DNA from: a virus
Reading direction: 5' to 3' (one strand)
Virus record (IMG/VR): IMGVR_UViG_3300024262_000089
Span: 1 to 39,985 of that record
DNA length: 39,985 bases
Shown: positions 1-39,985 of the stretch, in pieces
How the letters are laid out: the number at the start of each line of letters is the position of its first letter
Numbering within the stretch: position 1 is the first letter of the stretch
Position numbers and translations under genes: made by a program
Notes under the pieces: generated by a model
Seen by the model: the letters and a program-made list of their open reading frames with translations, nothing else
What the model was told of the DNA's origin: nothing
Databases searched by the model: none

Positions 1-1
1 G

Positions 2-1123
2 GTTCCAGTTGTAACGACCCTGACAAACCTACCAGCGATCATGCCCAACTGGTTAACCGCAGCAGGCATCGCAGCCAGTGCTCTCGATGGCAAGGGCGAC
101 TGGAATGTTGGGAAAACCGGCTACACCTTAACTCAGAGTTTCCCAGCAAACTTTTCTTCTACATCAATCACGGCAGGAGGTGTAGTCAAATCAGATTTAA
201 CGACTATCAAAACTCAAACAGTGACTTGTGCTTCAGGAGTAACTATTCTTTCCAGTGTAGGTACAGCGGCAACCAGCACAGCTCAAACAGGGGATTCATT
301 TGCTCTAGCCAATGGAGCAAATGGATTTGTAGCGATTGACACTGTCGTAGACGCAATCAAAGTCAAAACAGATTTTCTACCTTCAGCAACTGCCGGAGCC
401 AATGGCGGAGTATTTATTGCCGGAACGAATGCAGCAACAACCGTCACTGGAAGTTTAACAACAACCTTCACGGGAAGTTTAACTGGCTCAGTAGCTTCTG
501 TAAGTGGCGCCGTTGGTTCAGTGACTGGAGCAGTTGGTTCAGTAACAGGTTCGGTTGGCTCAGTCGTCGGCCATACTCCACAAACCGGTGACACCTTTGC
601 TTTGGCCAACGGAGCAAGTGGATTTGTGGCAATCGCGGGATATATCGACACGGAAATCGGAACCTTGCTCAACGATCTGGCCGCTGTGCTGGTCGATTCA
701 GGAACAACGCTAGACACCAAAATCAATGCAATCAAAGCAGTTACTGACGTGTTACCAGATTCAGGAGCGTTATCAAGTCTGGCTACGGCAGCAGCACTAG
801 CAACAGTCGATACGGTTGTGGATGCAGTCAAGGTAGTCACCGATCAGATGGTGTTTACAACTGCGAATCAACTCGACGTGCAACCCATCTCGATGGCGTC
901 CGCCGCAGAAACATCACTGGCCGACGCGATCCTCAATCGAGGAGCATCAAACATCGAAAACACGGCAGACCGTCACTCACTCGGTGCGGTCATCATGATA
1001 TCAACCAACTCGGCAATATCCGGGGCATCTATTCTCGCCAAGAAACCATCCGACGATTCAACATTCGCGACCTACGTGATCACGTCTGACGCGGCAGCTG
1101 ATAACCTAACAGGAATTTCATAA
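2..1123 (+). CDS. Repetitive fibre-like virion protein (5' partial)
   Basis: The frame is open from base 2 to the TAA at 1121-1123. The ATG at 41 lies inside the continuous motif TNLPAIMPNWLTAAG, so the real start is upstream of the window and this is a C-terminal fragment of about 373 residues. It is Ala/Gly/Ser/Thr/Val-rich and has a collagen-like low-complexity stretch of G-S-V and G-A-V units (roughly bases 440-580). The 18-residue module QTGDxFALANGAxGFVAI occurs twice, about 100 residues apart, each followed by a predicted alpha-helical I-D-x-I-K-x-x-T-D segment. Such modules are common in fibres and appendages of uncultured tailed phages. It lies directly upstream of the neck and tail genes. 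A fibre or head-decoration role is inference. Confidence 0.7.
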   Translation, partial: VPVVTTLTNLPAIMPNWLTAAGIAASALDGKGDWNVGKTGYTLTQSFPANFSSTSITAGGVVKSDLTTIKTQTVTCASGVTILSSVGTAATSTAQTGDSFALANGANGFVAIDTVVDAIKVKTDFLPSATAGANGGVFIAGTNAATTVTGSLTTTFTGSLTGSVASVSGAVGSVTGAVGSVTGSVGSVVGHTPQTGDTFALANGASGFVAIAGYIDTEIGTLLNDLAAVLVDSGTTLDTKINAIKAVTDVLPDSGALSSLATAAALATVDTVVDAVKVVTDQMVFTTANQLDVQPISMASAAETSLADAILNRGASNIENTADRHSLGAVIMISTNSAISGASILAKKPSDDSTFATYVITSDAAADNLTGIS

Positions 1124-1245
1124 TGGGCGGACCAGCTTATTTTCTGTATTCAATGCTTGGAAGAGTCCCAGCAGTTGGTGGTGGTGGAGAAGCTGCTGGA
1201 ACAATTCTCCATGAGCTTTCTATCTCCATTGGAATAGGACTCTAA
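1123..1245 (+). CDS. Small hypothetical protein, 40 aa
   Basis: The start ATG overlaps the stop of the upstream gene (TAATG) and the stop TAA at 1243-1245 is one base from the next ATG, so it fills the gap between two structural genes exactly. The peptide begins MGGPAYFLYSMLGRVP, contains a GGGGEAAG linker and ends ISIGIGL. It has no recognisable domain. The tight packing and probable translational coupling support it being translated. A minor structural piece or a short translated linker are both possible. Confidence 0.45.
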   Translation: MGGPAYFLYSMLGRVPAVGGGGEAAGTILHELSISIGIGL

Positions 1246-1246
1246 T

Positions 1247-1639
1247 ATGGGAGTCAAAATTGATGGTCTTGACAAACTCCTATTGAGATTCAAGGCAGAA
1301 AAAACACTTGCTAAAGACTCAGTGGTCATTGTTGGCTACACCGCAAAATATGCTTTGTATGTTCATGAAAATGTTGAAATGAAATGGAAAGGTAAACCTA
1401 GAAAGAAACCAGCCAAAGGTAAATACTGGGAACCGGGACAAGCCAAATTTCTTGAACAACCTGCCAGAGAACGAATCACTGAAATCAAAGCGGCAATTGT
1501 TGGAGTCTATAGAAAAACTCATTCGCTTCCTTTGGGATTAAAAGCGGGTGGATTACTTCTTCAAAGGTTCAGTCAGAAATTAGTGCCTGTTGATACTTCA
1601 GCTCTTAAAGGGTCAGCCTACACGAAGTTTGGTAAATAA
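1247..1639 (+). CDS. HK97 gp10-like head-tail connector/neck protein
   Basis: This 130-residue protein has the pattern of the HK97 gp10 / putative tail-component family: an N-terminal amphipathic helix, a VGYTAKYALYVHE strand-turn segment around residues 27-39, a basic loop, a long helix, and a C-terminal PVDTSALKGSAY motif that corresponds to the family's VDTGxLrxS signature. Position before the tail terminator and major tail protein is the canonical place for this connector protein. The stop overlaps the next ATG (TAATG at 1637-1641), which suggests coupled translation. Confidence 0.75.
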   Translation: MGVKIDGLDKLLLRFKAEKTLAKDSVVIVGYTAKYALYVHENVEMKWKGKPRKKPAKGKYWEPGQAKFLEQPARERITEIKAAIVGVYRKTHSLPLGLKAGGLLLQRFSQKLVPVDTSALKGSAYTKFGK

Positions 1640-2085
1640 TGTCTGGACTCATGACACATTCTGCCGGAGATGTTATCAGACATGCTCTGATTGATCTTGT
1701 ATTAGGGACGCTACCCTCAGCAGGAACTGCCTGGCCAATTCACGTAGGAAATCTTCCAAACAAACCAGACAATGCGATTCTTGTGAGTGATACAGCAGGA
1801 CGATTTGGAGGCAGAGTTCATACGTCTGGAGAAATGCAGGAACATCAAGGAGTTCAAATCAAGGTTCGTTCTGCTGACTATCAAACAGGTGGTCTCAGAG
1901 CCAGAACAATTGCTAAAAACCTTGATGAAGATATTGCTCAAACTTCAGTCACAATTTCTGGATCAGTTTATTTGATCGAAGCAGTTACCCGAACTTCTGG
2001 ACCATTAAGTCTGGGAACTGAAGAGGGCACAGAACGGTCTTTGTTTACTATCAACGCAGTAGTGTCTCTGCGTCAAACTACTTAA
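1639..2085 (+). CDS. Tail terminator / minor capsid-like protein
   Basis: 148 residues. The segment VQIKVRSADYQTGGLRARTIAKNLDEDI resembles the core of the tail terminator (lambda gpU-like) and minor-capsid families, in which Q-V-x-V-R-x-x-D-Y is followed by an amphipathic helix. It sits between the gp10-like gene and the major tail protein, the usual place of the protein that caps the tail tube and joins it to the head. The assignment rests on synteny plus this motif, so the exact family is uncertain. Confidence 0.65.
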   Translation: MSGLMTHSAGDVIRHALIDLVLGTLPSAGTAWPIHVGNLPNKPDNAILVSDTAGRFGGRVHTSGEMQEHQGVQIKVRSADYQTGGLRARTIAKNLDEDIAQTSVTISGSVYLIEAVTRTSGPLSLGTEEGTERSLFTINAVVSLRQTT

Positions 2086-2101
2086 TTGAGAGGAGAAAAG
2101 T

Positions 2102-2584
2102 ATGGCAGCCCCTACTGCAACAGCGAGAGTGACGCCTGTTGGCATCAAACTTGGAGATGGTTATGTCTCAAAGTTTACTCCAGCGGCAGACCCTGACATT
2201 TCTTTCTGGGAAAAGAGTGTTACACCTTTCGGCATGGATGGTGGAGAACCAGTTGATACCACAACAATGCACAATACGACTTACAGGACAATGGCTCCTA
2301 GAGGTCTTATTACTGCAACATCCTCTGAGATGACTGCTGCCTATGACCCACGGGTTCTGGATCAAATCGTAGCTCTCATCAATGTTGAGACAACTTGGAC
2401 TGTTCTCTTTCCAGATGGTGCTCAATGGGCTTTCTTTGGATTCCTTCGCTCCTTTACTCCAGGGGCACTTGTCGAAGGAACTCAACCAGAAGCAACAATC
2501 GTGATTGAGCCAACCAATACTGATCCTAATAATGGTTCTGTTGAAGCTGGACCAAACTGGATTAGTGCTCTTGGTTCTGCTTAG
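2102..2584 (+). CDS. Major tail (tube) protein
   Basis: 160 residues, mainly beta-strand-forming, starting behind a strong GAGAGGAG Shine-Dalgarno. The segment GMDGGEPVDTTTMHNTTYRTMAPR resembles the loop of phage tail-tube proteins in which E-x-x-D-x-T-x-M is followed by an Arg-rich strand. The gene lies directly before a strong terminator and the tail-chaperone pair, as for tube proteins of lambda-like siphophages. The terminator downstream fits a highly expressed, separately dosed structural gene. Confidence 0.75.
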   Translation: MAAPTATARVTPVGIKLGDGYVSKFTPAADPDISFWEKSVTPFGMDGGEPVDTTTMHNTTYRTMAPRGLITATSSEMTAAYDPRVLDQIVALINVETTWTVLFPDGAQWAFFGFLRSFTPGALVEGTQPEATIVIEPTNTDPNNGSVEAGPNWISALGSA

Positions 2585-2599
2585 TAGTTACTGACTGAC

Positions 2600-2663
2600 G
2601 AGAGGGTGAGGGTGTCACAGTGGTTTTCGTCGTTTCCCCATGACACTCTCCCCTCTCTTTTTT
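2600..2663 (+). terminator. Rho-independent terminator after the major tail protein
   Basis: A long stem of about 17 bp is formed by bases 2600-2617 and 2641-2657 (GAGAGGGTGAGGGTGTCA with TGACACTCTCCCCTCTC, near-perfect), with a 23-nt loop, followed at once by TTTTTT. It separates the major tail protein from the chaperone genes. Confidence 0.85.
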
Positions 2664-2700
2664 ATTACACCTTCCATTTCACTCAGGCTGGAGCCTAACC

Positions 2701-3153
2701 ATGACAGTTGAATCACTTGTATTTTCCGATGAATCAATTGAAGTTCCCGTCACCATCGGCAATCGTCAATACACTCTTGTCGAAGCCACTGGAGATGCAG
2801 CTACCAAATACAAAAACGCCATTGCTAAAGGAACCAAATTTATCAATGGCAAAGTTTCTTCGATTGATACCATTAACGATTCAGAAGCACTTCTGATTTC
2901 AATGTGTCTCTTTGATGATAAAGGTTCAAGAGTTCCTGAAGCAGTCGTGCGAGGATTCCGATCTTCAATCATGACGAAGCTCTATGAAACTTGCAAAAAA
3001 ATCAGTGGCCTCAATGATGTTGAAGATGGTAAAAAAGCTAAGTGCGATCATGATAATTGCAAAACAAACTTCTGCCCAATTTGTGGCACAGGGATTGAAA
3101 CAAAGGATTCTGAGGGAAACGACTTGGACTCCTCAGAGGATGGCTCAAGTTAG
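2701..3153 (+). CDS. Tail assembly chaperone, short form (gpG-like)
   Basis: 150 residues in the position of lambda gpG, between the tube and tape-measure genes, with SD GGCTGGAGCC. The C-terminal quarter carries C-x4-C and C-x2-C (CDHDNC and CPIC, residues 115-128), a possible zinc-binding knuckle. Near the 3' end, in frame, is the slippery heptamer G GGA AAC (3114-3120), so a fraction of ribosomes should shift to -1 and enter the next reading frame to make the longer GT form. Chaperones of this type coat the tape measure during tail assembly and are absent from the virion. Confidence 0.8.
   Translation: MTVESLVFSDESIEVPVTIGNRQYTLVEATGDAATKYKNAIAKGTKFINGKVSSIDTINDSEALLISMCLFDDKGSRVPEAVVRGFRSSIMTKLYETCKKISGLNDVEDGKKAKCDHDNCKTNFCPICGTGIETKDSEGNDLDSSEDGSS
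3114..3120 (+). promoter_or_regulatory. Programmed -1 ribosomal frameshift site (GGGAAAC)
   Basis: The heptamer G GGA AAC has the X XXY YYZ form, in register with the G frame (codons GGA 3115-3117 and AAC 3118-3120). The -1 frame has a TGA at 3111-3113, directly before the heptamer, and is then open to 3512, so the productive window is 3114-3153 and this heptamer lies at its start. Lambda uses GGGAAAG for the same gene pair. A short possible stem (GGCT/AGCC, near 3141-3156) downstream could stimulate the shift. Confidence 0.85.
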
Positions 3154-3512
3154 CCTCTCATCTACACATGCCTCTTCGTGAGTGTATGCAGAAAACTTCT
3201 CATCGAGATTATAAAACATGGATGCTCTATCTCGAAGAAAGCTGGAACACTCACTCCAAAGACGATTACTACTTTGCTCAAATTGCTTTAGAAGTTCGAA
3301 GAGTCCTCAGTAAGAAGCCTGGCGAAATACACATTAAAGATTTCTTGCTGGACTTCGGAACTCCTGAAGAAAAAGTAACAGAAGACCCAGAAGTAGAGCA
3401 ATCAAGACTTGAGCAATTATCGGCTTGGGCGAAATCTGCTATGGCTGCTCGATTTGGTTGGAATAAAGACCAACGCAAAGATGCTGAAATGAAAGGTCGA
3501 AAGAATGCCTAG
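3114..3512 (+). CDS. Tail assembly chaperone T domain, expressed as G-T frameshift fusion
   Basis: The frame continues from the slip site to TAG at 3510-3512. The fusion would be 140 residues of G plus 130 residues of T. The T part contains SHRDYKTWMLYLEE, a helix like those of the minor tail protein T / GT family (S-x-R-x-x-x-x-W followed by a Y/F-x-x-E helix), then an ALEVRRVL helix. An internal ATG at 3168 could give T alone but has no convincing SD, which favours expression through frameshifting. The stop overlaps the tape-measure start at 3505. Confidence 0.8.
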   Translation, partial: GKRLGLLRGWLKLASHLHMPLRECMQKTSHRDYKTWMLYLEESWNTHSKDDYYFAQIALEVRRVLSKKPGEIHIKDFLLDFGTPEEKVTEDPEVEQSRLEQLSAWAKSAMAARFGWNKDQRKDAEMKGRKNA

Positions 3513-5988
3513 TGCAGCTCAAGTCGAAGGCATCATGGTCAAACTGACTGGCGATGGTGCTTCCTTCCAAAATATGTTACGCCAGGCAGAAGTTGCTACC
3601 AAAAACTTCCAACAGAAAGTCATTGGTCTTGGAACTTCAATTACTTCTCTTGGCAAGATAATGACGTTTGGTCTGACTCTGCCTCTTGTTGGATTCGCTG
3701 CTGGAACTGTCAAAGCATTCTCTAGTTTTGATAGTGCGATGACTAAGTCAACTTCTATTATGAAAGTGACTCAAGCTCAAATAGACAAGATGCGTCAAAC
3801 AGCCTTACAAATGTCTTCTTCAGGGGAGTTACAGCAGGGGCCAGCAGCACTAGCAGAATCCTACTTCTTTCTTGCCTCAGCAGGTAAAGATGCTGAACAG
3901 TCAATGGCTCTATTGCCAGTCGTAAGTAAGTTTGCGACGGCTGGAGCTTTTGATATGGCTCTGGCAACAGACCTTTTGACAGATGCTCAATCTGCTTTGG
4001 GACTCTCTTCAAAAGACACTGCTCAAGACATGTTGAACATGACTAGGGTCAGTGACGTTCTCATCAAAGCGAATACTTTAGCCAATGCTTCTGCTCAACA
4101 ATTCGCCGAGTCTTTGACGACTAAATCTGCTGCTGCTTTGAAGGTCTTCAACAAAGATGTTGAGGAAGGTGTTGCCGTTCTTGCAGCGTATGCTGATCAA
4201 GGTATCAAAGGGGCAAACTCTGGCGAAAACCTTAATCGTGTGATGACGCTTCTGGCTGCTACTTCCAGAGACGCAGCAGACATGCACGAAAGGTTTGGTC
4301 TCAAAGTCTTTGACTCTTCGGGCAAGATGCGAAACCTTGCAGACATCATCGAGAATCTTGAAGATATTACTGATGGAATGTCTGATGAAGTTCGTTCTGC
4401 AACTCTGAGTTTCCTTGGGTTTGAAGCCAGAGTTCAAGCCACTATTCTTCCACTGCTTGGAAGTTCTCAGGCAATCAAAGACTACGAAAAAGCTTTGAGA
4501 GACGCTGGTGGTACCACAGAAGACGTTGCTAAAAAGCAAATGGAATCTTTTGCTTCTCAAATGGAACGCCTCAAGAATCGAGTCAATGTTCTTGGAATCG
4601 AAATTGGTGAGAAGCTTATTCCGTACCTCAACAAACTTGTTGATGCAGTCAAAGCCGGTCTTGACAAATGGAATAATCTGGACGATTCAATTAAAGACGT
4701 TGTCATTCAAGTTGGAATCTTCGTAGCAGTCGTTGGTCCAGCACTATTGATTATTGGAAAACTGATTTCTGCTTTGGGGCTTCTGTTAACTCCCTTTGGT
4801 CTAATTGCTACTGCAACAGTTTTAGCGGCTGCCGCTTTTCCAGAATTTCGAGAAGAACTAAAAACAACTGTCGTTGAAGCAATCAGGCTTGGAAAAGAGT
4901 TACTCAACATTGTTGGACTTCAAGAAAAACTTGGTCTTGGTAAAAAGTCTGTAATGAAGTTTGGTACTCAAAAAGCAGCTCATAGACTTGACGGTAAAGA
5001 TACTCTTGTTGGTGATGATTCTGATCCAAGATTGAAAGCTGAAAAAGCTATTCAAGAAGAAATGGAACAGATGCTGAAAGAGCAGGAGTCTGTGGAAAAA
5101 GCTCATAGAGCACAACAGACTCTTAAAGAACTCGAAGCGGAAATGAAGCTAGAAAAGGATCACGCTAAGAAGCTGGAAGCAATGAAAAAGAAAGGTCAAG
5201 CATTAACTGCTCAATTTCTTCCTGAAGAAGAGAAGACAGCTCAGCTCAAACAAGAATACAAAGAGCTTTGGGAGACCGGAAACATTGGAGCAGAAACTTA
5301 TCTGAGTGCTCTTGAAGAACTAGAACGTCAATCAAATAAAGATTATCAAATTCATCAATTCGGTATCAGCGATTCTGCTTTGGCTGGTACTTCTGCTGCC
5401 TTCGAAAAGCTTGCTCAATTCGGCGAGTTGAGAGGCAGCATGATTGATAAGACTGGTCCAAGACTTGAAGAATTAAAAACTCAAGAAGCTCAAAGAATCG
5501 CTTTTGATAAAGTAAAGAATCTTGACTCAAACGCTATTACTAACGCTGAAGGAACTTTGGTAGGTGTCGGAAACCCTTCACTTGATCCAAGAGCTTCCTC
5601 AGAAGCATCCATTCAAGATGAAGCGGAAAAGATGCTTGCAGAAAGAATGGCTGATCTTCAACGAATGAACAACGTAGTTAATAAGCAGCCTGCTGTTGAA
5701 AGAGCTATTGCTCAAGAAGTTCCTAACATTCAAGAGCCTTTATCCAGAAGCATACTTGATGGTCCGGGAGAAGGAACAAGAAATATCCGAGATGTCAAAA
5801 TCAATAAACCCCTTGATTACCTCTTGGAAGGTGACAAAGTTGCTCAAAGATTTAATCCAGACAACGTAGGCCGTGGAGAATCTTTGTCAATCATACTGAC
5901 AAGGCTTGTTGAAATCGCAGAAGAGTCTTTGGAACTTGATAAAAGCAAACCATCACTTGAAGTTGCTGACTCTGGACTATCCAGATAA
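3505..5988 (+). CDS. Tape measure protein
   Basis: 827 residues, the longest gene of the tail module, directly after G/GT. Residues about 40-330 resemble the phage tail tape-measure core, with helical Ala/Ser/Leu-rich segments including AFSSFDSAMTKSTSIM and repeated LATDLL-type helices. Hydrophobic segments lie around residues 50-65 and 405-450, consistent with a membrane-interacting part. Long charged helices (residues about 500-620) suggest coiled coil. The approximate rule of 0.15 nm of tail per residue gives a tail near 120 nm, so a siphovirus with a medium-length tail is expected. Confidence 0.9.
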   Translation: MPSAAQVEGIMVKLTGDGASFQNMLRQAEVATKNFQQKVIGLGTSITSLGKIMTFGLTLPLVGFAAGTVKAFSSFDSAMTKSTSIMKVTQAQIDKMRQTALQMSSSGELQQGPAALAESYFFLASAGKDAEQSMALLPVVSKFATAGAFDMALATDLLTDAQSALGLSSKDTAQDMLNMTRVSDVLIKANTLANASAQQFAESLTTKSAAALKVFNKDVEEGVAVLAAYADQGIKGANSGENLNRVMTLLAATSRDAADMHERFGLKVFDSSGKMRNLADIIENLEDITDGMSDEVRSATLSFLGFEARVQATILPLLGSSQAIKDYEKALRDAGGTTEDVAKKQMESFASQMERLKNRVNVLGIEIGEKLIPYLNKLVDAVKAGLDKWNNLDDSIKDVVIQVGIFVAVVGPALLIIGKLISALGLLLTPFGLIATATVLAAAAFPEFREELKTTVVEAIRLGKELLNIVGLQEKLGLGKKSVMKFGTQKAAHRLDGKDTLVGDDSDPRLKAEKAIQEEMEQMLKEQESVEKAHRAQQTLKELEAEMKLEKDHAKKLEAMKKKGQALTAQFLPEEEKTAQLKQEYKELWETGNIGAETYLSALEELERQSNKDYQIHQFGISDSALAGTSAAFEKLAQFGELRGSMIDKTGPRLEELKTQEAQRIAFDKVKNLDSNAITNAEGTLVGVGNPSLDPRASSEASIQDEAEKMLAERMADLQRMNNVVNKQPAVERAIAQEVPNIQEPLSRSILDGPGEGTRNIRDVKINKPLDYLLEGDKVAQRFNPDNVGRGESLSIILTRLVEIAEESLELDKSKPSLEVADSGLSR

Positions 5989-6004
5989 CTGGAGCTGATC
6001 ATAA

Positions 6005-7177
6005 ATGACTGCGACTTTAATAGATGGCCAAAGAGCGTGGGCTTCCAATCGAGATGAGAGGGAAGGTCATCGGTTCTATGAAATCTCTCATCTAGTAAGA
6101 ACCACGACTGCCTTAGATGGTCCTGCAACTGTTATGCAGACGCCTGGGCTTCCCACAATTGGTAGTACATGGAACTTTGACAACGACATAGATGTGTGGG
6201 CGTTCTGCACTCCCTACATGCGAGTCTCAGTTCACAAAGAGAAGGAAGGTGATCCTGCCAAAATCTGGAAGGTCGATCAGAAATTTACTACTGCTCGACC
6301 ATCATTCCAGAGGTGTCAGGATACTACGATTGAGAATCCTTTACTTGAACCTCAAAGGGTTTCAGGCTCTTTTGTCAAGTACACAGAAGAAGCAGTTCTT
6401 GACCGTTACGGAAACGCAATCACTAATTCCGCACATGAATTGTATCGTGGTCCCAACGTCGAGTTTGATGCTTCAAGACCAACGGTCAGTATTGGCCAGA
6501 ACGTATTGAATCTCGGCCTTGCTACTTTTTCTGACATGATCAATAAGGTCAATTCAGTTCCTCAATGGGGTTTACCAGTCCGAACAATCAAACTCTCTAA
6601 TGTCTCTTGGACTCGCAATGTCTATGGCGTCTGTTTCTTCTATTACACCAGAGACTTTGAATTTGATATTCGCTATGACACCTTTGATCGAAGCTTACTT
6701 GACGAAGGTTCAAAAGCTCTCAATGGTGAATTCAATCAAACAGATGGTGGCTGGGATTTAATTGATATCAATGGAGCAGCTCCAGACCCTGGAAATCCAG
6801 AACACTTCATCCGAATCAAAGACCGTCGAGATGAGAATATCAGAACGCCTCTTTGTAAAGGTATTCCCGGTGGAGCTTCTACGGTTCTAATCAACAACGC
6901 AGCAGCGGTTGATAAAGGTGATGGGACAGTTGGCATTCCTATTACTGGGCACACAATATCTGTAGGAGATGCTGTCACCATTTCTGGATCACTGAATTAC
7001 AACGGCAAATTTACGGTTATCAGTACTTCAGCAAATGAAATTGTGATCACTGCGACTTATGTAGCGGAAACTTTTGCTGGAACTGAAAGAGTCACGACAT
7101 GGTCGGTCTGTTACATTCAAGTTGAGAAGTATGAAGAAGCCAATTTCTTCGACTTAGGAATTCCAATCACTCTCTAA
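6005..7177 (+). CDS. Distal tail / baseplate protein candidate
   Basis: 390 residues, starting behind ACTGGAGC. It follows the tape measure, where distal tail and hub proteins are normally found. It looks beta-rich with many aromatic residues (segments such as WTRNVYGVCFFYYTRDFEFDIRY cut into short strands). The C-terminal 110 residues contain a small beta domain, AAVDKGDGTVGIPITGHTI followed by VGDAVTISG, like carbohydrate-binding or Ig-like modules on tail tips. I do not recognise the family; the role is inferred from position. Confidence 0.55.
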   Translation: MTATLIDGQRAWASNRDEREGHRFYEISHLVRTTTALDGPATVMQTPGLPTIGSTWNFDNDIDVWAFCTPYMRVSVHKEKEGDPAKIWKVDQKFTTARPSFQRCQDTTIENPLLEPQRVSGSFVKYTEEAVLDRYGNAITNSAHELYRGPNVEFDASRPTVSIGQNVLNLGLATFSDMINKVNSVPQWGLPVRTIKLSNVSWTRNVYGVCFFYYTRDFEFDIRYDTFDRSLLDEGSKALNGEFNQTDGGWDLIDINGAAPDPGNPEHFIRIKDRRDENIRTPLCKGIPGGASTVLINNAAAVDKGDGTVGIPITGHTISVGDAVTISGSLNYNGKFTVISTSANEIVITATYVAETFAGTERVTTWSVCYIQVEKYEEANFFDLGIPITL

Positions 7178-7200
7178 CTTTTCCTCAGGGAGAAATAGCA

Positions 7201-7584
7201 ATGGCGAATGAAGCTCAACTTCATATCAGTCTTCGAATCAATAATCCTACTTCCAAATTCGAAGCTCAAAGTACAAATACTTCTTACACAGTAGACGTTG
7301 CAGGTTCTAGTGGACCAGTTCCGGGAATGGTAGTAGCAACAACCGCTGGACTCGACGTTGCTTTTACTGGATTGACTGTTCCTACATGGTGCGTTCTCAA
7401 AAATCTGGATTCAACGAACTTTGTTGAGTACGGAATCTGGGATGGAGCAACTTTTCATGAATTGGGAGAACTGCCGCCTCTCAGTAAGCCTCAAATCATC
7501 AAGCTTTCAAGAAACATGACTGGCTTTCGTCTCAAAGCTGACACTGCTTCGTGCGACGTTTCTGTTGAGGCATACGAATTGTAA
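7201..7584 (+). CDS. Small structural protein of the tail tip (hypothetical)
   Basis: 127 residues, beta-rich, with an SD in CTCAGGGAGAA. The LKNLDSTNFVEYGIWDG stretch followed by a P-P-L-S-K-P segment resembles small beta-sandwich proteins found next to tail-tip genes of siphophages. No enzyme motifs are seen. It sits in an unbroken run of + strand virion genes. Confidence 0.45.
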   Translation: MANEAQLHISLRINNPTSKFEAQSTNTSYTVDVAGSSGPVPGMVVATTAGLDVAFTGLTVPTWCVLKNLDSTNFVEYGIWDGATFHELGELPPLSKPQIIKLSRNMTGFRLKADTASCDVSVEAYEL

Positions 7585-7609
7585 ATTTTCACTTAAGACT
7601 GGAGCAATT

Positions 7610-7786
7610 ATGAACAAGAACGTCGATGGACTCGTCTTTTACCAATCAAAAGAATTTCAAGCTTTGTGTAAACGGTTTGGAATAGACTGGGAAAAGAGAA
7701 CAACTAAGTTACAAATCACTATTGACATTAACTCAATTGTTACTGTTATTCAAAATTACAATGCGGAAAACATTGTTGAACCCTAA
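7610..7786 (+). CDS. Hypothetical protein, 58 aa
   Basis: The start at 7610 is chosen because it lies 5 nt after GACTGGAGC, the leader used by several genes here; an upstream in-frame ATG at 7565 lies inside the previous gene. The sequence is mixed helix and strand with no motif I recognise. Confidence 0.5.
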   Translation: MNKNVDGLVFYQSKEFQALCKRFGIDWEKRTTKLQITIDINSIVTVIQNYNAENIVEP

Positions 7787-7817
7787 CACTTAAAATCCTC
7801 TAAGACTGGAGCGTCTG

Positions 7818-8261
7818 ATGAGTGAACTGGCTGCCGAGAATAATCCACCATGCCATCTAGTAACGATTGAGCAGGTGTATTATCAAATGCCTTATGAAGA
7901 ACCTGAAGGGATTGATTCCCGAAGCTCTCACATGGTTTTTTCGGAAGAGGAACCCTTTATCAAAAGGAAAACTCTTTCAAATAATTGGGAGAAGCTTCCA
8001 ACAGGTTCCATTCAAGGTCAAGGCACTGTTGTTATTCAAAACAAAGTGCAACATCCTTCTCAAATACCAACTCCAGAGCAGAAATTGGAGCTTGAAAACC
8101 GCATTATTGAAGTCTCTTGGGGCATCGAAATAGATAATCAGATTGCTTTGATAATTAGACCAGGTCATACGTGCCGATTTGAAGCTTTTGATCTTTCTGA
8201 AATCTATTTACGCTCAAAAAATGCTCCATTGAGTTGCCGAATTTATGTTTTTCCTTCCTGA
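7818..8261 (+). CDS. Hypothetical structural protein, 147 aa
   Basis: It starts 6 nt after GACTGGAGC. It ends in a beta-rich half containing EVSWGIEIDNQIALIIRPGH followed by strand-forming segments. No known catalytic motif. Its place among tail-tip genes and the lack of enzyme signatures suggest a virion component. Confidence 0.5.
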   Translation: MSELAAENNPPCHLVTIEQVYYQMPYEEPEGIDSRSSHMVFSEEEPFIKRKTLSNNWEKLPTGSIQGQGTVVIQNKVQHPSQIPTPEQKLELENRIIEVSWGIEIDNQIALIIRPGHTCRFEAFDLSEIYLRSKNAPLSCRIYVFPS

Positions 8262-8273
8262 TTGGGCTTTGTC

Positions 8274-8957
8274 ATGTCACTAAGAGATTTTTCAGATGAA
8301 GACATGGCAGAATTAGCTGCCGTTATCAAAGAAAGGAAGGCATCAAGAGGCAATTCCAAGAGCACTGCCAGAGCGGGAGACTCTTTCAACGAGAATACTG
8401 ACCATCAAGCACCAGAAGTCTTTATGGCTTTGACTCCAACAGGCGGAATTCCTGCAATTGATGGAGTTATTCCCGGTTCTGCGGTCTGCGATTTATATAG
8501 AACAACTGGAGCTTTTGGTTCAGAGACACTTGAAGAGATGGTAGGAATTTCAAAAACCGTCTTCAACATTTCAGCAACGGCAATTGCTGCTGATATTTAC
8601 GTTTTAATCAAGCGAACCAAGCAAGGAAAATGGGTTGCAGAAACTGGTGGGTCAGGTGGAGATGGTTCAGTATCAATCTGGTTCACTGTTGATGCAACTG
8701 GCTGTGATGATATTGGAAGATATTTGATAGTTACTCCCAATAGAATTGCTCCACCATGCACAGTCGTCCCTGGAGAAGATGAATATGGTCTCATCTATGT
8801 TTATGATGACGGTTTTCTTTGTATCCTCAATGAATTCACAAACGCAGAACTCTTAGGACTCAATGGAAAAGCCACTTACGCAAGTGACGTAGACCAAAGC
8901 TATGGATGCCTCAAAGGTTGGACGCTCGATGGTCTCTGTGATACAGGTAATTGTTAA
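8274..8957 (+). CDS. Hypothetical virion-associated protein, 227 aa
   Basis: The frame could begin at TTG 8262 but ATG 8274 is preferred; neither has a strong SD, so coupling to the stop at 8259-8261 may help. The N-terminus (DFSDEDMAELAAVIKERK) is a charged helix, and the rest is Gly/Val/Asp-rich and beta-like. The C-terminal segment carries Cys pairs (residues around GYCLKG and GLCDTGNC), which foreshadow the next, very cysteine-rich gene. A structural role is inferred from context. Confidence 0.5.
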   Translation: MSLRDFSDEDMAELAAVIKERKASRGNSKSTARAGDSFNENTDHQAPEVFMALTPTGGIPAIDGVIPGSAVCDLYRTTGAFGSETLEEMVGISKTVFNISATAIAADIYVLIKRTKQGKWVAETGGSGGDGSVSIWFTVDATGCDDIGRYLIVTPNRIAPPCTVVPGEDEYGLIYVYDDGFLCILNEFTNAELLGLNGKATYASDVDQSYGCLKGWTLDGLCDTGNC

Positions 8958-10495
8958 TGAGTGGTGTTAATACAATCGGTGGATCAAGAGACCGTAGCAA
9001 CTGCAACTACGGAATCACAGAATCTTCGTGTCCTGATCCAGATGCTTATTGTTGTTCCCTTTCTCCATGCTGTCTCTGTATCAAATACACAACAGCCAAT
9101 GGAGAAATTACTAACGCTGAAGCTTGCCGAGACCCACTTGATAACGACACAACAATTCCTTCCTACACAACTGAAATCTATGCAGGCACAATCGTTCTTG
9201 AGTGGGCCAAAGACCAATATGGAAACTGCGAATTTGTAGTTACATATCTCGGAGTAGTCATTGCCAGACTCGACGTTTGTACGGAACAATTCTGTAAGAG
9301 TCCAGAAGGTTCTGTAGAATTAGAAAACGGCGATGTCATTGAATGGTACACATATCTCAAGCCTAGACGTCAAGTGATGAAAGGCTCTGCTGGCTGCGAG
9401 GAAGTTCCTTGCCTTGCCTGTACGTGCCTCTGTGATCGTCTCTGCATGATCTGGCGTAGAGATACAGGATACGCAACTGATTTACCTTGCGAGTATTGCG
9501 ATGTAGTCTGCGATTCTGTTTTAGCAGAAATGCCACTTGATGAAGATTGTGTTGGAGGCGGAGTTGTCTGGGGACCAATTATCTTTGAGCCAAACTGCTC
9601 TGATAACATTGGGCCAGTCTCTGTATCAGTTGCTCTCGGAACAGACGAATATGGTAATTGCGAACTGAAGCTAATCGTTGATGGTGAAGAAAGAGCAACT
9701 CTGGAAGTTGATGAAGCGGGAGAAGCCTGCAAGAACGTAAACCTTTCAGCTTCTTACATTGATGATACAGGTTGCGTCGTCACTGTCGTTGTGGAGTGTA
9801 AGAAGTGTGGCGATCCTTGTTTCCCAACTATCAATGGTTGCGGTAAAGGTTGCTGCTTCACGGATAGAGACTGCTTCGACATTTCAAATCATATCGACAC
9901 AATCCCCTTCATGATTGAAGGTCTGGCTGGACTACCAACAGTCTATGGAGACTTTGTTCAATCGGGAACAGGCGTTAGAAGTCACTGTGGTCGTTGCGGT
10001 TGTCTTGAAGCTCTCATCACTGATAGTTCTACAAGATTTGGAATCTCATTCTTAGGCCAACAATGTTTAGGTGGATTTGCTACTTCTTGTGGCAAGGTAT
10101 TCCATTTTGCTTTGAGTTGTGAAACAGACGTGACTGGAGATGCCGCAGAATCTGGATACAACGAAATAGACACTTGTGCTTCCAGGTTGCGATTACTTGT
10201 AGGAACTTCAACAACTCCTGGATTTTCAGGCACAATCAGAGACGAAACAGGCTGCGTCTTATTTGATCCACAATATCCTCATGTCTCTCTTCCCTTTGAT
10301 ACTGTCTCTTGCAGTCCTGATGGCTTAACTGGCTCTGTCAGCCTTGACTCTGTTACTCTTCTGGAATGTGAACAAGAGGCTTATGCCGTCTGCGAGAGTC
10401 CACCAAATCCTTCTGAGATATTTTCTGATAATTGCTGTGAGCTATTTACACCTCAACCTTTTGCTGGTGCTACGTTGACTCTTCTACTTCCTTAA
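8957..10495 (+). CDS. Very cysteine-rich tail-associated protein
   Basis: 512 residues from ATG 8957, which overlaps the previous stop. I count 45 cysteines (about 9%), often as CC, C-x2-C or C-x-C (for example YCCSLSPCCLCIKY and CLACTCLCDRLC). Between them lie repeated beta-hairpin-like units of the form DxYGNCEFxV and DEYGNCELKL, so the protein seems to be made of tandem disulfide- or metal-stabilised modules. It has no signal peptide. It ends the structural module just before the glycosyltransferase cassette, so a receptor-binding or tail-surface role is plausible but not shown. Confidence 0.6.
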   Translation: MSGVNTIGGSRDRSNCNYGITESSCPDPDAYCCSLSPCCLCIKYTTANGEITNAEACRDPLDNDTTIPSYTTEIYAGTIVLEWAKDQYGNCEFVVTYLGVVIARLDVCTEQFCKSPEGSVELENGDVIEWYTYLKPRRQVMKGSAGCEEVPCLACTCLCDRLCMIWRRDTGYATDLPCEYCDVVCDSVLAEMPLDEDCVGGGVVWGPIIFEPNCSDNIGPVSVSVALGTDEYGNCELKLIVDGEERATLEVDEAGEACKNVNLSASYIDDTGCVVTVVVECKKCGDPCFPTINGCGKGCCFTDRDCFDISNHIDTIPFMIEGLAGLPTVYGDFVQSGTGVRSHCGRCGCLEALITDSSTRFGISFLGQQCLGGFATSCGKVFHFALSCETDVTGDAAESGYNEIDTCASRLRLLVGTSTTPGFSGTIRDETGCVLFDPQYPHVSLPFDTVSCSPDGLTGSVSLDSVTLLECEQEAYAVCESPPNPSEIFSDNCCELFTPQPFAGATLTLLLP

Positions 10496-10524
10496 TAACA
10501 ATTGCATAATTGACTGGAGCCAAT

Positions 10525-13362
10525 GTGCCAAAGGTTATTGAATTTCGACCATTCTACATTGGGAATAAAGCAGGCTCACGTTCTGAGTTTGTCTTTGAGC
10601 CTAAACTGAAAGAATGGATTGGACCAGATTCAAGCCTCATTAGACAAAATGGCTGGCATCTTTCTCAAGGTGATTCAGCGATTCCTTGCGAGCATACAGG
10701 CACGGGAGCAAAGTGCGGCGAATGGGATTTTCCAGAACTATTACTTCCACCCGAAGATATCGTTAAAGGTAAACGCAAAACAGCAAGAAACCGCTCAAGA
10801 CAATCTACAACTAAACGAACCAAAGCCAGAGTTCACTCAAGAAAAGTTATTGTTCCGGGAGTAGGTTCCTGCATGGCGGAACTTATTTCAAACTTCTTTT
10901 CTATCAAAGATTCCAGCGGCTGCAACTGTAAAGCCTACGCTTCCAAAATGGATAAATGGGGGCCAGAAGGTTGCGAACTTCATCGAGAAGAAATCATCAA
11001 TCATCTAGCCAAGAATACAGAAATTCTTCGGAAGGGAATTCAAGACCTCAACATTCCTGGTTGCGGCTTACTTTCAAAACTCGCCGGCACTTCCGCTGCA
11101 ATTCCTCTTCTCAAGATTGGAGCGAATTGGTTACTCACTAAAGCAATCTCCAGTCACAAATCGAAGAAAGAAGCAGCGACAAAGGTTGGTCCCAAAGATG
11201 CGATCAAATGGATTGAACCAAATCCTTTGAACCTGACTCGGAATCTTGCAATTCATGTCTTCCCGGTCATTGGCAAATGGGAATGGCTCATTGAAGCTCT
11301 TAAAGACAAGACTCATCTTTTCAATGGTCGTAAGCTTGTCTCAATCGTCACTTCTAAAGGCGATTCTGTACGCTTCAAAAACCGAACGATCAGACTTCAA
11401 AATCCTGAAACAGTCGCTGCTCAATTTCGAGAACTTGGCTTTGAGGTTTCTCTCAGGGAAAACTCGGTGAGGACGGGTGAGTTTGTTTCGTTTGCTCCAA
11501 TGGTCAAAGAGCTTTACTCAACTGACCCTTCCCAAGTCACTTTGTACTTACACAGCAAAGGTTCAAAGCATCCAGACAATGAATTTCGATCTATTACAAA
11601 ATGGAATGAAACGATGTTGTCTGTCTTGCTTGATATTGAATCGGTCACAGCGAGTTTCAGCAGAGGCAATGATTTAGTTGGAGCGTTGGGTGGAGATGTT
11701 TTTGGTGATGGCAATGTTCCAATGGGGTCATTCTACTGGTTTAGAAATTCGACTGGTGAAGCAACAGTCACTCCTCACAAGAATCCTTTCTTCACTTCAG
11801 AGAGTTGGCCATCCAAGATATTCAATCAAGAGTATCTCTTAGGTGCAGTCGATGGAAGCAGACCATTCAAGCAACTCTATACAGCAAACTTCTGGGATAA
11901 TGGTGAAGGTTCTGACAGACTCAAGAGATTCAATTCTCAAAGAGTCCATAGTATCGAAGAACCAAAAATCACTTTGATTACTCCAACAGGCGATCGACCA
12001 GAAGCTTTCAGACTCTGCGAGAAATGGATATCTCAACAAACTCTAAAACCTTTTGAGTGGATCGTCATTGACGATGGCGAAGTTCCTACTCAAATCACTC
12101 AAGGTCAAAACTACATCAGGCGACAAGGTAGAAAGAGTTCAGAACATACTCTTCCAGACCAGATGCTTGAAGCTCTCAAGTATGTGACTGGAGATTTTGT
12201 AATCATGATCGAAGACGATGACTACTATCATCCAGAGTATCTTCAATTGATGGTTCAACAATTACAAACAGCGGAGCTTGTCGGAGAAGTTGGCGCTCGA
12301 TACTACTACCTTCCAACTGCAACTTTCAGACACTACACAGAACACACTCATAGCAGTTTCTGCCGAACAGGTTTCAGAAAGAATGTCATCCCACTGCTTT
12401 CAGAAATCTGTAAGGCTTCAAACGAGTCTTTGGATATCAATCTTTGGGAACAATGGACTGGAACCAAACAGCAGCAGTGGAAATCTACGACGATTGGTTG
12501 CATTGGTATCAAAGGAATGCCTGGTCGAAAATCCCATAATAAGATCAGACCAGAAATTGATGATCACAATCTCAAGACGCTGAAGCAATGGTGTCCCGAT
12601 TGGAATGACTACTTACCCTTCTTGAAACCTATCAAAAATCGAGTGGAAGAGACGGGAACACTCTTCAGTATTCTTCTCAGGGAGTATGACCGATTCAGGC
12701 CAGTCTCTGCTGACTCAAGATTTGATCGTCAACTATTAACTGATTCCAAAGAAGTCAAAGTTCAAGGATGGAATATCAATCCAGTCAAACACACTCCAAG
12801 TGATCCTAAGCAATCAAGACATTTGAAGATTCTTGCTACTCAATCTTTTCCAGATGCTGATTGGATTCTTTATCATGATGCTCAACTTCAATTGAAGTGT
12901 AGTCCCTCATTCTGGTTTGATTGGGTACGTTCTCAAGGTGAAGCAGACATTTACTTTTATCATCATCATCAAAGGCATTGTGTCTACAAAGAAGCTAAAG
13001 AGGTGATGAAGATTCGAAAAGATAAGCCTCAAAATGTTCAACCTCAAATTGCTCGATACGCAAGCCAGAAGATTCCTGAAAACCTTGGATTGTATCTCGG
13101 TGGATTACACATTCGACGAAATACAGAAGCTGTAAAAGCCTTCGAAGAAATCTGGTGGCGTGAAGTTAAACGCGGTTCAGTCAGAGACCAGATTTCTTTG
13201 CCCGTCGCTCTTAGAGAAAGTGGCGTCAAGTTTTTAGCTTTACCGCCAATGTCATGGACTCAACATTTTCAAAGATATACTCACCTCACGAATACTCCAG
13301 TCATTGAAAATATGTCGGCGAATGATATTCGTGTCTGGGAAAACTTTAAGAAAACGAAGTAA
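10525..13362 (+). CDS. Multidomain glycosyltransferase
   Basis: 945 residues from GTG 10525, placed 2 nt after GACTGGAGCC; the TTG 10510 would put the SD inside the gene. Three parts are visible. Residues about 100-460 hold a Cys-rich patch and a region with LYLHSKGSKHP, as in phage and rhamnan-type sugar transferases. Residues about 480-720 are a GT2 (GT-A) domain: ITLITPTGDRP, WIVIDDGE and VIMIEDDDYYHP, the DxD-type metal site. The last ~220 residues resemble the DUF616/TOD1-like glycosyltransferase domain, with ILYHDAQLQL, a histidine run and WREVKRGSVRDQISLP. It probably builds a glycan in several steps. Confidence 0.75.
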   Translation: MPKVIEFRPFYIGNKAGSRSEFVFEPKLKEWIGPDSSLIRQNGWHLSQGDSAIPCEHTGTGAKCGEWDFPELLLPPEDIVKGKRKTARNRSRQSTTKRTKARVHSRKVIVPGVGSCMAELISNFFSIKDSSGCNCKAYASKMDKWGPEGCELHREEIINHLAKNTEILRKGIQDLNIPGCGLLSKLAGTSAAIPLLKIGANWLLTKAISSHKSKKEAATKVGPKDAIKWIEPNPLNLTRNLAIHVFPVIGKWEWLIEALKDKTHLFNGRKLVSIVTSKGDSVRFKNRTIRLQNPETVAAQFRELGFEVSLRENSVRTGEFVSFAPMVKELYSTDPSQVTLYLHSKGSKHPDNEFRSITKWNETMLSVLLDIESVTASFSRGNDLVGALGGDVFGDGNVPMGSFYWFRNSTGEATVTPHKNPFFTSESWPSKIFNQEYLLGAVDGSRPFKQLYTANFWDNGEGSDRLKRFNSQRVHSIEEPKITLITPTGDRPEAFRLCEKWISQQTLKPFEWIVIDDGEVPTQITQGQNYIRRQGRKSSEHTLPDQMLEALKYVTGDFVIMIEDDDYYHPEYLQLMVQQLQTAELVGEVGARYYYLPTATFRHYTEHTHSSFCRTGFRKNVIPLLSEICKASNESLDINLWEQWTGTKQQQWKSTTIGCIGIKGMPGRKSHNKIRPEIDDHNLKTLKQWCPDWNDYLPFLKPIKNRVEETGTLFSILLREYDRFRPVSADSRFDRQLLTDSKEVKVQGWNINPVKHTPSDPKQSRHLKILATQSFPDADWILYHDAQLQLKCSPSFWFDWVRSQGEADIYFYHHHQRHCVYKEAKEVMKIRKDKPQNVQPQIARYASQKIPENLGLYLGGLHIRRNTEAVKAFEEIWWREVKRGSVRDQISLPVALRESGVKFLALPPMSWTQHFQRYTHLTNTPVIENMSANDIRVWENFKKTK

Positions 13363-13385
13363 CAAAAACTTGACTGGAGCTACTC

Positions 13386-14063
13386 ATGTCTGCAATGCAA
13401 TGGTCTTATGGAATTACAACAGTTCCTTCAAGATTACACACAACCTTTCCAAGAACTCTTAAATCACTTGCTAACACAGGATTTGACAAACCTCACTTGT
13501 TTGTTGATGGATGTTCAGATTCAGATAAGTATCTGAATTGCTCCAGCCATGGAATCACACTTCATCATCCAGCTCTCAGAACCGTTGGTAATTGGGTTGC
13601 AGCACTCTGGGAACTCTATTGCAAGAACCCAGACGCCCATCGGTATGCAATCTTTCAAGACGATTTAGTGACCTGTCTTTCTCTCAGGGAATACTTGGAA
13701 AAGTGCCCCTACATCACTAACACTTATCTCAATCTGTTTACTGCTCTAGCAAATCAATCAAGTCATGAAGGCTGGTACTTCTCAAATCAAAAAGGTCTGG
13801 GAGCAGTCGCACTCGTCTTTGATAATCAAACAGCAATTAAACTTCTGAAGAGTCCAAAGCTGATTGATAAACCTAAAAGCTCAAAAGGTCACAAAGCAAT
13901 TGATGGAGCAATCATTGATGCTCTCAAAGATTCTGGTGTCAAAGAATTAGTTCACAATCCTTCTCTTGTACAACACACAGGAGAAGTCACTTCAATCGTT
14001 GGTAACAAGCAACATCCAATTTCCTCATCATTCCCTGGAGAAGATTATGACCTTCTCAAATGA
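13386..14063 (+). CDS. GT-A fold glycosyltransferase-like protein
   Basis: 225 residues behind GACTGGAGC. The opening WSYGITTVPSRL and HLFVDGCSDSD, then YAIFQDDLVT with an acidic D-D pair near residue 98, resemble GT-A glycosyltransferases of phage and bacterial sugar clusters (nucleotide-sugar site followed by DxD-like metal site). It lies between two stronger glycosyltransferases and its end overlaps the start of the next. The donor and acceptor are unknown. Confidence 0.6.
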   Translation: MSAMQWSYGITTVPSRLHTTFPRTLKSLANTGFDKPHLFVDGCSDSDKYLNCSSHGITLHHPALRTVGNWVAALWELYCKNPDAHRYAIFQDDLVTCLSLREYLEKCPYITNTYLNLFTALANQSSHEGWYFSNQKGLGAVALVFDNQTAIKLLKSPKLIDKPKSSKGHKAIDGAIIDALKDSGVKELVHNPSLVQHTGEVTSIVGNKQHPISSSFPGEDYDLLK

Positions 14064-15048
14064 GAGGATTGGATTGATTGGCTATCACTGTGCTTCTGGT
14101 TTAGGCGAGAAGAATCGTCAGATGGCAACTTATCTGGATATTGATACGTGGCTCATCAAACCCCATAAACATTATCCAACTCTGCCGCTACACGAAGATG
14201 TTGATTCAATTATCTGTCCAACAGGTCGTTCAATAAAGCTTGAAGGATTTCTTAAAGCAGTTGATACAGTTCTCTTCGATGAAACTCCTTACTACCCAAA
14301 CATCACTCATCGAATCAAAGAAGCTAATAAGCGAATTGTTTGTATCGCCTGTATGGAGTGGATGCCCATAGAAGGAACTCCGTGGCTTAAAGATGTGGAC
14401 CTTTTCATCTGCCCTACCAGACACTGCTATGACCTTTATCGAAAGGAGTTACCTTGTATCTACTTTCCCTGGCCTGTTGATACTCAGCGGTTTCAATTCA
14501 GGGAAAGGTCTGTCTGTGAGAGGTTTCTGTTTCTCAATGGAAGAGGGGGTTGGAAAGGTCGAAAAGGAGCTTCAGTAATCAATGAGACAATCTCTCTATG
14601 GCCTGAGATTCCTTTAGACATTATCAGTCAGGGCAGATGGGAAGGTTCTACAGGCCCTAATACTAGAATTCTCAAATCACCAATCAACAATGCAAACCTC
14701 TACAAGACAAGTGACGTTTTAGTCTCCCCCCATTTCATGGATGGCACAGGCTTAGAGCAGATGGAAGCGATGGCTTCAGGCTTACCTGTCATTAACACAG
14801 ATGGTAGACCTTGGAACGAATTACCCTCAATCGCCTTTATCAACTCAACAGTCTCCACTATCAAAGTCAAAAGACAAATTGACTGGCATATTCCTTCCGC
14901 GAAGCATCTAGTAGAAATCTGCAAGTCACTTCTCAATCAAGACATTTTCAAAGAGTCCAGAGAAGCTAAAGAATGGGCAGACTCAAGGAGCTTTGATAAA
15001 CACTCTTCAACTCTCAATGACCTTATCCGAAAAGGAAAGCCAGAATGA
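14047..15048 (+). CDS. Glycosyltransferase family 4-like (GT-B)
   Basis: 333 residues from ATG 14047, set 5 nt downstream of CCTGGAGAA inside the end of the previous gene. The C-terminal half has the GT4 features: FLFLNGRGGWKGRKG, then SDVLVSPHFMDGTGLEQMEAMASGLPVI, the E-x7-E donor-binding motif region. The N-terminus GLIGYHCASGLGEKNR is like GT-B Gly-rich loops. It probably transfers a sugar from a nucleotide sugar in the same pathway as its neighbours. Confidence 0.75.
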   Translation: MTFSNERIGLIGYHCASGLGEKNRQMATYLDIDTWLIKPHKHYPTLPLHEDVDSIICPTGRSIKLEGFLKAVDTVLFDETPYYPNITHRIKEANKRIVCIACMEWMPIEGTPWLKDVDLFICPTRHCYDLYRKELPCIYFPWPVDTQRFQFRERSVCERFLFLNGRGGWKGRKGASVINETISLWPEIPLDIISQGRWEGSTGPNTRILKSPINNANLYKTSDVLVSPHFMDGTGLEQMEAMASGLPVINTDGRPWNELPSIAFINSTVSTIKVKRQIDWHIPSAKHLVEICKSLLNQDIFKESREAKEWADSRSFDKHSSTLNDLIRKGKPE

Positions 15049-15326
15049 AGAATCTTCTAATTGTCTTGATTATTATTTCAACATCCTCAACAGCACTCGC
15101 TGATTGGATTCAATATCGTTCTGGCTACACAATCTACTATCACACGCATCACTATCATCCCGACTTTGGAAACGCTGGTTGGGGCAGTTTAGTTCCAACC
15201 TACAGACCCCCAATTTATCAGTATCAAACTCAATACAAATACTATCCAGGAACTGGCTGGATCAGTAATCAAGCATCAGACCGTCAGAAGCGAATGGAAG
15301 CTCATCACAATTCGTGGAGATACTAA
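15045..15326 (+). CDS. Small secreted Tyr/His-rich protein
   Basis: 93 residues, overlapping the previous stop by ATGA. The N-terminus is a signal peptide, a Lys then about 15 hydrophobic residues ending in TALA just before D, which fits signal peptidase I cleavage near residue 19. The mature part is rich in Tyr, His and Pro (HTHHYHPDFG, PPIYQYQTQYKYYPGTGW). The function is unknown. An envelope-acting lysis or superinfection role is possible; nothing in the sequence proves it. Confidence 0.55.
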   Translation: MKNLLIVLIIISTSSTALADWIQYRSGYTIYYHTHHYHPDFGNAGWGSLVPTYRPPIYQYQTQYKYYPGTGWISNQASDRQKRMEAHHNSWRY

Positions 15327-15344
15327 TTACAAAAGGAATCAAGG

Positions 15345-15593
15345 ATGGTTCTAGCAGTCTTCTTTGCTGGATTGATTGTAGCTCTCTTAGGAGCAATGTG
15401 TGAGAACGCATACCACGCTGGAGATATCAAAGCCACTGGCTTACTCTCTTTGGTCCAGTGTATTTCTCAGGGATTAATTGCGTGGGTCGTTATTGCGGAT
15501 AAGTCATTACCCTACTTGATTGCTTCTGCGATGGCCTGGTCAATTGGTTCAATGGTTGGTTGCTACTGGAAAAAATTAAACCATGAAACCTGA
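15345..15593 (+). CDS. Integral membrane protein, 82 aa
   Basis: About three hydrophobic segments (residues 1-18, 33-52, 55-72) separated by short loops, with a basic C-terminus (YWKKLNHET). Behind AAAAGGAATCAAGG. It is followed by another tiny membrane protein, overlapping by 11 nt. Size and topology would fit a holin-like or antiholin-like protein, but no endolysin is in the window to support that. Confidence 0.5.
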   Translation: MVLAVFFAGLIVALLGAMCENAYHAGDIKATGLLSLVQCISQGLIAWVVIADKSLPYLIASAMAWSIGSMVGCYWKKLNHET

Positions 15594-15717
15594 AAAAGTT
15601 CCTCTAATAGAAAAACTTGTAATCTATTCTATTCTGATTTTTGTTTTCAGTCTGGGAGCAGTTGGGCTTTCTTTACCTGTTATCGGATTTCTCTATGTGA
15701 TTGGAGCGTTACCCTGA
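15583..15717 (+). CDS. Tiny membrane protein, 44 aa
   Basis: It starts inside the end of the preceding membrane-protein gene and stops at TGA 15715-15717, whose last base is the first base of the next ATG. After a charged start MKPEKVPLIEK there is one long hydrophobic span (residues 13-44). Packing by overlap at both ends makes it a credible gene. It may act with the preceding membrane protein. Confidence 0.5.
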   Translation: MKPEKVPLIEKLVIYSILIFVFSLGAVGLSLPVIGFLYVIGALP

Positions 15718-16277
15718 TGGCTAGATGCTTCATTGTTCTTGGGATGCCCAGAACAGGCACGTCACTCACGACGGGAATTCTCAACAATATGGGAGTCTAT
15801 GTTGGAGAATCTCGAAAGGGAAAAAACAATCCTTGCTACTACGAAAACAAAGCTCTTTTTGATTTCATCAATCGAGTGCCTGGGGTTTCAGCAGGTCAAG
15901 TTGTTTCTTCAATCGAACGAGAAGCTCAAGGCAAAGACTATGGAATGAAGCATCCTTCAATCGTAGAAAGGTGGCACGAATTTAAGCCTCATATTCCAGA
16001 ACCAGTCTTTATTGTTACTCATCGAAGAGACGCTGATGCTCAATACAACTCTCATCGGTCAGCAATCAATAGACAGCATCGACCAGAATTCAATGAGAGA
16101 AATCGAGTCTACTATCAGAAAGTCTTAGAAGCGATCAACGGTTATCCTTCATTCAATGTTTTCTATGAAGACTGGCTCAAAGACTTCACCCAATTACAAA
16201 AGATGGCAGACTTCTTCAATCTGACTGTAACTCCTGAAGCCAGAAAACTCGCTGATCCAAAACTCAAACATTTTTAG
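15717..16277 (+). CDS. Sulfotransferase-like protein
   Basis: 186 residues with a 5'-PAPS-binding P-loop-like motif GMPRTGTSLTTGIL at residues 9-22. A VTHRRDADAQYNSHRSA segment resembles the 3'-phosphate-binding region of sulfotransferases (R-x-x-R-D...S), and VFYEDWLKD lies near the C-terminus. It is short for a sulfotransferase (usual 230-300). It belongs to the glycan-modifying cassette, so sulfation of a sugar product is a reasonable inference. Confidence 0.65.
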   Translation: MARCFIVLGMPRTGTSLTTGILNNMGVYVGESRKGKNNPCYYENKALFDFINRVPGVSAGQVVSSIEREAQGKDYGMKHPSIVERWHEFKPHIPEPVFIVTHRRDADAQYNSHRSAINRQHRPEFNERNRVYYQKVLEAINGYPSFNVFYEDWLKDFTQLQKMADFFNLTVTPEARKLADPKLKHF

Positions 16278-16286
16278 ACTGGAGCA

Positions 16287-16613
16287 ATGATGGCTGACAC
16301 AGAACTTACTAATGATCCTAATGGTATTCCTCACAGACAAATCAATCCAAAAACAGGGCAGCAAGCAGCCTATGTAGTTCTTTCTGAAGAAGAACGGAAA
16401 AAGGGTTTTGTTGAGCCTCTTCGCCGCAAATACATTCATAAATCTTGTGGTTGCATAACAACAATTGGTTTGTCAATTGCCGAAACCTACGCACGACAAC
16501 CTGAATTTTACTCAGGAACTTTTTGTATTGGTTGTAAATTACATTTTCCTCTCGAAGAATTTGTGTGGGATGGTACGTCACAAACTGTAGGAACAAGGAG
16601 TACAAATCAATGA
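16287..16613 (+). CDS. Small Cys-containing conserved phage-type protein
   Basis: 108 residues behind GACTGGAGCAATG. The core KSCGCITTIGLSIAETYARQP and FCIGCKLHFPLEEFVW has two CxC/CxxC pairs and looks like a compact zinc-binding fold, a type seen in uncharacterised proteins of tailed phages. Its stop overlaps the methyltransferase start by ATGA. Confidence 0.5.
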   Translation: MMADTELTNDPNGIPHRQINPKTGQQAAYVVLSEEERKKGFVEPLRRKYIHKSCGCITTIGLSIAETYARQPEFYSGTFCIGCKLHFPLEEFVWDGTSQTVGTRSTNQ

Positions 16614-17251
16614 GTCAAACGATGGAAGACGTCAGAAAACGAAATGCCTTAATGGCATCAACCTACATTCCAGATTGTTCAAAAGGTCCAGGAGCTTTCT
16701 ACAACATTGGTGTTGGACCACTTATCAAATCAGAATGGAGACACTGGAAAGAACTGTATCCAGAAATGCAACTCTTTGGATGTGAGCCAAATCCAGTTCT
16801 CTACTCACAACTGCTGATGAAGTTTCCTGGTAGACTTTTCAGTTGTGGTATCTCAGACAAAGAGTCCATTGAGATGTACATGGAACCTGAAAAAGAAAAG
16901 ACATTCGGACGTTCCAGCATATTTCCAGTCAATGGTCTTTCAGATAAAACAATCAGGGTTGAGTGCATTACCCTCAATGAATTTGATCAAGAAGTCGGTT
17001 CTCTAGAATCAATTCTTCTTTGGATGGACATTGAAGGTTCAGAACTCATTGCTCTCAAATCTGGCGAGGAACTTCTCAAATCTGGAAGGGTTCACACTAT
17101 CAATCTTGAACTAAGAGACAAACCAGAAATAGAAGGTTGGCCAACAGCAACGGAAATCACAGAATACCTTTCCACAATTGGATTCAAGAAAGCTGTGGAC
17201 TACAACAATCAGGTTTCACATTGGGATACTATTTTCACGAAAGTGAAGTGA
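16610..17251 (+). CDS. FkbM-family methyltransferase
   Basis: 213 residues from ATG 16610, overlapping the previous stop. It holds SAM-methyltransferase motifs: YNIGVGPLIKSEW, then GCEPNPVLYSQL (motif with the acidic residue after the second strand), and the FkbM hallmark LLWMDIEGSELIALKSGEELL. FkbM enzymes typically O-methylate sugars or small molecules. Within a sugar cassette, it probably methylates a glycan. Confidence 0.8.
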   Translation: MSQTMEDVRKRNALMASTYIPDCSKGPGAFYNIGVGPLIKSEWRHWKELYPEMQLFGCEPNPVLYSQLLMKFPGRLFSCGISDKESIEMYMEPEKEKTFGRSSIFPVNGLSDKTIRVECITLNEFDQEVGSLESILLWMDIEGSELIALKSGEELLKSGRVHTINLELRDKPEIEGWPTATEITEYLSTIGFKKAVDYNNQVSHWDTIFTKVK

Positions 17252-17254
17252 CTC

Positions 17255-18130
17255 ATGAGAATCTACTACATAGGCAAATTCAAAGAAGAACACAACACAG
17301 AAAACTACGTCACCGCTGCCTTCGAAGAATTAGGCCACAAAGTCTATCAATACAAACACAACAAAAAGGAAACTCTTGCTCAAATCTTCAATCGAATTCA
17401 AGAGTTTGGAGCAGACACAGTTCTCTTCAGTAAAGCAGAATTTCCAGAAGCAAAAAAGTTGATTGATCTTTGCTATGCGAAAGGAATTCTGACTGTCTGC
17501 TGGCAATTCGATTTATTCATTGGATATCGCTCAAAACTCCCAGAACAATTCTGGTCTGATTTTCTCTTTACAACAGATGGTGGACACCAAAGAGAGTTTA
17601 TCAAGCTTCGATGCAATCATCGTTTGCTGCGTCAAGGAATTCATAAACCAGAAGCCATCAAGATAGACTCTACAGAATACAAATACGATGTAGCGTTCGT
17701 TGGTAGTTGCACTCACGTAAGTCATGAATCAAGACGGAACCTTTTGAAGTTCCTTCAACAAAGAAAAAGCTTCATTCATTATCAGACCATGAGAGGCTTG
17801 AAACTGAATGAAGCTTTAAATCAAGTCAAAATCGTCGTCGGTGATTCTTATCCTTCACCAAATTACTGGAGCAATCGAATCTATGAAATCACTGGCCGAG
17901 GTGGATTCTTTCTACACCCATTCACAGAAGGCTTAGACTCAGAGTTTGAAGATGGCGAACACTACGTTGGTTATCAGCGAGGCAACTACAAACAACTCTG
18001 TGATCGCATTGATCTTCTTCTCAGGGAAGATTCGGCGAGGGAAAGAATCCGCCAAGCTGGGTTTGAGAAGACTCGCAATTGCTACACCTACACTCACAGA
18101 GTTCAAGAATTGCTTTCAATAATTTCTTGA
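17255..18130 (+). CDS. CgeB-like glycosyltransferase (GT-B)
   Basis: 291 residues. Features of the CgeB / glycosyltransferase group 1 family: YDVAFVGSCTHVSHESRRNLL in mid-protein, YWSNRIYEITGRGGFFLHPFTEGL as the donor-site region, and the tail of alternating basic helices. It ends the + strand run and the stop is 10 nt before a strong inverted repeat. Substrate unknown. Confidence 0.75.
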   Translation: MRIYYIGKFKEEHNTENYVTAAFEELGHKVYQYKHNKKETLAQIFNRIQEFGADTVLFSKAEFPEAKKLIDLCYAKGILTVCWQFDLFIGYRSKLPEQFWSDFLFTTDGGHQREFIKLRCNHRLLRQGIHKPEAIKIDSTEYKYDVAFVGSCTHVSHESRRNLLKFLQQRKSFIHYQTMRGLKLNEALNQVKIVVGDSYPSPNYWSNRIYEITGRGGFFLHPFTEGLDSEFEDGEHYVGYQRGNYKQLCDRIDLLLREDSARERIRQAGFEKTRNCYTYTHRVQELLSIIS

Positions 18131-18139
18131 AGCTCCTTC

Positions 18140-18200
18140 GCCAGCAGCCTCCCTCTTTTCCGTTCAGCTCCAGTCCGGTTCTGAGGTAGAGGCTGCTGGC
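18140..18200 (+). terminator. Probable terminator of the glycosyltransferase operon
   Basis: Perfect 12-bp inverted repeat: GCCAGCAGCCTC at 18140-18151 and GAGGCTGCTGGC at 18189-18200, with a 37-nt loop, followed on the + strand by TCTTCTT. It is placed 10 nt after the last gene. The T-tract is imperfect, so it may also be a bidirectional barrier for the convergent transcripts. Confidence 0.6.
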
Positions 18201-18579
18201 TCTTCTTAGGTTTCTTTCGTATACCTAATTGGTGGGAAAAGGCGTCTGGAAGCTTCTAGGGTTAATCTAGGAGGTTTAAGACACGATTCTAGGCACCCTG
18301 CTCGCGTTTTAAGGCCTGTTTCGAGCCTCAGCCGTAGGTTATATCTAATCTGGGGCTTAGAGGCTCTAAAATCGCGTCTGAGGGCTTCGGAGAAAAGAAG
18401 GGTACGTTCGTTTTCTTATTTGAAGAGGCGTCTGAGGAACGATCCTGTGACCTTGCCGGCTGCTCGTCTGGCGATTCTCCGTCCAACTCTACCTTTCTGG
18501 ATAGCGTTGAAGTCACCCATCAGTCGAGCGATGAAGTAAAGGAAGCTTCTCATGATATCTCCTGAAGAAAAAGGGAAAG

Positions 18580-18628
18580 GTCCGATGGATGGAATTGAAC
18601 CATCGTATACGCAAACCTGCCATCGGAC
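18580..18628 (-). ncRNA. tRNA-like structure: acceptor stem plus T-arm only
   Basis: Read on the - strand, TCCGATG (with the 7 bases CATCGGA) forms a perfect acceptor-like stem, extendable to 9 bp. Inside it, GATGG TTCAATT CCATC is a perfect 5-bp T-stem with a 7-nt loop that fits the TTCRANY consensus. Only 16 nt, with a small GCA/TGC hairpin, lie where the D-arm and anticodon arm should be. It is not a decoding tRNA. Confidence 0.55.
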
Positions 18629-18720
18629 GACTCTTCAAAACTTTGTCATGATGCACCTAGCTTTCTTGTATTGGACTCTTCCGAAGCGAAGTAGTCAGGA
18701 TTGTTAATCAGGTAGCACAC

Positions 18721-18769
18721 TCTGTAGTCTGGTTTGCGAATACTATGTTGACTCCAGAACTTCTACAGA
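18721..18769 (-). ncRNA. Structured hairpin in the helicase 3' region
   Basis: Outer stem of 7 perfect bp (18721-18727 with 18763-18769) and inner stem of 5 bp (18728-18732 with 18754-18758), the two separated by a one-sided 4-nt bulge. It lies 45 bp past the helicase stop on that strand and lacks a T-run, so it may stabilise the transcript end or be part of a non-coding RNA. Confidence 0.4.
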
Positions 18770-18813
18770 CTTGATTTAGCTTTCGATCACTTGGCTATCA
18801 TGCGTTCCCTGAT

Positions 18814-20367
18814 TTAAGATTCAAGACTATCAGTCACGTAGACCAATTCGTTGATTGCTCTAGTGATTGCGACATAGACAAGATTGTATTCCTGTTCCTT
18901 TGCTGATGGAGTTTTCGCCATTGGATGAGGGCAAGGACAATTCTTCATCTGGAGAAAGAAGACTCTTGAAGCTTCGAGACCTTTGGCCTTGTGTATGCTA
19001 CTGAGAACGATTCCCGTGTCTTGTTTATCCTGAAACATCTTTTCGATTTTAGCAATCACGTCTGCAACAGACTTGGAATCTTCAATGAAGTAGCAGAGGC
19101 ATTCGTGGCGATCATTGAGAGCTTCAATCCGATTTTCGTTCGGATTTTTCTTTGAGGTTTCCTTGTCAACTTCTCCGTCAATCCAGAGCGACAATCGCTC
19201 AACTAGTTCTACGATGGTTGAGGCTTTCATTTTCTGGACGGTTGAGACAAGACCTTGACCAATGTCTCTGCCTTTGATCGTTGCTTTGCGTCCGGCTCGA
19301 ATGAAGCCAAAACATTCTTTGACGAGTGGAGCATTGACTCGGCAGAGGATCATGTCACCTGATTGAGCGAGTGATTGGTAATCGTCGATCGTAACCGTCT
19401 TGACCGAACCTTCTGAGTTTGATTCGTGAGCTTCGAAGTCTGGAACGAATTGCCTTGCCTCTTCAACGATTGTTCTACCACAACGGCGAGTCTCAGTGAG
19501 AGGCAATATAACGCATCCTTTCAGAGTTTTTTCCATGCGAGGAATACTGTCGGAATCTGCTCCAGCGAAACCGTAGATGGCCTGGTTGACATCACCTACA
19601 AGAACAATTCGCTTGCCCGCTTTGAGAGCCAAAGCCTGTTGACAACGATTCAAATCTTGGGCTTCATCAACTAGGAGCAAATCGTATTTTGGAATGCTCA
19701 AACCCAGAGCGATTGGCAACCAGACCATATCGTCGTAATTGAGTTTTCGGTCTTCAGAAACTTTCTTGCAACGATCAAGAATCTGGATGACCAAATCGAA
19801 GATTTTGGATTGACTATCGTTAAGGTCGATGTCGTAGCGGTGAGCAAGGTGGAGCAGATCAGAATCTGAGGCTTCCTCAAACGTACCAACCAGGTTCATC
19901 TTGCAGAGGCTGACAAGACGCTCAGTGGCTCGCAATGCAGTCGTGTGACGCTTGCGGATTTCTCGCAAGTCTTTGCCAAGAATTTCCGAGACCATGTTCG
20001 GCACTCGCCACGGGTCCATAGCGACTTTGCCAACAGCGTTTCGGACAGCCGCAAATCCCATACTGTGCATGGTCATCGCTTCGCAATCAGCCGGAACCCG
20101 TTTTTGAAGTTCAACGGCAATGGCTTTGTTGAAGGCGACGAAACAGACTGAATCGTTCTTACCAGACTTGCTGATTTCATCCCAGACGGCTTGTTGCTGA
20201 GCCGAGGGAGTGAGGCTTGAGCCAATTCCCCGTAGGACGTTCAAGCCTTCGACAATTGTCGTTGTTTTGCCTGTGCCCGCCAAAGCCTTGACGATCAAAT
20301 GAGGTCCAGCTTGTCTCTTCGATTTCAGTTTCACGTTTTTCAGAACTGACTTTTTTGTTGTTGTCAT
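18814..20367 (-). CDS. UvrD/Rep-like superfamily 1 DNA helicase
   Basis: 517 residues from ATG 20367; TCTGGAGCAATGAA precedes it, so the longer frame to 20451 is not used. SF1A motifs in order: Walker A AGTGKTTT (30-37), VAFNKAIA, DEAQD (234-238), GDVNQAIYGFAGAD (258-271, motif III), TETRRCG (motif IV), HKAKGLEA and YVAITRAINEL (motif VI). It should be an ATP-dependent 3'-5' translocase for recombination or replication. The N-terminus has the basic motif VLKNVKLK, shared with other proteins here. Last gene of the - strand block. Confidence 0.9.
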   Translation of the reverse strand: MTTTKKSVLKNVKLKSKRQAGPHLIVKALAGTGKTTTIVEGLNVLRGIGSSLTPSAQQQAVWDEISKSGKNDSVCFVAFNKAIAVELQKRVPADCEAMTMHSMGFAAVRNAVGKVAMDPWRVPNMVSEILGKDLREIRKRHTTALRATERLVSLCKMNLVGTFEEASDSDLLHLAHRYDIDLNDSQSKIFDLVIQILDRCKKVSEDRKLNYDDMVWLPIALGLSIPKYDLLLVDEAQDLNRCQQALALKAGKRIVLVGDVNQAIYGFAGADSDSIPRMEKTLKGCVILPLTETRRCGRTIVEEARQFVPDFEAHESNSEGSVKTVTIDDYQSLAQSGDMILCRVNAPLVKECFGFIRAGRKATIKGRDIGQGLVSTVQKMKASTIVELVERLSLWIDGEVDKETSKKNPNENRIEALNDRHECLCYFIEDSKSVADVIAKIEKMFQDKQDTGIVLSSIHKAKGLEASRVFFLQMKNCPCPHPMAKTPSAKEQEYNLVYVAITRAINELVYVTDSLES

Positions 20368-20396
20368 TTCATTGCTCCAGAATTTGAACTGAGCCA

Positions 20397-20633
20397 CTAA
20401 TATGATTTGAAAAATCCACCGGCTTCTGTAACTCTCTTTGCTGTTGTCCATGCAAAGTCAACGGATAGGTGAATTGCATCAAGCCGAAACACAGTTGCAT
20501 ACTGATTTTTAATTCCTTGAATTCGAGCAGGATAACCATCCAAAAATACTTGCCTCTGCGTGAGGTCCCTTCTTTCTTCCTCTGTAACAATACTACCCTT
20601 TTTCAGTTTCACGTTTTTCAGAGCAGATGCCAT
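20397..20633 (-). CDS. Small protein, 78 aa, with LKNVKLK N-terminus
   Basis: The start ATG 20633 follows AAAGGAAAACGAC. The N-terminus ALKNVKLKK is identical over 7 residues to part of the helicase N-terminus, and the DNA is a perfect 22-bp repeat (20601-20622 and 20323-20344). The rest is mixed; TEEERRDLTQRQ is a charged helix. Lies directly upstream of the helicase. Function unknown. Confidence 0.55.
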   Translation of the reverse strand: MASALKNVKLKKGSIVTEEERRDLTQRQVFLDGYPARIQGIKNQYATVFRLDAIHLSVDFAWTTAKRVTEAGGFFKSY

Positions 20634-20679
20634 GTCGTTTTCCTTTGAGCGTTTTGGTTGTCGTTTTTGAATCTCTGAA

Positions 20680-20925
20680 TTAGCAGATATTGAGCAATCC
20701 CCAAAGCTGATTGTCTCCGACCCAGATTTCCAAATCGGCTCTTTGATCATCACTCATCCGTTCTTCGAAATCTTCAATCTTCGAATCAAGGTGCTCCAAA
20801 CGCTCATCCATTTTGATTTGCTGAGCTTCAGTTCGGTTCCAATCAGACTGCACTGAAAGTTCGCCAAGTTTGTAAGCTTGTCGAGCGACTCTTTTGAAGT
20901 TCCCGATTTCTTTTGAAGTCAGCAT
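20680..20925 (-). CDS. Small coiled-coil protein, 81 aa
   Basis: ATG 20925 follows the leader CTGGAGAAACGAA, identical to that of the gene at 26025. Predicted to be all-helical: KMDERLEHLDSKIEDFEERMSDDQRADL is a heptad-like coiled coil. No catalytic motifs. It may be an adaptor for a host or phage protein. Confidence 0.55.
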   Translation of the reverse strand: MLTSKEIGNFKRVARQAYKLGELSVQSDWNRTEAQQIKMDERLEHLDSKIEDFEERMSDDQRADLEIWVGDNQLWGLLNIC

Positions 20926-20969
20926 TTCGTTTCTCCAGGTTTTGGGTTGGGTTACCGCGTGTCTGAGAG

Positions 20970-21137
20970 TTAGTTCATTGCTTTCCGCACTTTGAGGATA
21001 TTCTCGTCGCTGTCCTCAAGATGTTGATCAACCAGATACATACCAAGTTCGCCATCTGACATAGTATTGACTGATTGGCAAAATTCTTCGTTAGCCACCA
21101 GACTGCAAACTACGTTTTGGAGTTGTTCTTTGGTCAT
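20970..21137 (-). CDS. Small acidic helical protein, 55 aa
   Basis: Start ATG 21137 is preferred (leader GGGAAAAGAAACG); an in-frame ATG 21176 is also possible. Helical and acidic at the end (QHLEDSDENIL). First gene after the promoter copy at 21.2 kb, so expressed from it if the element works as proposed. Confidence 0.5.
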   Translation of the reverse strand: MTKEQLQNVVCSLVANEEFCQSVNTMSDGELGMYLVDQHLEDSDENILKVRKAMN

Positions 21138-21184
21138 CGTTTCTTTTCCCGTTTGAGTTCGTTTCGTCCGCATCACTAAGAGGA

Positions 21185-21230
21185 GTTATCGGTTAATAGT
21201 CGCCCCAAGTAAAGCCCAAAGGCGACTATT
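21185..21230 (-). promoter_or_regulatory. Repeated promoter/operator element, copy 1
   Basis: On the - strand: -35-like TTTACT (21208-21213) and -10-like GATAAC (21185-21190) with a 17-nt spacer. A perfect 10-bp inverted repeat, AATAGTCGCC at 21195-21204 and GGCGACTATT at 21221-21230, spans the -35 region with half-sites on either side, like a repressor operator. It stands upstream of the gene starting at 21137. Copies 2 and 3 (23.75 and 26.29 kb) share hexamer spacing and box. Confidence 0.6.
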
Positions 21231-21262
21231 TCAGGGAAGATTTTCAAAGTTTTTTGAAATGC

Positions 21263-21499
21263 TCATTTTCCCTTGGTTTTTGAGCCTTTTCGAGACTGAC
21301 CTCTGGGAAATCCTTTGGTCTGAGGCTTCTCGGCGTACCTCTGAGCTTCAGATTCCGAGATTGAATAGCTGTATTGCCAGTTCCCGTTCCGGTCTTTTCG
21401 CCGTTGCGTTTTTCGGGCCTTGAGAGTTCCCGTACGGATTAGAGTGCGAACTTGCTGAGGGGAACATCCGATGATCGTAGAGGCTTCTGTAGGAGTCAT
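21263..21499 (-). CDS. Excisionase-like HTH DNA-binding protein
   Basis: 78 residues. TPTEASTIIGCSPQQVRTLIRTGTL is a classic helix-turn-helix of the MerR/excisionase type (T-x-x-E-A-A-x-x-x-G-V-S..V-R..I..G.L). The C-terminal part is basic (KGFPRGQSRKGSKTKGK). SD weak. In an early-type region it could be a transcriptional regulator. The leader AGAAAGATTCGAAA is identical to that of the gene at 21700. Confidence 0.65.
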   Translation of the reverse strand: MTPTEASTIIGCSPQQVRTLIRTGTLKARKTQRRKDRNGNWQYSYSISESEAQRYAEKPQTKGFPRGQSRKGSKTKGK

Positions 21500-21511
21500 T
21501 TTCGAATCTTT

Positions 21512-21700
21512 CTAACCGTGAAGCATGAGAAGGTAAATCGTCTCTGAGAACCCACCACAACGAAACACGTAACCACCCTTCACTCGATTAGCAGTGTGGT
21601 GACAATCCAAACGACCTACCGACGTGTATTGCTGAGTTCCGTATAAACGAATTTGAATCACTGTTTTGGATTCTTGTCGAAGTTCTTGCAGAGTTTTCAT
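21512..21700 (-). CDS. Hypothetical protein, 62 aa
   Basis: Starts at ATG 21700 in the leader AAGAAAGATTCGAAA. Contains two Cys/His stretches (LDCHHTANR and FRCGGFSETIY) but no clear zinc site. Upstream of and probably co-transcribed with the HTH gene. Overlaps the preceding 28-aa gene by 4 nt (ATGA). Confidence 0.5.
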   Translation of the reverse strand: MKTLQELRQESKTVIQIRLYGTQQYTSVGRLDCHHTANRVKGGYVFRCGGFSETIYLLMLHG

Positions 21701-21783
21701 TTTCGAATCTTTCTTGAGGCTGCGAGCAGAATGAAGCAGCCAATAACGAGGTAAGGAGTTGCGGCGAGAATCTGTTCAGTCAT
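21697..21783 (-). CDS. 28-aa membrane peptide
   Basis: Begins at ATG 21783, which overlaps the end of the 44-aa gene, and ends at TGA 21697-21699, which overlaps the next ATG. After MTEQIL comes one hydrophobic segment (AATPYLVIGCFILLAA) and a basic tail SRKIRK, giving a likely single-span peptide. Double overlap is the main support; very small, so tentative. Confidence 0.35.
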   Translation of the reverse strand: MTEQILAATPYLVIGCFILLAASRKIRK

Positions 21784-21910
21784 CGGAAGCCTCCATCAGG
21801 ATTAGTTTTTCGAGCATTGCGTTGAGAACTTTAAGGTCTTCAACGTGACGGGTTTCGGTGAGCCGTTTTTGAACGATGGCGATTCGAGTTTCAATTTGCT
21901 GCCTAGTCAT
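21776..21910 (-). CDS. 44-aa helical protein
   Basis: ATG 21910 follows AAGGAAACTTCAAT, a good SD. The peptide (MTRQQIETRIAIVQKRL...VLNAMLEKLILMEASDD) is a single amphipathic coiled-coil-like helix. The start overlaps the end of the gene above. Function unknown. Confidence 0.5.
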   Translation of the reverse strand: MTRQQIETRIAIVQKRLTETRHVEDLKVLNAMLEKLILMEASDD

Positions 21911-22097
21911 ATTGAAGTTTCCTTAATACTCGATAGTTGGAAGAGTTATAAGGCAGGGGCAAATCATAACCGATTAACAACACTTCATTTTTCTCTTCGG
22001 AGTAATAGAAGACGTTTGGAGTTGTCTCTAACGGATTACCCTCACTGTCTAACGTGAAGAACCAATAATACCCGCTGGTAGAAATTTGCCTGGCCAT
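21903..22097 (-). CDS. Hypothetical protein, 64 aa
   Basis: ATG 22097 follows GAGGAGAAACTCAATA. Rich in Tyr, Phe and Asn with a beta-like pattern (YYWFFTLDSEGNP and VFYYSEEK). The stop overlaps the next start region. No recognised family. Confidence 0.5.
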   Translation of the reverse strand: MARQISTSGYYWFFTLDSEGNPLETTPNVFYYSEEKNEVLLIGYDLPLPYNSSNYRVLRKLQYD

Positions 22098-22303
22098 TAT
22101 TGAGTTTCTCCTCTATAAGCTTTCAGAAGGTCAGTCAGTTTGTCACAAATGGTTTCCGCTTGAGGCCTACCAATCTTCAAGAATTCTGCAACAGCATTGA
22201 CTGAGATACCCTCTTCGGTATCTGCATTGAGTTTTCTAGAGACAATTGCATCGACGATTTTATCAATGCAAATATCAATCGCTGTTCCGTGTTGGCGTTT
22301 CAT
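22097..22303 (-). CDS. Small HTH-like protein, 68 aa
   Basis: TAATG overlap with the next gene. The segment ISVNAVAEFLKIGRPQAETICDKLTDLL looks like a helix-turn-helix, with a helical N-terminus. Possible small DNA-binding regulator; weakly supported. Its start lies within the end of the preceding gene. Confidence 0.45.
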   Translation of the reverse strand: MKRQHGTAIDICIDKIVDAIVSRKLNADTEEGISVNAVAEFLKIGRPQAETICDKLTDLLKAYRGETQ

Positions 22304-22508
22304 TAACTTCTACCTTGTTGGTGAATGGAAAAGCGTACTCATGGAAAGAAACAGAAACTACGTTGTTGGTCCTAGACAACGAATCGAAAAGACCTTTAGC
22401 GATTACAGCTAAGTCATCAGGATTGTGAATACACTCACAATCCACATCAGTTTTGATTTTACCATTAGAGGAACGGGTGACGATAACTCGGATGAAAGTT
22501 TGTAGCAT
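22275..22508 (-). CDS. Hypothetical protein, 77 aa
   Basis: The start is ATG 22508 behind TTGAGGATTAAA; the TTG 12 nt upstream is less likely. It is mixed alpha/beta with a Cys pair (DVDCEC) and the C-terminal FPFTNKVEVNET. Overlaps the next gene by 29 nt. Family unknown. Confidence 0.45.
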   Translation of the reverse strand: MLQTFIRVIVTRSSNGKIKTDVDCECIHNPDDLAVIAKGLFDSLSRTNNVVSVSFHEYAFPFTNKVEVNETPTRNSD

Positions 22509-22509
22509 T

Positions 22510-22791
22510 TTAATCCTCAAGGCAAAGGTGAGAGTAGTGATCGAGACTTCCGCAATGGCTGCAACGAGCAGCGTTGGTATCTCGATTGATCTGAATGTGC
22601 TCCAGTCTCAAGGGCAGGTAACCGCAAGGTCCATAAGAGGCGAGAACCTCACAAGCGACTTCCGCCGTCTCATAGAGATTATCGTCGAGAGGTTCAACCA
22701 GCGTATCGCAGCAGACTGGACAGATCGGAATAAAGGTTTCATCGACCACAAAAATCTTAGAGCAGAGACGGCATTTGCAGGTATCAGCCAT
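22510..22791 (-). CDS. Zinc-ribbon protein, 93 aa
   Basis: ATG 22791 sits after TTCTTCAGGGA plus 9 nt, in which AGGGA can act as SD. It carries several zinc-type Cys pairs: CKCRLC at residues 5-10, CPVCC near 24, CSHC and a final H-x-C (near the end). Predicted multi-site zinc protein, perhaps interacting with nucleic acid or RNA polymerase. Confidence 0.6.
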   Translation of the reverse strand: MADTCKCRLCSKIFVVDETFIPICPVCCDTLVEPLDDNLYETAEVACEVLASYGPCGYLPLRLEHIQINRDTNAARCSHCGSLDHYSHLCLED

Positions 22792-22835
22792 GACTAGATT
22801 CCCTGAAGAAAAAGGTAAGAAATCGAAATGGTGGA

Positions 22836-23195
22836 TCAAATTACTTCAATGACATCACAAGCTCTGACTCTTCGACGAACTTCAATGCCATCCCCAGGTC
22901 CAGAAGGTCCAGTTGCTCCAACATACCAGACGATTCCATCTTCGAAGAGAAATCCACCATCCCAGACTCCGTCAGCCCAATCATCAGTTCCATCTGTGCT
23001 ATCAAATTCCGATTGAGTTAAATGAGGTGTGGCACGAGCATAAGTGTCATAAAAATTGTCTCCAAGCTTCTCGACAGCAAGAGACACATCCCAGTCGCAT
23101 GCTTCCAACCATTGACCGAAAGTGAATTTGCCTTCAGCGATCAAAGAGAATCGTTCAGTGCGAGCAGCTGGAAAAGGTTGAATGCGAATCGTCAT
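22836..23195 (-). CDS. Hypothetical protein, 119 aa
   Basis: ATG 23195 behind TCTGGAGCTGAAACG, the same leader as the gene at 23455. Acidic and aromatic stretches (DDWADGVWDGGFLFEDG, then GPSGPGDGIEVRRRVR). No recognised fold. Downstream of a UNCG hairpin duplicated with its neighbour. Confidence 0.5.
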   Translation of the reverse strand: MTIRIQPFPAARTERFSLIAEGKFTFGQWLEACDWDVSLAVEKLGDNFYDTYARATPHLTQSEFDSTDGTDDWADGVWDGGFLFEDGIVWYVGATGPSGPGDGIEVRRRVRACDVIEVI

Positions 23196-23225
23196 CGTTT
23201 CAGCTCCAGAACTTGAGGGAAGGAA

Positions 23226-23239
23226 CCCGCCGGAGCGGG
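23226..23239 (-). terminator. UNCG-loop hairpin between genes, copy A
   Basis: On the - strand CCCGC TCCG GCGGG: 5 GC pairs closed by a UNCG tetraloop, followed by TTCCTTCCC. Sits between the gene at 23261 and the leader of the gene at 23195, so likely a weak terminator or RNA stabiliser. Confidence 0.5.
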
Positions 23240-23260
23240 CCAAGAGAAAAACCAAAAAAG

Positions 23261-23455
23261 CTACCAAACCCGTTCACCACATTTGGTCAGGCAGATCGCA
23301 TTTGCAACTGCCTCAGCTTCTGACTTGAACGGACAATCCATCCCATCAATATCTCCACCTTCCCAGTAGATGAAGAAAACTGATTTCCCAGAACCATTCC
23401 AGCCCTGTTTGATTTCGAATGTCTCTTTTTTGACTTTGAGGGTTGAAAAAATCAT
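23261..23455 (-). CDS. Hypothetical protein, 64 aa
   Basis: ATG 23455 behind TCTGGAGCTGAAACG. Compact alpha/beta, with IKQGWNGSGKSVFFIYWEGGD; the GSGKS is a short coincidence with a Walker A but the protein is too small to be an ATPase. The leader and downstream hairpin are duplicated with the next gene. Confidence 0.5.
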   Translation of the reverse strand: MIFSTLKVKKETFEIKQGWNGSGKSVFFIYWEGGDIDGMDCPFKSEAEAVANAICLTKCGERVW

Positions 23456-23484
23456 CGTTTCAGCTCCAGATTTGAGGGAAGAAA

Positions 23485-23498
23485 CCCGCCGAAGCGGG
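23485..23498 (-). terminator. UNCG-loop hairpin between genes, copy B
   Basis: On the - strand CCCGC TTCG GCGGG, the very stable cUUCGg tetraloop, extendable to 7 bp, followed by TTTCTTCCC. Differs from copy A only in the second loop base, which keeps the UNCG rule. Confidence 0.55.
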
Positions 23499-23517
23499 CT
23501 GAGAGGATTTCGGGATG

Positions 23518-23691
23518 TTACGACATCTCTTGAACGAATCGCAGTGACCAATTTCCGCTGAACAGCGACATCATGAACAGACGAAACTTTGAATCAGCCT
23601 GCTCCTGAGTTTCCGCTTCGATGACTTTCGAATCATCAAAAGACTTGTTCAGAACCTTCGAAAACGTCGTGTAGTGAAAATTAAAACGCAT
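23518..23691 (-). CDS. Small protein, 57 aa
   Basis: ATG 23691 behind CTTGGAGACGACTG; the longer frame to 23742 overlaps the promoter region and is not favoured. Contains KVIEAETQEQADSKFRLFM, a helix that follows a short beta hairpin. First gene after promoter copy 2. Confidence 0.5.
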   Translation of the reverse strand: MRFNFHYTTFSKVLNKSFDDSKVIEAETQEQADSKFRLFMMSLFSGNWSLRFVQEMS

Positions 23692-23746
23692 CAGTCGTCT
23701 CCAAGTTTTGGGTTTCAGTTTTTCGCCGCGTCGTTGCGACAAGGGA

Positions 23747-23819
23747 GTTATCGTCTAAATAGTTGGGGGAGTAAAGGCCAAGGGCGACTATTTTAGAAGA
23801 TTCCCGAAAATAGTTGCCC
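23747..23819 (-). promoter_or_regulatory. Repeated promoter/operator element, copy 2
   Basis: On the - strand: TTTACT (23770-23775), 17-nt spacer, GATAAC (23747-23752), the same hexamers as copy 1. Boxes of the ACTATT type occur at about 23757-23764, 23782-23792 and 23809-23819. Followed by the first gene of the 23.7-21.3 kb segment. Confidence 0.6.
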
Positions 23820-23840
23820 TGCCTCAAAAATCCCTTGGTT

Positions 23841-25205
23841 TCAGACAGATTTCAGATGCTCCAAAGAAACCTCAATAACCGTTCCGGCACCCGCATAGCC
23901 GTTCCCGACTGAGACTTTCGCCCTTTTGGGGTAGAGTTCTTTGATGGTTCCCTTCCATCGTGAGGCTTCGTCGTCAGTCTCTTGGACCCAAACTTCATCG
24001 CCCTCTAAATGCTTGCCTTTTCGCTTCGTAGGCTTCTCTTCGAGGGTTTTATCGTCGTCTTCTGGCTCATCTTCCTCTTCGGGTTTCTCTGGCTTGCCAA
24101 GGTCAATACCGCCAACTGTCGGACACTCAATCAGAGTCTGATAACCGTCTTCGTTGATCTTGTATTCCAACTTGAGTTTTTCTCTGGTCACTGTCTTCCC
24201 TGAAGAAAATAGATTCCAAGCTTTGATCAGCAGAGCCACTGTATCCTCAGTTGTGATTCTTTCGTCGTCATCGACTTCTGCCATCATTTCAAAAAGGTGT
24301 TGGAGTTTATTCGAACGAGCAGCGATCAAAACGAAGAATTCTTGAGCGAGTTCTTCCATGCTCCAATCAAGAACAGATTCACTTCTGACATCATCATCAG
24401 AATAGTATTCATGGAAAATGGATTTGGAAGATGCCATTAAGTAAAGCAGAGCAGCACACTTGCCAGGAACCAGCCATTTCGTGATATTGCCATCAGTGTC
24501 CTCTTCAAAAATAAAGCCTACGCAATCAATCAATTTCAGATGTCGTTCAACGAAGCCGATTGATTCGCTGTGAGTTCGTTTTGCAGCGTTGAAGGGATCA
24601 AAACAAGCTCCAGTTCTTTCCCAGAGATTTCTGATACAGAAGTCTGCGATTCGGGCAACTCGTTTTTTCTGAGTTCCGTTGAGCTTCATGGATTGGAAAT
24701 AAGCTGAACGATACATCACGTCAGTCAGGCTCCGTGGTTTGCAGGTATCCATCGTGTTCACCGTCTCGTCGCCTTCATCGACTCCATACACAATCAACTT
24801 CTCGATGAAAGGTTCTTCAGACCAGAACTGACCCTCGGGCCATTCAGCGTATTCCTCTGCTGCGAGAATCAAACCAATCAGAGTGTGTTGACCATTGAGT
24901 ACCAATCCCGTTTTACCAATAATGATTGGCTCGCCGTTGAACATCCACCGATAACGAAGAATTTCTTGCTTCAGCGAATCGTAATTGCTCTTGGAAATTG
25001 GCCGATTCGTGATGTTGTTAGCGAGGAATACTTTCCTTGATCCAACTTTGAAATTGTGAATTTCCAAAGGCGTCTCATCTGTTGCTTCAGTCCATCCCAG
25101 AAGTTCTTTGGCTTCGTCCGCTGAGATGTAATCTCCTGGAGAAGAATAAGCGATTTCAGCAAACAGAACTTCACGGGCAGCAGCAGTCGTTTTCTTGGTA
25201 GCCAT
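23841..25205 (-). CDS. ParB-like (NGQH-type) nuclease/regulator
   Basis: 454 residues from ATG 25205 (leader CAAGGAAACGACAA). ParB-like N-terminal domain: after ITNRPISKSNYDSL comes PIIIGKTGLVLNGQHTLIGLILA, whose NGQH corresponds to the GxHR/GQHR loop of ParB/Srx-type phosphohydrolase folds. Middle part helical (about residues 110-330). After an acidic linker (EEEDEPEDDDK) a C-terminal 60-residue beta domain (DEVWVQETDDEASRWKGTI) looks like an SH3/Tudor-like module. Could be a partition-like or transcriptional regulator. Function not provable here. Confidence 0.55.
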   Translation of the reverse strand: MATKKTTAAAREVLFAEIAYSSPGDYISADEAKELLGWTEATDETPLEIHNFKVGSRKVFLANNITNRPISKSNYDSLKQEILRYRWMFNGEPIIIGKTGLVLNGQHTLIGLILAAEEYAEWPEGQFWSEEPFIEKLIVYGVDEGDETVNTMDTCKPRSLTDVMYRSAYFQSMKLNGTQKKRVARIADFCIRNLWERTGACFDPFNAAKRTHSESIGFVERHLKLIDCVGFIFEEDTDGNITKWLVPGKCAALLYLMASSKSIFHEYYSDDDVRSESVLDWSMEELAQEFFVLIAARSNKLQHLFEMMAEVDDDERITTEDTVALLIKAWNLFSSGKTVTREKLKLEYKINEDGYQTLIECPTVGGIDLGKPEKPEEEDEPEDDDKTLEEKPTKRKGKHLEGDEVWVQETDDEASRWKGTIKELYPKRAKVSVGNGYAGAGTVIEVSLEHLKSV

Positions 25206-25249
25206 TTGTCGTTTCCTTGAATCAAAGAGTTAAGGGAGAAAAGCAGAGA

Positions 25250-25474
25250 CTAGAGTTCTGGACCAGTCCAAGTCAGAACGTGATTCTTGCGACTGACAAG
25301 ACCAGTGTTGACAAGAGTCTCAATAAACCGGTCGAACTGATCGGCAGTCAGGTCTGGAAAAGATTCCATCATCAAAGCGTAGAGATGACCAGCAGGAACT
25401 GATTTGAGTTCTCGAATTGCTTCACAGACGGCGACAGAGATTAAGAAACGAGTGTTTTGAGATTTGGTCAACAT
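25250..25474 (-). CDS. Small winged-helix-like protein, 74 aa
   Basis: ATG 25474 behind TTAGGAG. Segment FPDLTADQFDRFIETLVNTGLVSRKNHVLTW suggests a wing-helix end (helix, helix, strand turn). Possible transcriptional regulator. Confidence 0.5.
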   Translation of the reverse strand: MLTKSQNTRFLISVAVCEAIRELKSVPAGHLYALMMESFPDLTADQFDRFIETLVNTGLVSRKNHVLTWTGPEL

Positions 25475-25483
25475 GAGAAACTC

Positions 25484-25801
25484 CTAAGTAAGCCAAGAGG
25501 GAATAGTGACACTGCCGTCTCGATGCAGCAGATACATTTCAGGGTCTAACCTCGACTCCAGATCAGCAGGATAGAGGAAAAAAGCTGAGACCGCAGTAGC
25601 GTAGTCGCTGAAAATTTCCTCTTCAGAAGGTGGTCCATCAACAGCCTCTTTCTGAAGTGTGTAGATCAGTTTTCGGTCAAGGAAAAACGCATCATCAGTT
25701 CTGCATTTTCCAGAGAGAACTTCTGACCGAACCCATTTGTCAAAGCTCTCGGCGGGTTGATTGTCGAGAGTACAATCGAATGTTCTTCGAAATTCTGCCA
25801 T
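25484..25801 (-). CDS. Hypothetical protein, 105 aa
   Basis: ATG 25801 behind CCTGAGGAGAAGTCTG. Mostly helical with a C-terminal hairpin (YLLHRDGSVTIPSWL). No family recognised. In the segment fed by promoter copy 3. Confidence 0.5.
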   Translation of the reverse strand: MAEFRRTFDCTLDNQPAESFDKWVRSEVLSGKCRTDDAFFLDRKLIYTLQKEAVDGPPSEEEIFSDYATAVSAFFLYPADLESRLDPEMYLLHRDGSVTIPSWLT

Positions 25802-25812
25802 CAGACTTCTCC

Positions 25813-26025
25813 TCAGGAAATTCGGTCAGTGCGGGTCCAGTAACAGTAGTTGCAGATGTGTGCTCCGTCAGAATCTTCGAAACACTTGCCATTCGCCGTC
25901 TCTGGTCGTTTGCAGCACTCACAAGGCAACTGATCGTCGTTGTGCTGATCAATCAATCCCAATGGGAAAATCTCAGCGTTCTGTTTCTGTCGTCTCTTCG
26001 ATTCTGCTTTGGTGATCGTCTTCAT
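25813..26025 (-). CDS. Zinc-finger-like protein, 70 aa
   Basis: ATG 26025 with leader CTGGAGAAACGAA. Has C-x-C-C and C-x2-C (CECC near residue 35, CNYC near 58) in a His/Asp-rich segment, plus a basic N-terminus (KAESKRRQKQN). May bind nucleic acid through zinc. Confidence 0.55.
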   Translation of the reverse strand: MKTITKAESKRRQKQNAEIFPLGLIDQHNDDQLPCECCKRPETANGKCFEDSDGAHICNYCYWTRTDRIS

Positions 26026-26072
26026 TTCGTTTCTCCAGAGGGTTTCAAAAATGGGGTAAGAAAACTTGGTGA

Positions 26073-26222
26073 CTACCAGATTGAAACAATCCAGTCAGAA
26101 CCAAGTTCCTTACGAAGTTCATCCCCTGAATTCACCGTGAAGAATCGAACCTGACCAGTCGTCTTGTGGGATGCTCGGAAGTTTGCGAAAGCTTTATTTC
26201 CGATTGTTTGTTCAATGATCAT
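26073..26222 (-). CDS. Small protein, 49 aa (first gene after promoter copy 3)
   Basis: ATG 26222 behind CCAAGGAAACGAAAA, stop TAG 26073-26075. Peptide MIIEQTIGNKAFANFR... ends DWIVSIW. Leader and position right after promoter copy 3 make it a likely gene. Function unknown. Confidence 0.5.
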   Translation of the reverse strand: MIIEQTIGNKAFANFRASHKTTGQVRFFTVNSGDELRKELGSDWIVSIW

Positions 26223-26712
26223 TTTTCGTTTCCTTGGTTTGGGTTTCGTTTCAGCCAGTCGTTGTTTCGACTGAGGGAAGTATTATAATAGTCGGCGTTC
26301 CCATAAAGCCTGGGATAGACTTTTTTCCAATTTTGCGAGAAATAGTTGCCTTTCCCTACTTTTCCCTGTGAAAAAGGCCCTTTTCAATCTTGGAAATCTT
26401 CCTTCAAAACGTCTTTTGAGGCTCAATCGAGAAAAATGAGAGACAAAAAGGTTTTGAAAGGGGCGAGCGGCGATCGTCGAAGCAAGTTTGAAAACGTCTT
26501 TGAAAAAACTTGCTTGAAAAGATGAGACCGGCTGCGAAAAAAGTGAGAGAAATTTCTGAGACGCGAGGCAAGCCCCAAACTAGCCCTATGTATTAGTTCT
26601 TTTATTGTCCCTTTACTTTCCCCTACTACGTTACTACGTTACGTGGGTGGGTTTTGGGAGCGAAGAGGTTAATAGTTAATATATAGTTATCTATATAGAG
26701 ATAAGAGATAGT
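26223..26712. other. Divergent intergenic region, 490 bp
   Basis: Contains promoter copy 3 at its left, a 10-bp inverted repeat AAGCAAGTTT (26480-26489) and AAACTTGCTT (26506-26515), the near-repeats AAAACGTCTTTTGA and AAAACGTCTTTGAA, tandem CTACGTTA units (about 26621-26644), and an AT-rich stretch (about 26671-26700) before the next gene. It could hold a rightward promoter or an origin; no gene is seen. Confidence 0.6.
26256..26307 (-). promoter_or_regulatory. Repeated promoter/operator element, copy 3, with 5' hairpin
   Basis: On the - strand: TTTATG (26302-26307), 17-nt spacer, AATACT (26279-26284), the same spacing as copies 1 and 2; a perfect TATAAT also lies at 26282-26287. The box CGACTATT sits in the spacer, and a related box occurs farther up. 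Just downstream, CAGTCG/CGACTG (26256-26273) would fold as a 6-bp hairpin in the mRNA leader. Confidence 0.6.
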
Positions 26713-27063
26713 ATGTCTAAGAAGTCTTCAGAGATATGGAAAGTGATCCCAGCTCAAAGTCTTTCTCGCCGCGAAGGATATTTTGAGGCATCTTCTTTTG
26801 GACGAATCAGAGAGGAAACAGATGACGGATATCTGTATCTGGAACCTTTTTTCTCCAGAGTGAATAAACTTCAGATAATTCGCTTCTCTAAAAATAGGCA
26901 AAGGCCAGTTCATCAACTGGTGCTCCACGCCTTCAAAGGTCTGAAGCCTCAAGGCTGCTCTGAGTTTGTCTATCGAGCAAAACACCTTGATGGAAACTTC
27001 TTGAACAACACTCCAGAAAATCTTGCTTGGATCAAAGTTCCGAGAGAGGAAGCTGCCGTCTGA
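26713..27063 (+). CDS. NUMOD4/HNH-type endonuclease
   Basis: 116 residues. Begins with an EIWKVIPA...YFEASSFGRIR segment typical of NUMOD4 domains, then HQLVLHAFKG and KHLDGNFLNNTPENLAWI, the HNH_3 signature (H-x-D-G-x-x-x-N-N-x-x-x-N-L-x-W). Free-standing HNH enzymes of this type are common mobile genes in phages. It opens the rightward replication block. Confidence 0.75.
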   Translation: MSKKSSEIWKVIPAQSLSRREGYFEASSFGRIREETDDGYLYLEPFFSRVNKLQIIRFSKNRQRPVHQLVLHAFKGLKPQGCSEFVYRAKHLDGNFLNNTPENLAWIKVPREEAAV

Positions 27064-27100
27064 TTTGCTTGCTCTTTTTCTTCAGGGAATTGCGAGGAAG

Positions 27101-27129
27101 GCTGCCGAGAAATCGAGCAGCGTTTTTTA
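27101..27129 (+). terminator. Rho-independent terminator with GAAA loop
   Basis: GCTGC CGA GAAA TCG A GCAGC followed by GTTTTTTATT: a 5-bp outer and 3-bp inner stem with a GNRA tetraloop and one bulged base. It lies 37 nt after the HNH gene and just before the next promoter. Confidence 0.75.
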
Positions 27130-27138
27130 TTTCTAAGC

Positions 27139-27149
27139 TACGTTATAAT
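27139..27149 (+). promoter_or_regulatory. Promoter candidate with extended -10 TACGTTATAAT
   Basis: TACGTTATAAT, preceded by a T-rich stretch (TTTTTTATTTCTAAGC) that is similar to the region upstream of 29970. No clear -35. Placed between a terminator and the gene at 27189. Confidence 0.5.
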
Positions 27150-27188
27150 ACGCGGCACCAAATCACCTCTGACTTCGAAAGGTACATA

Positions 27189-27395
27189 ATGACGAATGGC
27201 AACAACAAGTATTCATGGGATGAGTGGTTCAAGAAAAACTATTTCACCCTGAAGCATGGCAGACACTTTGAGGGTGATCCTTCTACGATGTGCCAACAGG
27301 TTCGGAACGCCGCGAGTAGAAGAGGTCTTTCAGTTTCTGTAAGGCAAGACCCAGCAACTAACTCAATCAAGGTGACAATCAATGGCCCGCGTTAA
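27189..27395 (+). CDS. Small basic protein, 68 aa
   Basis: ATG 27189 behind CGAAAGGTACATA; the longer frame to 27027 is not favoured because it crosses the terminator and promoter. Contains the aromatic/basic N-terminus WDEWFKKNYFTLKHGRHF and a C-terminal beta part (SVRQDPATNSIKVTI). No family recognised. Confidence 0.5.
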   Translation: MTNGNNKYSWDEWFKKNYFTLKHGRHFEGDPSTMCQQVRNAASRRGLSVSVRQDPATNSIKVTINGPR

Positions 27396-27483
27396 AGGCT
27401 GCTCTCATGGCAACGATCCTCAAGACTGCGACGAATGCCAGATTGAAAAGATTCAACATCCCCCAAATGGAAATGACAGATAA
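27382..27483 (+). CDS. 33-aa Cys-containing peptide
   Basis: ATG 27382 follows CAAGGTGACAATCA and overlaps the preceding gene; stop TAA 27481-27483. Has C-x-H and C-x2-C (GCSHG and CDEC), so a mini zinc knuckle is possible. Small, supported by SD and spacing only. Confidence 0.35.
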   Translation: MARVKGCSHGNDPQDCDECQIEKIQHPPNGNDR

Positions 27484-27494
27484 AGGAAAATCCA

Positions 27495-27953
27495 ATGGGA
27501 ATGCACGCTGATGATTGCCTTAATGAAACTCTTCAACATGAAATGAATTTTCAGAACTACAGTGAAGGAAATCTAAGTCTGGAAGAAGCCTATGAACTTG
27601 GGCTGATTGATGAGCGAGGATACGCTCCAAAAGAATTAGTAGACTCTTCTCTCAGACTTGGAGTTATGGATGCAGAATCACTTGAAAATGAACTTGCTCT
27701 TTGCGAAGGAGCTTTCAAGGGTTCATCCAGTTGTCTGACCCAATTGCTAGGATCAAACTTTCTTTTTAAGCAGCGTCAAAAATCTTCTGAGGTAATCCAC
27801 TATTGGAGATCAGGAACAAAACTCCTACTTCCAAAAGACATGACTAATTCTCATTTGGAGAACGCAATTACCTATTGCAAGAAAAATGGAATTGAAAAAA
27901 CTCCAATTGCCAAAAATATGGTCAAAGAATTAAAGAAAAGGAAGTCTAAATGA
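27495..27953 (+). CDS. Hypothetical protein, 152 aa
   Basis: ATG 27495 behind AAAGGAAAA. Helical and acidic in the first half (LSLEEAYELGLIDERGYAP), basic at the end (ELKKRKSK). Its stop overlaps the next start (ATGA). No family recognised. Confidence 0.5.
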   Translation: MGMHADDCLNETLQHEMNFQNYSEGNLSLEEAYELGLIDERGYAPKELVDSSLRLGVMDAESLENELALCEGAFKGSSSCLTQLLGSNFLFKQRQKSSEVIHYWRSGTKLLLPKDMTNSHLENAITYCKKNGIEKTPIAKNMVKELKKRKSK

Positions 27954-28330
27954 CTAAGGAAGTGAAAAGAATCGAAAGAGGTTGGCCTGGGCACTTTATT
28001 TGTGCGCACAGATGTAGATTCAGAAGAAATACTCTTTTAGAACTGAAATCTCTAAGGTTAATTGTCAGTACAGTTGGTTGTATGGAGGACCCTTTGAATC
28101 CAGATAAATTTTTTGAGATTGGATTCAATAGACATTATGAAACCATGGTATTCTTTGCTTCCTGGCAAGAAGGAAAATACTGGGATGCTGATTGTCAAAG
28201 AGGAGAAGTCAGTTTTGACTCTCCTTGGATGGTTAAGGATTTGGAAAATGATAATCTAGCGAATAATCAACACGAAGAAGTTGTTAAAGAAATTCAAACT
28301 AGAATGCTTCAAGGAGACTCCTTCAAATGA
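27950..28330 (+). CDS. Conserved phage-type protein, RGWPGHFICA motif
   Basis: 126 residues. The opening RGWPGHFICAHRCRFRRNTLLEL is typical of a widespread uncharacterised phage family, whose biochemical role is not known to me. Coupled at both ends to neighbours (ATGA overlaps), directly before the RuvC-like resolvase. Confidence 0.5.
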   Translation: MTKEVKRIERGWPGHFICAHRCRFRRNTLLELKSLRLIVSTVGCMEDPLNPDKFFEIGFNRHYETMVFFASWQEGKYWDADCQRGEVSFDSPWMVKDLENDNLANNQHEEVVKEIQTRMLQGDSFK

Positions 28331-28815
28331 CATACTTCATTGGAATTGATCCAGGAAAATCAGGCGGTCTGGTTGCTCTTTCTTCTTCAGGGAAGATTGA
28401 GGAAGCCTCAGTGATGCCTTCAACTGAAACAGATATCGCAAATTGGTTTGGCGGTTACTCAAATCTTATCAACGGTCACAATTACGCTCTAATTGAAAAA
28501 GTTCATGCGATGCCAGGACAAGGTGTGACGAGCATGTTTACTTTTGGACGTAATTTTGGTTTTTTGAGGGCTTGTCTTTGCTGCAATGAAATACCTTTTA
28601 ATGAAATTCAACCAAGAGAATGGCAGAAAGCTTTTGGAATTCCTTCTAAGAAGAAAACTGAAAACAAGAGACAATTCAAAATCAGACTGCTAGAAAAAGC
28701 TCAACAACTGTTTCCAAGTTTTCCGCTTTGGAAAGAACCAAGGGCATTGGGTAGGCAACTTTCAATCTGTGATGCTTTGTTAATTGCAGAATTCTGTAGG
28801 AGGATTTATGGATGA
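28327..28815 (+). CDS. RuvC-like Holliday junction resolvase
   Basis: 162 residues. Acidic RNase H-fold catalytic positions are visible: D8 in FIGIDPGKSGG, E57 in ALIEKVH and D149 in SICDALLIAEF. The MPGQGVTSMFTFGRNFGFL segment matches phage RuvC-like enzymes. It should cut branched DNA during recombination or before packaging. Overlaps the previous gene by ATGA and the following zinc-ribbon gene. Confidence 0.85.
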   Translation: MTYFIGIDPGKSGGLVALSSSGKIEEASVMPSTETDIANWFGGYSNLINGHNYALIEKVHAMPGQGVTSMFTFGRNFGFLRACLCCNEIPFNEIQPREWQKAFGIPSKKKTENKRQFKIRLLEKAQQLFPSFPLWKEPRALGRQLSICDALLIAEFCRRIYG

Positions 28816-28934
28816 GCACTAACTCAAAAAACAAATGGAGAGTTTGTAGGAATTGTAGAAACAAATGGAAGTCTACTAAACAACAATGTCCAAATTGCGG
28901 ACGTAGAAACTCGTTTAGGATTCCAAAGAAATGA
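28812..28934 (+). CDS. 40-aa zinc-ribbon peptide
   Basis: ATG 28812 overlaps the RuvC stop, and the TGA overlaps the next ATG at 28931. Two CxxC pairs (CRNC and CPNC) in a strongly basic peptide. Typical of tiny nucleic-acid-associated proteins of phages. Confidence 0.5.
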   Translation: MSTNSKNKWRVCRNCRNKWKSTKQQCPNCGRRNSFRIPKK

Positions 28935-29209
28935 AAGATTTAGCCTCTCAAATAGCCTCTATGGTTGAAGACAAACCTGATTCAACTCTCACGATTAGAG
29001 TTGTTAAAGATAGACTTAGAATGGACTTTGTAGTTCCTTGGGACAAAAAGGAATTAAGAAGAAGCTCAGAGATTGTCTTAAGTAATTTGTTTCGACATAG
29101 ATTCCCCTCGATTCAAGTAAGTAAGTTACTAAGAAAAACTGAACAAGACATTGATAAGATTTTACTTTCAGATCCAAATTATATTGAAAAATATATTGGA
29201 AAGGACTGA
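28931..29209 (+). CDS. Hypothetical protein, 92 aa
   Basis: ATG 28931 overlaps the previous stop. Alpha/beta-like with a helical end (KLLRKTEQDIDKILL). No family recognised. Sits in the DNA-metabolism run. Confidence 0.45.
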   Translation: MKDLASQIASMVEDKPDSTLTIRVVKDRLRMDFVVPWDKKELRRSSEIVLSNLFRHRFPSIQVSKLLRKTEQDIDKILLSDPNYIEKYIGKD

Positions 29210-29214
29210 GAGAA

Positions 29215-29403
29215 ATGAAAATTGTTCAAATAATTGTTTCGCATACTCTGAAGAGAAATGGAATTGACAAACATCGAAAATGTACTTTGACAATTCCAAA
29301 AGCTTTCTCTGATCAATATCCAAAGTCTCAACAATTCGTTGTTGAACAACATGGTTTGAATCTTCTTTATGTTCCTGTGGAAAACTTCAAGAGACAAACA
29401 TGA
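29215..29403 (+). CDS. Small protein, 62 aa, possible AbrB-like
   Basis: The stretch GIDKHRKCTLTIPKAFSDQ looks like the SpoVT/AbrB-type swapped-hairpin start (x-x-K-G-x-I-x-I-P), but the match is weak. The stop overlaps the uracil-DNA glycosylase start. Confidence 0.35.
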   Translation: MKIVQIIVSHTLKRNGIDKHRKCTLTIPKAFSDQYPKSQQFVVEQHGLNLLYVPVENFKRQT

Positions 29404-29948
29404 AAACGATAAACTGGAAACGACACAAAGAAAATTGGATGGATTGCGACAAATGCAGTCTTTGTGAACGTCGAAGCAAAGTAGTTTTGTTGAAAGGTAA
29501 AGTTCCTTGTGATGTTCTTTTCGTTGGAGAAGCTCCAGGAGTTGGAGAAGATACAATTGGAAAACCTTTTGTTGGTCCTGCTGGTTATCTATTAGACCAA
29601 ATGATTGAAGCTGCTGAACCACTAGAGATAAGACTTGCCTTCACAAATCTGGTTGCTTGCATTCCCAAAGATGAAGAGGGAATAAAGATGAAAAATCCAC
29701 CAAAAGATGCAATCATGAAATGCTCTAAGAGACTTCAGGAAGTGGTCAAGCTTTGTAAGCCAACTCATGTTATTTGCGTTGGTAAGCTTTCTTCAAAATG
29801 GTGTCGTCAATTTATTGAAGGAGTTACCTTTGAGGATATCATTCATCCAGCCTCAATCCTCAGAGCAGACATTACTCAACAAGGATTAGCAATTCAGAGA
29901 AATGAAACTCTGATGGGAAATCTCTTCAGAAGTCTGATTCCTTTTTGA
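29400..29948 (+). CDS. Uracil-DNA glycosylase, family 4 type
   Basis: 182 residues. Motif A: GEAPGVGEDTIGKPFVGPAG (residues 43-62); motif B: HPASILR (149-155). Cys16/Cys19 (or Cys19/Cys22), Cys87 and Cys108 are spaced as in the [4Fe-4S] family 4 enzymes. It removes uracil from DNA. Directly before a promoter-like element at 29970. Relation to the hypermodification genes at the right end is considered in the findings. Confidence 0.85.
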   Translation: MKTINWKRHKENWMDCDKCSLCERRSKVVLLKGKVPCDVLFVGEAPGVGEDTIGKPFVGPAGYLLDQMIEAAEPLEIRLAFTNLVACIPKDEEGIKMKNPPKDAIMKCSKRLQEVVKLCKPTHVICVGKLSSKWCRQFIEGVTFEDIIHPASILRADITQQGLAIQRNETLMGNLFRSLIPF

Positions 29949-29969
29949 GTCGCCTTTTATTTTCTGAGA

Positions 29970-29980
29970 TACGTTATAAT
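29970..29980 (+). promoter_or_regulatory. Promoter candidate with extended -10 TACGTTATAAT
   Basis: Second copy of the 11-mer, with a similar upstream T-rich stretch (CCTTTTATTTTCTGAGA versus TTTTTATTTCTAAGC at the first). It sits 20 nt before ATG 30000. Confidence 0.5.
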
Positions 29981-29999
29981 TCGCCTCAAAGGAAACGAG

Positions 30000-30194
30000 A
30001 TGAAAAAAGAAGAACCTCAAGAGTCTGAAGAAGAAAAAGAAGAGAGACTTGATAAACTGAGAATGGAAGCAAGGGACTATGAACTATTTAGATGGAAGTG
30101 TCCAAAATGTGGAAGCGTCCATCAATTCAAAGCCAATCAATGCTTTAACCGATCCTGCCTCTACAAAGGTAAACTCAAAAAGGTGAAACGATGA
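30000..30194 (+). CDS. Zinc-ribbon protein, 64 aa
   Basis: Acidic N-terminus (EEKEERL) then WKCPKCGSVHQFKANQCFNRSCL, a C-x2-C...C-x4-C ribbon, and a basic end. Behind AAAGGAAACGAG and promoter copy at 29970. Stop overlaps next start (ATGA). Confidence 0.55.
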   Translation: MKKEEPQESEEEKEERLDKLRMEARDYELFRWKCPKCGSVHQFKANQCFNRSCLYKGKLKKVKR

Positions 30195-30355
30195 TAAGTG
30201 AAGAAATCATTTTGCAACGCGATCGTGTAGAGTGTTTCATCAATGAACTGCAACAAATAATTGAGTTGAGTTCAGTCTACGAAATAAAGCTAAGATTTAC
30301 TGAAGCTCAAATTGTGATTGTTCCGTTACATTCCCCAATTGTGGTGAAGCGATGA
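30191..30355 (+). CDS. Small protein, 54 aa
   Basis: ATG 30191 behind GGTGAAACG, overlapping the previous gene, stop TGA 30353-30355 overlapping the next ATG 30352. Helix then beta pattern (IISxLQQIIELSS...QIVIVPL). No family recognised. Confidence 0.45.
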   Translation: MISEEIILQRDRVECFINELQQIIELSSVYEIKLRFTEAQIVIVPLHSPIVVKR

Positions 30356-30567
30356 TTGAACAAATTTATTGTTACACTTTTGAAGGAACAGGGGCTGTAA
30401 CAAAATCAACTATCATCATTCTTGAAACACAAGAATATCATGCTTTGAGAAACGCTAAAGCATGGGCCTATAAAAATGGTCTTGACCCTGAATCTCTTAA
30501 GAGGGTTTGCTGTAAACCAATTGAGATAGGGTTAGTCGTTTATGCTCACGATGGAAATGATTGTTAA
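30352..30567 (+). CDS. Small protein, 71 aa
   Basis: Starts behind GGTGAAGCG, overlapping the previous stop. Mixed alpha/beta with RVCCKPIE near the end. Unknown. Confidence 0.45.
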   Translation: MIEQIYCYTFEGTGAVTKSTIIILETQEYHALRNAKAWAYKNGLDPESLKRVCCKPIEIGLVVYAHDGNDC

Positions 30568-30590
30568 CCAGTAACTAAAAAGGTAAAACG

Positions 30591-30794
30591 ATGATTTCTG
30601 AAAATGAACCTTTTGACTTGTCCAAATATAGACAATTGCAAGTTGGTGAATTCATTGACGTGGGTGATATTTGGAGTAGAACAACAAAGCCATTTCGATG
30701 GGAAGAAATTAATAACTCAACTGTTGCGTCTGGAGTTAAGTTACTAGGTTTAATGTGGCTTGACAGTTACCCATTAGTTTTTCGAAAAAAGTAA
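30591..30794 (+). CDS. Small protein, 67 aa
   Basis: ATG 30591 behind AAAGGTAAAACG. Contains a FDLSKYRQLQVGEFIDVGDIW start that is helix then strand, basic end. Directly before the PD-(D/E)XK nuclease. Unknown. Confidence 0.45.
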   Translation: MISENEPFDLSKYRQLQVGEFIDVGDIWSRTTKPFRWEEINNSTVASGVKLLGLMWLDSYPLVFRKK

Positions 30795-30798
30795 AACG

Positions 30799-31911
30799 AT
30801 GAAAAAGAAATCAGCAACTTCAAAACTGAAAAAGATCAAAGTTGAGAAAAGGGAACCAGTTTGGAAAGGTCCAATTGAAGAAGGTGTTACTCAAAGTTTG
30901 TTGAGTATGTTTTTGACTTGCCGAGAACGATTCAGACTGAGGGTGGTTGAAGGCTTGCGAGTGGTAGAGGGATTTTCCAAAGCTCTTGAATATGGAAACA
31001 TGTGGCATCTCTGCGAAGAGAATCATGCTCACGGAATTGATTGGGAGAAGCCTCTCAAAGAGTATGCTCAAAAACTGGTTGGTCTGTATCAAGGTCAACA
31101 AGAGGAAGTCAGCAAGTGGTATTCAATCTGCAAGATGCAATTTCCCCATTATGTGAAATACTGGAAGCAACATCCAGACGTTAAGAAGCGAACGCCAGTC
31201 TTGTCTGAGGAAGTCTTTTGCGTGCCTTATGTTCTTCCTTCAGGGAGAGTAGTGAAGCTGAAGGGTAAATGGGACAGTGTTGATATCGTTGGTAAGGGAA
31301 GAAATCGACAACTCTGGCTCCAAGAGAATAAATCCAAAGGAACCGTTGACGAAGAAAATATGGAACTGCAATTGGCCTTCGATCCTCAAACGATGATTTA
31401 TGTCGTGGCTCTTGAAGCAGCGATCAAATGCGGTCAAGTAAAATCTCCAGAAGAAAAGATTACTGGCGTACGTTATAATGTCGTGCGGAGACCACTGAGT
31501 AGCGGGAAAGGTTGTATCAGACAACACAAACCGACGAAAAGTAATCCTGCTGGAGAAAGCCTTGAGAGTTTCTATGGTAGGCTGGAGCAATATATCGTTG
31601 ACGAGCCAGAACACTATTTCAAACGATGGAACGTAGAACTCTCTCAAACAGACATTGATAAGTTCAAAACTCAATTTTTCAATCCAATTTTGGAACAACT
31701 CTGCGATTGGTGGGAGTTCATCGCCGTAGAGCCTTTCAATCCTTGGACTAAACGAATGGGACATGCTCAAGGAATTCATTGGAGACATCCTTATGGAATG
31801 TACAATCCAGTGAATGAAGGAAGAGACCAATACAGTGAGTTTTTGAAGAATGGAAACGAAACAGGATTGACTAGAATTCCAGAACTGTTCCCCGAACTGA
31901 AAGAAGAATAA
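30799..31911 (+). CDS. PD-(D/E)XK nuclease, RecB/Cas4-like
   Basis: 370 residues. After the basic N-terminus SKLKKIKVEK come QSLLSMFLTCRERFRLR, GNMWHLCEE (His70) and KGKWDSVDIV (Asp159), then LWLQENKSKG (Glu176-x-Lys178), the D-(x)-ExK core; QLAFDPQTMIYVVALEA follows as in motif QxxxY. Likely a 5' or 3' exonuclease used with the downstream Sak4 recombinase. It contains one copy of TACGTTATAAT (31469). Confidence 0.85.
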   Translation: MKKKSATSKLKKIKVEKREPVWKGPIEEGVTQSLLSMFLTCRERFRLRVVEGLRVVEGFSKALEYGNMWHLCEENHAHGIDWEKPLKEYAQKLVGLYQGQQEEVSKWYSICKMQFPHYVKYWKQHPDVKKRTPVLSEEVFCVPYVLPSGRVVKLKGKWDSVDIVGKGRNRQLWLQENKSKGTVDEENMELQLAFDPQTMIYVVALEAAIKCGQVKSPEEKITGVRYNVVRRPLSSGKGCIRQHKPTKSNPAGESLESFYGRLEQYIVDEPEHYFKRWNVELSQTDIDKFKTQFFNPILEQLCDWWEFIAVEPFNPWTKRMGHAQGIHWRHPYGMYNPVNEGRDQYSEFLKNGNETGLTRIPELFPELKEE

Positions 31912-32156
31912 TGCAAAAGACTGGACTAACTATGGATGAGGCTAAAGACCTCATAAAAGAGCCTACTCTAAGAGGGGAAAGCTCTTGTGGTACTTGTGGA
32001 TTTTTTAGAAAAGGTCATTACTACTCAGACAGTACAAAAAACTTTGCAGATTTTGTGTTTGATAGTAGTCTTGGAAATTGTTGTAGATTTCCTGAAACTG
32101 CTCTAAAAACAAAGACCCATTGGTGCGGAGAATTTTCATTAGAGGACAAAAAATAA
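31911..32156 (+). CDS. Small Cys-rich protein, 81 aa
   Basis: TAATG overlap with the nuclease. Cys pattern CGTCGFF, GNCCRFPE and THWCGEF, four or five ligands for a zinc or Fe-S cluster. Similar short conserved proteins occur in phage replication blocks. Function unknown. Confidence 0.5.
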   Translation: MQKTGLTMDEAKDLIKEPTLRGESSCGTCGFFRKGHYYSDSTKNFADFVFDSSLGNCCRFPETALKTKTHWCGEFSLEDKK

Positions 32157-32164
32157 TCTCAATA

Positions 32165-32340
32165 GGCAAGGTGGCGAAATGGTAGACGCTGATGACATAG
32201 AAGACTTATGAAGGTGTGCTATGTCCCCGAGAACAGTGAATAAACGCGAGTGACAAGAGGGTCTGGAAGGTCACTGGTTTTGATCCAGCAGCACTGTCGC
32301 GAATTAGTAAGTCATGCAGGTTCGAATCCTGCCCTTGCCA
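32165..32340 (+). tRNA. tRNA-like gene with a large internal insert
   Basis: Perfect 7-bp acceptor stem: GGCAAGG (32165-32171) with CCTTGCC (32333-32339), discriminator A. Next a D-arm of the leucine type (GCG AAATGGTAGA CGC) and a perfect T-arm GCAGG TTCGAAT CCTGC (32316-32332). Between D- and T-arm are about 120 nt, where 35-50 would be usual. The insert can form GACATAG/CTATGTC, CGCGA/TCGCG and GTGAC/GTCAC hairpins, and no ordinary anticodon arm is evident. Intron, hybrid or tRNA-like RNA are open. Confidence 0.65.
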
Positions 32341-32375
32341 TTTTACAAATCCCTGAAACTGACTGGAGAAATCTG

Positions 32376-33233
32376 ATGGCCGTTGTTACGAAGCAGAAAC
32401 GAAAAGGCGTTAAGAAACTCACTGGAGATATCTTCGATCAAATTCAACCAATTGAGTTTGACGATTACTTGAAGATGAATCTTTATGGGAAAAGTGGAAC
32501 AGGAAAAACTTCTTTGTGGAGCAGTTTTCCTGGACCAATTCTTGGAATCATTACTTCTGGCTCAAACAAATCTGGTGAGTTGAGAAGTATTTCAAAAGCA
32601 ACAATCAAGAAAAACAGAATTGAACAGTTCCCTCTTCAAGACCCAGACCAGATTCGGGAAATTGTTAAAGCCCAAAGAGACTCTGGACGATTCAAAACTC
32701 TAGTCGTGGATCATATCTCCTCGCTTCAGGATCAAGTGTTAAAGAGTGTTTTGGGACTGGATGAAGCTCCTACTCAACTCTCATGGGGATTGGCAACTCA
32801 ACAGCAATATGGAACGCTGGCTCATCGCATGAAGGATTACATGCGAGACCTTCTTGGATTGGAAAACTGCAACATTGTTTTCGTAGCTCAAGAAAGAGTC
32901 TTTGAACCTAACAATGAAGATTCTGAATTAGATTTGCTACCTTATGTGGCTTCTGCGGTGAGTCCTTCAATTGTTGGATGGCTCAATCCTGCGGTAGACT
33001 ACATCTGTGAGACGTTTATCCAAGCAAAAACGGCAGAGAAAACGATTAAGGTTGCTGGAAAAACGAAGACTAAAACTATTCGCCTGTCTGGAGTAGAATA
33101 CTGCCTGCGAACTGGACCTTCAGAAGTCTACACTACAAAATTCAGAAAGCCTCACGACAGTGGAATTGATCTTCCAGAATACATTGTTGATCCAACATAT
33201 GATAAAATCATGAAACTCATTCAAGGAGAATAG
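32376..33233 (+). CDS. Sak4-type RecA-like single-strand annealing ATPase
   Basis: 285 residues from ATG 32376 behind GACTGGAGAAATCTG. Walker A YGKSGTGKTS (37-46); Walker B-like FKTLVVDHIS. The LGLDEAPTQLSWGLATQQQYGTL and NIVFVAQERVFE segments fit the AAA/Sak4 family of phage recombinases (short RecA-like without the RecA N- and C-domains). It should promote annealing or strand exchange with an ssDNA partner. Confidence 0.8.
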   Translation: MAVVTKQKRKGVKKLTGDIFDQIQPIEFDDYLKMNLYGKSGTGKTSLWSSFPGPILGIITSGSNKSGELRSISKATIKKNRIEQFPLQDPDQIREIVKAQRDSGRFKTLVVDHISSLQDQVLKSVLGLDEAPTQLSWGLATQQQYGTLAHRMKDYMRDLLGLENCNIVFVAQERVFEPNNEDSELDLLPYVASAVSPSIVGWLNPAVDYICETFIQAKTAEKTIKVAGKTKTKTIRLSGVEYCLRTGPSEVYTTKFRKPHDSGIDLPEYIVDPTYDKIMKLIQGE

Positions 33234-33234
33234 A

Positions 33235-33405
33235 ATGGCGACTACACAGAAACAGGACATTGATTTCATTGATACGGTGATTCCAAGCGACCTGCTTGAA
33301 CAGGCAATCGACTGGATCGCGGCAAACATGGCCCCGGAAGAGGTATTCCCTGATTCCAAGTTGGAACAGTGGGCGGAAGAAGCTGGGCACATTCAAGGAG
33401 AATAA
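33235..33405 (+). CDS. 56-aa acidic protein
   Basis: ATG 33235 behind TTCAAGGAGAATAGA. The sequence DLLEQAIDWIAANMAPEEVFPDSKLEQWAEEAG is a helical bundle-like peptide of a type frequent in planctomycete and phage genomes. Its leader is copied almost exactly in front of csrA. Confidence 0.5.
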   Translation: MATTQKQDIDFIDTVIPSDLLEQAIDWIAANMAPEEVFPDSKLEQWAEEAGHIQGE

Positions 33406-33406
33406 A

Positions 33407-33589
33407 ATGCTTTGTCTGACACGGAGGCTAAAAGAAGCAATCATGATTAACGACAACATTGAAATCGTTGTTTTGGAAACAAGAGAAGATCGTGTAATGA
33501 TTGGAATTCAAGCACCAAAAGAAATGAAGATTTATAGAAAGGAGATTTGGCTCAAAAGAAAATCCGCTGAGAAAGATTCTACAGAGTAG
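33407..33589 (+). CDS. csrA: CsrA/RsmA-family RNA-binding regulator
   Basis: 60 residues from ATG 33407 (leader TTCAAGGAGAATAAA); the longer frame to 33296 is not used. It begins MLCLTRRLKEAIMI and continues VLETREDRVMIGIQAPKEMKIYRKEI, the CsrA fold, with the Leu4/Arg6 end and the later Arg44-like position that bind RNA. CsrA binds GGA in mRNA leaders and changes translation or decay. Its own leader has CAAGGA overlapping the SD. A phage-borne copy suggests control of host or phage messages. Confidence 0.92.
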   Translation: MLCLTRRLKEAIMINDNIEIVVLETREDRVMIGIQAPKEMKIYRKEIWLKRKSAEKDSTE

Positions 33590-33634
33590 CTGGGTTGATC
33601 AACCAAAATTGTTTTTGTTCAAAAGGAATTAAGA

Positions 33635-34525
33635 ATGGCTAAGAAGAAACAGAAAAGTGCGTTGGCTGGAGTGTCCGTTAAAGCGATCAAAAAAGCTGCA
33701 AAGGAACCAACGAAAGCAACAGGACAGATTCCTGGAGGTATTTCCAAGGGAGTCGCTCAACTGAAGAGTTGCTATTTTGCTCTGTACGAGAACGGAGTGA
33801 ATAAGGGCAAACCTTATTTCAGAGCATCAGGCGTTGTGGTTGCTGGTAATCATGCAACACGAAATGTGATTGGCTTGACGACGTCAATCATGGAACCAAT
33901 TTGTGATACAACAACGAGGGCAGGAAAAACGACGACTGAAGATGAGCATATCTCCAGCATCATGAATACGCTTCGACTGCTTGGAGCAGATACAGAAGAT
34001 GTTGACGATGTTTCCAATCTTGAAGAGCTTGCTGCCGATCTGGTAGAAGCTGCTCCTCACTTCTCGTTTTCAACTTCACAATCAGAGCCTACTACAGAAT
34101 TTCCTGATCCAAGGGTTTGGGAAAATTGGTATGGAGCAGTCGATGATTTTGAAGCGGACGCTGGAGACGATGGAGTAGATGAAACTCCAGAAGACACTGA
34201 TGAAGAGGAAGACGACGAAGAGGAAACTGAAACTGAAGATGATGATGATGATGATGAGGAAGAAGAGACGGCAGAAGCTGAAGAAGAAGAGGATGACGAC
34301 GATGACGAAGAAGAAGACGATGATGAAGAAGAGGAAGAGGAAACTGAAAAAGTTGAGCCACCGGAAAAAGGTGACGTGTATCTTTACAAACCACCAAAGA
34401 AGAAAAAGAAGATTGAGGTGGAAGTCACAGCAGTCTTTCCCGGCAAACAAACTTGTAATGTAAAAAGTGTTGATGATGGAAAGGTTATCAAGAGTATTTC
34501 ATGGGATGCTCTTGAAACAGAATAG
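33635..34525 (+). CDS. Sak4-partner, putative ssDNA-binding-type protein with acidic linker
   Basis: 296 residues. N-terminus basic (AKKKQKSALAGVSVKAIKKAAKEPTK); a beta-rich middle (KSCYFALYENG and YFRASGVVVAGNHA); a block of more than 60 Glu/Asp around residues 185-245; and a C-terminal small beta domain with KKKKKIEVEVTAVFPG. SSB proteins of phages with Sak4 often have acid-rich tails that bind partners, but the OB core is not evident to me. Downstream of Sak4 and csrA. Confidence 0.45.
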   Translation: MAKKKQKSALAGVSVKAIKKAAKEPTKATGQIPGGISKGVAQLKSCYFALYENGVNKGKPYFRASGVVVAGNHATRNVIGLTTSIMEPICDTTTRAGKTTTEDEHISSIMNTLRLLGADTEDVDDVSNLEELAADLVEAAPHFSFSTSQSEPTTEFPDPRVWENWYGAVDDFEADAGDDGVDETPEDTDEEEDDEEETETEDDDDDDEEEETAEAEEEEDDDDDEEEDDDEEEEEETEKVEPPEKGDVYLYKPPKKKKKIEVEVTAVFPGKQTCNVKSVDDGKVIKSISWDALETE

Positions 34526-34535
34526 TTGAGGGGAG

Positions 34536-34581
34536 AGAGGCAGGAGAGTTCATGGAAGTTTAATATCTCCTGCCTCTTTTT
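34536..34581 (+). terminator. Strong Rho-independent terminator
   Basis: Perfect 12-bp stem AGAGGCAGGAGA (34536-34547) and TCTCCTGCCTCT (34566-34577) with TTTTT. Follows the SSB-like gene and immediately precedes the next tRNA. Confidence 0.9.
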
Positions 34582-34583
34582 AT

Positions 34584-34656
34584 GGTCCTGTAGTTCAATT
34601 GGGAGAACAGCGGGGTGCATCCCGGACGAATGCTGGTTCGAATCCAGCCAGGACCA
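34584..34656 (+). tRNA. tRNA with atypical anticodon arm (tentatively GCA)
   Basis: Acceptor GGTCCTG/CAGGACC is perfect, D-arm GTTC AATTGGGA GAAC and T-arm GCTGG TTCGAAT CCAGC are canonical, discriminator A, length 73. The anticodon region GCGGG GTGCATC CCGGA pairs poorly (2 mismatches) with a 7-nt loop, reading GCA (Cys) at the standard place; a better CGGG/CCCG stem leaves a 6-nt loop. Identity uncertain. Confidence 0.8.
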
Positions 34657-34734
34657 ATGTTATATTCGGCATGGACAAGGCCGATAACTTGATGCCTCTG
34701 ACTTAACCAGTCCCGTTTCCTTATTGGCATCTCA

Positions 34735-34763
34735 AAATGAGTGGGTGAAGCTCATTTCTTTTC
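34735..34763 (+). terminator. Weak terminator-like hairpin
   Basis: AATGAG...CTCATT 6-bp stem with a T-rich tail (TTCTTTTC). Lies between the tRNA and the membrane-protein gene. Could end tRNA transcription. Supported only by this short stem. Confidence 0.35.
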
Positions 34764-34777
34764 TTTAAGGATTCAAC

Positions 34778-35008
34778 ATGAATAGAAAACAGGCTGTTTG
34801 TTTGTTCTGTATATTGTGGGTTGTAATCCCTCTTTTGATTATTGAAATTTCCGCAGCTTCAAAAATGATTGAGAGATACTATGTAACCTCTGTAGGAATA
34901 GAGGATTGGTGTTTACTGATTTTAGCAATGACATTTTTTGTTTTCTTGAATGTCTGCTTGATTGGCACTTCCATCGCCCTTTACTTAACTTTTTCTTCAG
35001 GGAAATAA
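34778..35008 (+). CDS. Small two-span membrane protein, 76 aa
   Basis: Hydrophobic spans about residues 8-27 and 45-70 (FCILWVVIPLLIIEI and LLILAMTFFVFLNVCLIGTSIAL) joined by a short loop. SD weak (TTAAGGATTCAAC). Ends in TTCTTCAGGGAAATAA, one of the repeated motifs. May act in host membrane; unknown. Confidence 0.5.
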   Translation: MNRKQAVCLFCILWVVIPLLIIEISAASKMIERYYVTSVGIEDWCLLILAMTFFVFLNVCLIGTSIALYLTFSSGK

Positions 35009-35009
35009 T

Positions 35010-35180
35010 GTGAAGAAGAAATATCCATACAAACGAAAAGTGAATTACGTTTGCGTTGCTTGTTCTGATACAGGCTTGAATTCAAAAGGTGGAGTTTGCT
35101 ATGCCTGCCAGAAAAGAGATCAAGGGAAAAGAATCGAAGCTAAGCAAGACGCTCAAAAACATAAAAATAAAAAGAAGTGA
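35010..35180 (+). CDS. 56-aa zinc-ribbon peptide
   Basis: Starts at GTG 35010, 6 nt after CAGGGA. YVCVACSDTG and GVCYACQKRDQG give two CxxC pairs. Strongly basic (many Lys). Overlaps the next gene by 80 nt in another frame. Real but short; start codon is inferred. Confidence 0.45.
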   Translation: MKKKYPYKRKVNYVCVACSDTGLNSKGGVCYACQKRDQGKRIEAKQDAQKHKNKKK

Positions 35181-35724
35181 ATGGGTTCTAAGACCTGAAG
35201 TGTTACTTTGCCCTAATACCCCTAAGCCAATGCACGGAATCGCTCCAAGGGTAATCCTAGGACAGAAGTGGTGGGATGCTACAAGGAAAGCTGCTTATCA
35301 ATCCACTGATTTACATTGTGTCGCTTGTGGAACTCCCAAACATAAAGTCAAGGGAAGTCGCAAACACTTAGAGGGTCATGAGATTTATGACGTTGATTAT
35401 CAAAGAGGAACTTTGACTTACATTGAGACTGTTCCTCTTTGCCCTTACTGTCACATGTATATTCATGATGGTAGATTGCTGGCGTTGATGCAGAAAAAAG
35501 TTCTCACTCAAAGAAAGTTCACAGCAGTCATTCAACATGGCGATTCAGTTTTGAAGGCAGCAGGATTAAATCGACCAACAAAATTCAGTCGAGACGAAGC
35601 TATAATCTCTGCAATCTCAAATGGAAAAGTTGCTGAATGGGCTGAGTGGAGATTGATACTCAAGGGCAAAACGTATCCACCTAAGTTCAAGACTCTGAAA
35701 GAATGGGAGAAAGCTCATGCCTGA
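35101..35724 (+). CDS. HNH-type endonuclease with basic N-terminus
   Basis: 207 residues from ATG 35101 (SD GGTGGAG). N-terminal KTLKNIKIKRSEW resembles the basic tag in the helicase. Then HCVACGTPKHK, LEGHEIYDVDYQRG and VPLCPYCHMYIHDGRLL: a zinc-supported HNH core (C-x2-C, H-x-x, C-x2-C-H-x3-H). Likely DNA endonuclease. An alternate GTG start is at 35089. Confidence 0.7.
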   Translation: MPARKEIKGKESKLSKTLKNIKIKRSEWVLRPEVLLCPNTPKPMHGIAPRVILGQKWWDATRKAAYQSTDLHCVACGTPKHKVKGSRKHLEGHEIYDVDYQRGTLTYIETVPLCPYCHMYIHDGRLLALMQKKVLTQRKFTAVIQHGDSVLKAAGLNRPTKFSRDEAIISAISNGKVAEWAEWRLILKGKTYPPKFKTLKEWEKAHA

Positions 35725-35989
35725 AATTTGTGAGTATTGTAAAGCTGAGTTTTTATGTTCTAGCAGACCAGTGAGACTCTTGTTTGGAAAACACATTTGT
35801 AAAACTTGTAGTAACAAGTTTCGAAGACATCAATTGGGGCCAGACACTTCAAAAACAGAAACTGAAATGGAGTATGAAAAGTTTCTGAAAGGTAAAGTAC
35901 AATTGCCTCTAATAATCAAACACAAAAATCGTCATGGCGATGTAGCAGCTGGACCTCTGAAACCTTCAACCAAATTTTTCAAGATGTAG
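35717..35989 (+). CDS. Zinc-finger protein, 90 aa
   Basis: ATG 35717 overlaps the previous gene. CEYCKAEFLC and ICKTCSNKF form a C-x2-C...C-x2-C site, followed by a flexible C-terminus. Sits between HNH and the next gene. Unknown. Confidence 0.5.
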   Translation: MPEICEYCKAEFLCSSRPVRLLFGKHICKTCSNKFRRHQLGPDTSKTETEMEYEKFLKGKVQLPLIIKHKNRHGDVAAGPLKPSTKFFKM

Positions 35990-35996
35990 GTTCAAA

Positions 35997-36374
35997 ATGA
36001 AAGACAATGTACGAGCCGCAATAGAGCGACTAAGACAGGACGATTTGACATTTGGAAATGACCGCAGAAACAGTTGCCGGATGAATTATGATGGACGAGC
36101 TGTTTGGGAAGATGTGCAAACTTTGCTTTCAGAACATCTGGCAGACGATGACGAGCCCGTGACTGTCGAGTGGCTGGAATCGGTCGGGTTCAAGGGCATC
36201 TCCGTGATGGCCGAGGTGATTCTGTCGGCTTACGTGCGGCTTCAAAGGCCGTCCTACGATGTCGTCGTTCGCGGAAATGGCGCGGCGTTTTCCCCGCCTC
36301 TAGCGACAGCCGAAACCCGTGGCGACGTCCGCCGATTGTGTGCAGCACTGGGGATCGAACTAAAGGAAATCTGA
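35997..36374 (+). CDS. Protein with unusual GC-rich composition, 125 aa
   Basis: Bases from about 36130 to 36350 are visibly richer in G and C than both neighbours, with codons GTC, GCC, GGC and CGC used far more. The protein (VTVEWLESVGFKGISVMAEVILSAYVRL) is helical and of unknown family. Stops directly before the polymerase. Likely recently gained from a GC-richer genome. Confidence 0.55.
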   Translation: MKDNVRAAIERLRQDDLTFGNDRRNSCRMNYDGRAVWEDVQTLLSEHLADDDEPVTVEWLESVGFKGISVMAEVILSAYVRLQRPSYDVVVRGNGAAFSPPLATAETRGDVRRLCAALGIELKEI

Positions 36375-38384
36375 ATGATTTCATGTGACACGGAAACGAC
36401 AGGGCTGGATTTCAAACATGGAACAAAACCTTTTCTAGTTACGATCTGCGATGAGAAACAAAATAATACATGGTGGGAGTGGGATGTTGATCCTTTAACA
36501 AGACAACCTCAAATCCCGGAAAAAGATATTTCGCAGATTCGAAAGAAGCTCTATCAACAAGAATTGGTATTCCATAATCCGAAATTTGATTTCAGAGCGT
36601 TGGATACTATTTCTTCTGATTGGCCTGATAGAGATTGGAATTTAGTTGATGACACTCTGACTGCTTCACATTTACTTGCTTCCAATCAGCCTCCTGACTT
36701 AACCAACTTGAGCATGATTTATCTTGGGGTGAATATCAAACCTTATGAAGATGCAGTTCAAGAAGCTTCGAATCAAGCTAGACGAATTGCCCGAAGTAAA
36801 TTTCCAGAATGGAAAATTGCTAAAAAAGGAATGAAGGAACTTCCATCTTCTACGGGAGACCTCTGGGCCAACGATATGTGGCTTCCAAGAGCCATTGCAA
36901 TGGAGTTGAATTATCCGGGAGATCATCCCTGGTGGACTGTTACTTCTGACTACGCAAATGTTGATACTGCTTCAACGATGCTTCTACATCAAGTTTTTGT
37001 AGAGCAACTTGAAGAAGAAGGATTGACGGAAATCTACAAAGAGCGATTGAAGTTACTTCCAATCATTTATGATATGGAAAGTAAAGGCATTTCACTGAGC
37101 AAAAAACGGCTGGAAGAACTCTACACTCAATACAAAGAAGAGTTTGATGCTTACAGCAAAACTTGTTTGAAGATTTCAGAGAAGGCTGGTTGTGAATTGG
37201 TATTACCAAAAGGAGCTTCACCAACCAAGACCCTCAAAGAATTCTGCTTCACAGAACCGAAAGGTTTGAAGCTACCAGTTTTGAAGACAACAGATACTGG
37301 TCAACCCTCAATGGACAAAGAGACCAAAGCTTTGTATCTGTTGACGCTGCCTGAGAAATCCAAGCAATACAAGTTCATGCGAGCGTTGGATTCCAGAGCA
37401 TCTCTTGCTACCTCAATCAACTACATGGACAGCTACAGAAAGTTCATGGTTGATGGTAGACTCTATTCTTCGATCAATCCGACTGGTACAACTACGCTGA
37501 GGATGAGCAGTAACAATCCAAACCAACAGCAGATCAGTAAGAGGATTGATAAGCATGGAAGGAATCTGAGATATCTGTTTGGTCCAGAAAAAGGCAAGGT
37601 TTGGGTCTCAATTGACTACGACAATCTGGAGTTGAGAATTCCAGCTTATGAGTGTCGAGAGATTGCAATGCTCGACCTCTTTGAGAATCCAGATAAGGCT
37701 CCATTTTTTGGTTCTTACCATTTGCTGATTGCTTCGATAATTCATCCCAAAGAGTGGAAAGTTTGCTTGAAAGAAGCTGGTCCTCAATACGTTGCTGAAC
37801 TCTTGAAGAAGAAATTCAAGGATACTCTGTACCAATGGACGAAGAATGGAAACTTCGCTGAAATGTATGGAGCAGTTGATACTCACGACGGTCAAGGAAC
37901 GGCTGATAAAGCTTTTCATGTGCCTGGTGCTCAAGAGATAATCTCTAAGAAGCTGACCAGGAAAAACGCTCTCAATAGTCAGTACATCAAATTCGCAAAC
38001 GAACACGGATATGTTGAGACGCTGCCAGACACTGAGGTTTCTGAGCGAGGATATCCGTTATACTGCTCACGAACCAATAGAGGCTACGTGAAGCCCACGA
38101 TACCACTCAATTACCACGTACAAGGAACAGCTTGTTGGATTATGATGCGAGCGATGGTTAAGGTTCAAAACTACTTCAACACTTTGCCTGATTCTATTGG
38201 AGCTAGAATCGTAATGAATGTTCATGATGAATTGGTGCTAGAGTTTTCTTCAGGGAGTAACTGGAAACCAAAAGTAAGAAGGGTAAGGACTTTGATGGAG
38301 TCTATTGGTAAAGTTCTTCAACCTCAAATCAAACTTACTTGTGGCGTAGACATTCACACTAACAATTGGAGTCAATCAGCATGA
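36375..38384 (+). CDS. Family A DNA polymerase with 3'-5' exonuclease
   Basis: 669 residues. Exonuclease motifs: DTETTGL (D5, E7), FHNPKFDF (D72), YANVD (Y193, D197). Polymerase: TTTLRMSSNNPNQQQISKR, motif A DYDNLELR (D414), motif B K490-x3-F494-x3-Y498-G, motif C HDE (617-619). No 5' nuclease domain. The O-helix Arg (E. coli R754 position) is Y486 here. It is expected to replicate the phage genome. Its stop overlaps the next ATG (ATGA). Confidence 0.92.
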   Translation: MISCDTETTGLDFKHGTKPFLVTICDEKQNNTWWEWDVDPLTRQPQIPEKDISQIRKKLYQQELVFHNPKFDFRALDTISSDWPDRDWNLVDDTLTASHLLASNQPPDLTNLSMIYLGVNIKPYEDAVQEASNQARRIARSKFPEWKIAKKGMKELPSSTGDLWANDMWLPRAIAMELNYPGDHPWWTVTSDYANVDTASTMLLHQVFVEQLEEEGLTEIYKERLKLLPIIYDMESKGISLSKKRLEELYTQYKEEFDAYSKTCLKISEKAGCELVLPKGASPTKTLKEFCFTEPKGLKLPVLKTTDTGQPSMDKETKALYLLTLPEKSKQYKFMRALDSRASLATSINYMDSYRKFMVDGRLYSSINPTGTTTLRMSSNNPNQQQISKRIDKHGRNLRYLFGPEKGKVWVSIDYDNLELRIPAYECREIAMLDLFENPDKAPFFGSYHLLIASIIHPKEWKVCLKEAGPQYVAELLKKKFKDTLYQWTKNGNFAEMYGAVDTHDGQGTADKAFHVPGAQEIISKKLTRKNALNSQYIKFANEHGYVETLPDTEVSERGYPLYCSRTNRGYVKPTIPLNYHVQGTACWIMMRAMVKVQNYFNTLPDSIGARIVMNVHDELVLEFSSGSNWKPKVRRVRTLMESIGKVLQPQIKLTCGVDIHTNNWSQSA

Positions 38385-39226
38385 AAATTTCTGATGTTAA
38401 AAAGTTGACTACACAAAAGAGATTTTTGTATTGGATTAAAGAACGGGAATCTATCAGAAAAAAGAAAGAGGCAAAAAAGTCTAAGCCATGGACTGATGAT
38501 GAAATTTTTGTAACATACAAATTCTGTAATGTTAGAAGAATGGATGATAGAGTTAGCCAATGGCTTCTCAAAAACTGGTTCATTCCTTATTATGATCACC
38601 CAAACATGTTAACTGCTTGTACACTAGCAAGGGAAATTAACAACACTGATTCTTTAGAAGAAATTGGATTTCCTAATTCTTGGCGTCCAAAAAGAGTTCA
38701 AAAAATTCTTGAATCAAGAGTTGAAAGAGGGTTGAAAGTTTTTTCTGGAGCCTATATGATTACAGGCACTCTTGGAGGAACAAAAATAGAACAAGTTGTC
38801 AATAAAGTTGTTACCCCTATTCACAAAAGTAAAATAAAATTGAACAAAAATTCAATGCAAGAATCTTGTACAATGTTGTTACCTTTTGCGGGGTTTAGCC
38901 ATTTCATTTCTGGGCAAGTAATTGCAGACATGAGACAATCTTCAGAAGGCCATTGGTCTGATGCTAAAGAATGGGCTCCTATGGGTCCTGGTTCTAAGAG
39001 AGGGATGAATCGTTTGTTAGGGAATGATAAAGACAAACCAATGAAACAAGATGTATTTCTTGGTTTTCTAAAAGATGTAATTGAATTGGTTGAAAAAAAT
39101 CTTCCGGAAATTGCTTTAAGACTTGAAGCAATTGATGTACAAAACTGTCTTTGCGAGTTTGATAAGTACAGCCGAACAATATTTGGTGAAGGTCGTCCAA
39201 AATCTAAATATCCAGGAGGTGTCTAA
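38381..39226 (+). CDS. Putative DNA base hypermodification protein
   Basis: 281 residues from ATG 38381 (SD TTGGAG). The segment PWTDDEIFVTYKFCNVRRMDDRVSQWLLKNW is characteristic of the helical domains associated with 5-hydroxymethyl-dU DNA kinase / thymine pyrophosphorylase in phages that hypermodify thymidine. A long C-terminal half has FAGFSHFISGQVIADMR. It lies next to a P-loop kinase, so joint action on modified thymidine in DNA is likely. The exact enzyme class is not settled. Confidence 0.7.
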   Translation: MKISDVKKLTTQKRFLYWIKERESIRKKKEAKKSKPWTDDEIFVTYKFCNVRRMDDRVSQWLLKNWFIPYYDHPNMLTACTLAREINNTDSLEEIGFPNSWRPKRVQKILESRVERGLKVFSGAYMITGTLGGTKIEQVVNKVVTPIHKSKIKLNKNSMQESCTMLLPFAGFSHFISGQVIADMRQSSEGHWSDAKEWAPMGPGSKRGMNRLLGNDKDKPMKQDVFLGFLKDVIELVEKNLPEIALRLEAIDVQNCLCEFDKYSRTIFGEGRPKSKYPGGV

Positions 39227-39227
39227 C

Positions 39228-39803
39228 ATGATAGTTAGTCTGAGAGGGACACATGGTAGTGGAAAATCAACTGCTGTAAGAAGGTTTCTTTCCAGATATC
39301 CAGGATACGAATCAATTCCTGGAAAGAAACATCCAGAAGGATATAGAGTTACTATATCAGAACTTTCAAAACCTCTTTATATTGTTGGTCATTATGAGAC
39401 ACCTTGTGGTGGGTGTGACAGCATTCAACCCTATAGTTTGATTTGGCCAAGAGTTGTTTCTTATGCTGAAAAAGGACATGTACTTTTTGAAGGTGCTCTT
39501 GTTAGTAGTAGCTATGGTAACATTGGAAGAGCCAGTGAAGTTTATGGTGATGAAGTGGTATTTGCTTTCATGGACACACCCTTAGAGAAATGTATAGAAA
39601 GAATCAAAAAACGAAGAGAACAATCAGGTAAGTCTTACACCAAACCATTCAACCCAGCTAACACAATTTCAAAAGCTAAAAATGTAACAAGGAGCATTGA
39701 AGTCATAACAAAAATTGGTCGTAGAGTTGTAATTGTTAATCACAAAAAAGCAACAAACATAATTCTTAGATTGTTTAAGGAGTTTGACAATGTTGAAAAC
39801 TAA
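39228..39803 (+). CDS. P-loop kinase, candidate 5-hydroxymethyl-dU DNA kinase
   Basis: 191 residues from ATG 39228 (SD AGGAGGTG). Walker A LRGTHGSGKSTAVRR (5-19). The middle has PLYIVGHYETPCGGCDSIQPY and GHVLFEGALVSSSYG, seen in phage kinases of the thymidine hypermodification pathway (the GNYE..CGGCD and FEGLL.S.YG signatures). It would phosphorylate 5-hmdU in DNA. Adjacent to and after the hypermodification protein. Confidence 0.75.
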   Translation: MIVSLRGTHGSGKSTAVRRFLSRYPGYESIPGKKHPEGYRVTISELSKPLYIVGHYETPCGGCDSIQPYSLIWPRVVSYAEKGHVLFEGALVSSSYGNIGRASEVYGDEVVFAFMDTPLEKCIERIKKRREQSGKSYTKPFNPANTISKAKNVTRSIEVITKIGRRVVIVNHKKATNIILRLFKEFDNVEN

Positions 39804-39984
39804 AGACTGGAGATTACCAGAAAACAGGATAGAAGCTTTTACAAGAGTTGTTCATAGTAGGATGGTTGAAGGGGATTTAGATCATCATCATTCTGCACAA
39901 GTTATATCTTCTGAGATGTCTTTATCAGATGATGACAAGCTTCTATATGCATTGTTGTTTGGCCAAAGCTATAGAAATCATTGA
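39790..39984 (+). CDS. N-terminal part of a thymine pyrophosphorylase-like protein (ends early)
   Basis: 64 residues from ATG 39790 (SD AAGGAG), TGA at 39982-39984. DWRLPENRIEAF, then GDLDHHHSAQV and LLYALLFGQSYRNH, matches the start of alpha-glutamyl/putrescinyl thymine pyrophosphorylase-like proteins, which are much longer. The stop falls in the conserved start and one base before the window end, so truncation, an interruption or a short paralogue are possible. Confidence 0.5.
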   Translation: MLKTKDWRLPENRIEAFTRVVHSRMVEGDLDHHHSAQVISSEMSLSDDDKLLYALLFGQSYRNH

Positions 39985-39985
39985 G

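Follow-up and report, generated by a model that had tools for sequence, protein, structure and literature searches.

What protein, if any, reads a short sequence that recurs along the genome of a freshwater phage, almost invariant and each time in the sense of the genes? The DNA analysed, hereafter the window, is a stretch of 39,985 nucleotides (IMGVR_UViG_3300024262_000089) in which an initial annotation had listed TCAGGGA at 15 sense and 3 antisense positions (the latter at 21231, 32350 and 33347) and matched it to the CsrA core CARGGA. All 18 coordinates proved correct, and so did the six copies reported for the 11-mer TTCTTCAGGGA, all of them sense. In 1000 codon permutations that kept the amino-acid sequence, 2.44 sense copies of TCAGGGA were expected (maximum of the null, 9) and 4.30 antisense copies, and the expectation for TTCTTCAGGGA was 0.05; the sense value stayed below the level of about 10 or more that the initial annotation had set as speaking against an enrichment.

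TCAGGGA is enriched, but the real unit is longer. Copies not preceded by at least four pyrimidines (14498, 18806, 21231, 32350 and 33347, which include all three antisense copies) behaved like background, whereas YYYYTCAGGGA occurred 13 times in sense and never in antisense, against 0.29 and 0.34 expected from the same permutations. The full unit, a run of T or C followed by TCAGGGA, is TTTTYYTCAGGGA; RNA carrying the site reads UUUUCUUCAGGGAA. The same virus is covered further by IMGVR_UViG_3300009149_000037 (15 mismatches in 35,683 bases); with this longer record as an extension, the count of YYYYTCAGGGA rose to 17 sense and 0 antisense (0.46 and 0.99 expected), a lower bound for an incomplete genome of which about 63 kb were seen. 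A stricter null that also kept dinucleotides and left non-coding bases unchanged gave 2.2 copies in place of 17. The antisense TCAGGGA at 21231 adjoins a hairpin. The sites in the window are as follows.

7181..7191, plus strand: TTCCTCAGGGA, between genes; the ATG at 7201 follows after 9 nt, with AGGGA in Shine-Dalgarno position
11449..11459, plus strand: TCTCTCAGGGA, within ORF 10510-13362
12673..12683, plus strand: CTTCTCAGGGA, within ORF 10510-13362
13680..13690, plus strand: TCTCTCAGGGA, within ORF 13386-14063, conserved in relatives
15463..15473, plus strand: TTTCTCAGGGA, within ORF 15345-15593
18017..18027, plus strand: CTTCTCAGGGA, close to the 3' end of ORF 17255-18130, facing a convergent gap
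22800..22810, minus strand: TTCTTCAGGGA, upstream of a minus-strand ORF (MADTCKCRLC...) whose ATG follows after 8 nt
24197..24207, minus strand: TTCTTCAGGGA, within minus-strand ORF 23841-25205 (PHROG 5931)
27078..27088, plus strand: TTCTTCAGGGA, immediately downstream of the HNH-like gene 26713-27063
28383..28393, plus strand: TTCTTCAGGGA, within the RuvC-like gene 28327-28815, encoding S-S-G-K
31236..31246, plus strand: TCCTTCAGGGA, within the exonuclease gene 30799-31911
34993..35003, plus strand: TTCTTCAGGGA, 3' end of ORF 34778-35008
38246..38256, plus strand: TTCTTCAGGGA, close to the 3' end of the DNA polymerase gene 36375-38384

An origin in coding or composition is hardly credible. 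The copies do lie mostly within ORFs and encode mainly S-S-G or L-R-E, but nulls preserving codons and dinucleotides yield only 0.3-2.2 copies against the 13-17 found; moreover, the sites use three reading frames and a few fall between genes, in agreement with the earlier statement that coding does not explain the motif. The core tolerates no substitution: any single base change lowered the count to 0-2, and Y4-TCAAGGA was found twice versus 17 times for Y4-TCAGGGA. The two sites of the minus gene block are exactly those on the minus strand (p = 0.007). For about 12 of the 17 sites the position is deep within a gene, and the divergent region 26026-26712, the expected place for an operator, has none. 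The density is about one site per 3.3 kb, and regular spacing was not supported (CV 0.72 vs 0.92, P = 0.14). Judged by its sequence, TTTTYYTCAGGGA is a genuine recognition site of 13 nt, asymmetric and tightly specified, present in at least 17 copies and always in the direction of transcription.

One candidate reader of a known family was found, a gene that the initial annotation did not cite, although it favours its CsrA reading:

33407..33589, plus strand: csrA homologue, 60 aa, MLCLTRRLKEAIMINDN...IYRKEIW...

Its product matched PF02599 with 76 bits (cut-off, 27 bits), PHROG 9500 (CsrA-like regulator) and CsrA entries of the PDB, and the RNA-contacting residues L4 and R44 are kept in the alignment, which places it in the CsrA family. 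It joins the phage-borne csrA genes already described (PHROG 9500; PMC7366521, PMC11879866), and nothing in the protein is unusual beyond ordinary divergence. Since the window does encode a genuine CsrA, the idea that phage or host CsrA binds UCAGGGA in the phage mRNAs, and thereby controls how they are translated or how stable they are, deserved a test. In its favour, the CsrA-site core (A/C)A-N-GGA is present in every copy (as CAGGGA or AGGGA), CAGGGA fits CARGGA, all copies are sense, and three sites (7181, 22800 and window-equivalent 47959) occupy a Shine-Dalgarno position. In addition, the CAGGA of a related phage resembles the CsrB repeat, quoted as CAGGA(U/A/C)G (PMC7652899), and plaques were fewer when a csrA homologue of another phage was knocked down (PMC11879866).

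However, the published CsrA consensus, RUACARGGAUGU, does not include a pyrimidine tract (PMC7652899), and CsrA binding would leave the tract that the motif needs unexplained. The generic core ANGGA was not enriched (410 vs 413 expected), the CARGGA excess of about 13 was accounted for by the copies with a pyrimidine tract, and, in that context, CAAGGA did not substitute for CAGGGA. CsrA/RsmA sites carry ANGGA in a hairpin loop; here, none of 17 single folds was significant, a stem-pairing permutation test revealed no covariation, and the predicted exposure of the GGA (mean unpaired probability, 0.33) was no greater than in controls. The hairpin model was rejected for this phage; no more than a weak signal was seen in the relative G004 described below. 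Unlike CsrA/RsmA sites, the motif lies mostly in mid-ORF. It also does not appear to track csrA among relatives: seven of them (G002, G007, G009, G013, G016, G017 and G021, all incomplete records) have csrA and lack the motif, while in the incomplete record of G004 a related motif is present and csrA is not detectable. The fit of CAGGGA to the CsrA core stands, but a reading of these sites by CsrA was not supported and we consider it unlikely; a core that resembles CARGGA is, taken alone, poor evidence for CsrA.

Comparison with other phages, which the initial annotation had proposed, gave a mixed answer. In nearly all relatives the exact 11-mer was not enriched, an outcome that the initial annotation had named as refuting its reading, but in IMGVR_UViG_3300030397_000458 (G004), with 56% capsid identity, YYYTTTCAGGA occurs 23 times, 16 times in sense. 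This is the only relative with a comparably strict motif, and its resemblance to that of our phage suggests homology. Both copies in the minus block of G004 are antisense, on the plus strand. Two other relatives showed a weaker enrichment of a pyrimidine tract followed by CAG and purines. In IMGVR_UViG_3300024054_000015, Y5-CAG-R3 was in excess in sense (38 vs 12.4 expected) and not in antisense (13 vs 14.7), and an antisense excess of this type of motif was also seen in two relatives. An exact 14-mer scan of viral contigs gave matches at chance level, with at most two copies of the 11-mer per fetched stretch, and no relative at 70-95% DNA identity was found for footprinting. A search for the host with the capsid profile matched only MAGs of mixed phyla, and nothing informative was found in the literature on the 7-mer TCAGGGA. 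Among shared genes, only those for MazG and DUF3310 proteins track the motif, loosely, and neither is a plausible binder.

The sites could alternatively carry another signal in the transcript, if an RNA-binding protein or nuclease, of phage or host, recognised the pyrimidine tract, CAG and purines in mRNA, as in ribosome/S1 loading, decay or processing. The restriction of the motif to the sense strand in this phage and of the Y5-CAG-R3 excess in IMGVR_UViG_3300024054_000015 is consistent with this, as is the Shine-Dalgarno-like AGGGA with a U-rich tract ahead of it. Nevertheless, only three of the 17 sites clearly lie 5-12 nt before a start codon, better Shine-Dalgarno versions (Y4-TCAGGA) were not enriched in sense, and most internal sites are not followed by a sizeable in-frame start, the ORFs after them being mostly short or out of frame. 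The antisense excess in two relatives and the lack of structure also argue against a transcript-borne signal of this kind, to which we give a low probability.

A role as polar DNA signals for replication or recombination, similar to Chi, in place of one in transcription would fit the polarity of the sites, their dispersed and mostly intragenic positions and their density; with a replication start near 26 kb, forks could run in the same direction as the genes, and the two minus-block sites of G004 on the plus strand would agree with this. Against it, the motif is longer and stricter than known Chi sites, its sequence differs between related phages, and the two minus-block copies in our phage flip strand with the genes. 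We regard such a function as quite improbable. Even less probable, to the point of being highly unlikely, is that the sites are phage-specific promoters starting at the A of CAGGGA. Strict, gene-oriented sites numbering about 20 per genome would suit promoters, and the stretch 18000-28500 has few consensus sigma-70-type sites (4 found, 11.8 expected); however, no phage RNA polymerase was found, no second conserved element accompanies the sites, the motif is missing from the divergent promoter region, and site 18017 would drive nothing.

Our best guess, a tentative one, is an orientation-dependent site for a regulatory protein, whose mode of action would be closest to that of the stoperators in Cluster A (L5-like) mycobacteriophages. 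These number 20-30, measure 13-14 bp, lack dyad symmetry and point in the direction of transcription, and their motifs are similar but not identical between related phages (PMC6550527). Our motif shares with them a scattered arrangement of about 20 asymmetric sites, 13-14 nt long, that follow the direction of transcription; related but different motifs in related phages may be a further parallel, with one clear case (G004) and two weaker ones. A sequence-specific protein, encoded by phage or host, would read TTTTYYTCAGGGA in an orientation-dependent manner as transcription crosses it, most likely slowing, stopping or modulating the elongating polymerase or its transcript, and site and putative reader would drift together between related phages. 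The 17/17 sense orientation, the strict core, the required pyrimidine run, the flip in the minus block, the absence of RNA hairpins or pairing covariation, and the relatives favour a stoperator-like site. On the other side, in this phage just two sites, those of the minus block, speak for an orientation with transcription, those of G004 are antisense, and only one relative is comparably strict. Furthermore, stoperators lie mainly in short intergenic gaps and at an early promoter, whereas most of our sites are deep inside genes and the divergent region has none. Pfam and PHROGs scans of the roughly 63 kb seen of the incomplete genome found no integrase or immunity repressor, the only HTH match being a 78-aa excisionase-like protein.

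It is conceivable, if doubtful, that phages of a lineage with csrA label their transcription units throughout the genome with a sense-only element of pyrimidine tract, CAG and purines, and that the specificity of the phage regulator reading it shifts between phages; this would amount to a stoperator-like system without a lysogeny module, or to a CsrA of extended, U-tract-dependent specificity that binds throughout the phage's mRNAs. Few phages are known to have sites oriented with transcription across the whole genome, the main case being the mycobacteriophage stoperators, and a second, unrelated example in a csrA-carrying phage would widen the range of phage transcription control or message marking. 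The defined short sequence could serve as bait for fishing out the reader protein.

A pyrimidine tract followed by CAG|G also looks like a 3' splice site, and introns were considered for this reason. The primase-helicase gene, fused in some relatives, is split here just before site 47959. The intron reading was rejected because conserved genes, such as that of DNA polymerase, run unbroken through the motif and because the two genes are likewise separate in several other relatives. Regarding the start-associated or extended Shine-Dalgarno motifs of phages, AGGGA could serve as Shine-Dalgarno in three copies, but most copies do not precede a start codon. A separate motif of this phage, GACTGGAGC, fits that description better.

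All 18 TCAGGGA positions listed in the initial annotation, which had proposed that the motif recurs in transcript sense and matches the CsrA core CARGGA, were correct, and the six copies of TTCTTCAGGGA it had counted in the window are all in the sense direction. In 1000 permutations of the codons that kept all protein sequences, 2.44 sense copies of TCAGGGA were expected (sd 1.54, maximum 9) and 15 were observed, an enrichment; three antisense copies were found against 4.30 expected. A dinucleotide shuffle of the window gave an expectation of 6.7 for both strands.

The presence of a pyrimidine tract before TCAGGGA divided the signal copies from the noise copies. YYYYTCAGGGA (Y, T or C) occurs 13 times in the window, always in sense, versus 0.29 expected under codon permutation; copies lacking the tract, among them all three in antisense, do not exceed background. 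IMGVR_UViG_3300009149_000037, a longer record of this virus (58,560 bases; 15 mismatches to the window over a 35,683-base overlap; its coordinate + 4302 = window coordinate), contributed four further copies, all in sense. The resulting 17 of 17 sense copies compare with 0.46 expected under codon permutation, and with 2.2 under a stricter null in which dinucleotides were also kept and non-coding bases were fixed. The site has the consensus TTTTYYTCAGGGA; a purine-rich stretch comes after it, and G is weakly preferred 13-14 nt downstream. Any single substitution in the core behind the tract left 0-2 sense copies instead of 17. Of the 17 copies, the two that fall within the minus block of genes (18.5-26.3 kb) lie on the minus strand and the remaining 15 on the plus strand (p = 0.007), a test of orientation relative to transcription that depends on just these two minus-block sites. 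The coding copies occupy all three reading frames; all gene calls are mechanical ORFs. Within the window, the base preceding TCAGGGA tracks the frame: coding copies of CTTCAGGGA encode S-S-G (T at codon position 1), and those of CTCAGGGA mostly L-R-E (T at codon position 2).

A capsid protein search yielded 33 relatives, with only 45-60% capsid identity to the window phage. The enrichment in related phages that had been put forward as a check did not appear for the exact YYYYTCAGGGA, which is near chance in nearly all of them; G014 (IMGVR_UViG_3300024054_000015) has four sense and no antisense copies. The relative G004 (IMGVR_UViG_3300030397_000458; capsid 56% identical) carries 23 copies of YYYTTTCAGGA, mostly CTCTCTTTCAGGA, a motif as strict as that of the window phage. 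When the ORF list is used to define gene blocks, 16 copies run in sense and seven in antisense; since both copies in its minus block are antisense, polarity in G004 is a bias and not a rule. Three relatives show an excess of the looser Y5-CAG-R3: G014 (38 sense copies vs 12.4 expected; antisense not enriched), G003 (IMGVR_UViG_3300037882_001196; 18 vs 6.9, and antisense 12 vs 5.5) and G004 (25 vs 12.6). No clear enrichment was seen in the other nine. From their resemblance, we infer that the motifs of these four phages may constitute one family. TTTGAATCCAA also occurs 21 times in G004 (sequences L175-L178), with copies on either strand and in many cases close to the start of a gene; it looks like a separate operator or stoperator family.

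A Pfam scan of the 68 remaining proteins revealed a csrA gene:

Window 33407-33589: CsrA, 76 bits; PHROG 9500 'CsrA-like regulator'; L4 and R44 kept

Both residues are marked as critical in CsrA (PMC7652899). The gene is known in phages (30/2517; PMC7366521), and knockdown of a phage csrA in another phage led to fewer plaques (PMC11879866). The idea of CsrA as the reader of the sites therefore gained support that had not been seen when it was proposed, but most of the runnable tests went against it. ANGGA is not enriched (410 vs 413 expected), the excess of CARGGA is explained by the copies with the tract, and Y4-TCAAGGA has two sense copies, versus 17 for Y4-TCAGGGA. The published consensus RUACARGGAUGU includes ACA without a pyrimidine tract (PMC7652899), whereas the phage site has the tract. 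No stable or conserved hairpin was found at the sites, and the predicted accessibility of their GGA was not above controls. Seven relatives (G002, G007, G009, G013, G016, G017 and G021) have csrA and lack the motif; in G004, the related motif is present and csrA was not detected. A phage CsrA of altered specificity may be the reader.

The 13-nt site recurs about 20 times; its sequence is strict and asymmetric, and its copies run with transcription, show no structure and for the most part do not depend on start codons. In a relative, its place is taken by a motif that is similar but not the same. This profile fits the description of the stoperators of Cluster A mycobacteriophages (PMC6550527), and does so better than those of CsrA sites, ribosome-binding sites, promoters or Chi. 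Most sites of the window phage, unlike those of stoperator phages, are mid-gene, and the divergent region 26026-26712 has none. No integrase or known repressor was found in ~63 kb of the incomplete genome. For these two reasons, we liken the site to a stoperator and do not class it as one. Our tentative reading, to which we give somewhat less than an even chance, is that the site works most like a stoperator-type, orientation-dependent putative binding site that would be read during transcription. Readers acting at the RNA level, CsrA included, are jointly about as probable, also a little short of even.

The phage is a tailed phage, because it carries genes for tail tape measure, portal, terminase and capsid, together with DNA polymerase, helicase, primase, exonuclease, Sak4-like, RuvC-like, thymidylate-synthase-like, MazG and 5-hmdU-kinase-type genes; no close relatives were found in the phage collection. 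The 5-hmdU DNA kinase helical-domain protein and the thymidylate-synthase-like enzyme (window 38366-39226; sequence L012, 66-1001) suggest DNA with hypermodified thymine. Primase and helicase form a single gene in some relatives (G002, G003, G004) and two genes ~600 bp apart in the window phage (46532-49288 in extended window coordinates; L012:2230-4986), with a motif copy immediately 5' of the second. A tRNA gene of unclear anticodon lies at window 34583-34657 (Rfam, 50 bits); the tRNA-Gln called by ARAGORN at 32251-32341 had no Rfam confirmation. Sigma-70-type consensus promoters are fewer in window 18000-28500 than in shuffles (4 matches vs 11.8), which may point to a host whose promoters follow different rules. 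Another over-represented motif, (GA)CTGGAGC (GACTGGAGC, nine sense and one antisense), is found shortly upstream of several late-gene ATGs (starts 2701, 6005, 7818, 13386, 15717 and 16287) and resembles a Shine-Dalgarno sequence associated with starts. Other relatives have dispersed motifs of their own: TTAGAGGATA is present 10 times on the two strands of 13.5 kb in L139, and CATCCAGAA seven times in 18 kb in L162/L207. Capsid relatives of 31-44% identity occur in MAGs, including the GTDB MAG contig JAISLW010000268.1 (L220), labeled Planctomycetaceae, Bacteroidales, Crocinitomicaceae and archaeon.

Follow-up and report, generated by a model that had tools for sequence, protein, structure and literature searches.

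Arrangement of three repeated elements

The window, by which we mean the whole 39,985-nucleotide stretch analyzed, comes from an uncultured tailed phage. Its minus strand carries three gene segments, and the first gene of each is preceded by one copy of a repeated element. The segment downstream of copy 1 ends in a helicase gene, and a UvrD-like helicase (18814-20451, minus strand) is its main gene. Small genes make up the segment downstream of copy 2, the last of which (21263-21499, minus strand) encodes a 78-aa winged-HTH (HTH_17/excisionase-like) protein and stops 32 nt short of the copy-1 upstream box. The segment downstream of copy 3 contains a ParB-like gene (23841-25205, minus strand), with copies 2 and 3 on either side. 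Its 454-aa product is ParB-like in the N-terminal part and SH3-like in the C-terminal part. Alignment of the helicase against genome_contigs gave no match, and alignment of the polymerase gave one matching contig, labelled an archaeal MAG. Tyrosine integrase (PF00589) and resolvase-type recombinase (PF00239) were each found in 0 of the 13 records searched, which may be fragments or otherwise incomplete.

The first-pass annotation had reported the same arrangement at 21.2, 23.75 and 26.3 kb, each time with a 17-nt spacer, and the coordinates bear this out. All three putative core promoters read along the minus strand. Copy 1 (21185-21213) consists of TTTACT (21213-21208), the spacer and GATAAC (21190-21185), and copy 2 (23747-23775) has the same two hexamers at 23775-23770 and 23752-23747. 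Copy 3 (26279-26307) has TTTATG (26307-26302) and AATACT (26284-26279); a perfect TATAAT (26287-26282) overlaps the latter and lies nearer TTTATG than usual (15 nt). Copies 1, 2 and 3 match the sigma-70 consensus at 8, 8 and 6 of 12 positions, respectively, and a sigma-70 scan at a threshold of at least 9 of 12 matches detected none of the three. The -10 hexamers are better in relatives (TATACT, TATATT and TATAAC). Judged by sequence, the three elements are most likely promoters for the host polymerase, one per segment.

Boxes with the consensus AATAGTYGSC (reverse GSCRACTATT) lie over and just upstream of each core promoter, two or three per element. Copy 1 has GGCGACTATT in the spacer (21195-21204, minus strand) and GGCGACTATT again upstream of the -35 hexamer on the plus strand (21221-21230; AATAGTCGCC on the minus strand). 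As the first-pass annotation had stated, these two form a perfect 10-bp inverted repeat. In copy 2, the spacer box CCCAACTATT (23758-23767, minus strand) has one mismatch, GGCGACTATT lies upstream of the -35 hexamer (23783-23792, plus strand), and GGCAACTATT lies further upstream (23809-23818, minus strand). Copy 3 has GCCGACTATT in the spacer (26287-26296, minus strand) and GGCAACTATT upstream (26341-26350, minus strand). The inverted repeat inside the core promoter is a feature of copies 1 and 2; in copy 3 the second half-site, upstream of the -35 hexamer, occurs in degenerate form only. The spacing, which had been described as conserved, is so for the hexamers (17 nt in 3/3 copies) but not for the boxes, as ACTATT starts 13, 12 and 15 nt after the first -35 base in copies 1, 2 and 3, respectively.

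Repetition in the phage and conservation in relatives

Exact GSCRACTATT occurs six times in the window, all six at the three sites, whereas 300 dinucleotide shuffles of the window gave a mean of 0.16 and a maximum of 2. A 58.5-kb contig from this phage has no further exact boxes. In the window and in G001, exact boxes lie only at the three promoters. When one mismatch was allowed, 12 boxes were found against a shuffle mean of 5.1, and 0 of 100 shuffles reached 12; among the extra matches is the third box of copy 2 (23758-23767). The next best matches in a PWM scan of the window scored 13.5 bits at 20543 and 13.2 bits at 36067. The site is repeated above chance and restricted to the putative promoters, as an operator would be.

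Alignment of the three regions, which the first-pass annotation had proposed, indicated that copies 1 and 2 (score 50, shuffle maximum 26) and copies 2 and 3 (score 36, shuffle maximum 30) were each more alike than in all 300 shuffles. The score of copies 1 and 3 was 21 and was reached by 58 of 300 shuffles, so copy 3 is linked to the set via copy 2.

Absence from relatives had been named as grounds for dropping the idea, and the element is present in them. The distant relative G010 (helicase identity about 46%) has also retained a set of three, with the same inverted pair: three putative promoters contain AATAGY-N8/9-ACTATT, against a shuffle mean of 0.002 over its three gaps. All three read along the helicase-gene strand and stand before segments, and in two of them TTTACT precedes TATACT (17 nt) or TATATT (16 nt). 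The half-sites are 23-24 nt apart in the window and 8-9 nt apart in G010, so one rigid dimer would not read both spacings. G002, G003 and G004 have a single box each in their gaps, and that of G002 follows the ParB-like gene and is flanked by TTGTGC and TATAAC.

Gap tests covered nine relatives (G002-G005, G007, G009-G011 and L098); G006, G008, G012 and most further loci were covered by pattern search. The shuffle p-values for a box in the gaps were 0.002 for G002, 0.022 for G003 and 0.024 for G010 (combined 1.2e-4), and 0.044 for G004; they are optimistic, because the gaps were picked by hand after the sequences had been seen, for eight relatives and later for L098. With random segments of that locus as the reference, the p-values were weaker (0.020, 0.060 and 0.020 for G002, G003 and G010, respectively). 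No box at p<0.05 was present in the gaps of G005, G007, G009, G011 or L098. A pattern with an 8-nt gap, where the true gap is 7 nt, matched two viral_contigs sequences, L019 and L020; these have no homologues of the window, and the matches were dismissed as chance.

Some other relatives repeat a promoter element of their own. Gap-to-gap similarity gave no signal in G002 (37/300), G003, G005, G007 or G011. Self-comparison revealed no noncoding repeats in G002, G003 and G011, and by our reading only repeats of other kinds in G005, G007, G008 and G012. The box of the window is kept at equivalent places in relatives, as would befit an operator.

Candidate readers and proposed regulation

Three HTH proteins had been put forward as regulators. 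Only the one at 21263-21499 gained a supported domain (Pfam HTH_17, PF12728, 27.8 bits, cut-off 27) and homologues in relatives; 22097-22303 had no match in Pfam, PHROGs, NCBIfam or PADLOC, and 25250-25474 had a sub-threshold Pfam match only. HTH_17 proteins include excisionases, a point against a repressor role, although neither recombinase family was found in the 13 possibly incomplete records. The model of the 78-aa protein (pLDDT 81.7) folds as helix-helix-beta hairpin-helix, with BldC (Z 6.0-6.2) and Pukovnik Xis (Z 5.8) among the best fold matches. Its NCBIfam matches at E<=0.1 include no Aca model; an excisionase-type model scored under its cut-off. The HTH protein has an SxQQVR helix in the window, G002, G003 and G010, and all four have the box in their gaps, the window by definition. 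G007 (p 0.33) and L098 (p 0.87) have other HTH helices, and the box was not found there. On these sequence features, the 78-aa protein is the best candidate for a reader of the boxes.

We consider it somewhat probable that the host-RNA-polymerase promoters share boxes through which a phage protein, most likely this one, blocks them together. The sigma-70-type promoters with their 17-nt spacers would head three co-directional segments, probably of early or replication genes. The winged-HTH protein would be made from segment 2, bind the boxes and block RNA polymerase. As it accumulates, the three segments would be switched down together, its own promoter (copy 2) included. A box inside the core promoter at positions that differ across copies and phages is compatible with a blocking operator. 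A coregulated set under one repressor or activator had been proposed at the outset, and the restriction of exact boxes to the three segment heads and the three-copy set of G010 support it. More generally, these elements, together with the related or own repeated elements of several distant relatives, suggest that groups of genes are moved up or down jointly by a protein of the virus, which may be a small DNA-binding protein whose gene adjoins an element. The elements, their number and placement and their conservation in relatives are observed; that they act as promoters, which protein reads them, and that it represses rather than activates, we infer.

The reader of the same promoters and boxes might instead be the ParB-like protein (23841-25205) or some other phage protein, which we regard as unlikely. 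Copies 3 and 2 flank the ParB-like gene, the relatives examined carry a homologue of it at the same block, and such a reader would also account for G004, which carries a box, yet no HTH homologue was found there. Its N-terminal part is ParB-like (Foldseek best match 6sdk, probability 0.30; VIA-align Z 5.5-5.6), and distant mycobacteriophage matches are annotated as HTH DNA-binding or hypothetical. However, its AlphaFold model had weak structural matches, with no HTH identified, and the protein occurs in many phages without the AATAGTY box, which would require wide divergence of operators within one conserved family. We likewise hold it improbable that the boxes bind not a repressor but an activator, for instance one of middle genes. 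Poor -10 and -35 hexamers are typical of promoters in need of help, and copies 2 and 3 have upstream boxes at activator-type positions. MerR-type proteins act from within the spacer, a precedent for a spacer-box activator, but MerR activation spacers are 19-20 nt and those here are 17 nt. The position of the box relative to the hexamers also varies among copies and phages, which activators tolerate badly.

That the inverted repeats are chiefly RNA hairpins, terminators or attenuators ending the upstream segments, was set aside as highly improbable after folding tests. Copy 1 (z -3.9) and copy 2 (z -2.6), both directly after stop codons, fold better than shuffles, and in several relatives a hairpin resembling a terminator separates the ParB-like gene from the next promoter. 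However, no such folding was seen for copy 3 RNA (z +0.6), and in G010 all three copies are only slightly more stable than their shuffles (z -0.5 to -0.8). The boxes that pair in copy 1 are not those that pair in copy 2, no T tract is present, a minus-strand terminator scan flagged 0 of 3 copies, and the copies have in common a box in the DNA rather than a fold of the RNA. That the elements are immunity operators or stoperators of a temperate phage is very unlikely too. Repeated asymmetric sites at promoters do recall mycobacteriophage systems, as far as the available text describes them (PMC9283540), but the boxes are confined to three promoters and present in both orientations. Many sites scattered outside promoters, as stoperators would be, were seen neither in the window nor in G001, and neither recombinase was found in any of the 13 records, which may be fragments.

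Returning to joint repression by a phage reader, shared operators in a phage where no integrase was found would point to control of early-gene timing rather than immunity. A wider idea, which we offer tentatively and think doubtful, is a lineage of uncultured, apparently non-integrating phages, each having a particular set of near-identical elements, 2 to 6 in number, and a small HTH or ParB-like reader of its own. Operator and reader would co-diverge, with duplication or gene conversion renewing the set as a whole, to give a private early-gene shut-off without lysogeny. If true, the proposed regulation would provide a concrete, testable regulator-operator pair for a phage lineage known here from metagenomic contigs alone. 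It would also provide a natural series of diverging operators and candidate readers (SxQQVR versus other recognition helices) for the study of co-change between protein and DNA site.

Comparison with known systems

In the available text of the literature on shared operators in lytic phages, nothing was recognised as an AATAGTYGSC element. SPP1, a lytic siphovirus, resembles the window in that its early units are contiguous and have one promoter apiece, and in that the early genes include a small putative repressor (PMC6316719). The accessible part of that source describes no operator common to the promoters, and SPP1 promoters were located experimentally, whereas those of the window come from sequence alone. 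The operators and stoperators of mycobacteriophage repressors are alike in that an asymmetric site is repeated in one genome and early promoters are blocked, as the part of the source at hand describes (PMC9283540); the window differs in having sites at three promoters only, in both orientations, with no integrase found. BldC and the excisionase (HTH_17) proteins share the predicted wHTH fold with the candidate, which at 78 aa is close in size to BldC (68 aa). BldC sites, in the portion of the source available, are direct repeats of varying length (PMC5859096), whereas the half-sites in the core promoters of the window are inverted.

Aca HTH proteins repress via inverted repeats inside core promoters, according to the accessible text (PMC9410906). 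Two differences are that three promoters of one phage have a common box in the window and that its HTH protein has no Aca-model match, with the excisionase-type NCBIfam match below cut-off. The likeness lies in a small phage-type HTH protein, an inverted repeat inside a sigma-70-like core promoter, a second repeat that sometimes adjoins it, and a regulator gene that sits in the operon it would control. By this analogy, the logic of the elements in the window appears similar to Aca-type autorepression.

The three-copy element in the window

The virus record of the window (39,985 bases) encodes a terminase-like protein, a tape-measure protein, a UvrD-like helicase, a RuvC-like resolvase, an exonuclease, a Sak4-like protein, a family-A DNA polymerase and glycosyltransferases, and so represents part of a tailed-phage genome. 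IMGVR_UViG_3300009149_000037 (G001, 58,560 bases) was the same phage, with 4 differences in 21,362 bases compared; adding 4302 to its contig positions gave window positions. ARAGORN placed a tRNA-Gln at 32251-32341, over the start of the Sak4-like ORF. This call is doubtful, because the sole tRNA listed by Rfam at gathering was at 34584-34656.

Direct inspection of the sequence bore out the three minus-strand elements of the first-pass annotation, at 21.2, 23.75 and 26.3 kb. Copy 1 has the gene of the 78-aa HTH protein (21263-21499) on one side and the genes running to the helicase on the other. Copy 2 separates the ParB-like gene (23841-25205) from a series of small genes, the last of which encodes the HTH protein. 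Copy 3 is upstream of the genes running to the ParB-like gene. Thus, each heads a minus-strand segment, as had been proposed.

The 10-bp box, searched as exact GSCRACTATT, occurred six times in the window, always inside the three copies (300 dinucleotide shuffles: mean 0.16, maximum 2). The pattern AATAGTYSSC found the same six boxes and no others in the 58,560 bases of G001. In local alignments of the gaps, copies 1 and 2 scored 50 (maximum 26 over 300 shuffles) and copies 2 and 3 scored 36 (shuffle maximum 30), whereas the score of 21 for copies 1 and 3 was reached in 58 of 300 shuffles. Self-comparison of apparently noncoding DNA, including the G001 tail, gave six hits, among them copy pairs 1-2 and 2-3; the latter similarity extends into the leader and ribosome-site region. 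These results indicated that the three-copy set is real and that copy 3 is its most diverged member.

Other repeats were also observed. A promoter-like element without the box precedes rightward genes on the plus strand at 27124-27153 (CTACGTTATAATACGC) and 29955-29984 (GATACGTTATAATTCGC), and TACGTTA occurs twice more at 26627-26641. A 55-nt direct repeat (23192-23246 and 23452-23505, 89% identity) carries a CCCGCC..GCGGG hairpin and a common leader ahead of two small genes.

Repeated elements among the relatives

Alignments against viral contigs gave 14 loci for the helicase, including the window's phage and the previously known relative G002, 6 for the HTH protein and 34 for the ParB-like protein. 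The helicase/ParB-like/RuvC/exonuclease gene order was broadly conserved at roughly 22-57% identity. A contig assigned to an archaeal MAG (JANQNF010000005.1) carried a DNA polymerase relative (43%); the contig may be a phage that was misbinned.

The relative IMGVR_UViG_3300002145_000154 (G010) has three elements with AATAGY-N8/9-ACTATT pairs on the same strand, before and after the ParB-like block and about 17-20 kb off. It had three pairs against a shuffle mean of 0.002 (window: 2 against 0.001), and its three gaps were mutually similar: none of 300 shuffles reached the score of any of the three gap pairs. Its third element and window copy 1 have 34-36 nt in common, including AATAGTC (0 of 100 shuffles, best of 354 comparisons). 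In relative G004, two promoter regions are near-identical (score 77 against a maximum of 26), and the divergent region contains one box. Scanning 19 ParB-like loci with AATAGTYSSC gave one seemingly isolated match in each of six.

Noncoding self-comparison found a TTGACC-bearing element of roughly 40-50 nt in four copies in G006 and a different two-copy element in G009. In G011, AGTATACTCACTAT was matched six times (up to two mismatches; reversed-pattern control, 0), within the spacer at one promoter-like place and 3' of TATAAT at another. These six copies of a near-palindromic AGTAGTATACTCACT-type element (6747, 9209, 10710, 17466, 20155 and 26774) are a candidate for that phage's own operator. 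Gap alignments against shuffles gave no significant gap-to-gap match in G002, G003, G005 and G007. Repeated elements are therefore common among the relatives, demonstrated in some and not in all.

Hammerhead ribozymes were also observed in these phages. A type II hammerhead, a class already described in phage contexts (PMC3088659), scored over the Rfam cut-off at G001:39456-39528 (minus strand; 4456-4528 of locus L011), in the window's phage about 3.8 kb past the window end. Three of 13 records (G001, G004 twice, G009) were over the cut-off and five at E<=0.05; that of G009 is directly ahead of the helicase gene. The leader 3' of the post-ParB promoter contains CTGANGAG...CGAAAC with a hairpin ahead, resembling a hammerhead core, in two loci (L022 8632-8710; L028 about 6600-6660). 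It reached 22.4 bits in L022 (G003), under the cut-off; leaders of L031 and L032 have similar letters.

A candidate reader of the box and its possible mode of action

The 78-aa protein passed HTH_17 and was predicted to fold as a winged HTH (pLDDT 81.7). The model resembled BldC (Z 6.2) and Xis (Z 5.8), scores at which chance resemblance is possible. Profile search found the protein in 6 of 13 records, or 5 of 12 phages, as the window and G001 count once. In four of these phages it carries an SxQQVR helix; that of G007 lacks it, and the distant homologue of a further relative, L098, has another helix.

For gaps picked by hand after inspection, the best box score against shuffled gaps gave p values of 0.002 (G002), 0.022 (G003), 0.024 (G010), 0.044 (G004), 0.068 (G005), 0.26 (G011), 0.33 (G007), 0.51 (G009) and 0.87 (L098). 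Against random same-locus segments the values were 0.020 (G002), 0.060 (G003), 0.020 (G010), 0.050 (G004), 0.054 (G005), 0.24 (G011), 0.17 (G007) and 0.42 (G009). By helix type, these figures are suggestive of a link between the HTH helix and box presence, with G004 as an exception.

The offset and orientation of the boxes over the putative core promoter vary, and this would fit a repressor that binds them and blocks the promoter better than an activator. Control by such a repressor seems likelier to set timing during lytic growth than immunity, since integrase (PF00589) and resolvase (PF00239) were each found in 0 of 13 records, which may be incomplete. An RNA hairpin reading of the elements failed: neither copy 3 nor the copies in G010 folded clearly better than shuffles.

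Comparison with known systems

A possible co-divergence of operator and reader across the whole phage family would be a more novel reading than an operator set of known type. Among documented systems, Aca autorepression comes closest in its logic: there, HTH proteins act on inverted repeats within early core promoters (PMC9410906). The early genes of SPP1, a lytic phage, form five units, and the phage has a small putative repressor (PMC6316719). Further comparisons are a mycobacteriophage system for the operators (PMC9283540) and BldC for the HTH protein (PMC5859096).

Follow-up and report, generated by a model that had tools for sequence, protein, structure and literature searches.

The DNA analysed here, called the window, is a virus record of 39,985 bases and belongs to a tailed phage, whose genes include those for PolA, a Sak4-like annealing protein, an exonuclease, an HNH nuclease and a tape-measure protein. 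On its plus strand, an upstream ORF of 81 aa without a family match (31911-32156, stop codon at 32154-32156) is followed by a gene for a Sak4-like ssDNA annealing protein (32376-33233), and between the two lies a tRNA-like gene at 32165-32340, encoding a predicted RNA of about 176 nt on the same strand. The gene starts 8 nt past the TAA of the upstream ORF, and the ATG of the downstream gene lies 35 nt beyond its end. No sigma70-like promoter or terminator was found in the adjacent sequence checked. This tRNA-like gene has no anticodon arm, and the observation is confirmed by the analysis described below.

Parts of the element

The acceptor stem, D-arm and T-arm, which a sequence-only reading of the locus had judged to be excellent, are indeed so. 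The 5' strand of the acceptor, GGCAAGG (32165-32171), makes seven of seven Watson-Crick pairs with CCTTGCC (32333-32339), and the 3' strand is followed by A73 as the discriminator (A 32340, closing the 32333-32340 segment). U8, G9 and a Leu-type D-arm, the same across the family described below, occupy 32172-32189; the D-arm itself (GCG-AAATGGTAGA-CGC, 32174-32189) contains A14, A15, G18G19 and A20a. The T-arm, GCAGG-TTCGAAT-CCTGC (32316-32332), is perfectly paired and follows the family rule of an NCAGG T-stem. CCA is absent from the encoded sequence, so that charging would need CCA addition.

The 126 nt between D-arm and T-arm (32190-32315, estimated at about 120 nt in the sequence-only reading) end with T32315, which is U48, and stand in place of the anticodon arm and the variable arm. 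Since an ordinary class II tRNA-Leu already has about 30-36 nt between D-stem and T-stem, the excess amounts to around 90 nt. In agreement with the earlier reading, this middle contains no anticodon arm of 5 bp and 7 nt. Two helices are predicted to cross in it as an H-type pseudoknot: helix A pairs GACATAG (32194-32200) with CTATGTC (32219-32225), and helix B pairs GACTTAT (32203-32209) with GTAAGTC (32307-32313), the latter strand being separated from the T-stem by a 2-nt linker, AT. An inner arm (32233-32297), predicted to be closed by ACAGTG (32233-32238) and CACTGT (32292-32297), holds the alternative predicted hairpins GTGAC/GTCAC and CTGG-TTTTGAT-CCAG. Compared with shuffled sequences, helix B has P=0.031 and helices A and B together have P=0.0185. 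The plain minimum free energy of the middle is unremarkable (z=-1.4) and belongs to another, nested fold, and a stem of ATGAC with GTCAT (32192-32196/32311-32315) competes.

The inner fold is a prediction because the middle has no diverged relatives. Its sole close relative lies in a 99.97% identical phage and differs in one D-stem base (GACGC to GATGC) with a G-U pair retained. BLAST of the region against cultured phages gave no match spanning its length. Searches with the neighbouring Sak4 and PolA genes returned only the same phage and one relative with 46% PolA identity (L415), which carries its own anticodon-less element, with an unrelated middle and in a different place from the 32165-32340 of the window.

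Standard tools misread the locus. ARAGORN, one of the checks proposed by the sequence-only reading, reports a tRNA-Gln at 32251-32341 that is false: its 3' end is the true one, but the real 5' half is left out and CTGG-TTTTGAT-CCAG is taken for a Gln anticodon arm; the Rfam tRNA model settles on the same false frame with 20.7 bits, below its cut-off. The group I and tmRNA models of Rfam, also proposed as a check, gave nothing, and neither did any group I/II intron, ribozyme or tmRNA model, either at the gathering threshold or at E<=10. Elsewhere in the window, the tRNA at 34584-34656 scores 50 bits with Rfam, has a 6-nt anticodon loop (GTGCAT) and is named 'tRNA-???' by ARAGORN; in L415, the syntenic gene at 5687-5826 has the same acceptor, GGTCCTG, and is an anticodon-less element with an 89-nt middle. 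At 10510-13362, adjoining the tail genes, lies the gene for a protein of 950 aa that has a glycosyltransferase family 2 domain and a TOD1/MUCI70 glycosyltransferase domain.

A modular family in viral genomes

Elements of this frame form an intergenic, virus-borne and modular gene family. Pattern scans of viral contigs in IMG/VR yielded at least 211 distinct elements, whose middles span 42-230 nt; a few at either extreme of length may be false or ordinary tRNAs. The elements fall into at least 174 middle groups without mutual sequence similarity. A scanner based on acceptor, D-arm and T-arm geometry that required 50 nt or longer in the middle gave 304 matches in real loci and none in 3.63 Mb of reversed sequence, a comparison biased by the loci having been chosen partly by tRNA patterns. 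Hits selected by D-box and T-box only thus provide the unbiased test: all seven acceptor pairs are present in 129 of 149 such viral hits (1 of 149 with shuffled 3' strands), and six or more in 142 (7 with shuffled strands). Acceptor pairing is mostly retained among these elements, where its loss in relatives had been named as evidence against the sequence-only reading. In a scan of prokaryote genomes, seven pairs occurred in 2 of 75 among the matches listed, the remaining listed matches having C48/G73 and unpaired 'acceptors', as expected of adjacent ordinary tRNAs. U48 is found in 143 and A73 in 123 of the 149 elements, so neither is universal, while the D-loop elements belonged to the search pattern and are thus not independent evidence for leucine identity. 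Within the window, the scanner returned the 32165-32340 element and the ordinary-sized tRNA at 34584-34656.

The placement of the elements is distinctive. Only 12% overlap ORFs of at least 100 aa, as compared with 59% under random placement, and the 79 elements that have a tRNA no more than 1.5 kb away are all on the strand of that tRNA. Two or more elements, each with a different middle, occur in 30 of 153 loci, the most in single tRNA-rich regions being seven (L005) and six (L124). The commonest acceptor is AGTCAGG (98 of 211), while in phages that have a full tRNA set the ordinary tRNA-Leu genes are separate and carry acceptors other than those of the elements. Members of the family are mostly missed or misnamed by tRNA finders: ARAGORN calls overlap 9 of the 211, mostly under wrong names, and some elements reach the cut-off of the Rfam tRNA model. 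L124 and L005 are the same phage type, with the elements on one strand and nearly all with acceptor AGTCAGG, and L124 has 24 ordinary tRNAs. Other structured RNAs lie on element-bearing contigs, namely GOLLD RNA (L180, 1293-1710), freshwater-1 RNA (L261, 2073-2134) and, in L028, a HEARO RNA and a phage tmRNA at 848-1055 and 5417-5716.

Ends and middles can be exchanged. L190 and L256 have nearly identical middles inside different paired acceptors (AGCCTTG/CAGGGCT and GACACGG/CCGTGTC), and acceptors have likewise been rewritten around shared middles in L184 (TCCATAG) and L231 (AGTCAGG) and in L017 (GGAGAAA) and L074 (GGTGGTA). No convincing sequence motif, effector motif or ORF is shared across the middles; AAATCC and GGTTCG are mildly enriched and partly tRNA-derived. 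A set of class II tRNA-like genes with acceptor TGTAAGG (L042 near 4300, L121 at 2749, L170 at 3169, L177 at 4198) has a hairpin loop TTGTCTC/CTGTCTC near the D-stem, middles of 53-121 nt and a variable region of very uneven length.

Structure of the middles and known relatives

The window element retains acceptor, D-arm, T-arm, U48 and A73 and lacks the anticodon arm, and the middles of the family are structured. Covariation in relatives, another check that had been proposed, bears this out. In the L042 group (seven members) there are 18 double-sided changes, all within helices of the middle, compared with 4.7 in shuffled and 0-3 in slid versions, and the group of RNA1 from phage BF23 has 16 compared with 5.3 in shuffles. 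A single stem reads CAAG-CTTG, CATG-CATG and CAGG-CCTG across L017, L074 and L416. An HDV-like order (A-B-C-C'-A'-E-E'-B') was considered for L017 and L074 and rejected, as neither the junctions nor the other subfamilies are compatible with it and Rfam gives no match.

The last helix also has a fixed position. In 151 unrelated middles whose D-stem is GCG, there is a strong excess of helices with a 3' strand that stops exactly 2 nt short of the T-stem (8.74 against 5.17 in shuffles, z=15.8), and linkers of neighbouring length are at or near the null. The variable arm of ordinary tRNA-Leu, a weak control owing to its short sequences, ends 1-2 nt before the T-stem. Ordinary tRNAs show their anticodon stem at offsets 0-1 from the D-stem, and the same 151 middles give no such signal at offset 1 (position 27). 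The helix 2 nt from the T-stem may thus be the basal part of a class II (Leu) variable arm that has become much larger. The GTAAGTC-AT-GCAGG of the window fits the 2-nt linker rule, and a helix crossing the T-stem-proximal one is modestly enriched family-wide (z=3.5).

The closest known relative is RNA1 of phage BF23 (T5 group), annotated as 'tRNA-like RNA with unknown functions' (AJ604530) and recovered by a slightly looser version of the frame scan. Like the window element, it has a Leu-type D-loop (GAATTGGTAGA), T-arm, acceptor and U48 and no anticodon, and its helix GAGATA/TATCTC ends 2 nt before the T-stem as in the family; the window element is accordingly of the BF23 RNA1 type in its acceptor/D/T frame without an anticodon arm and in its last helix 2 nt from the T-stem. 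RNA1 differs in its D-stem (CCG/CGG), its discriminator (T) and its 80-nt middle, which has no sequence similarity to that of the window and forms a long nested covarying arm at the place of the anticodon arm, without a pseudoknot. In all, 490 phage records contain RNA1, mostly without annotation; among the matches listed, it is named in BF23 only. Other elements that lack annotation were found in Klebsiella phage PKO111 (similar DNA is present in 162 records), Flavobacterium phage FL-1, Bacteroides phage BI-TP1, Enterococcus phage VEsP-1, Weissella phage WC29P3 and Lactobacillus phage Satyr. The cultured phages with a family member have as hosts E. coli, Salmonella, Klebsiella, Flavobacterium, Bacteroides, Lactobacillus, Weissella and Enterococcus. 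In the phages of lactic acid bacteria (VEsP-1, WC29P3 and Satyr; L412, L417, L418) the T-loop is TGCAAAT, not TTCAAAT.

A looser likeness exists to the T4 species 1 (rnaC) and species 2 (rnaD) RNAs, stable RNAs of about 120-140 nt from the tRNA region that are expressed late and whose function is unknown (PMC9697503, PMC3014915). Like the family, the rnaC region shows the T-arm of a tRNA and pairing that resembles an acceptor; unlike it, neither RNA has a clear Leu D-arm, rnaD as annotated has no T-arm, and no sequence similarity to the window element was seen in either. Bacterial class II tRNA-Leu has in common with the window element the acceptor, D-arm, T-arm, U8-A14, A15-U48, G18G19, A20a and A73, and with the family a similar linker (1-2 nt) between last helix and T-stem, whereas the window element lacks an anticodon arm and spans 126 rather than about 33 nt from D-stem to T-stem. 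HDV-like or theta ribozymes have a nested double pseudoknot and a catalytic C and cleave at the tRNA 3' end. Those of phages are, like the elements, phage-borne, tRNA-associated and pseudoknotted, but they sit outside the tRNA, at its 3' end (PMC10879173); the window insert is internal and without an Rfam ribozyme match, so that, judged by its sequence, an HDV-like identity would not apply.

This kind of RNA had already been seen in T5, while how far it extends, its fixed geometry and the modularity of its middles appear to be new; no description of the wider family was found in the literature searched, subscription papers being outside its scope. Isolated stable RNAs of T4 and T5 without known function can now be placed beside a large, widespread and modular family with a searchable fixed geometry, and such naturally evolved tRNA scaffolds with swappable inserts would be of interest to RNA engineers.

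Probable nature of the RNA

Of the three readings first offered, a tRNA-like RNA, a new small intron and a decayed tRNA, it is the tRNA-like RNA that has gained support, from the large family in the same frame, the compensatory changes in conserved middles and the known relative BF23 RNA1. The element very probably encodes a stable phage non-coding RNA in which a structured effector replaces the anticodon arm of a class II tRNA-Leu body. RNase P and the tRNA 3' maturation route recognise the acceptor/T-arm domain, so that the RNA should be excised and stable. It would be co-transcribed with the neighbouring phage genes, cut at its 5' end by host RNase P and trimmed at its 3' end by tRNA maturation; the tRNA body would thus serve to make and protect the RNA, and the middle would act as an effector that binds some target of host or phage, which would vary from one type of middle to the next. 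Roles in host take-over or counter-defence are a guess, prompted by the many different middles, their occurrence several per phage and the accessory tRNA region in which they lie.

Whether such RNAs are also charged is a more tentative matter. The window element has the acceptor and the D- and T-arms with their tertiary elbow, and it lacks an anticodon arm with a Leu anticodon. E. coli LeuRS needs A73, A15-U48, G18G19 and A20a, the anticodon and long variable arm being dispensable (PMC9976931), and all these identity elements are present in the window element. As the anticodon is of no account to the enzyme and everything that it requires is there, the RNA may be leucylated and yet unable to decode. 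Charging by the host synthetase would make it one of a large class of phage RNAs that are aminoacylated, do not decode and bear an exchangeable effector domain for the anticodon arm, a reading against which the chances lean. Retention of LeuRS identity without decoding ability, together with a hypervariable, multi-copy and accessory distribution, would also suit a family that works mainly by capturing, as a decoy or sponge, some host protein that binds tRNA (LeuRS, a tRNA nuclease or a modification enzyme), the variable middle evading others. This is rather unlikely, as conserved middles that covary within subfamilies suggest a specific function for the middle too.

The remaining explanations fare worse. 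A decaying tRNA of which only the ends are still of use, either for the attachment of an integrase or for cleavage by RNase P/RNase Z between genes, would be in keeping with the common use of tRNA ends as attachment sites and with the location of the window element between two co-directional genes. However, an attachment site needs one half and not both acceptor strands, a D-arm and a covarying middle; one phage can hold several elements with different middles; and integrase genes lie beside genuine tRNA fragments in P-SSP7 and Dori, the two phages that this observation covers. Exchangeable ends and covarying middles argue against decay and for selection on both acceptor pairing, kept when acceptors are rewritten, and middle structure, and we regard decay as very improbable. 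A tRNA-Leu split by a very small intron, its class either new or minimal, and spliced to a normal tRNA, is slightly more improbable still, despite excellent exon-like ends and anticodon-like hairpins in a few middles (e.g., L025 and L058). Anticodon arms were found in 10 of 174 middles as compared with about 8 in shuffles, no anticodon stem follows position 26, the offset-1 signal is null, and phages with full tRNA sets own their separate tRNA-Leu genes. A displaced anticodon arm in the window (CTGG-TTTTGAT-CCAG) is rejected on the same ground, such arms being at chance level family-wide. Group I introns have a conserved catalytic core (P3-P8, with the guanosine site in P7) and about 200 nt or more, so that the middle of about 126 nt is, as first remarked, smaller than those of tRNAs; this size and the lack of any group I/II or ribozyme match in Rfam lead to their rejection. 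Archaeal-type introns have the anticodon arm in the exons and a bulge-helix-bulge at the joints, and are rejected since no anticodon arm was found in flanks or middle. Finally, a tmRNA-like ribosome-rescue RNA with a Leu-type tRNA domain is scarcely credible. Its outline is matched by an anticodon-less tRNA body with pseudoknots, but tmRNA has a tag reading frame and a tRNA domain without a D-stem, whereas the window element has a full D-stem with G18G19, no tag-like frame above chance and no Rfam tmRNA match, and the phage of L028 has a tmRNA of its own beside a family element.
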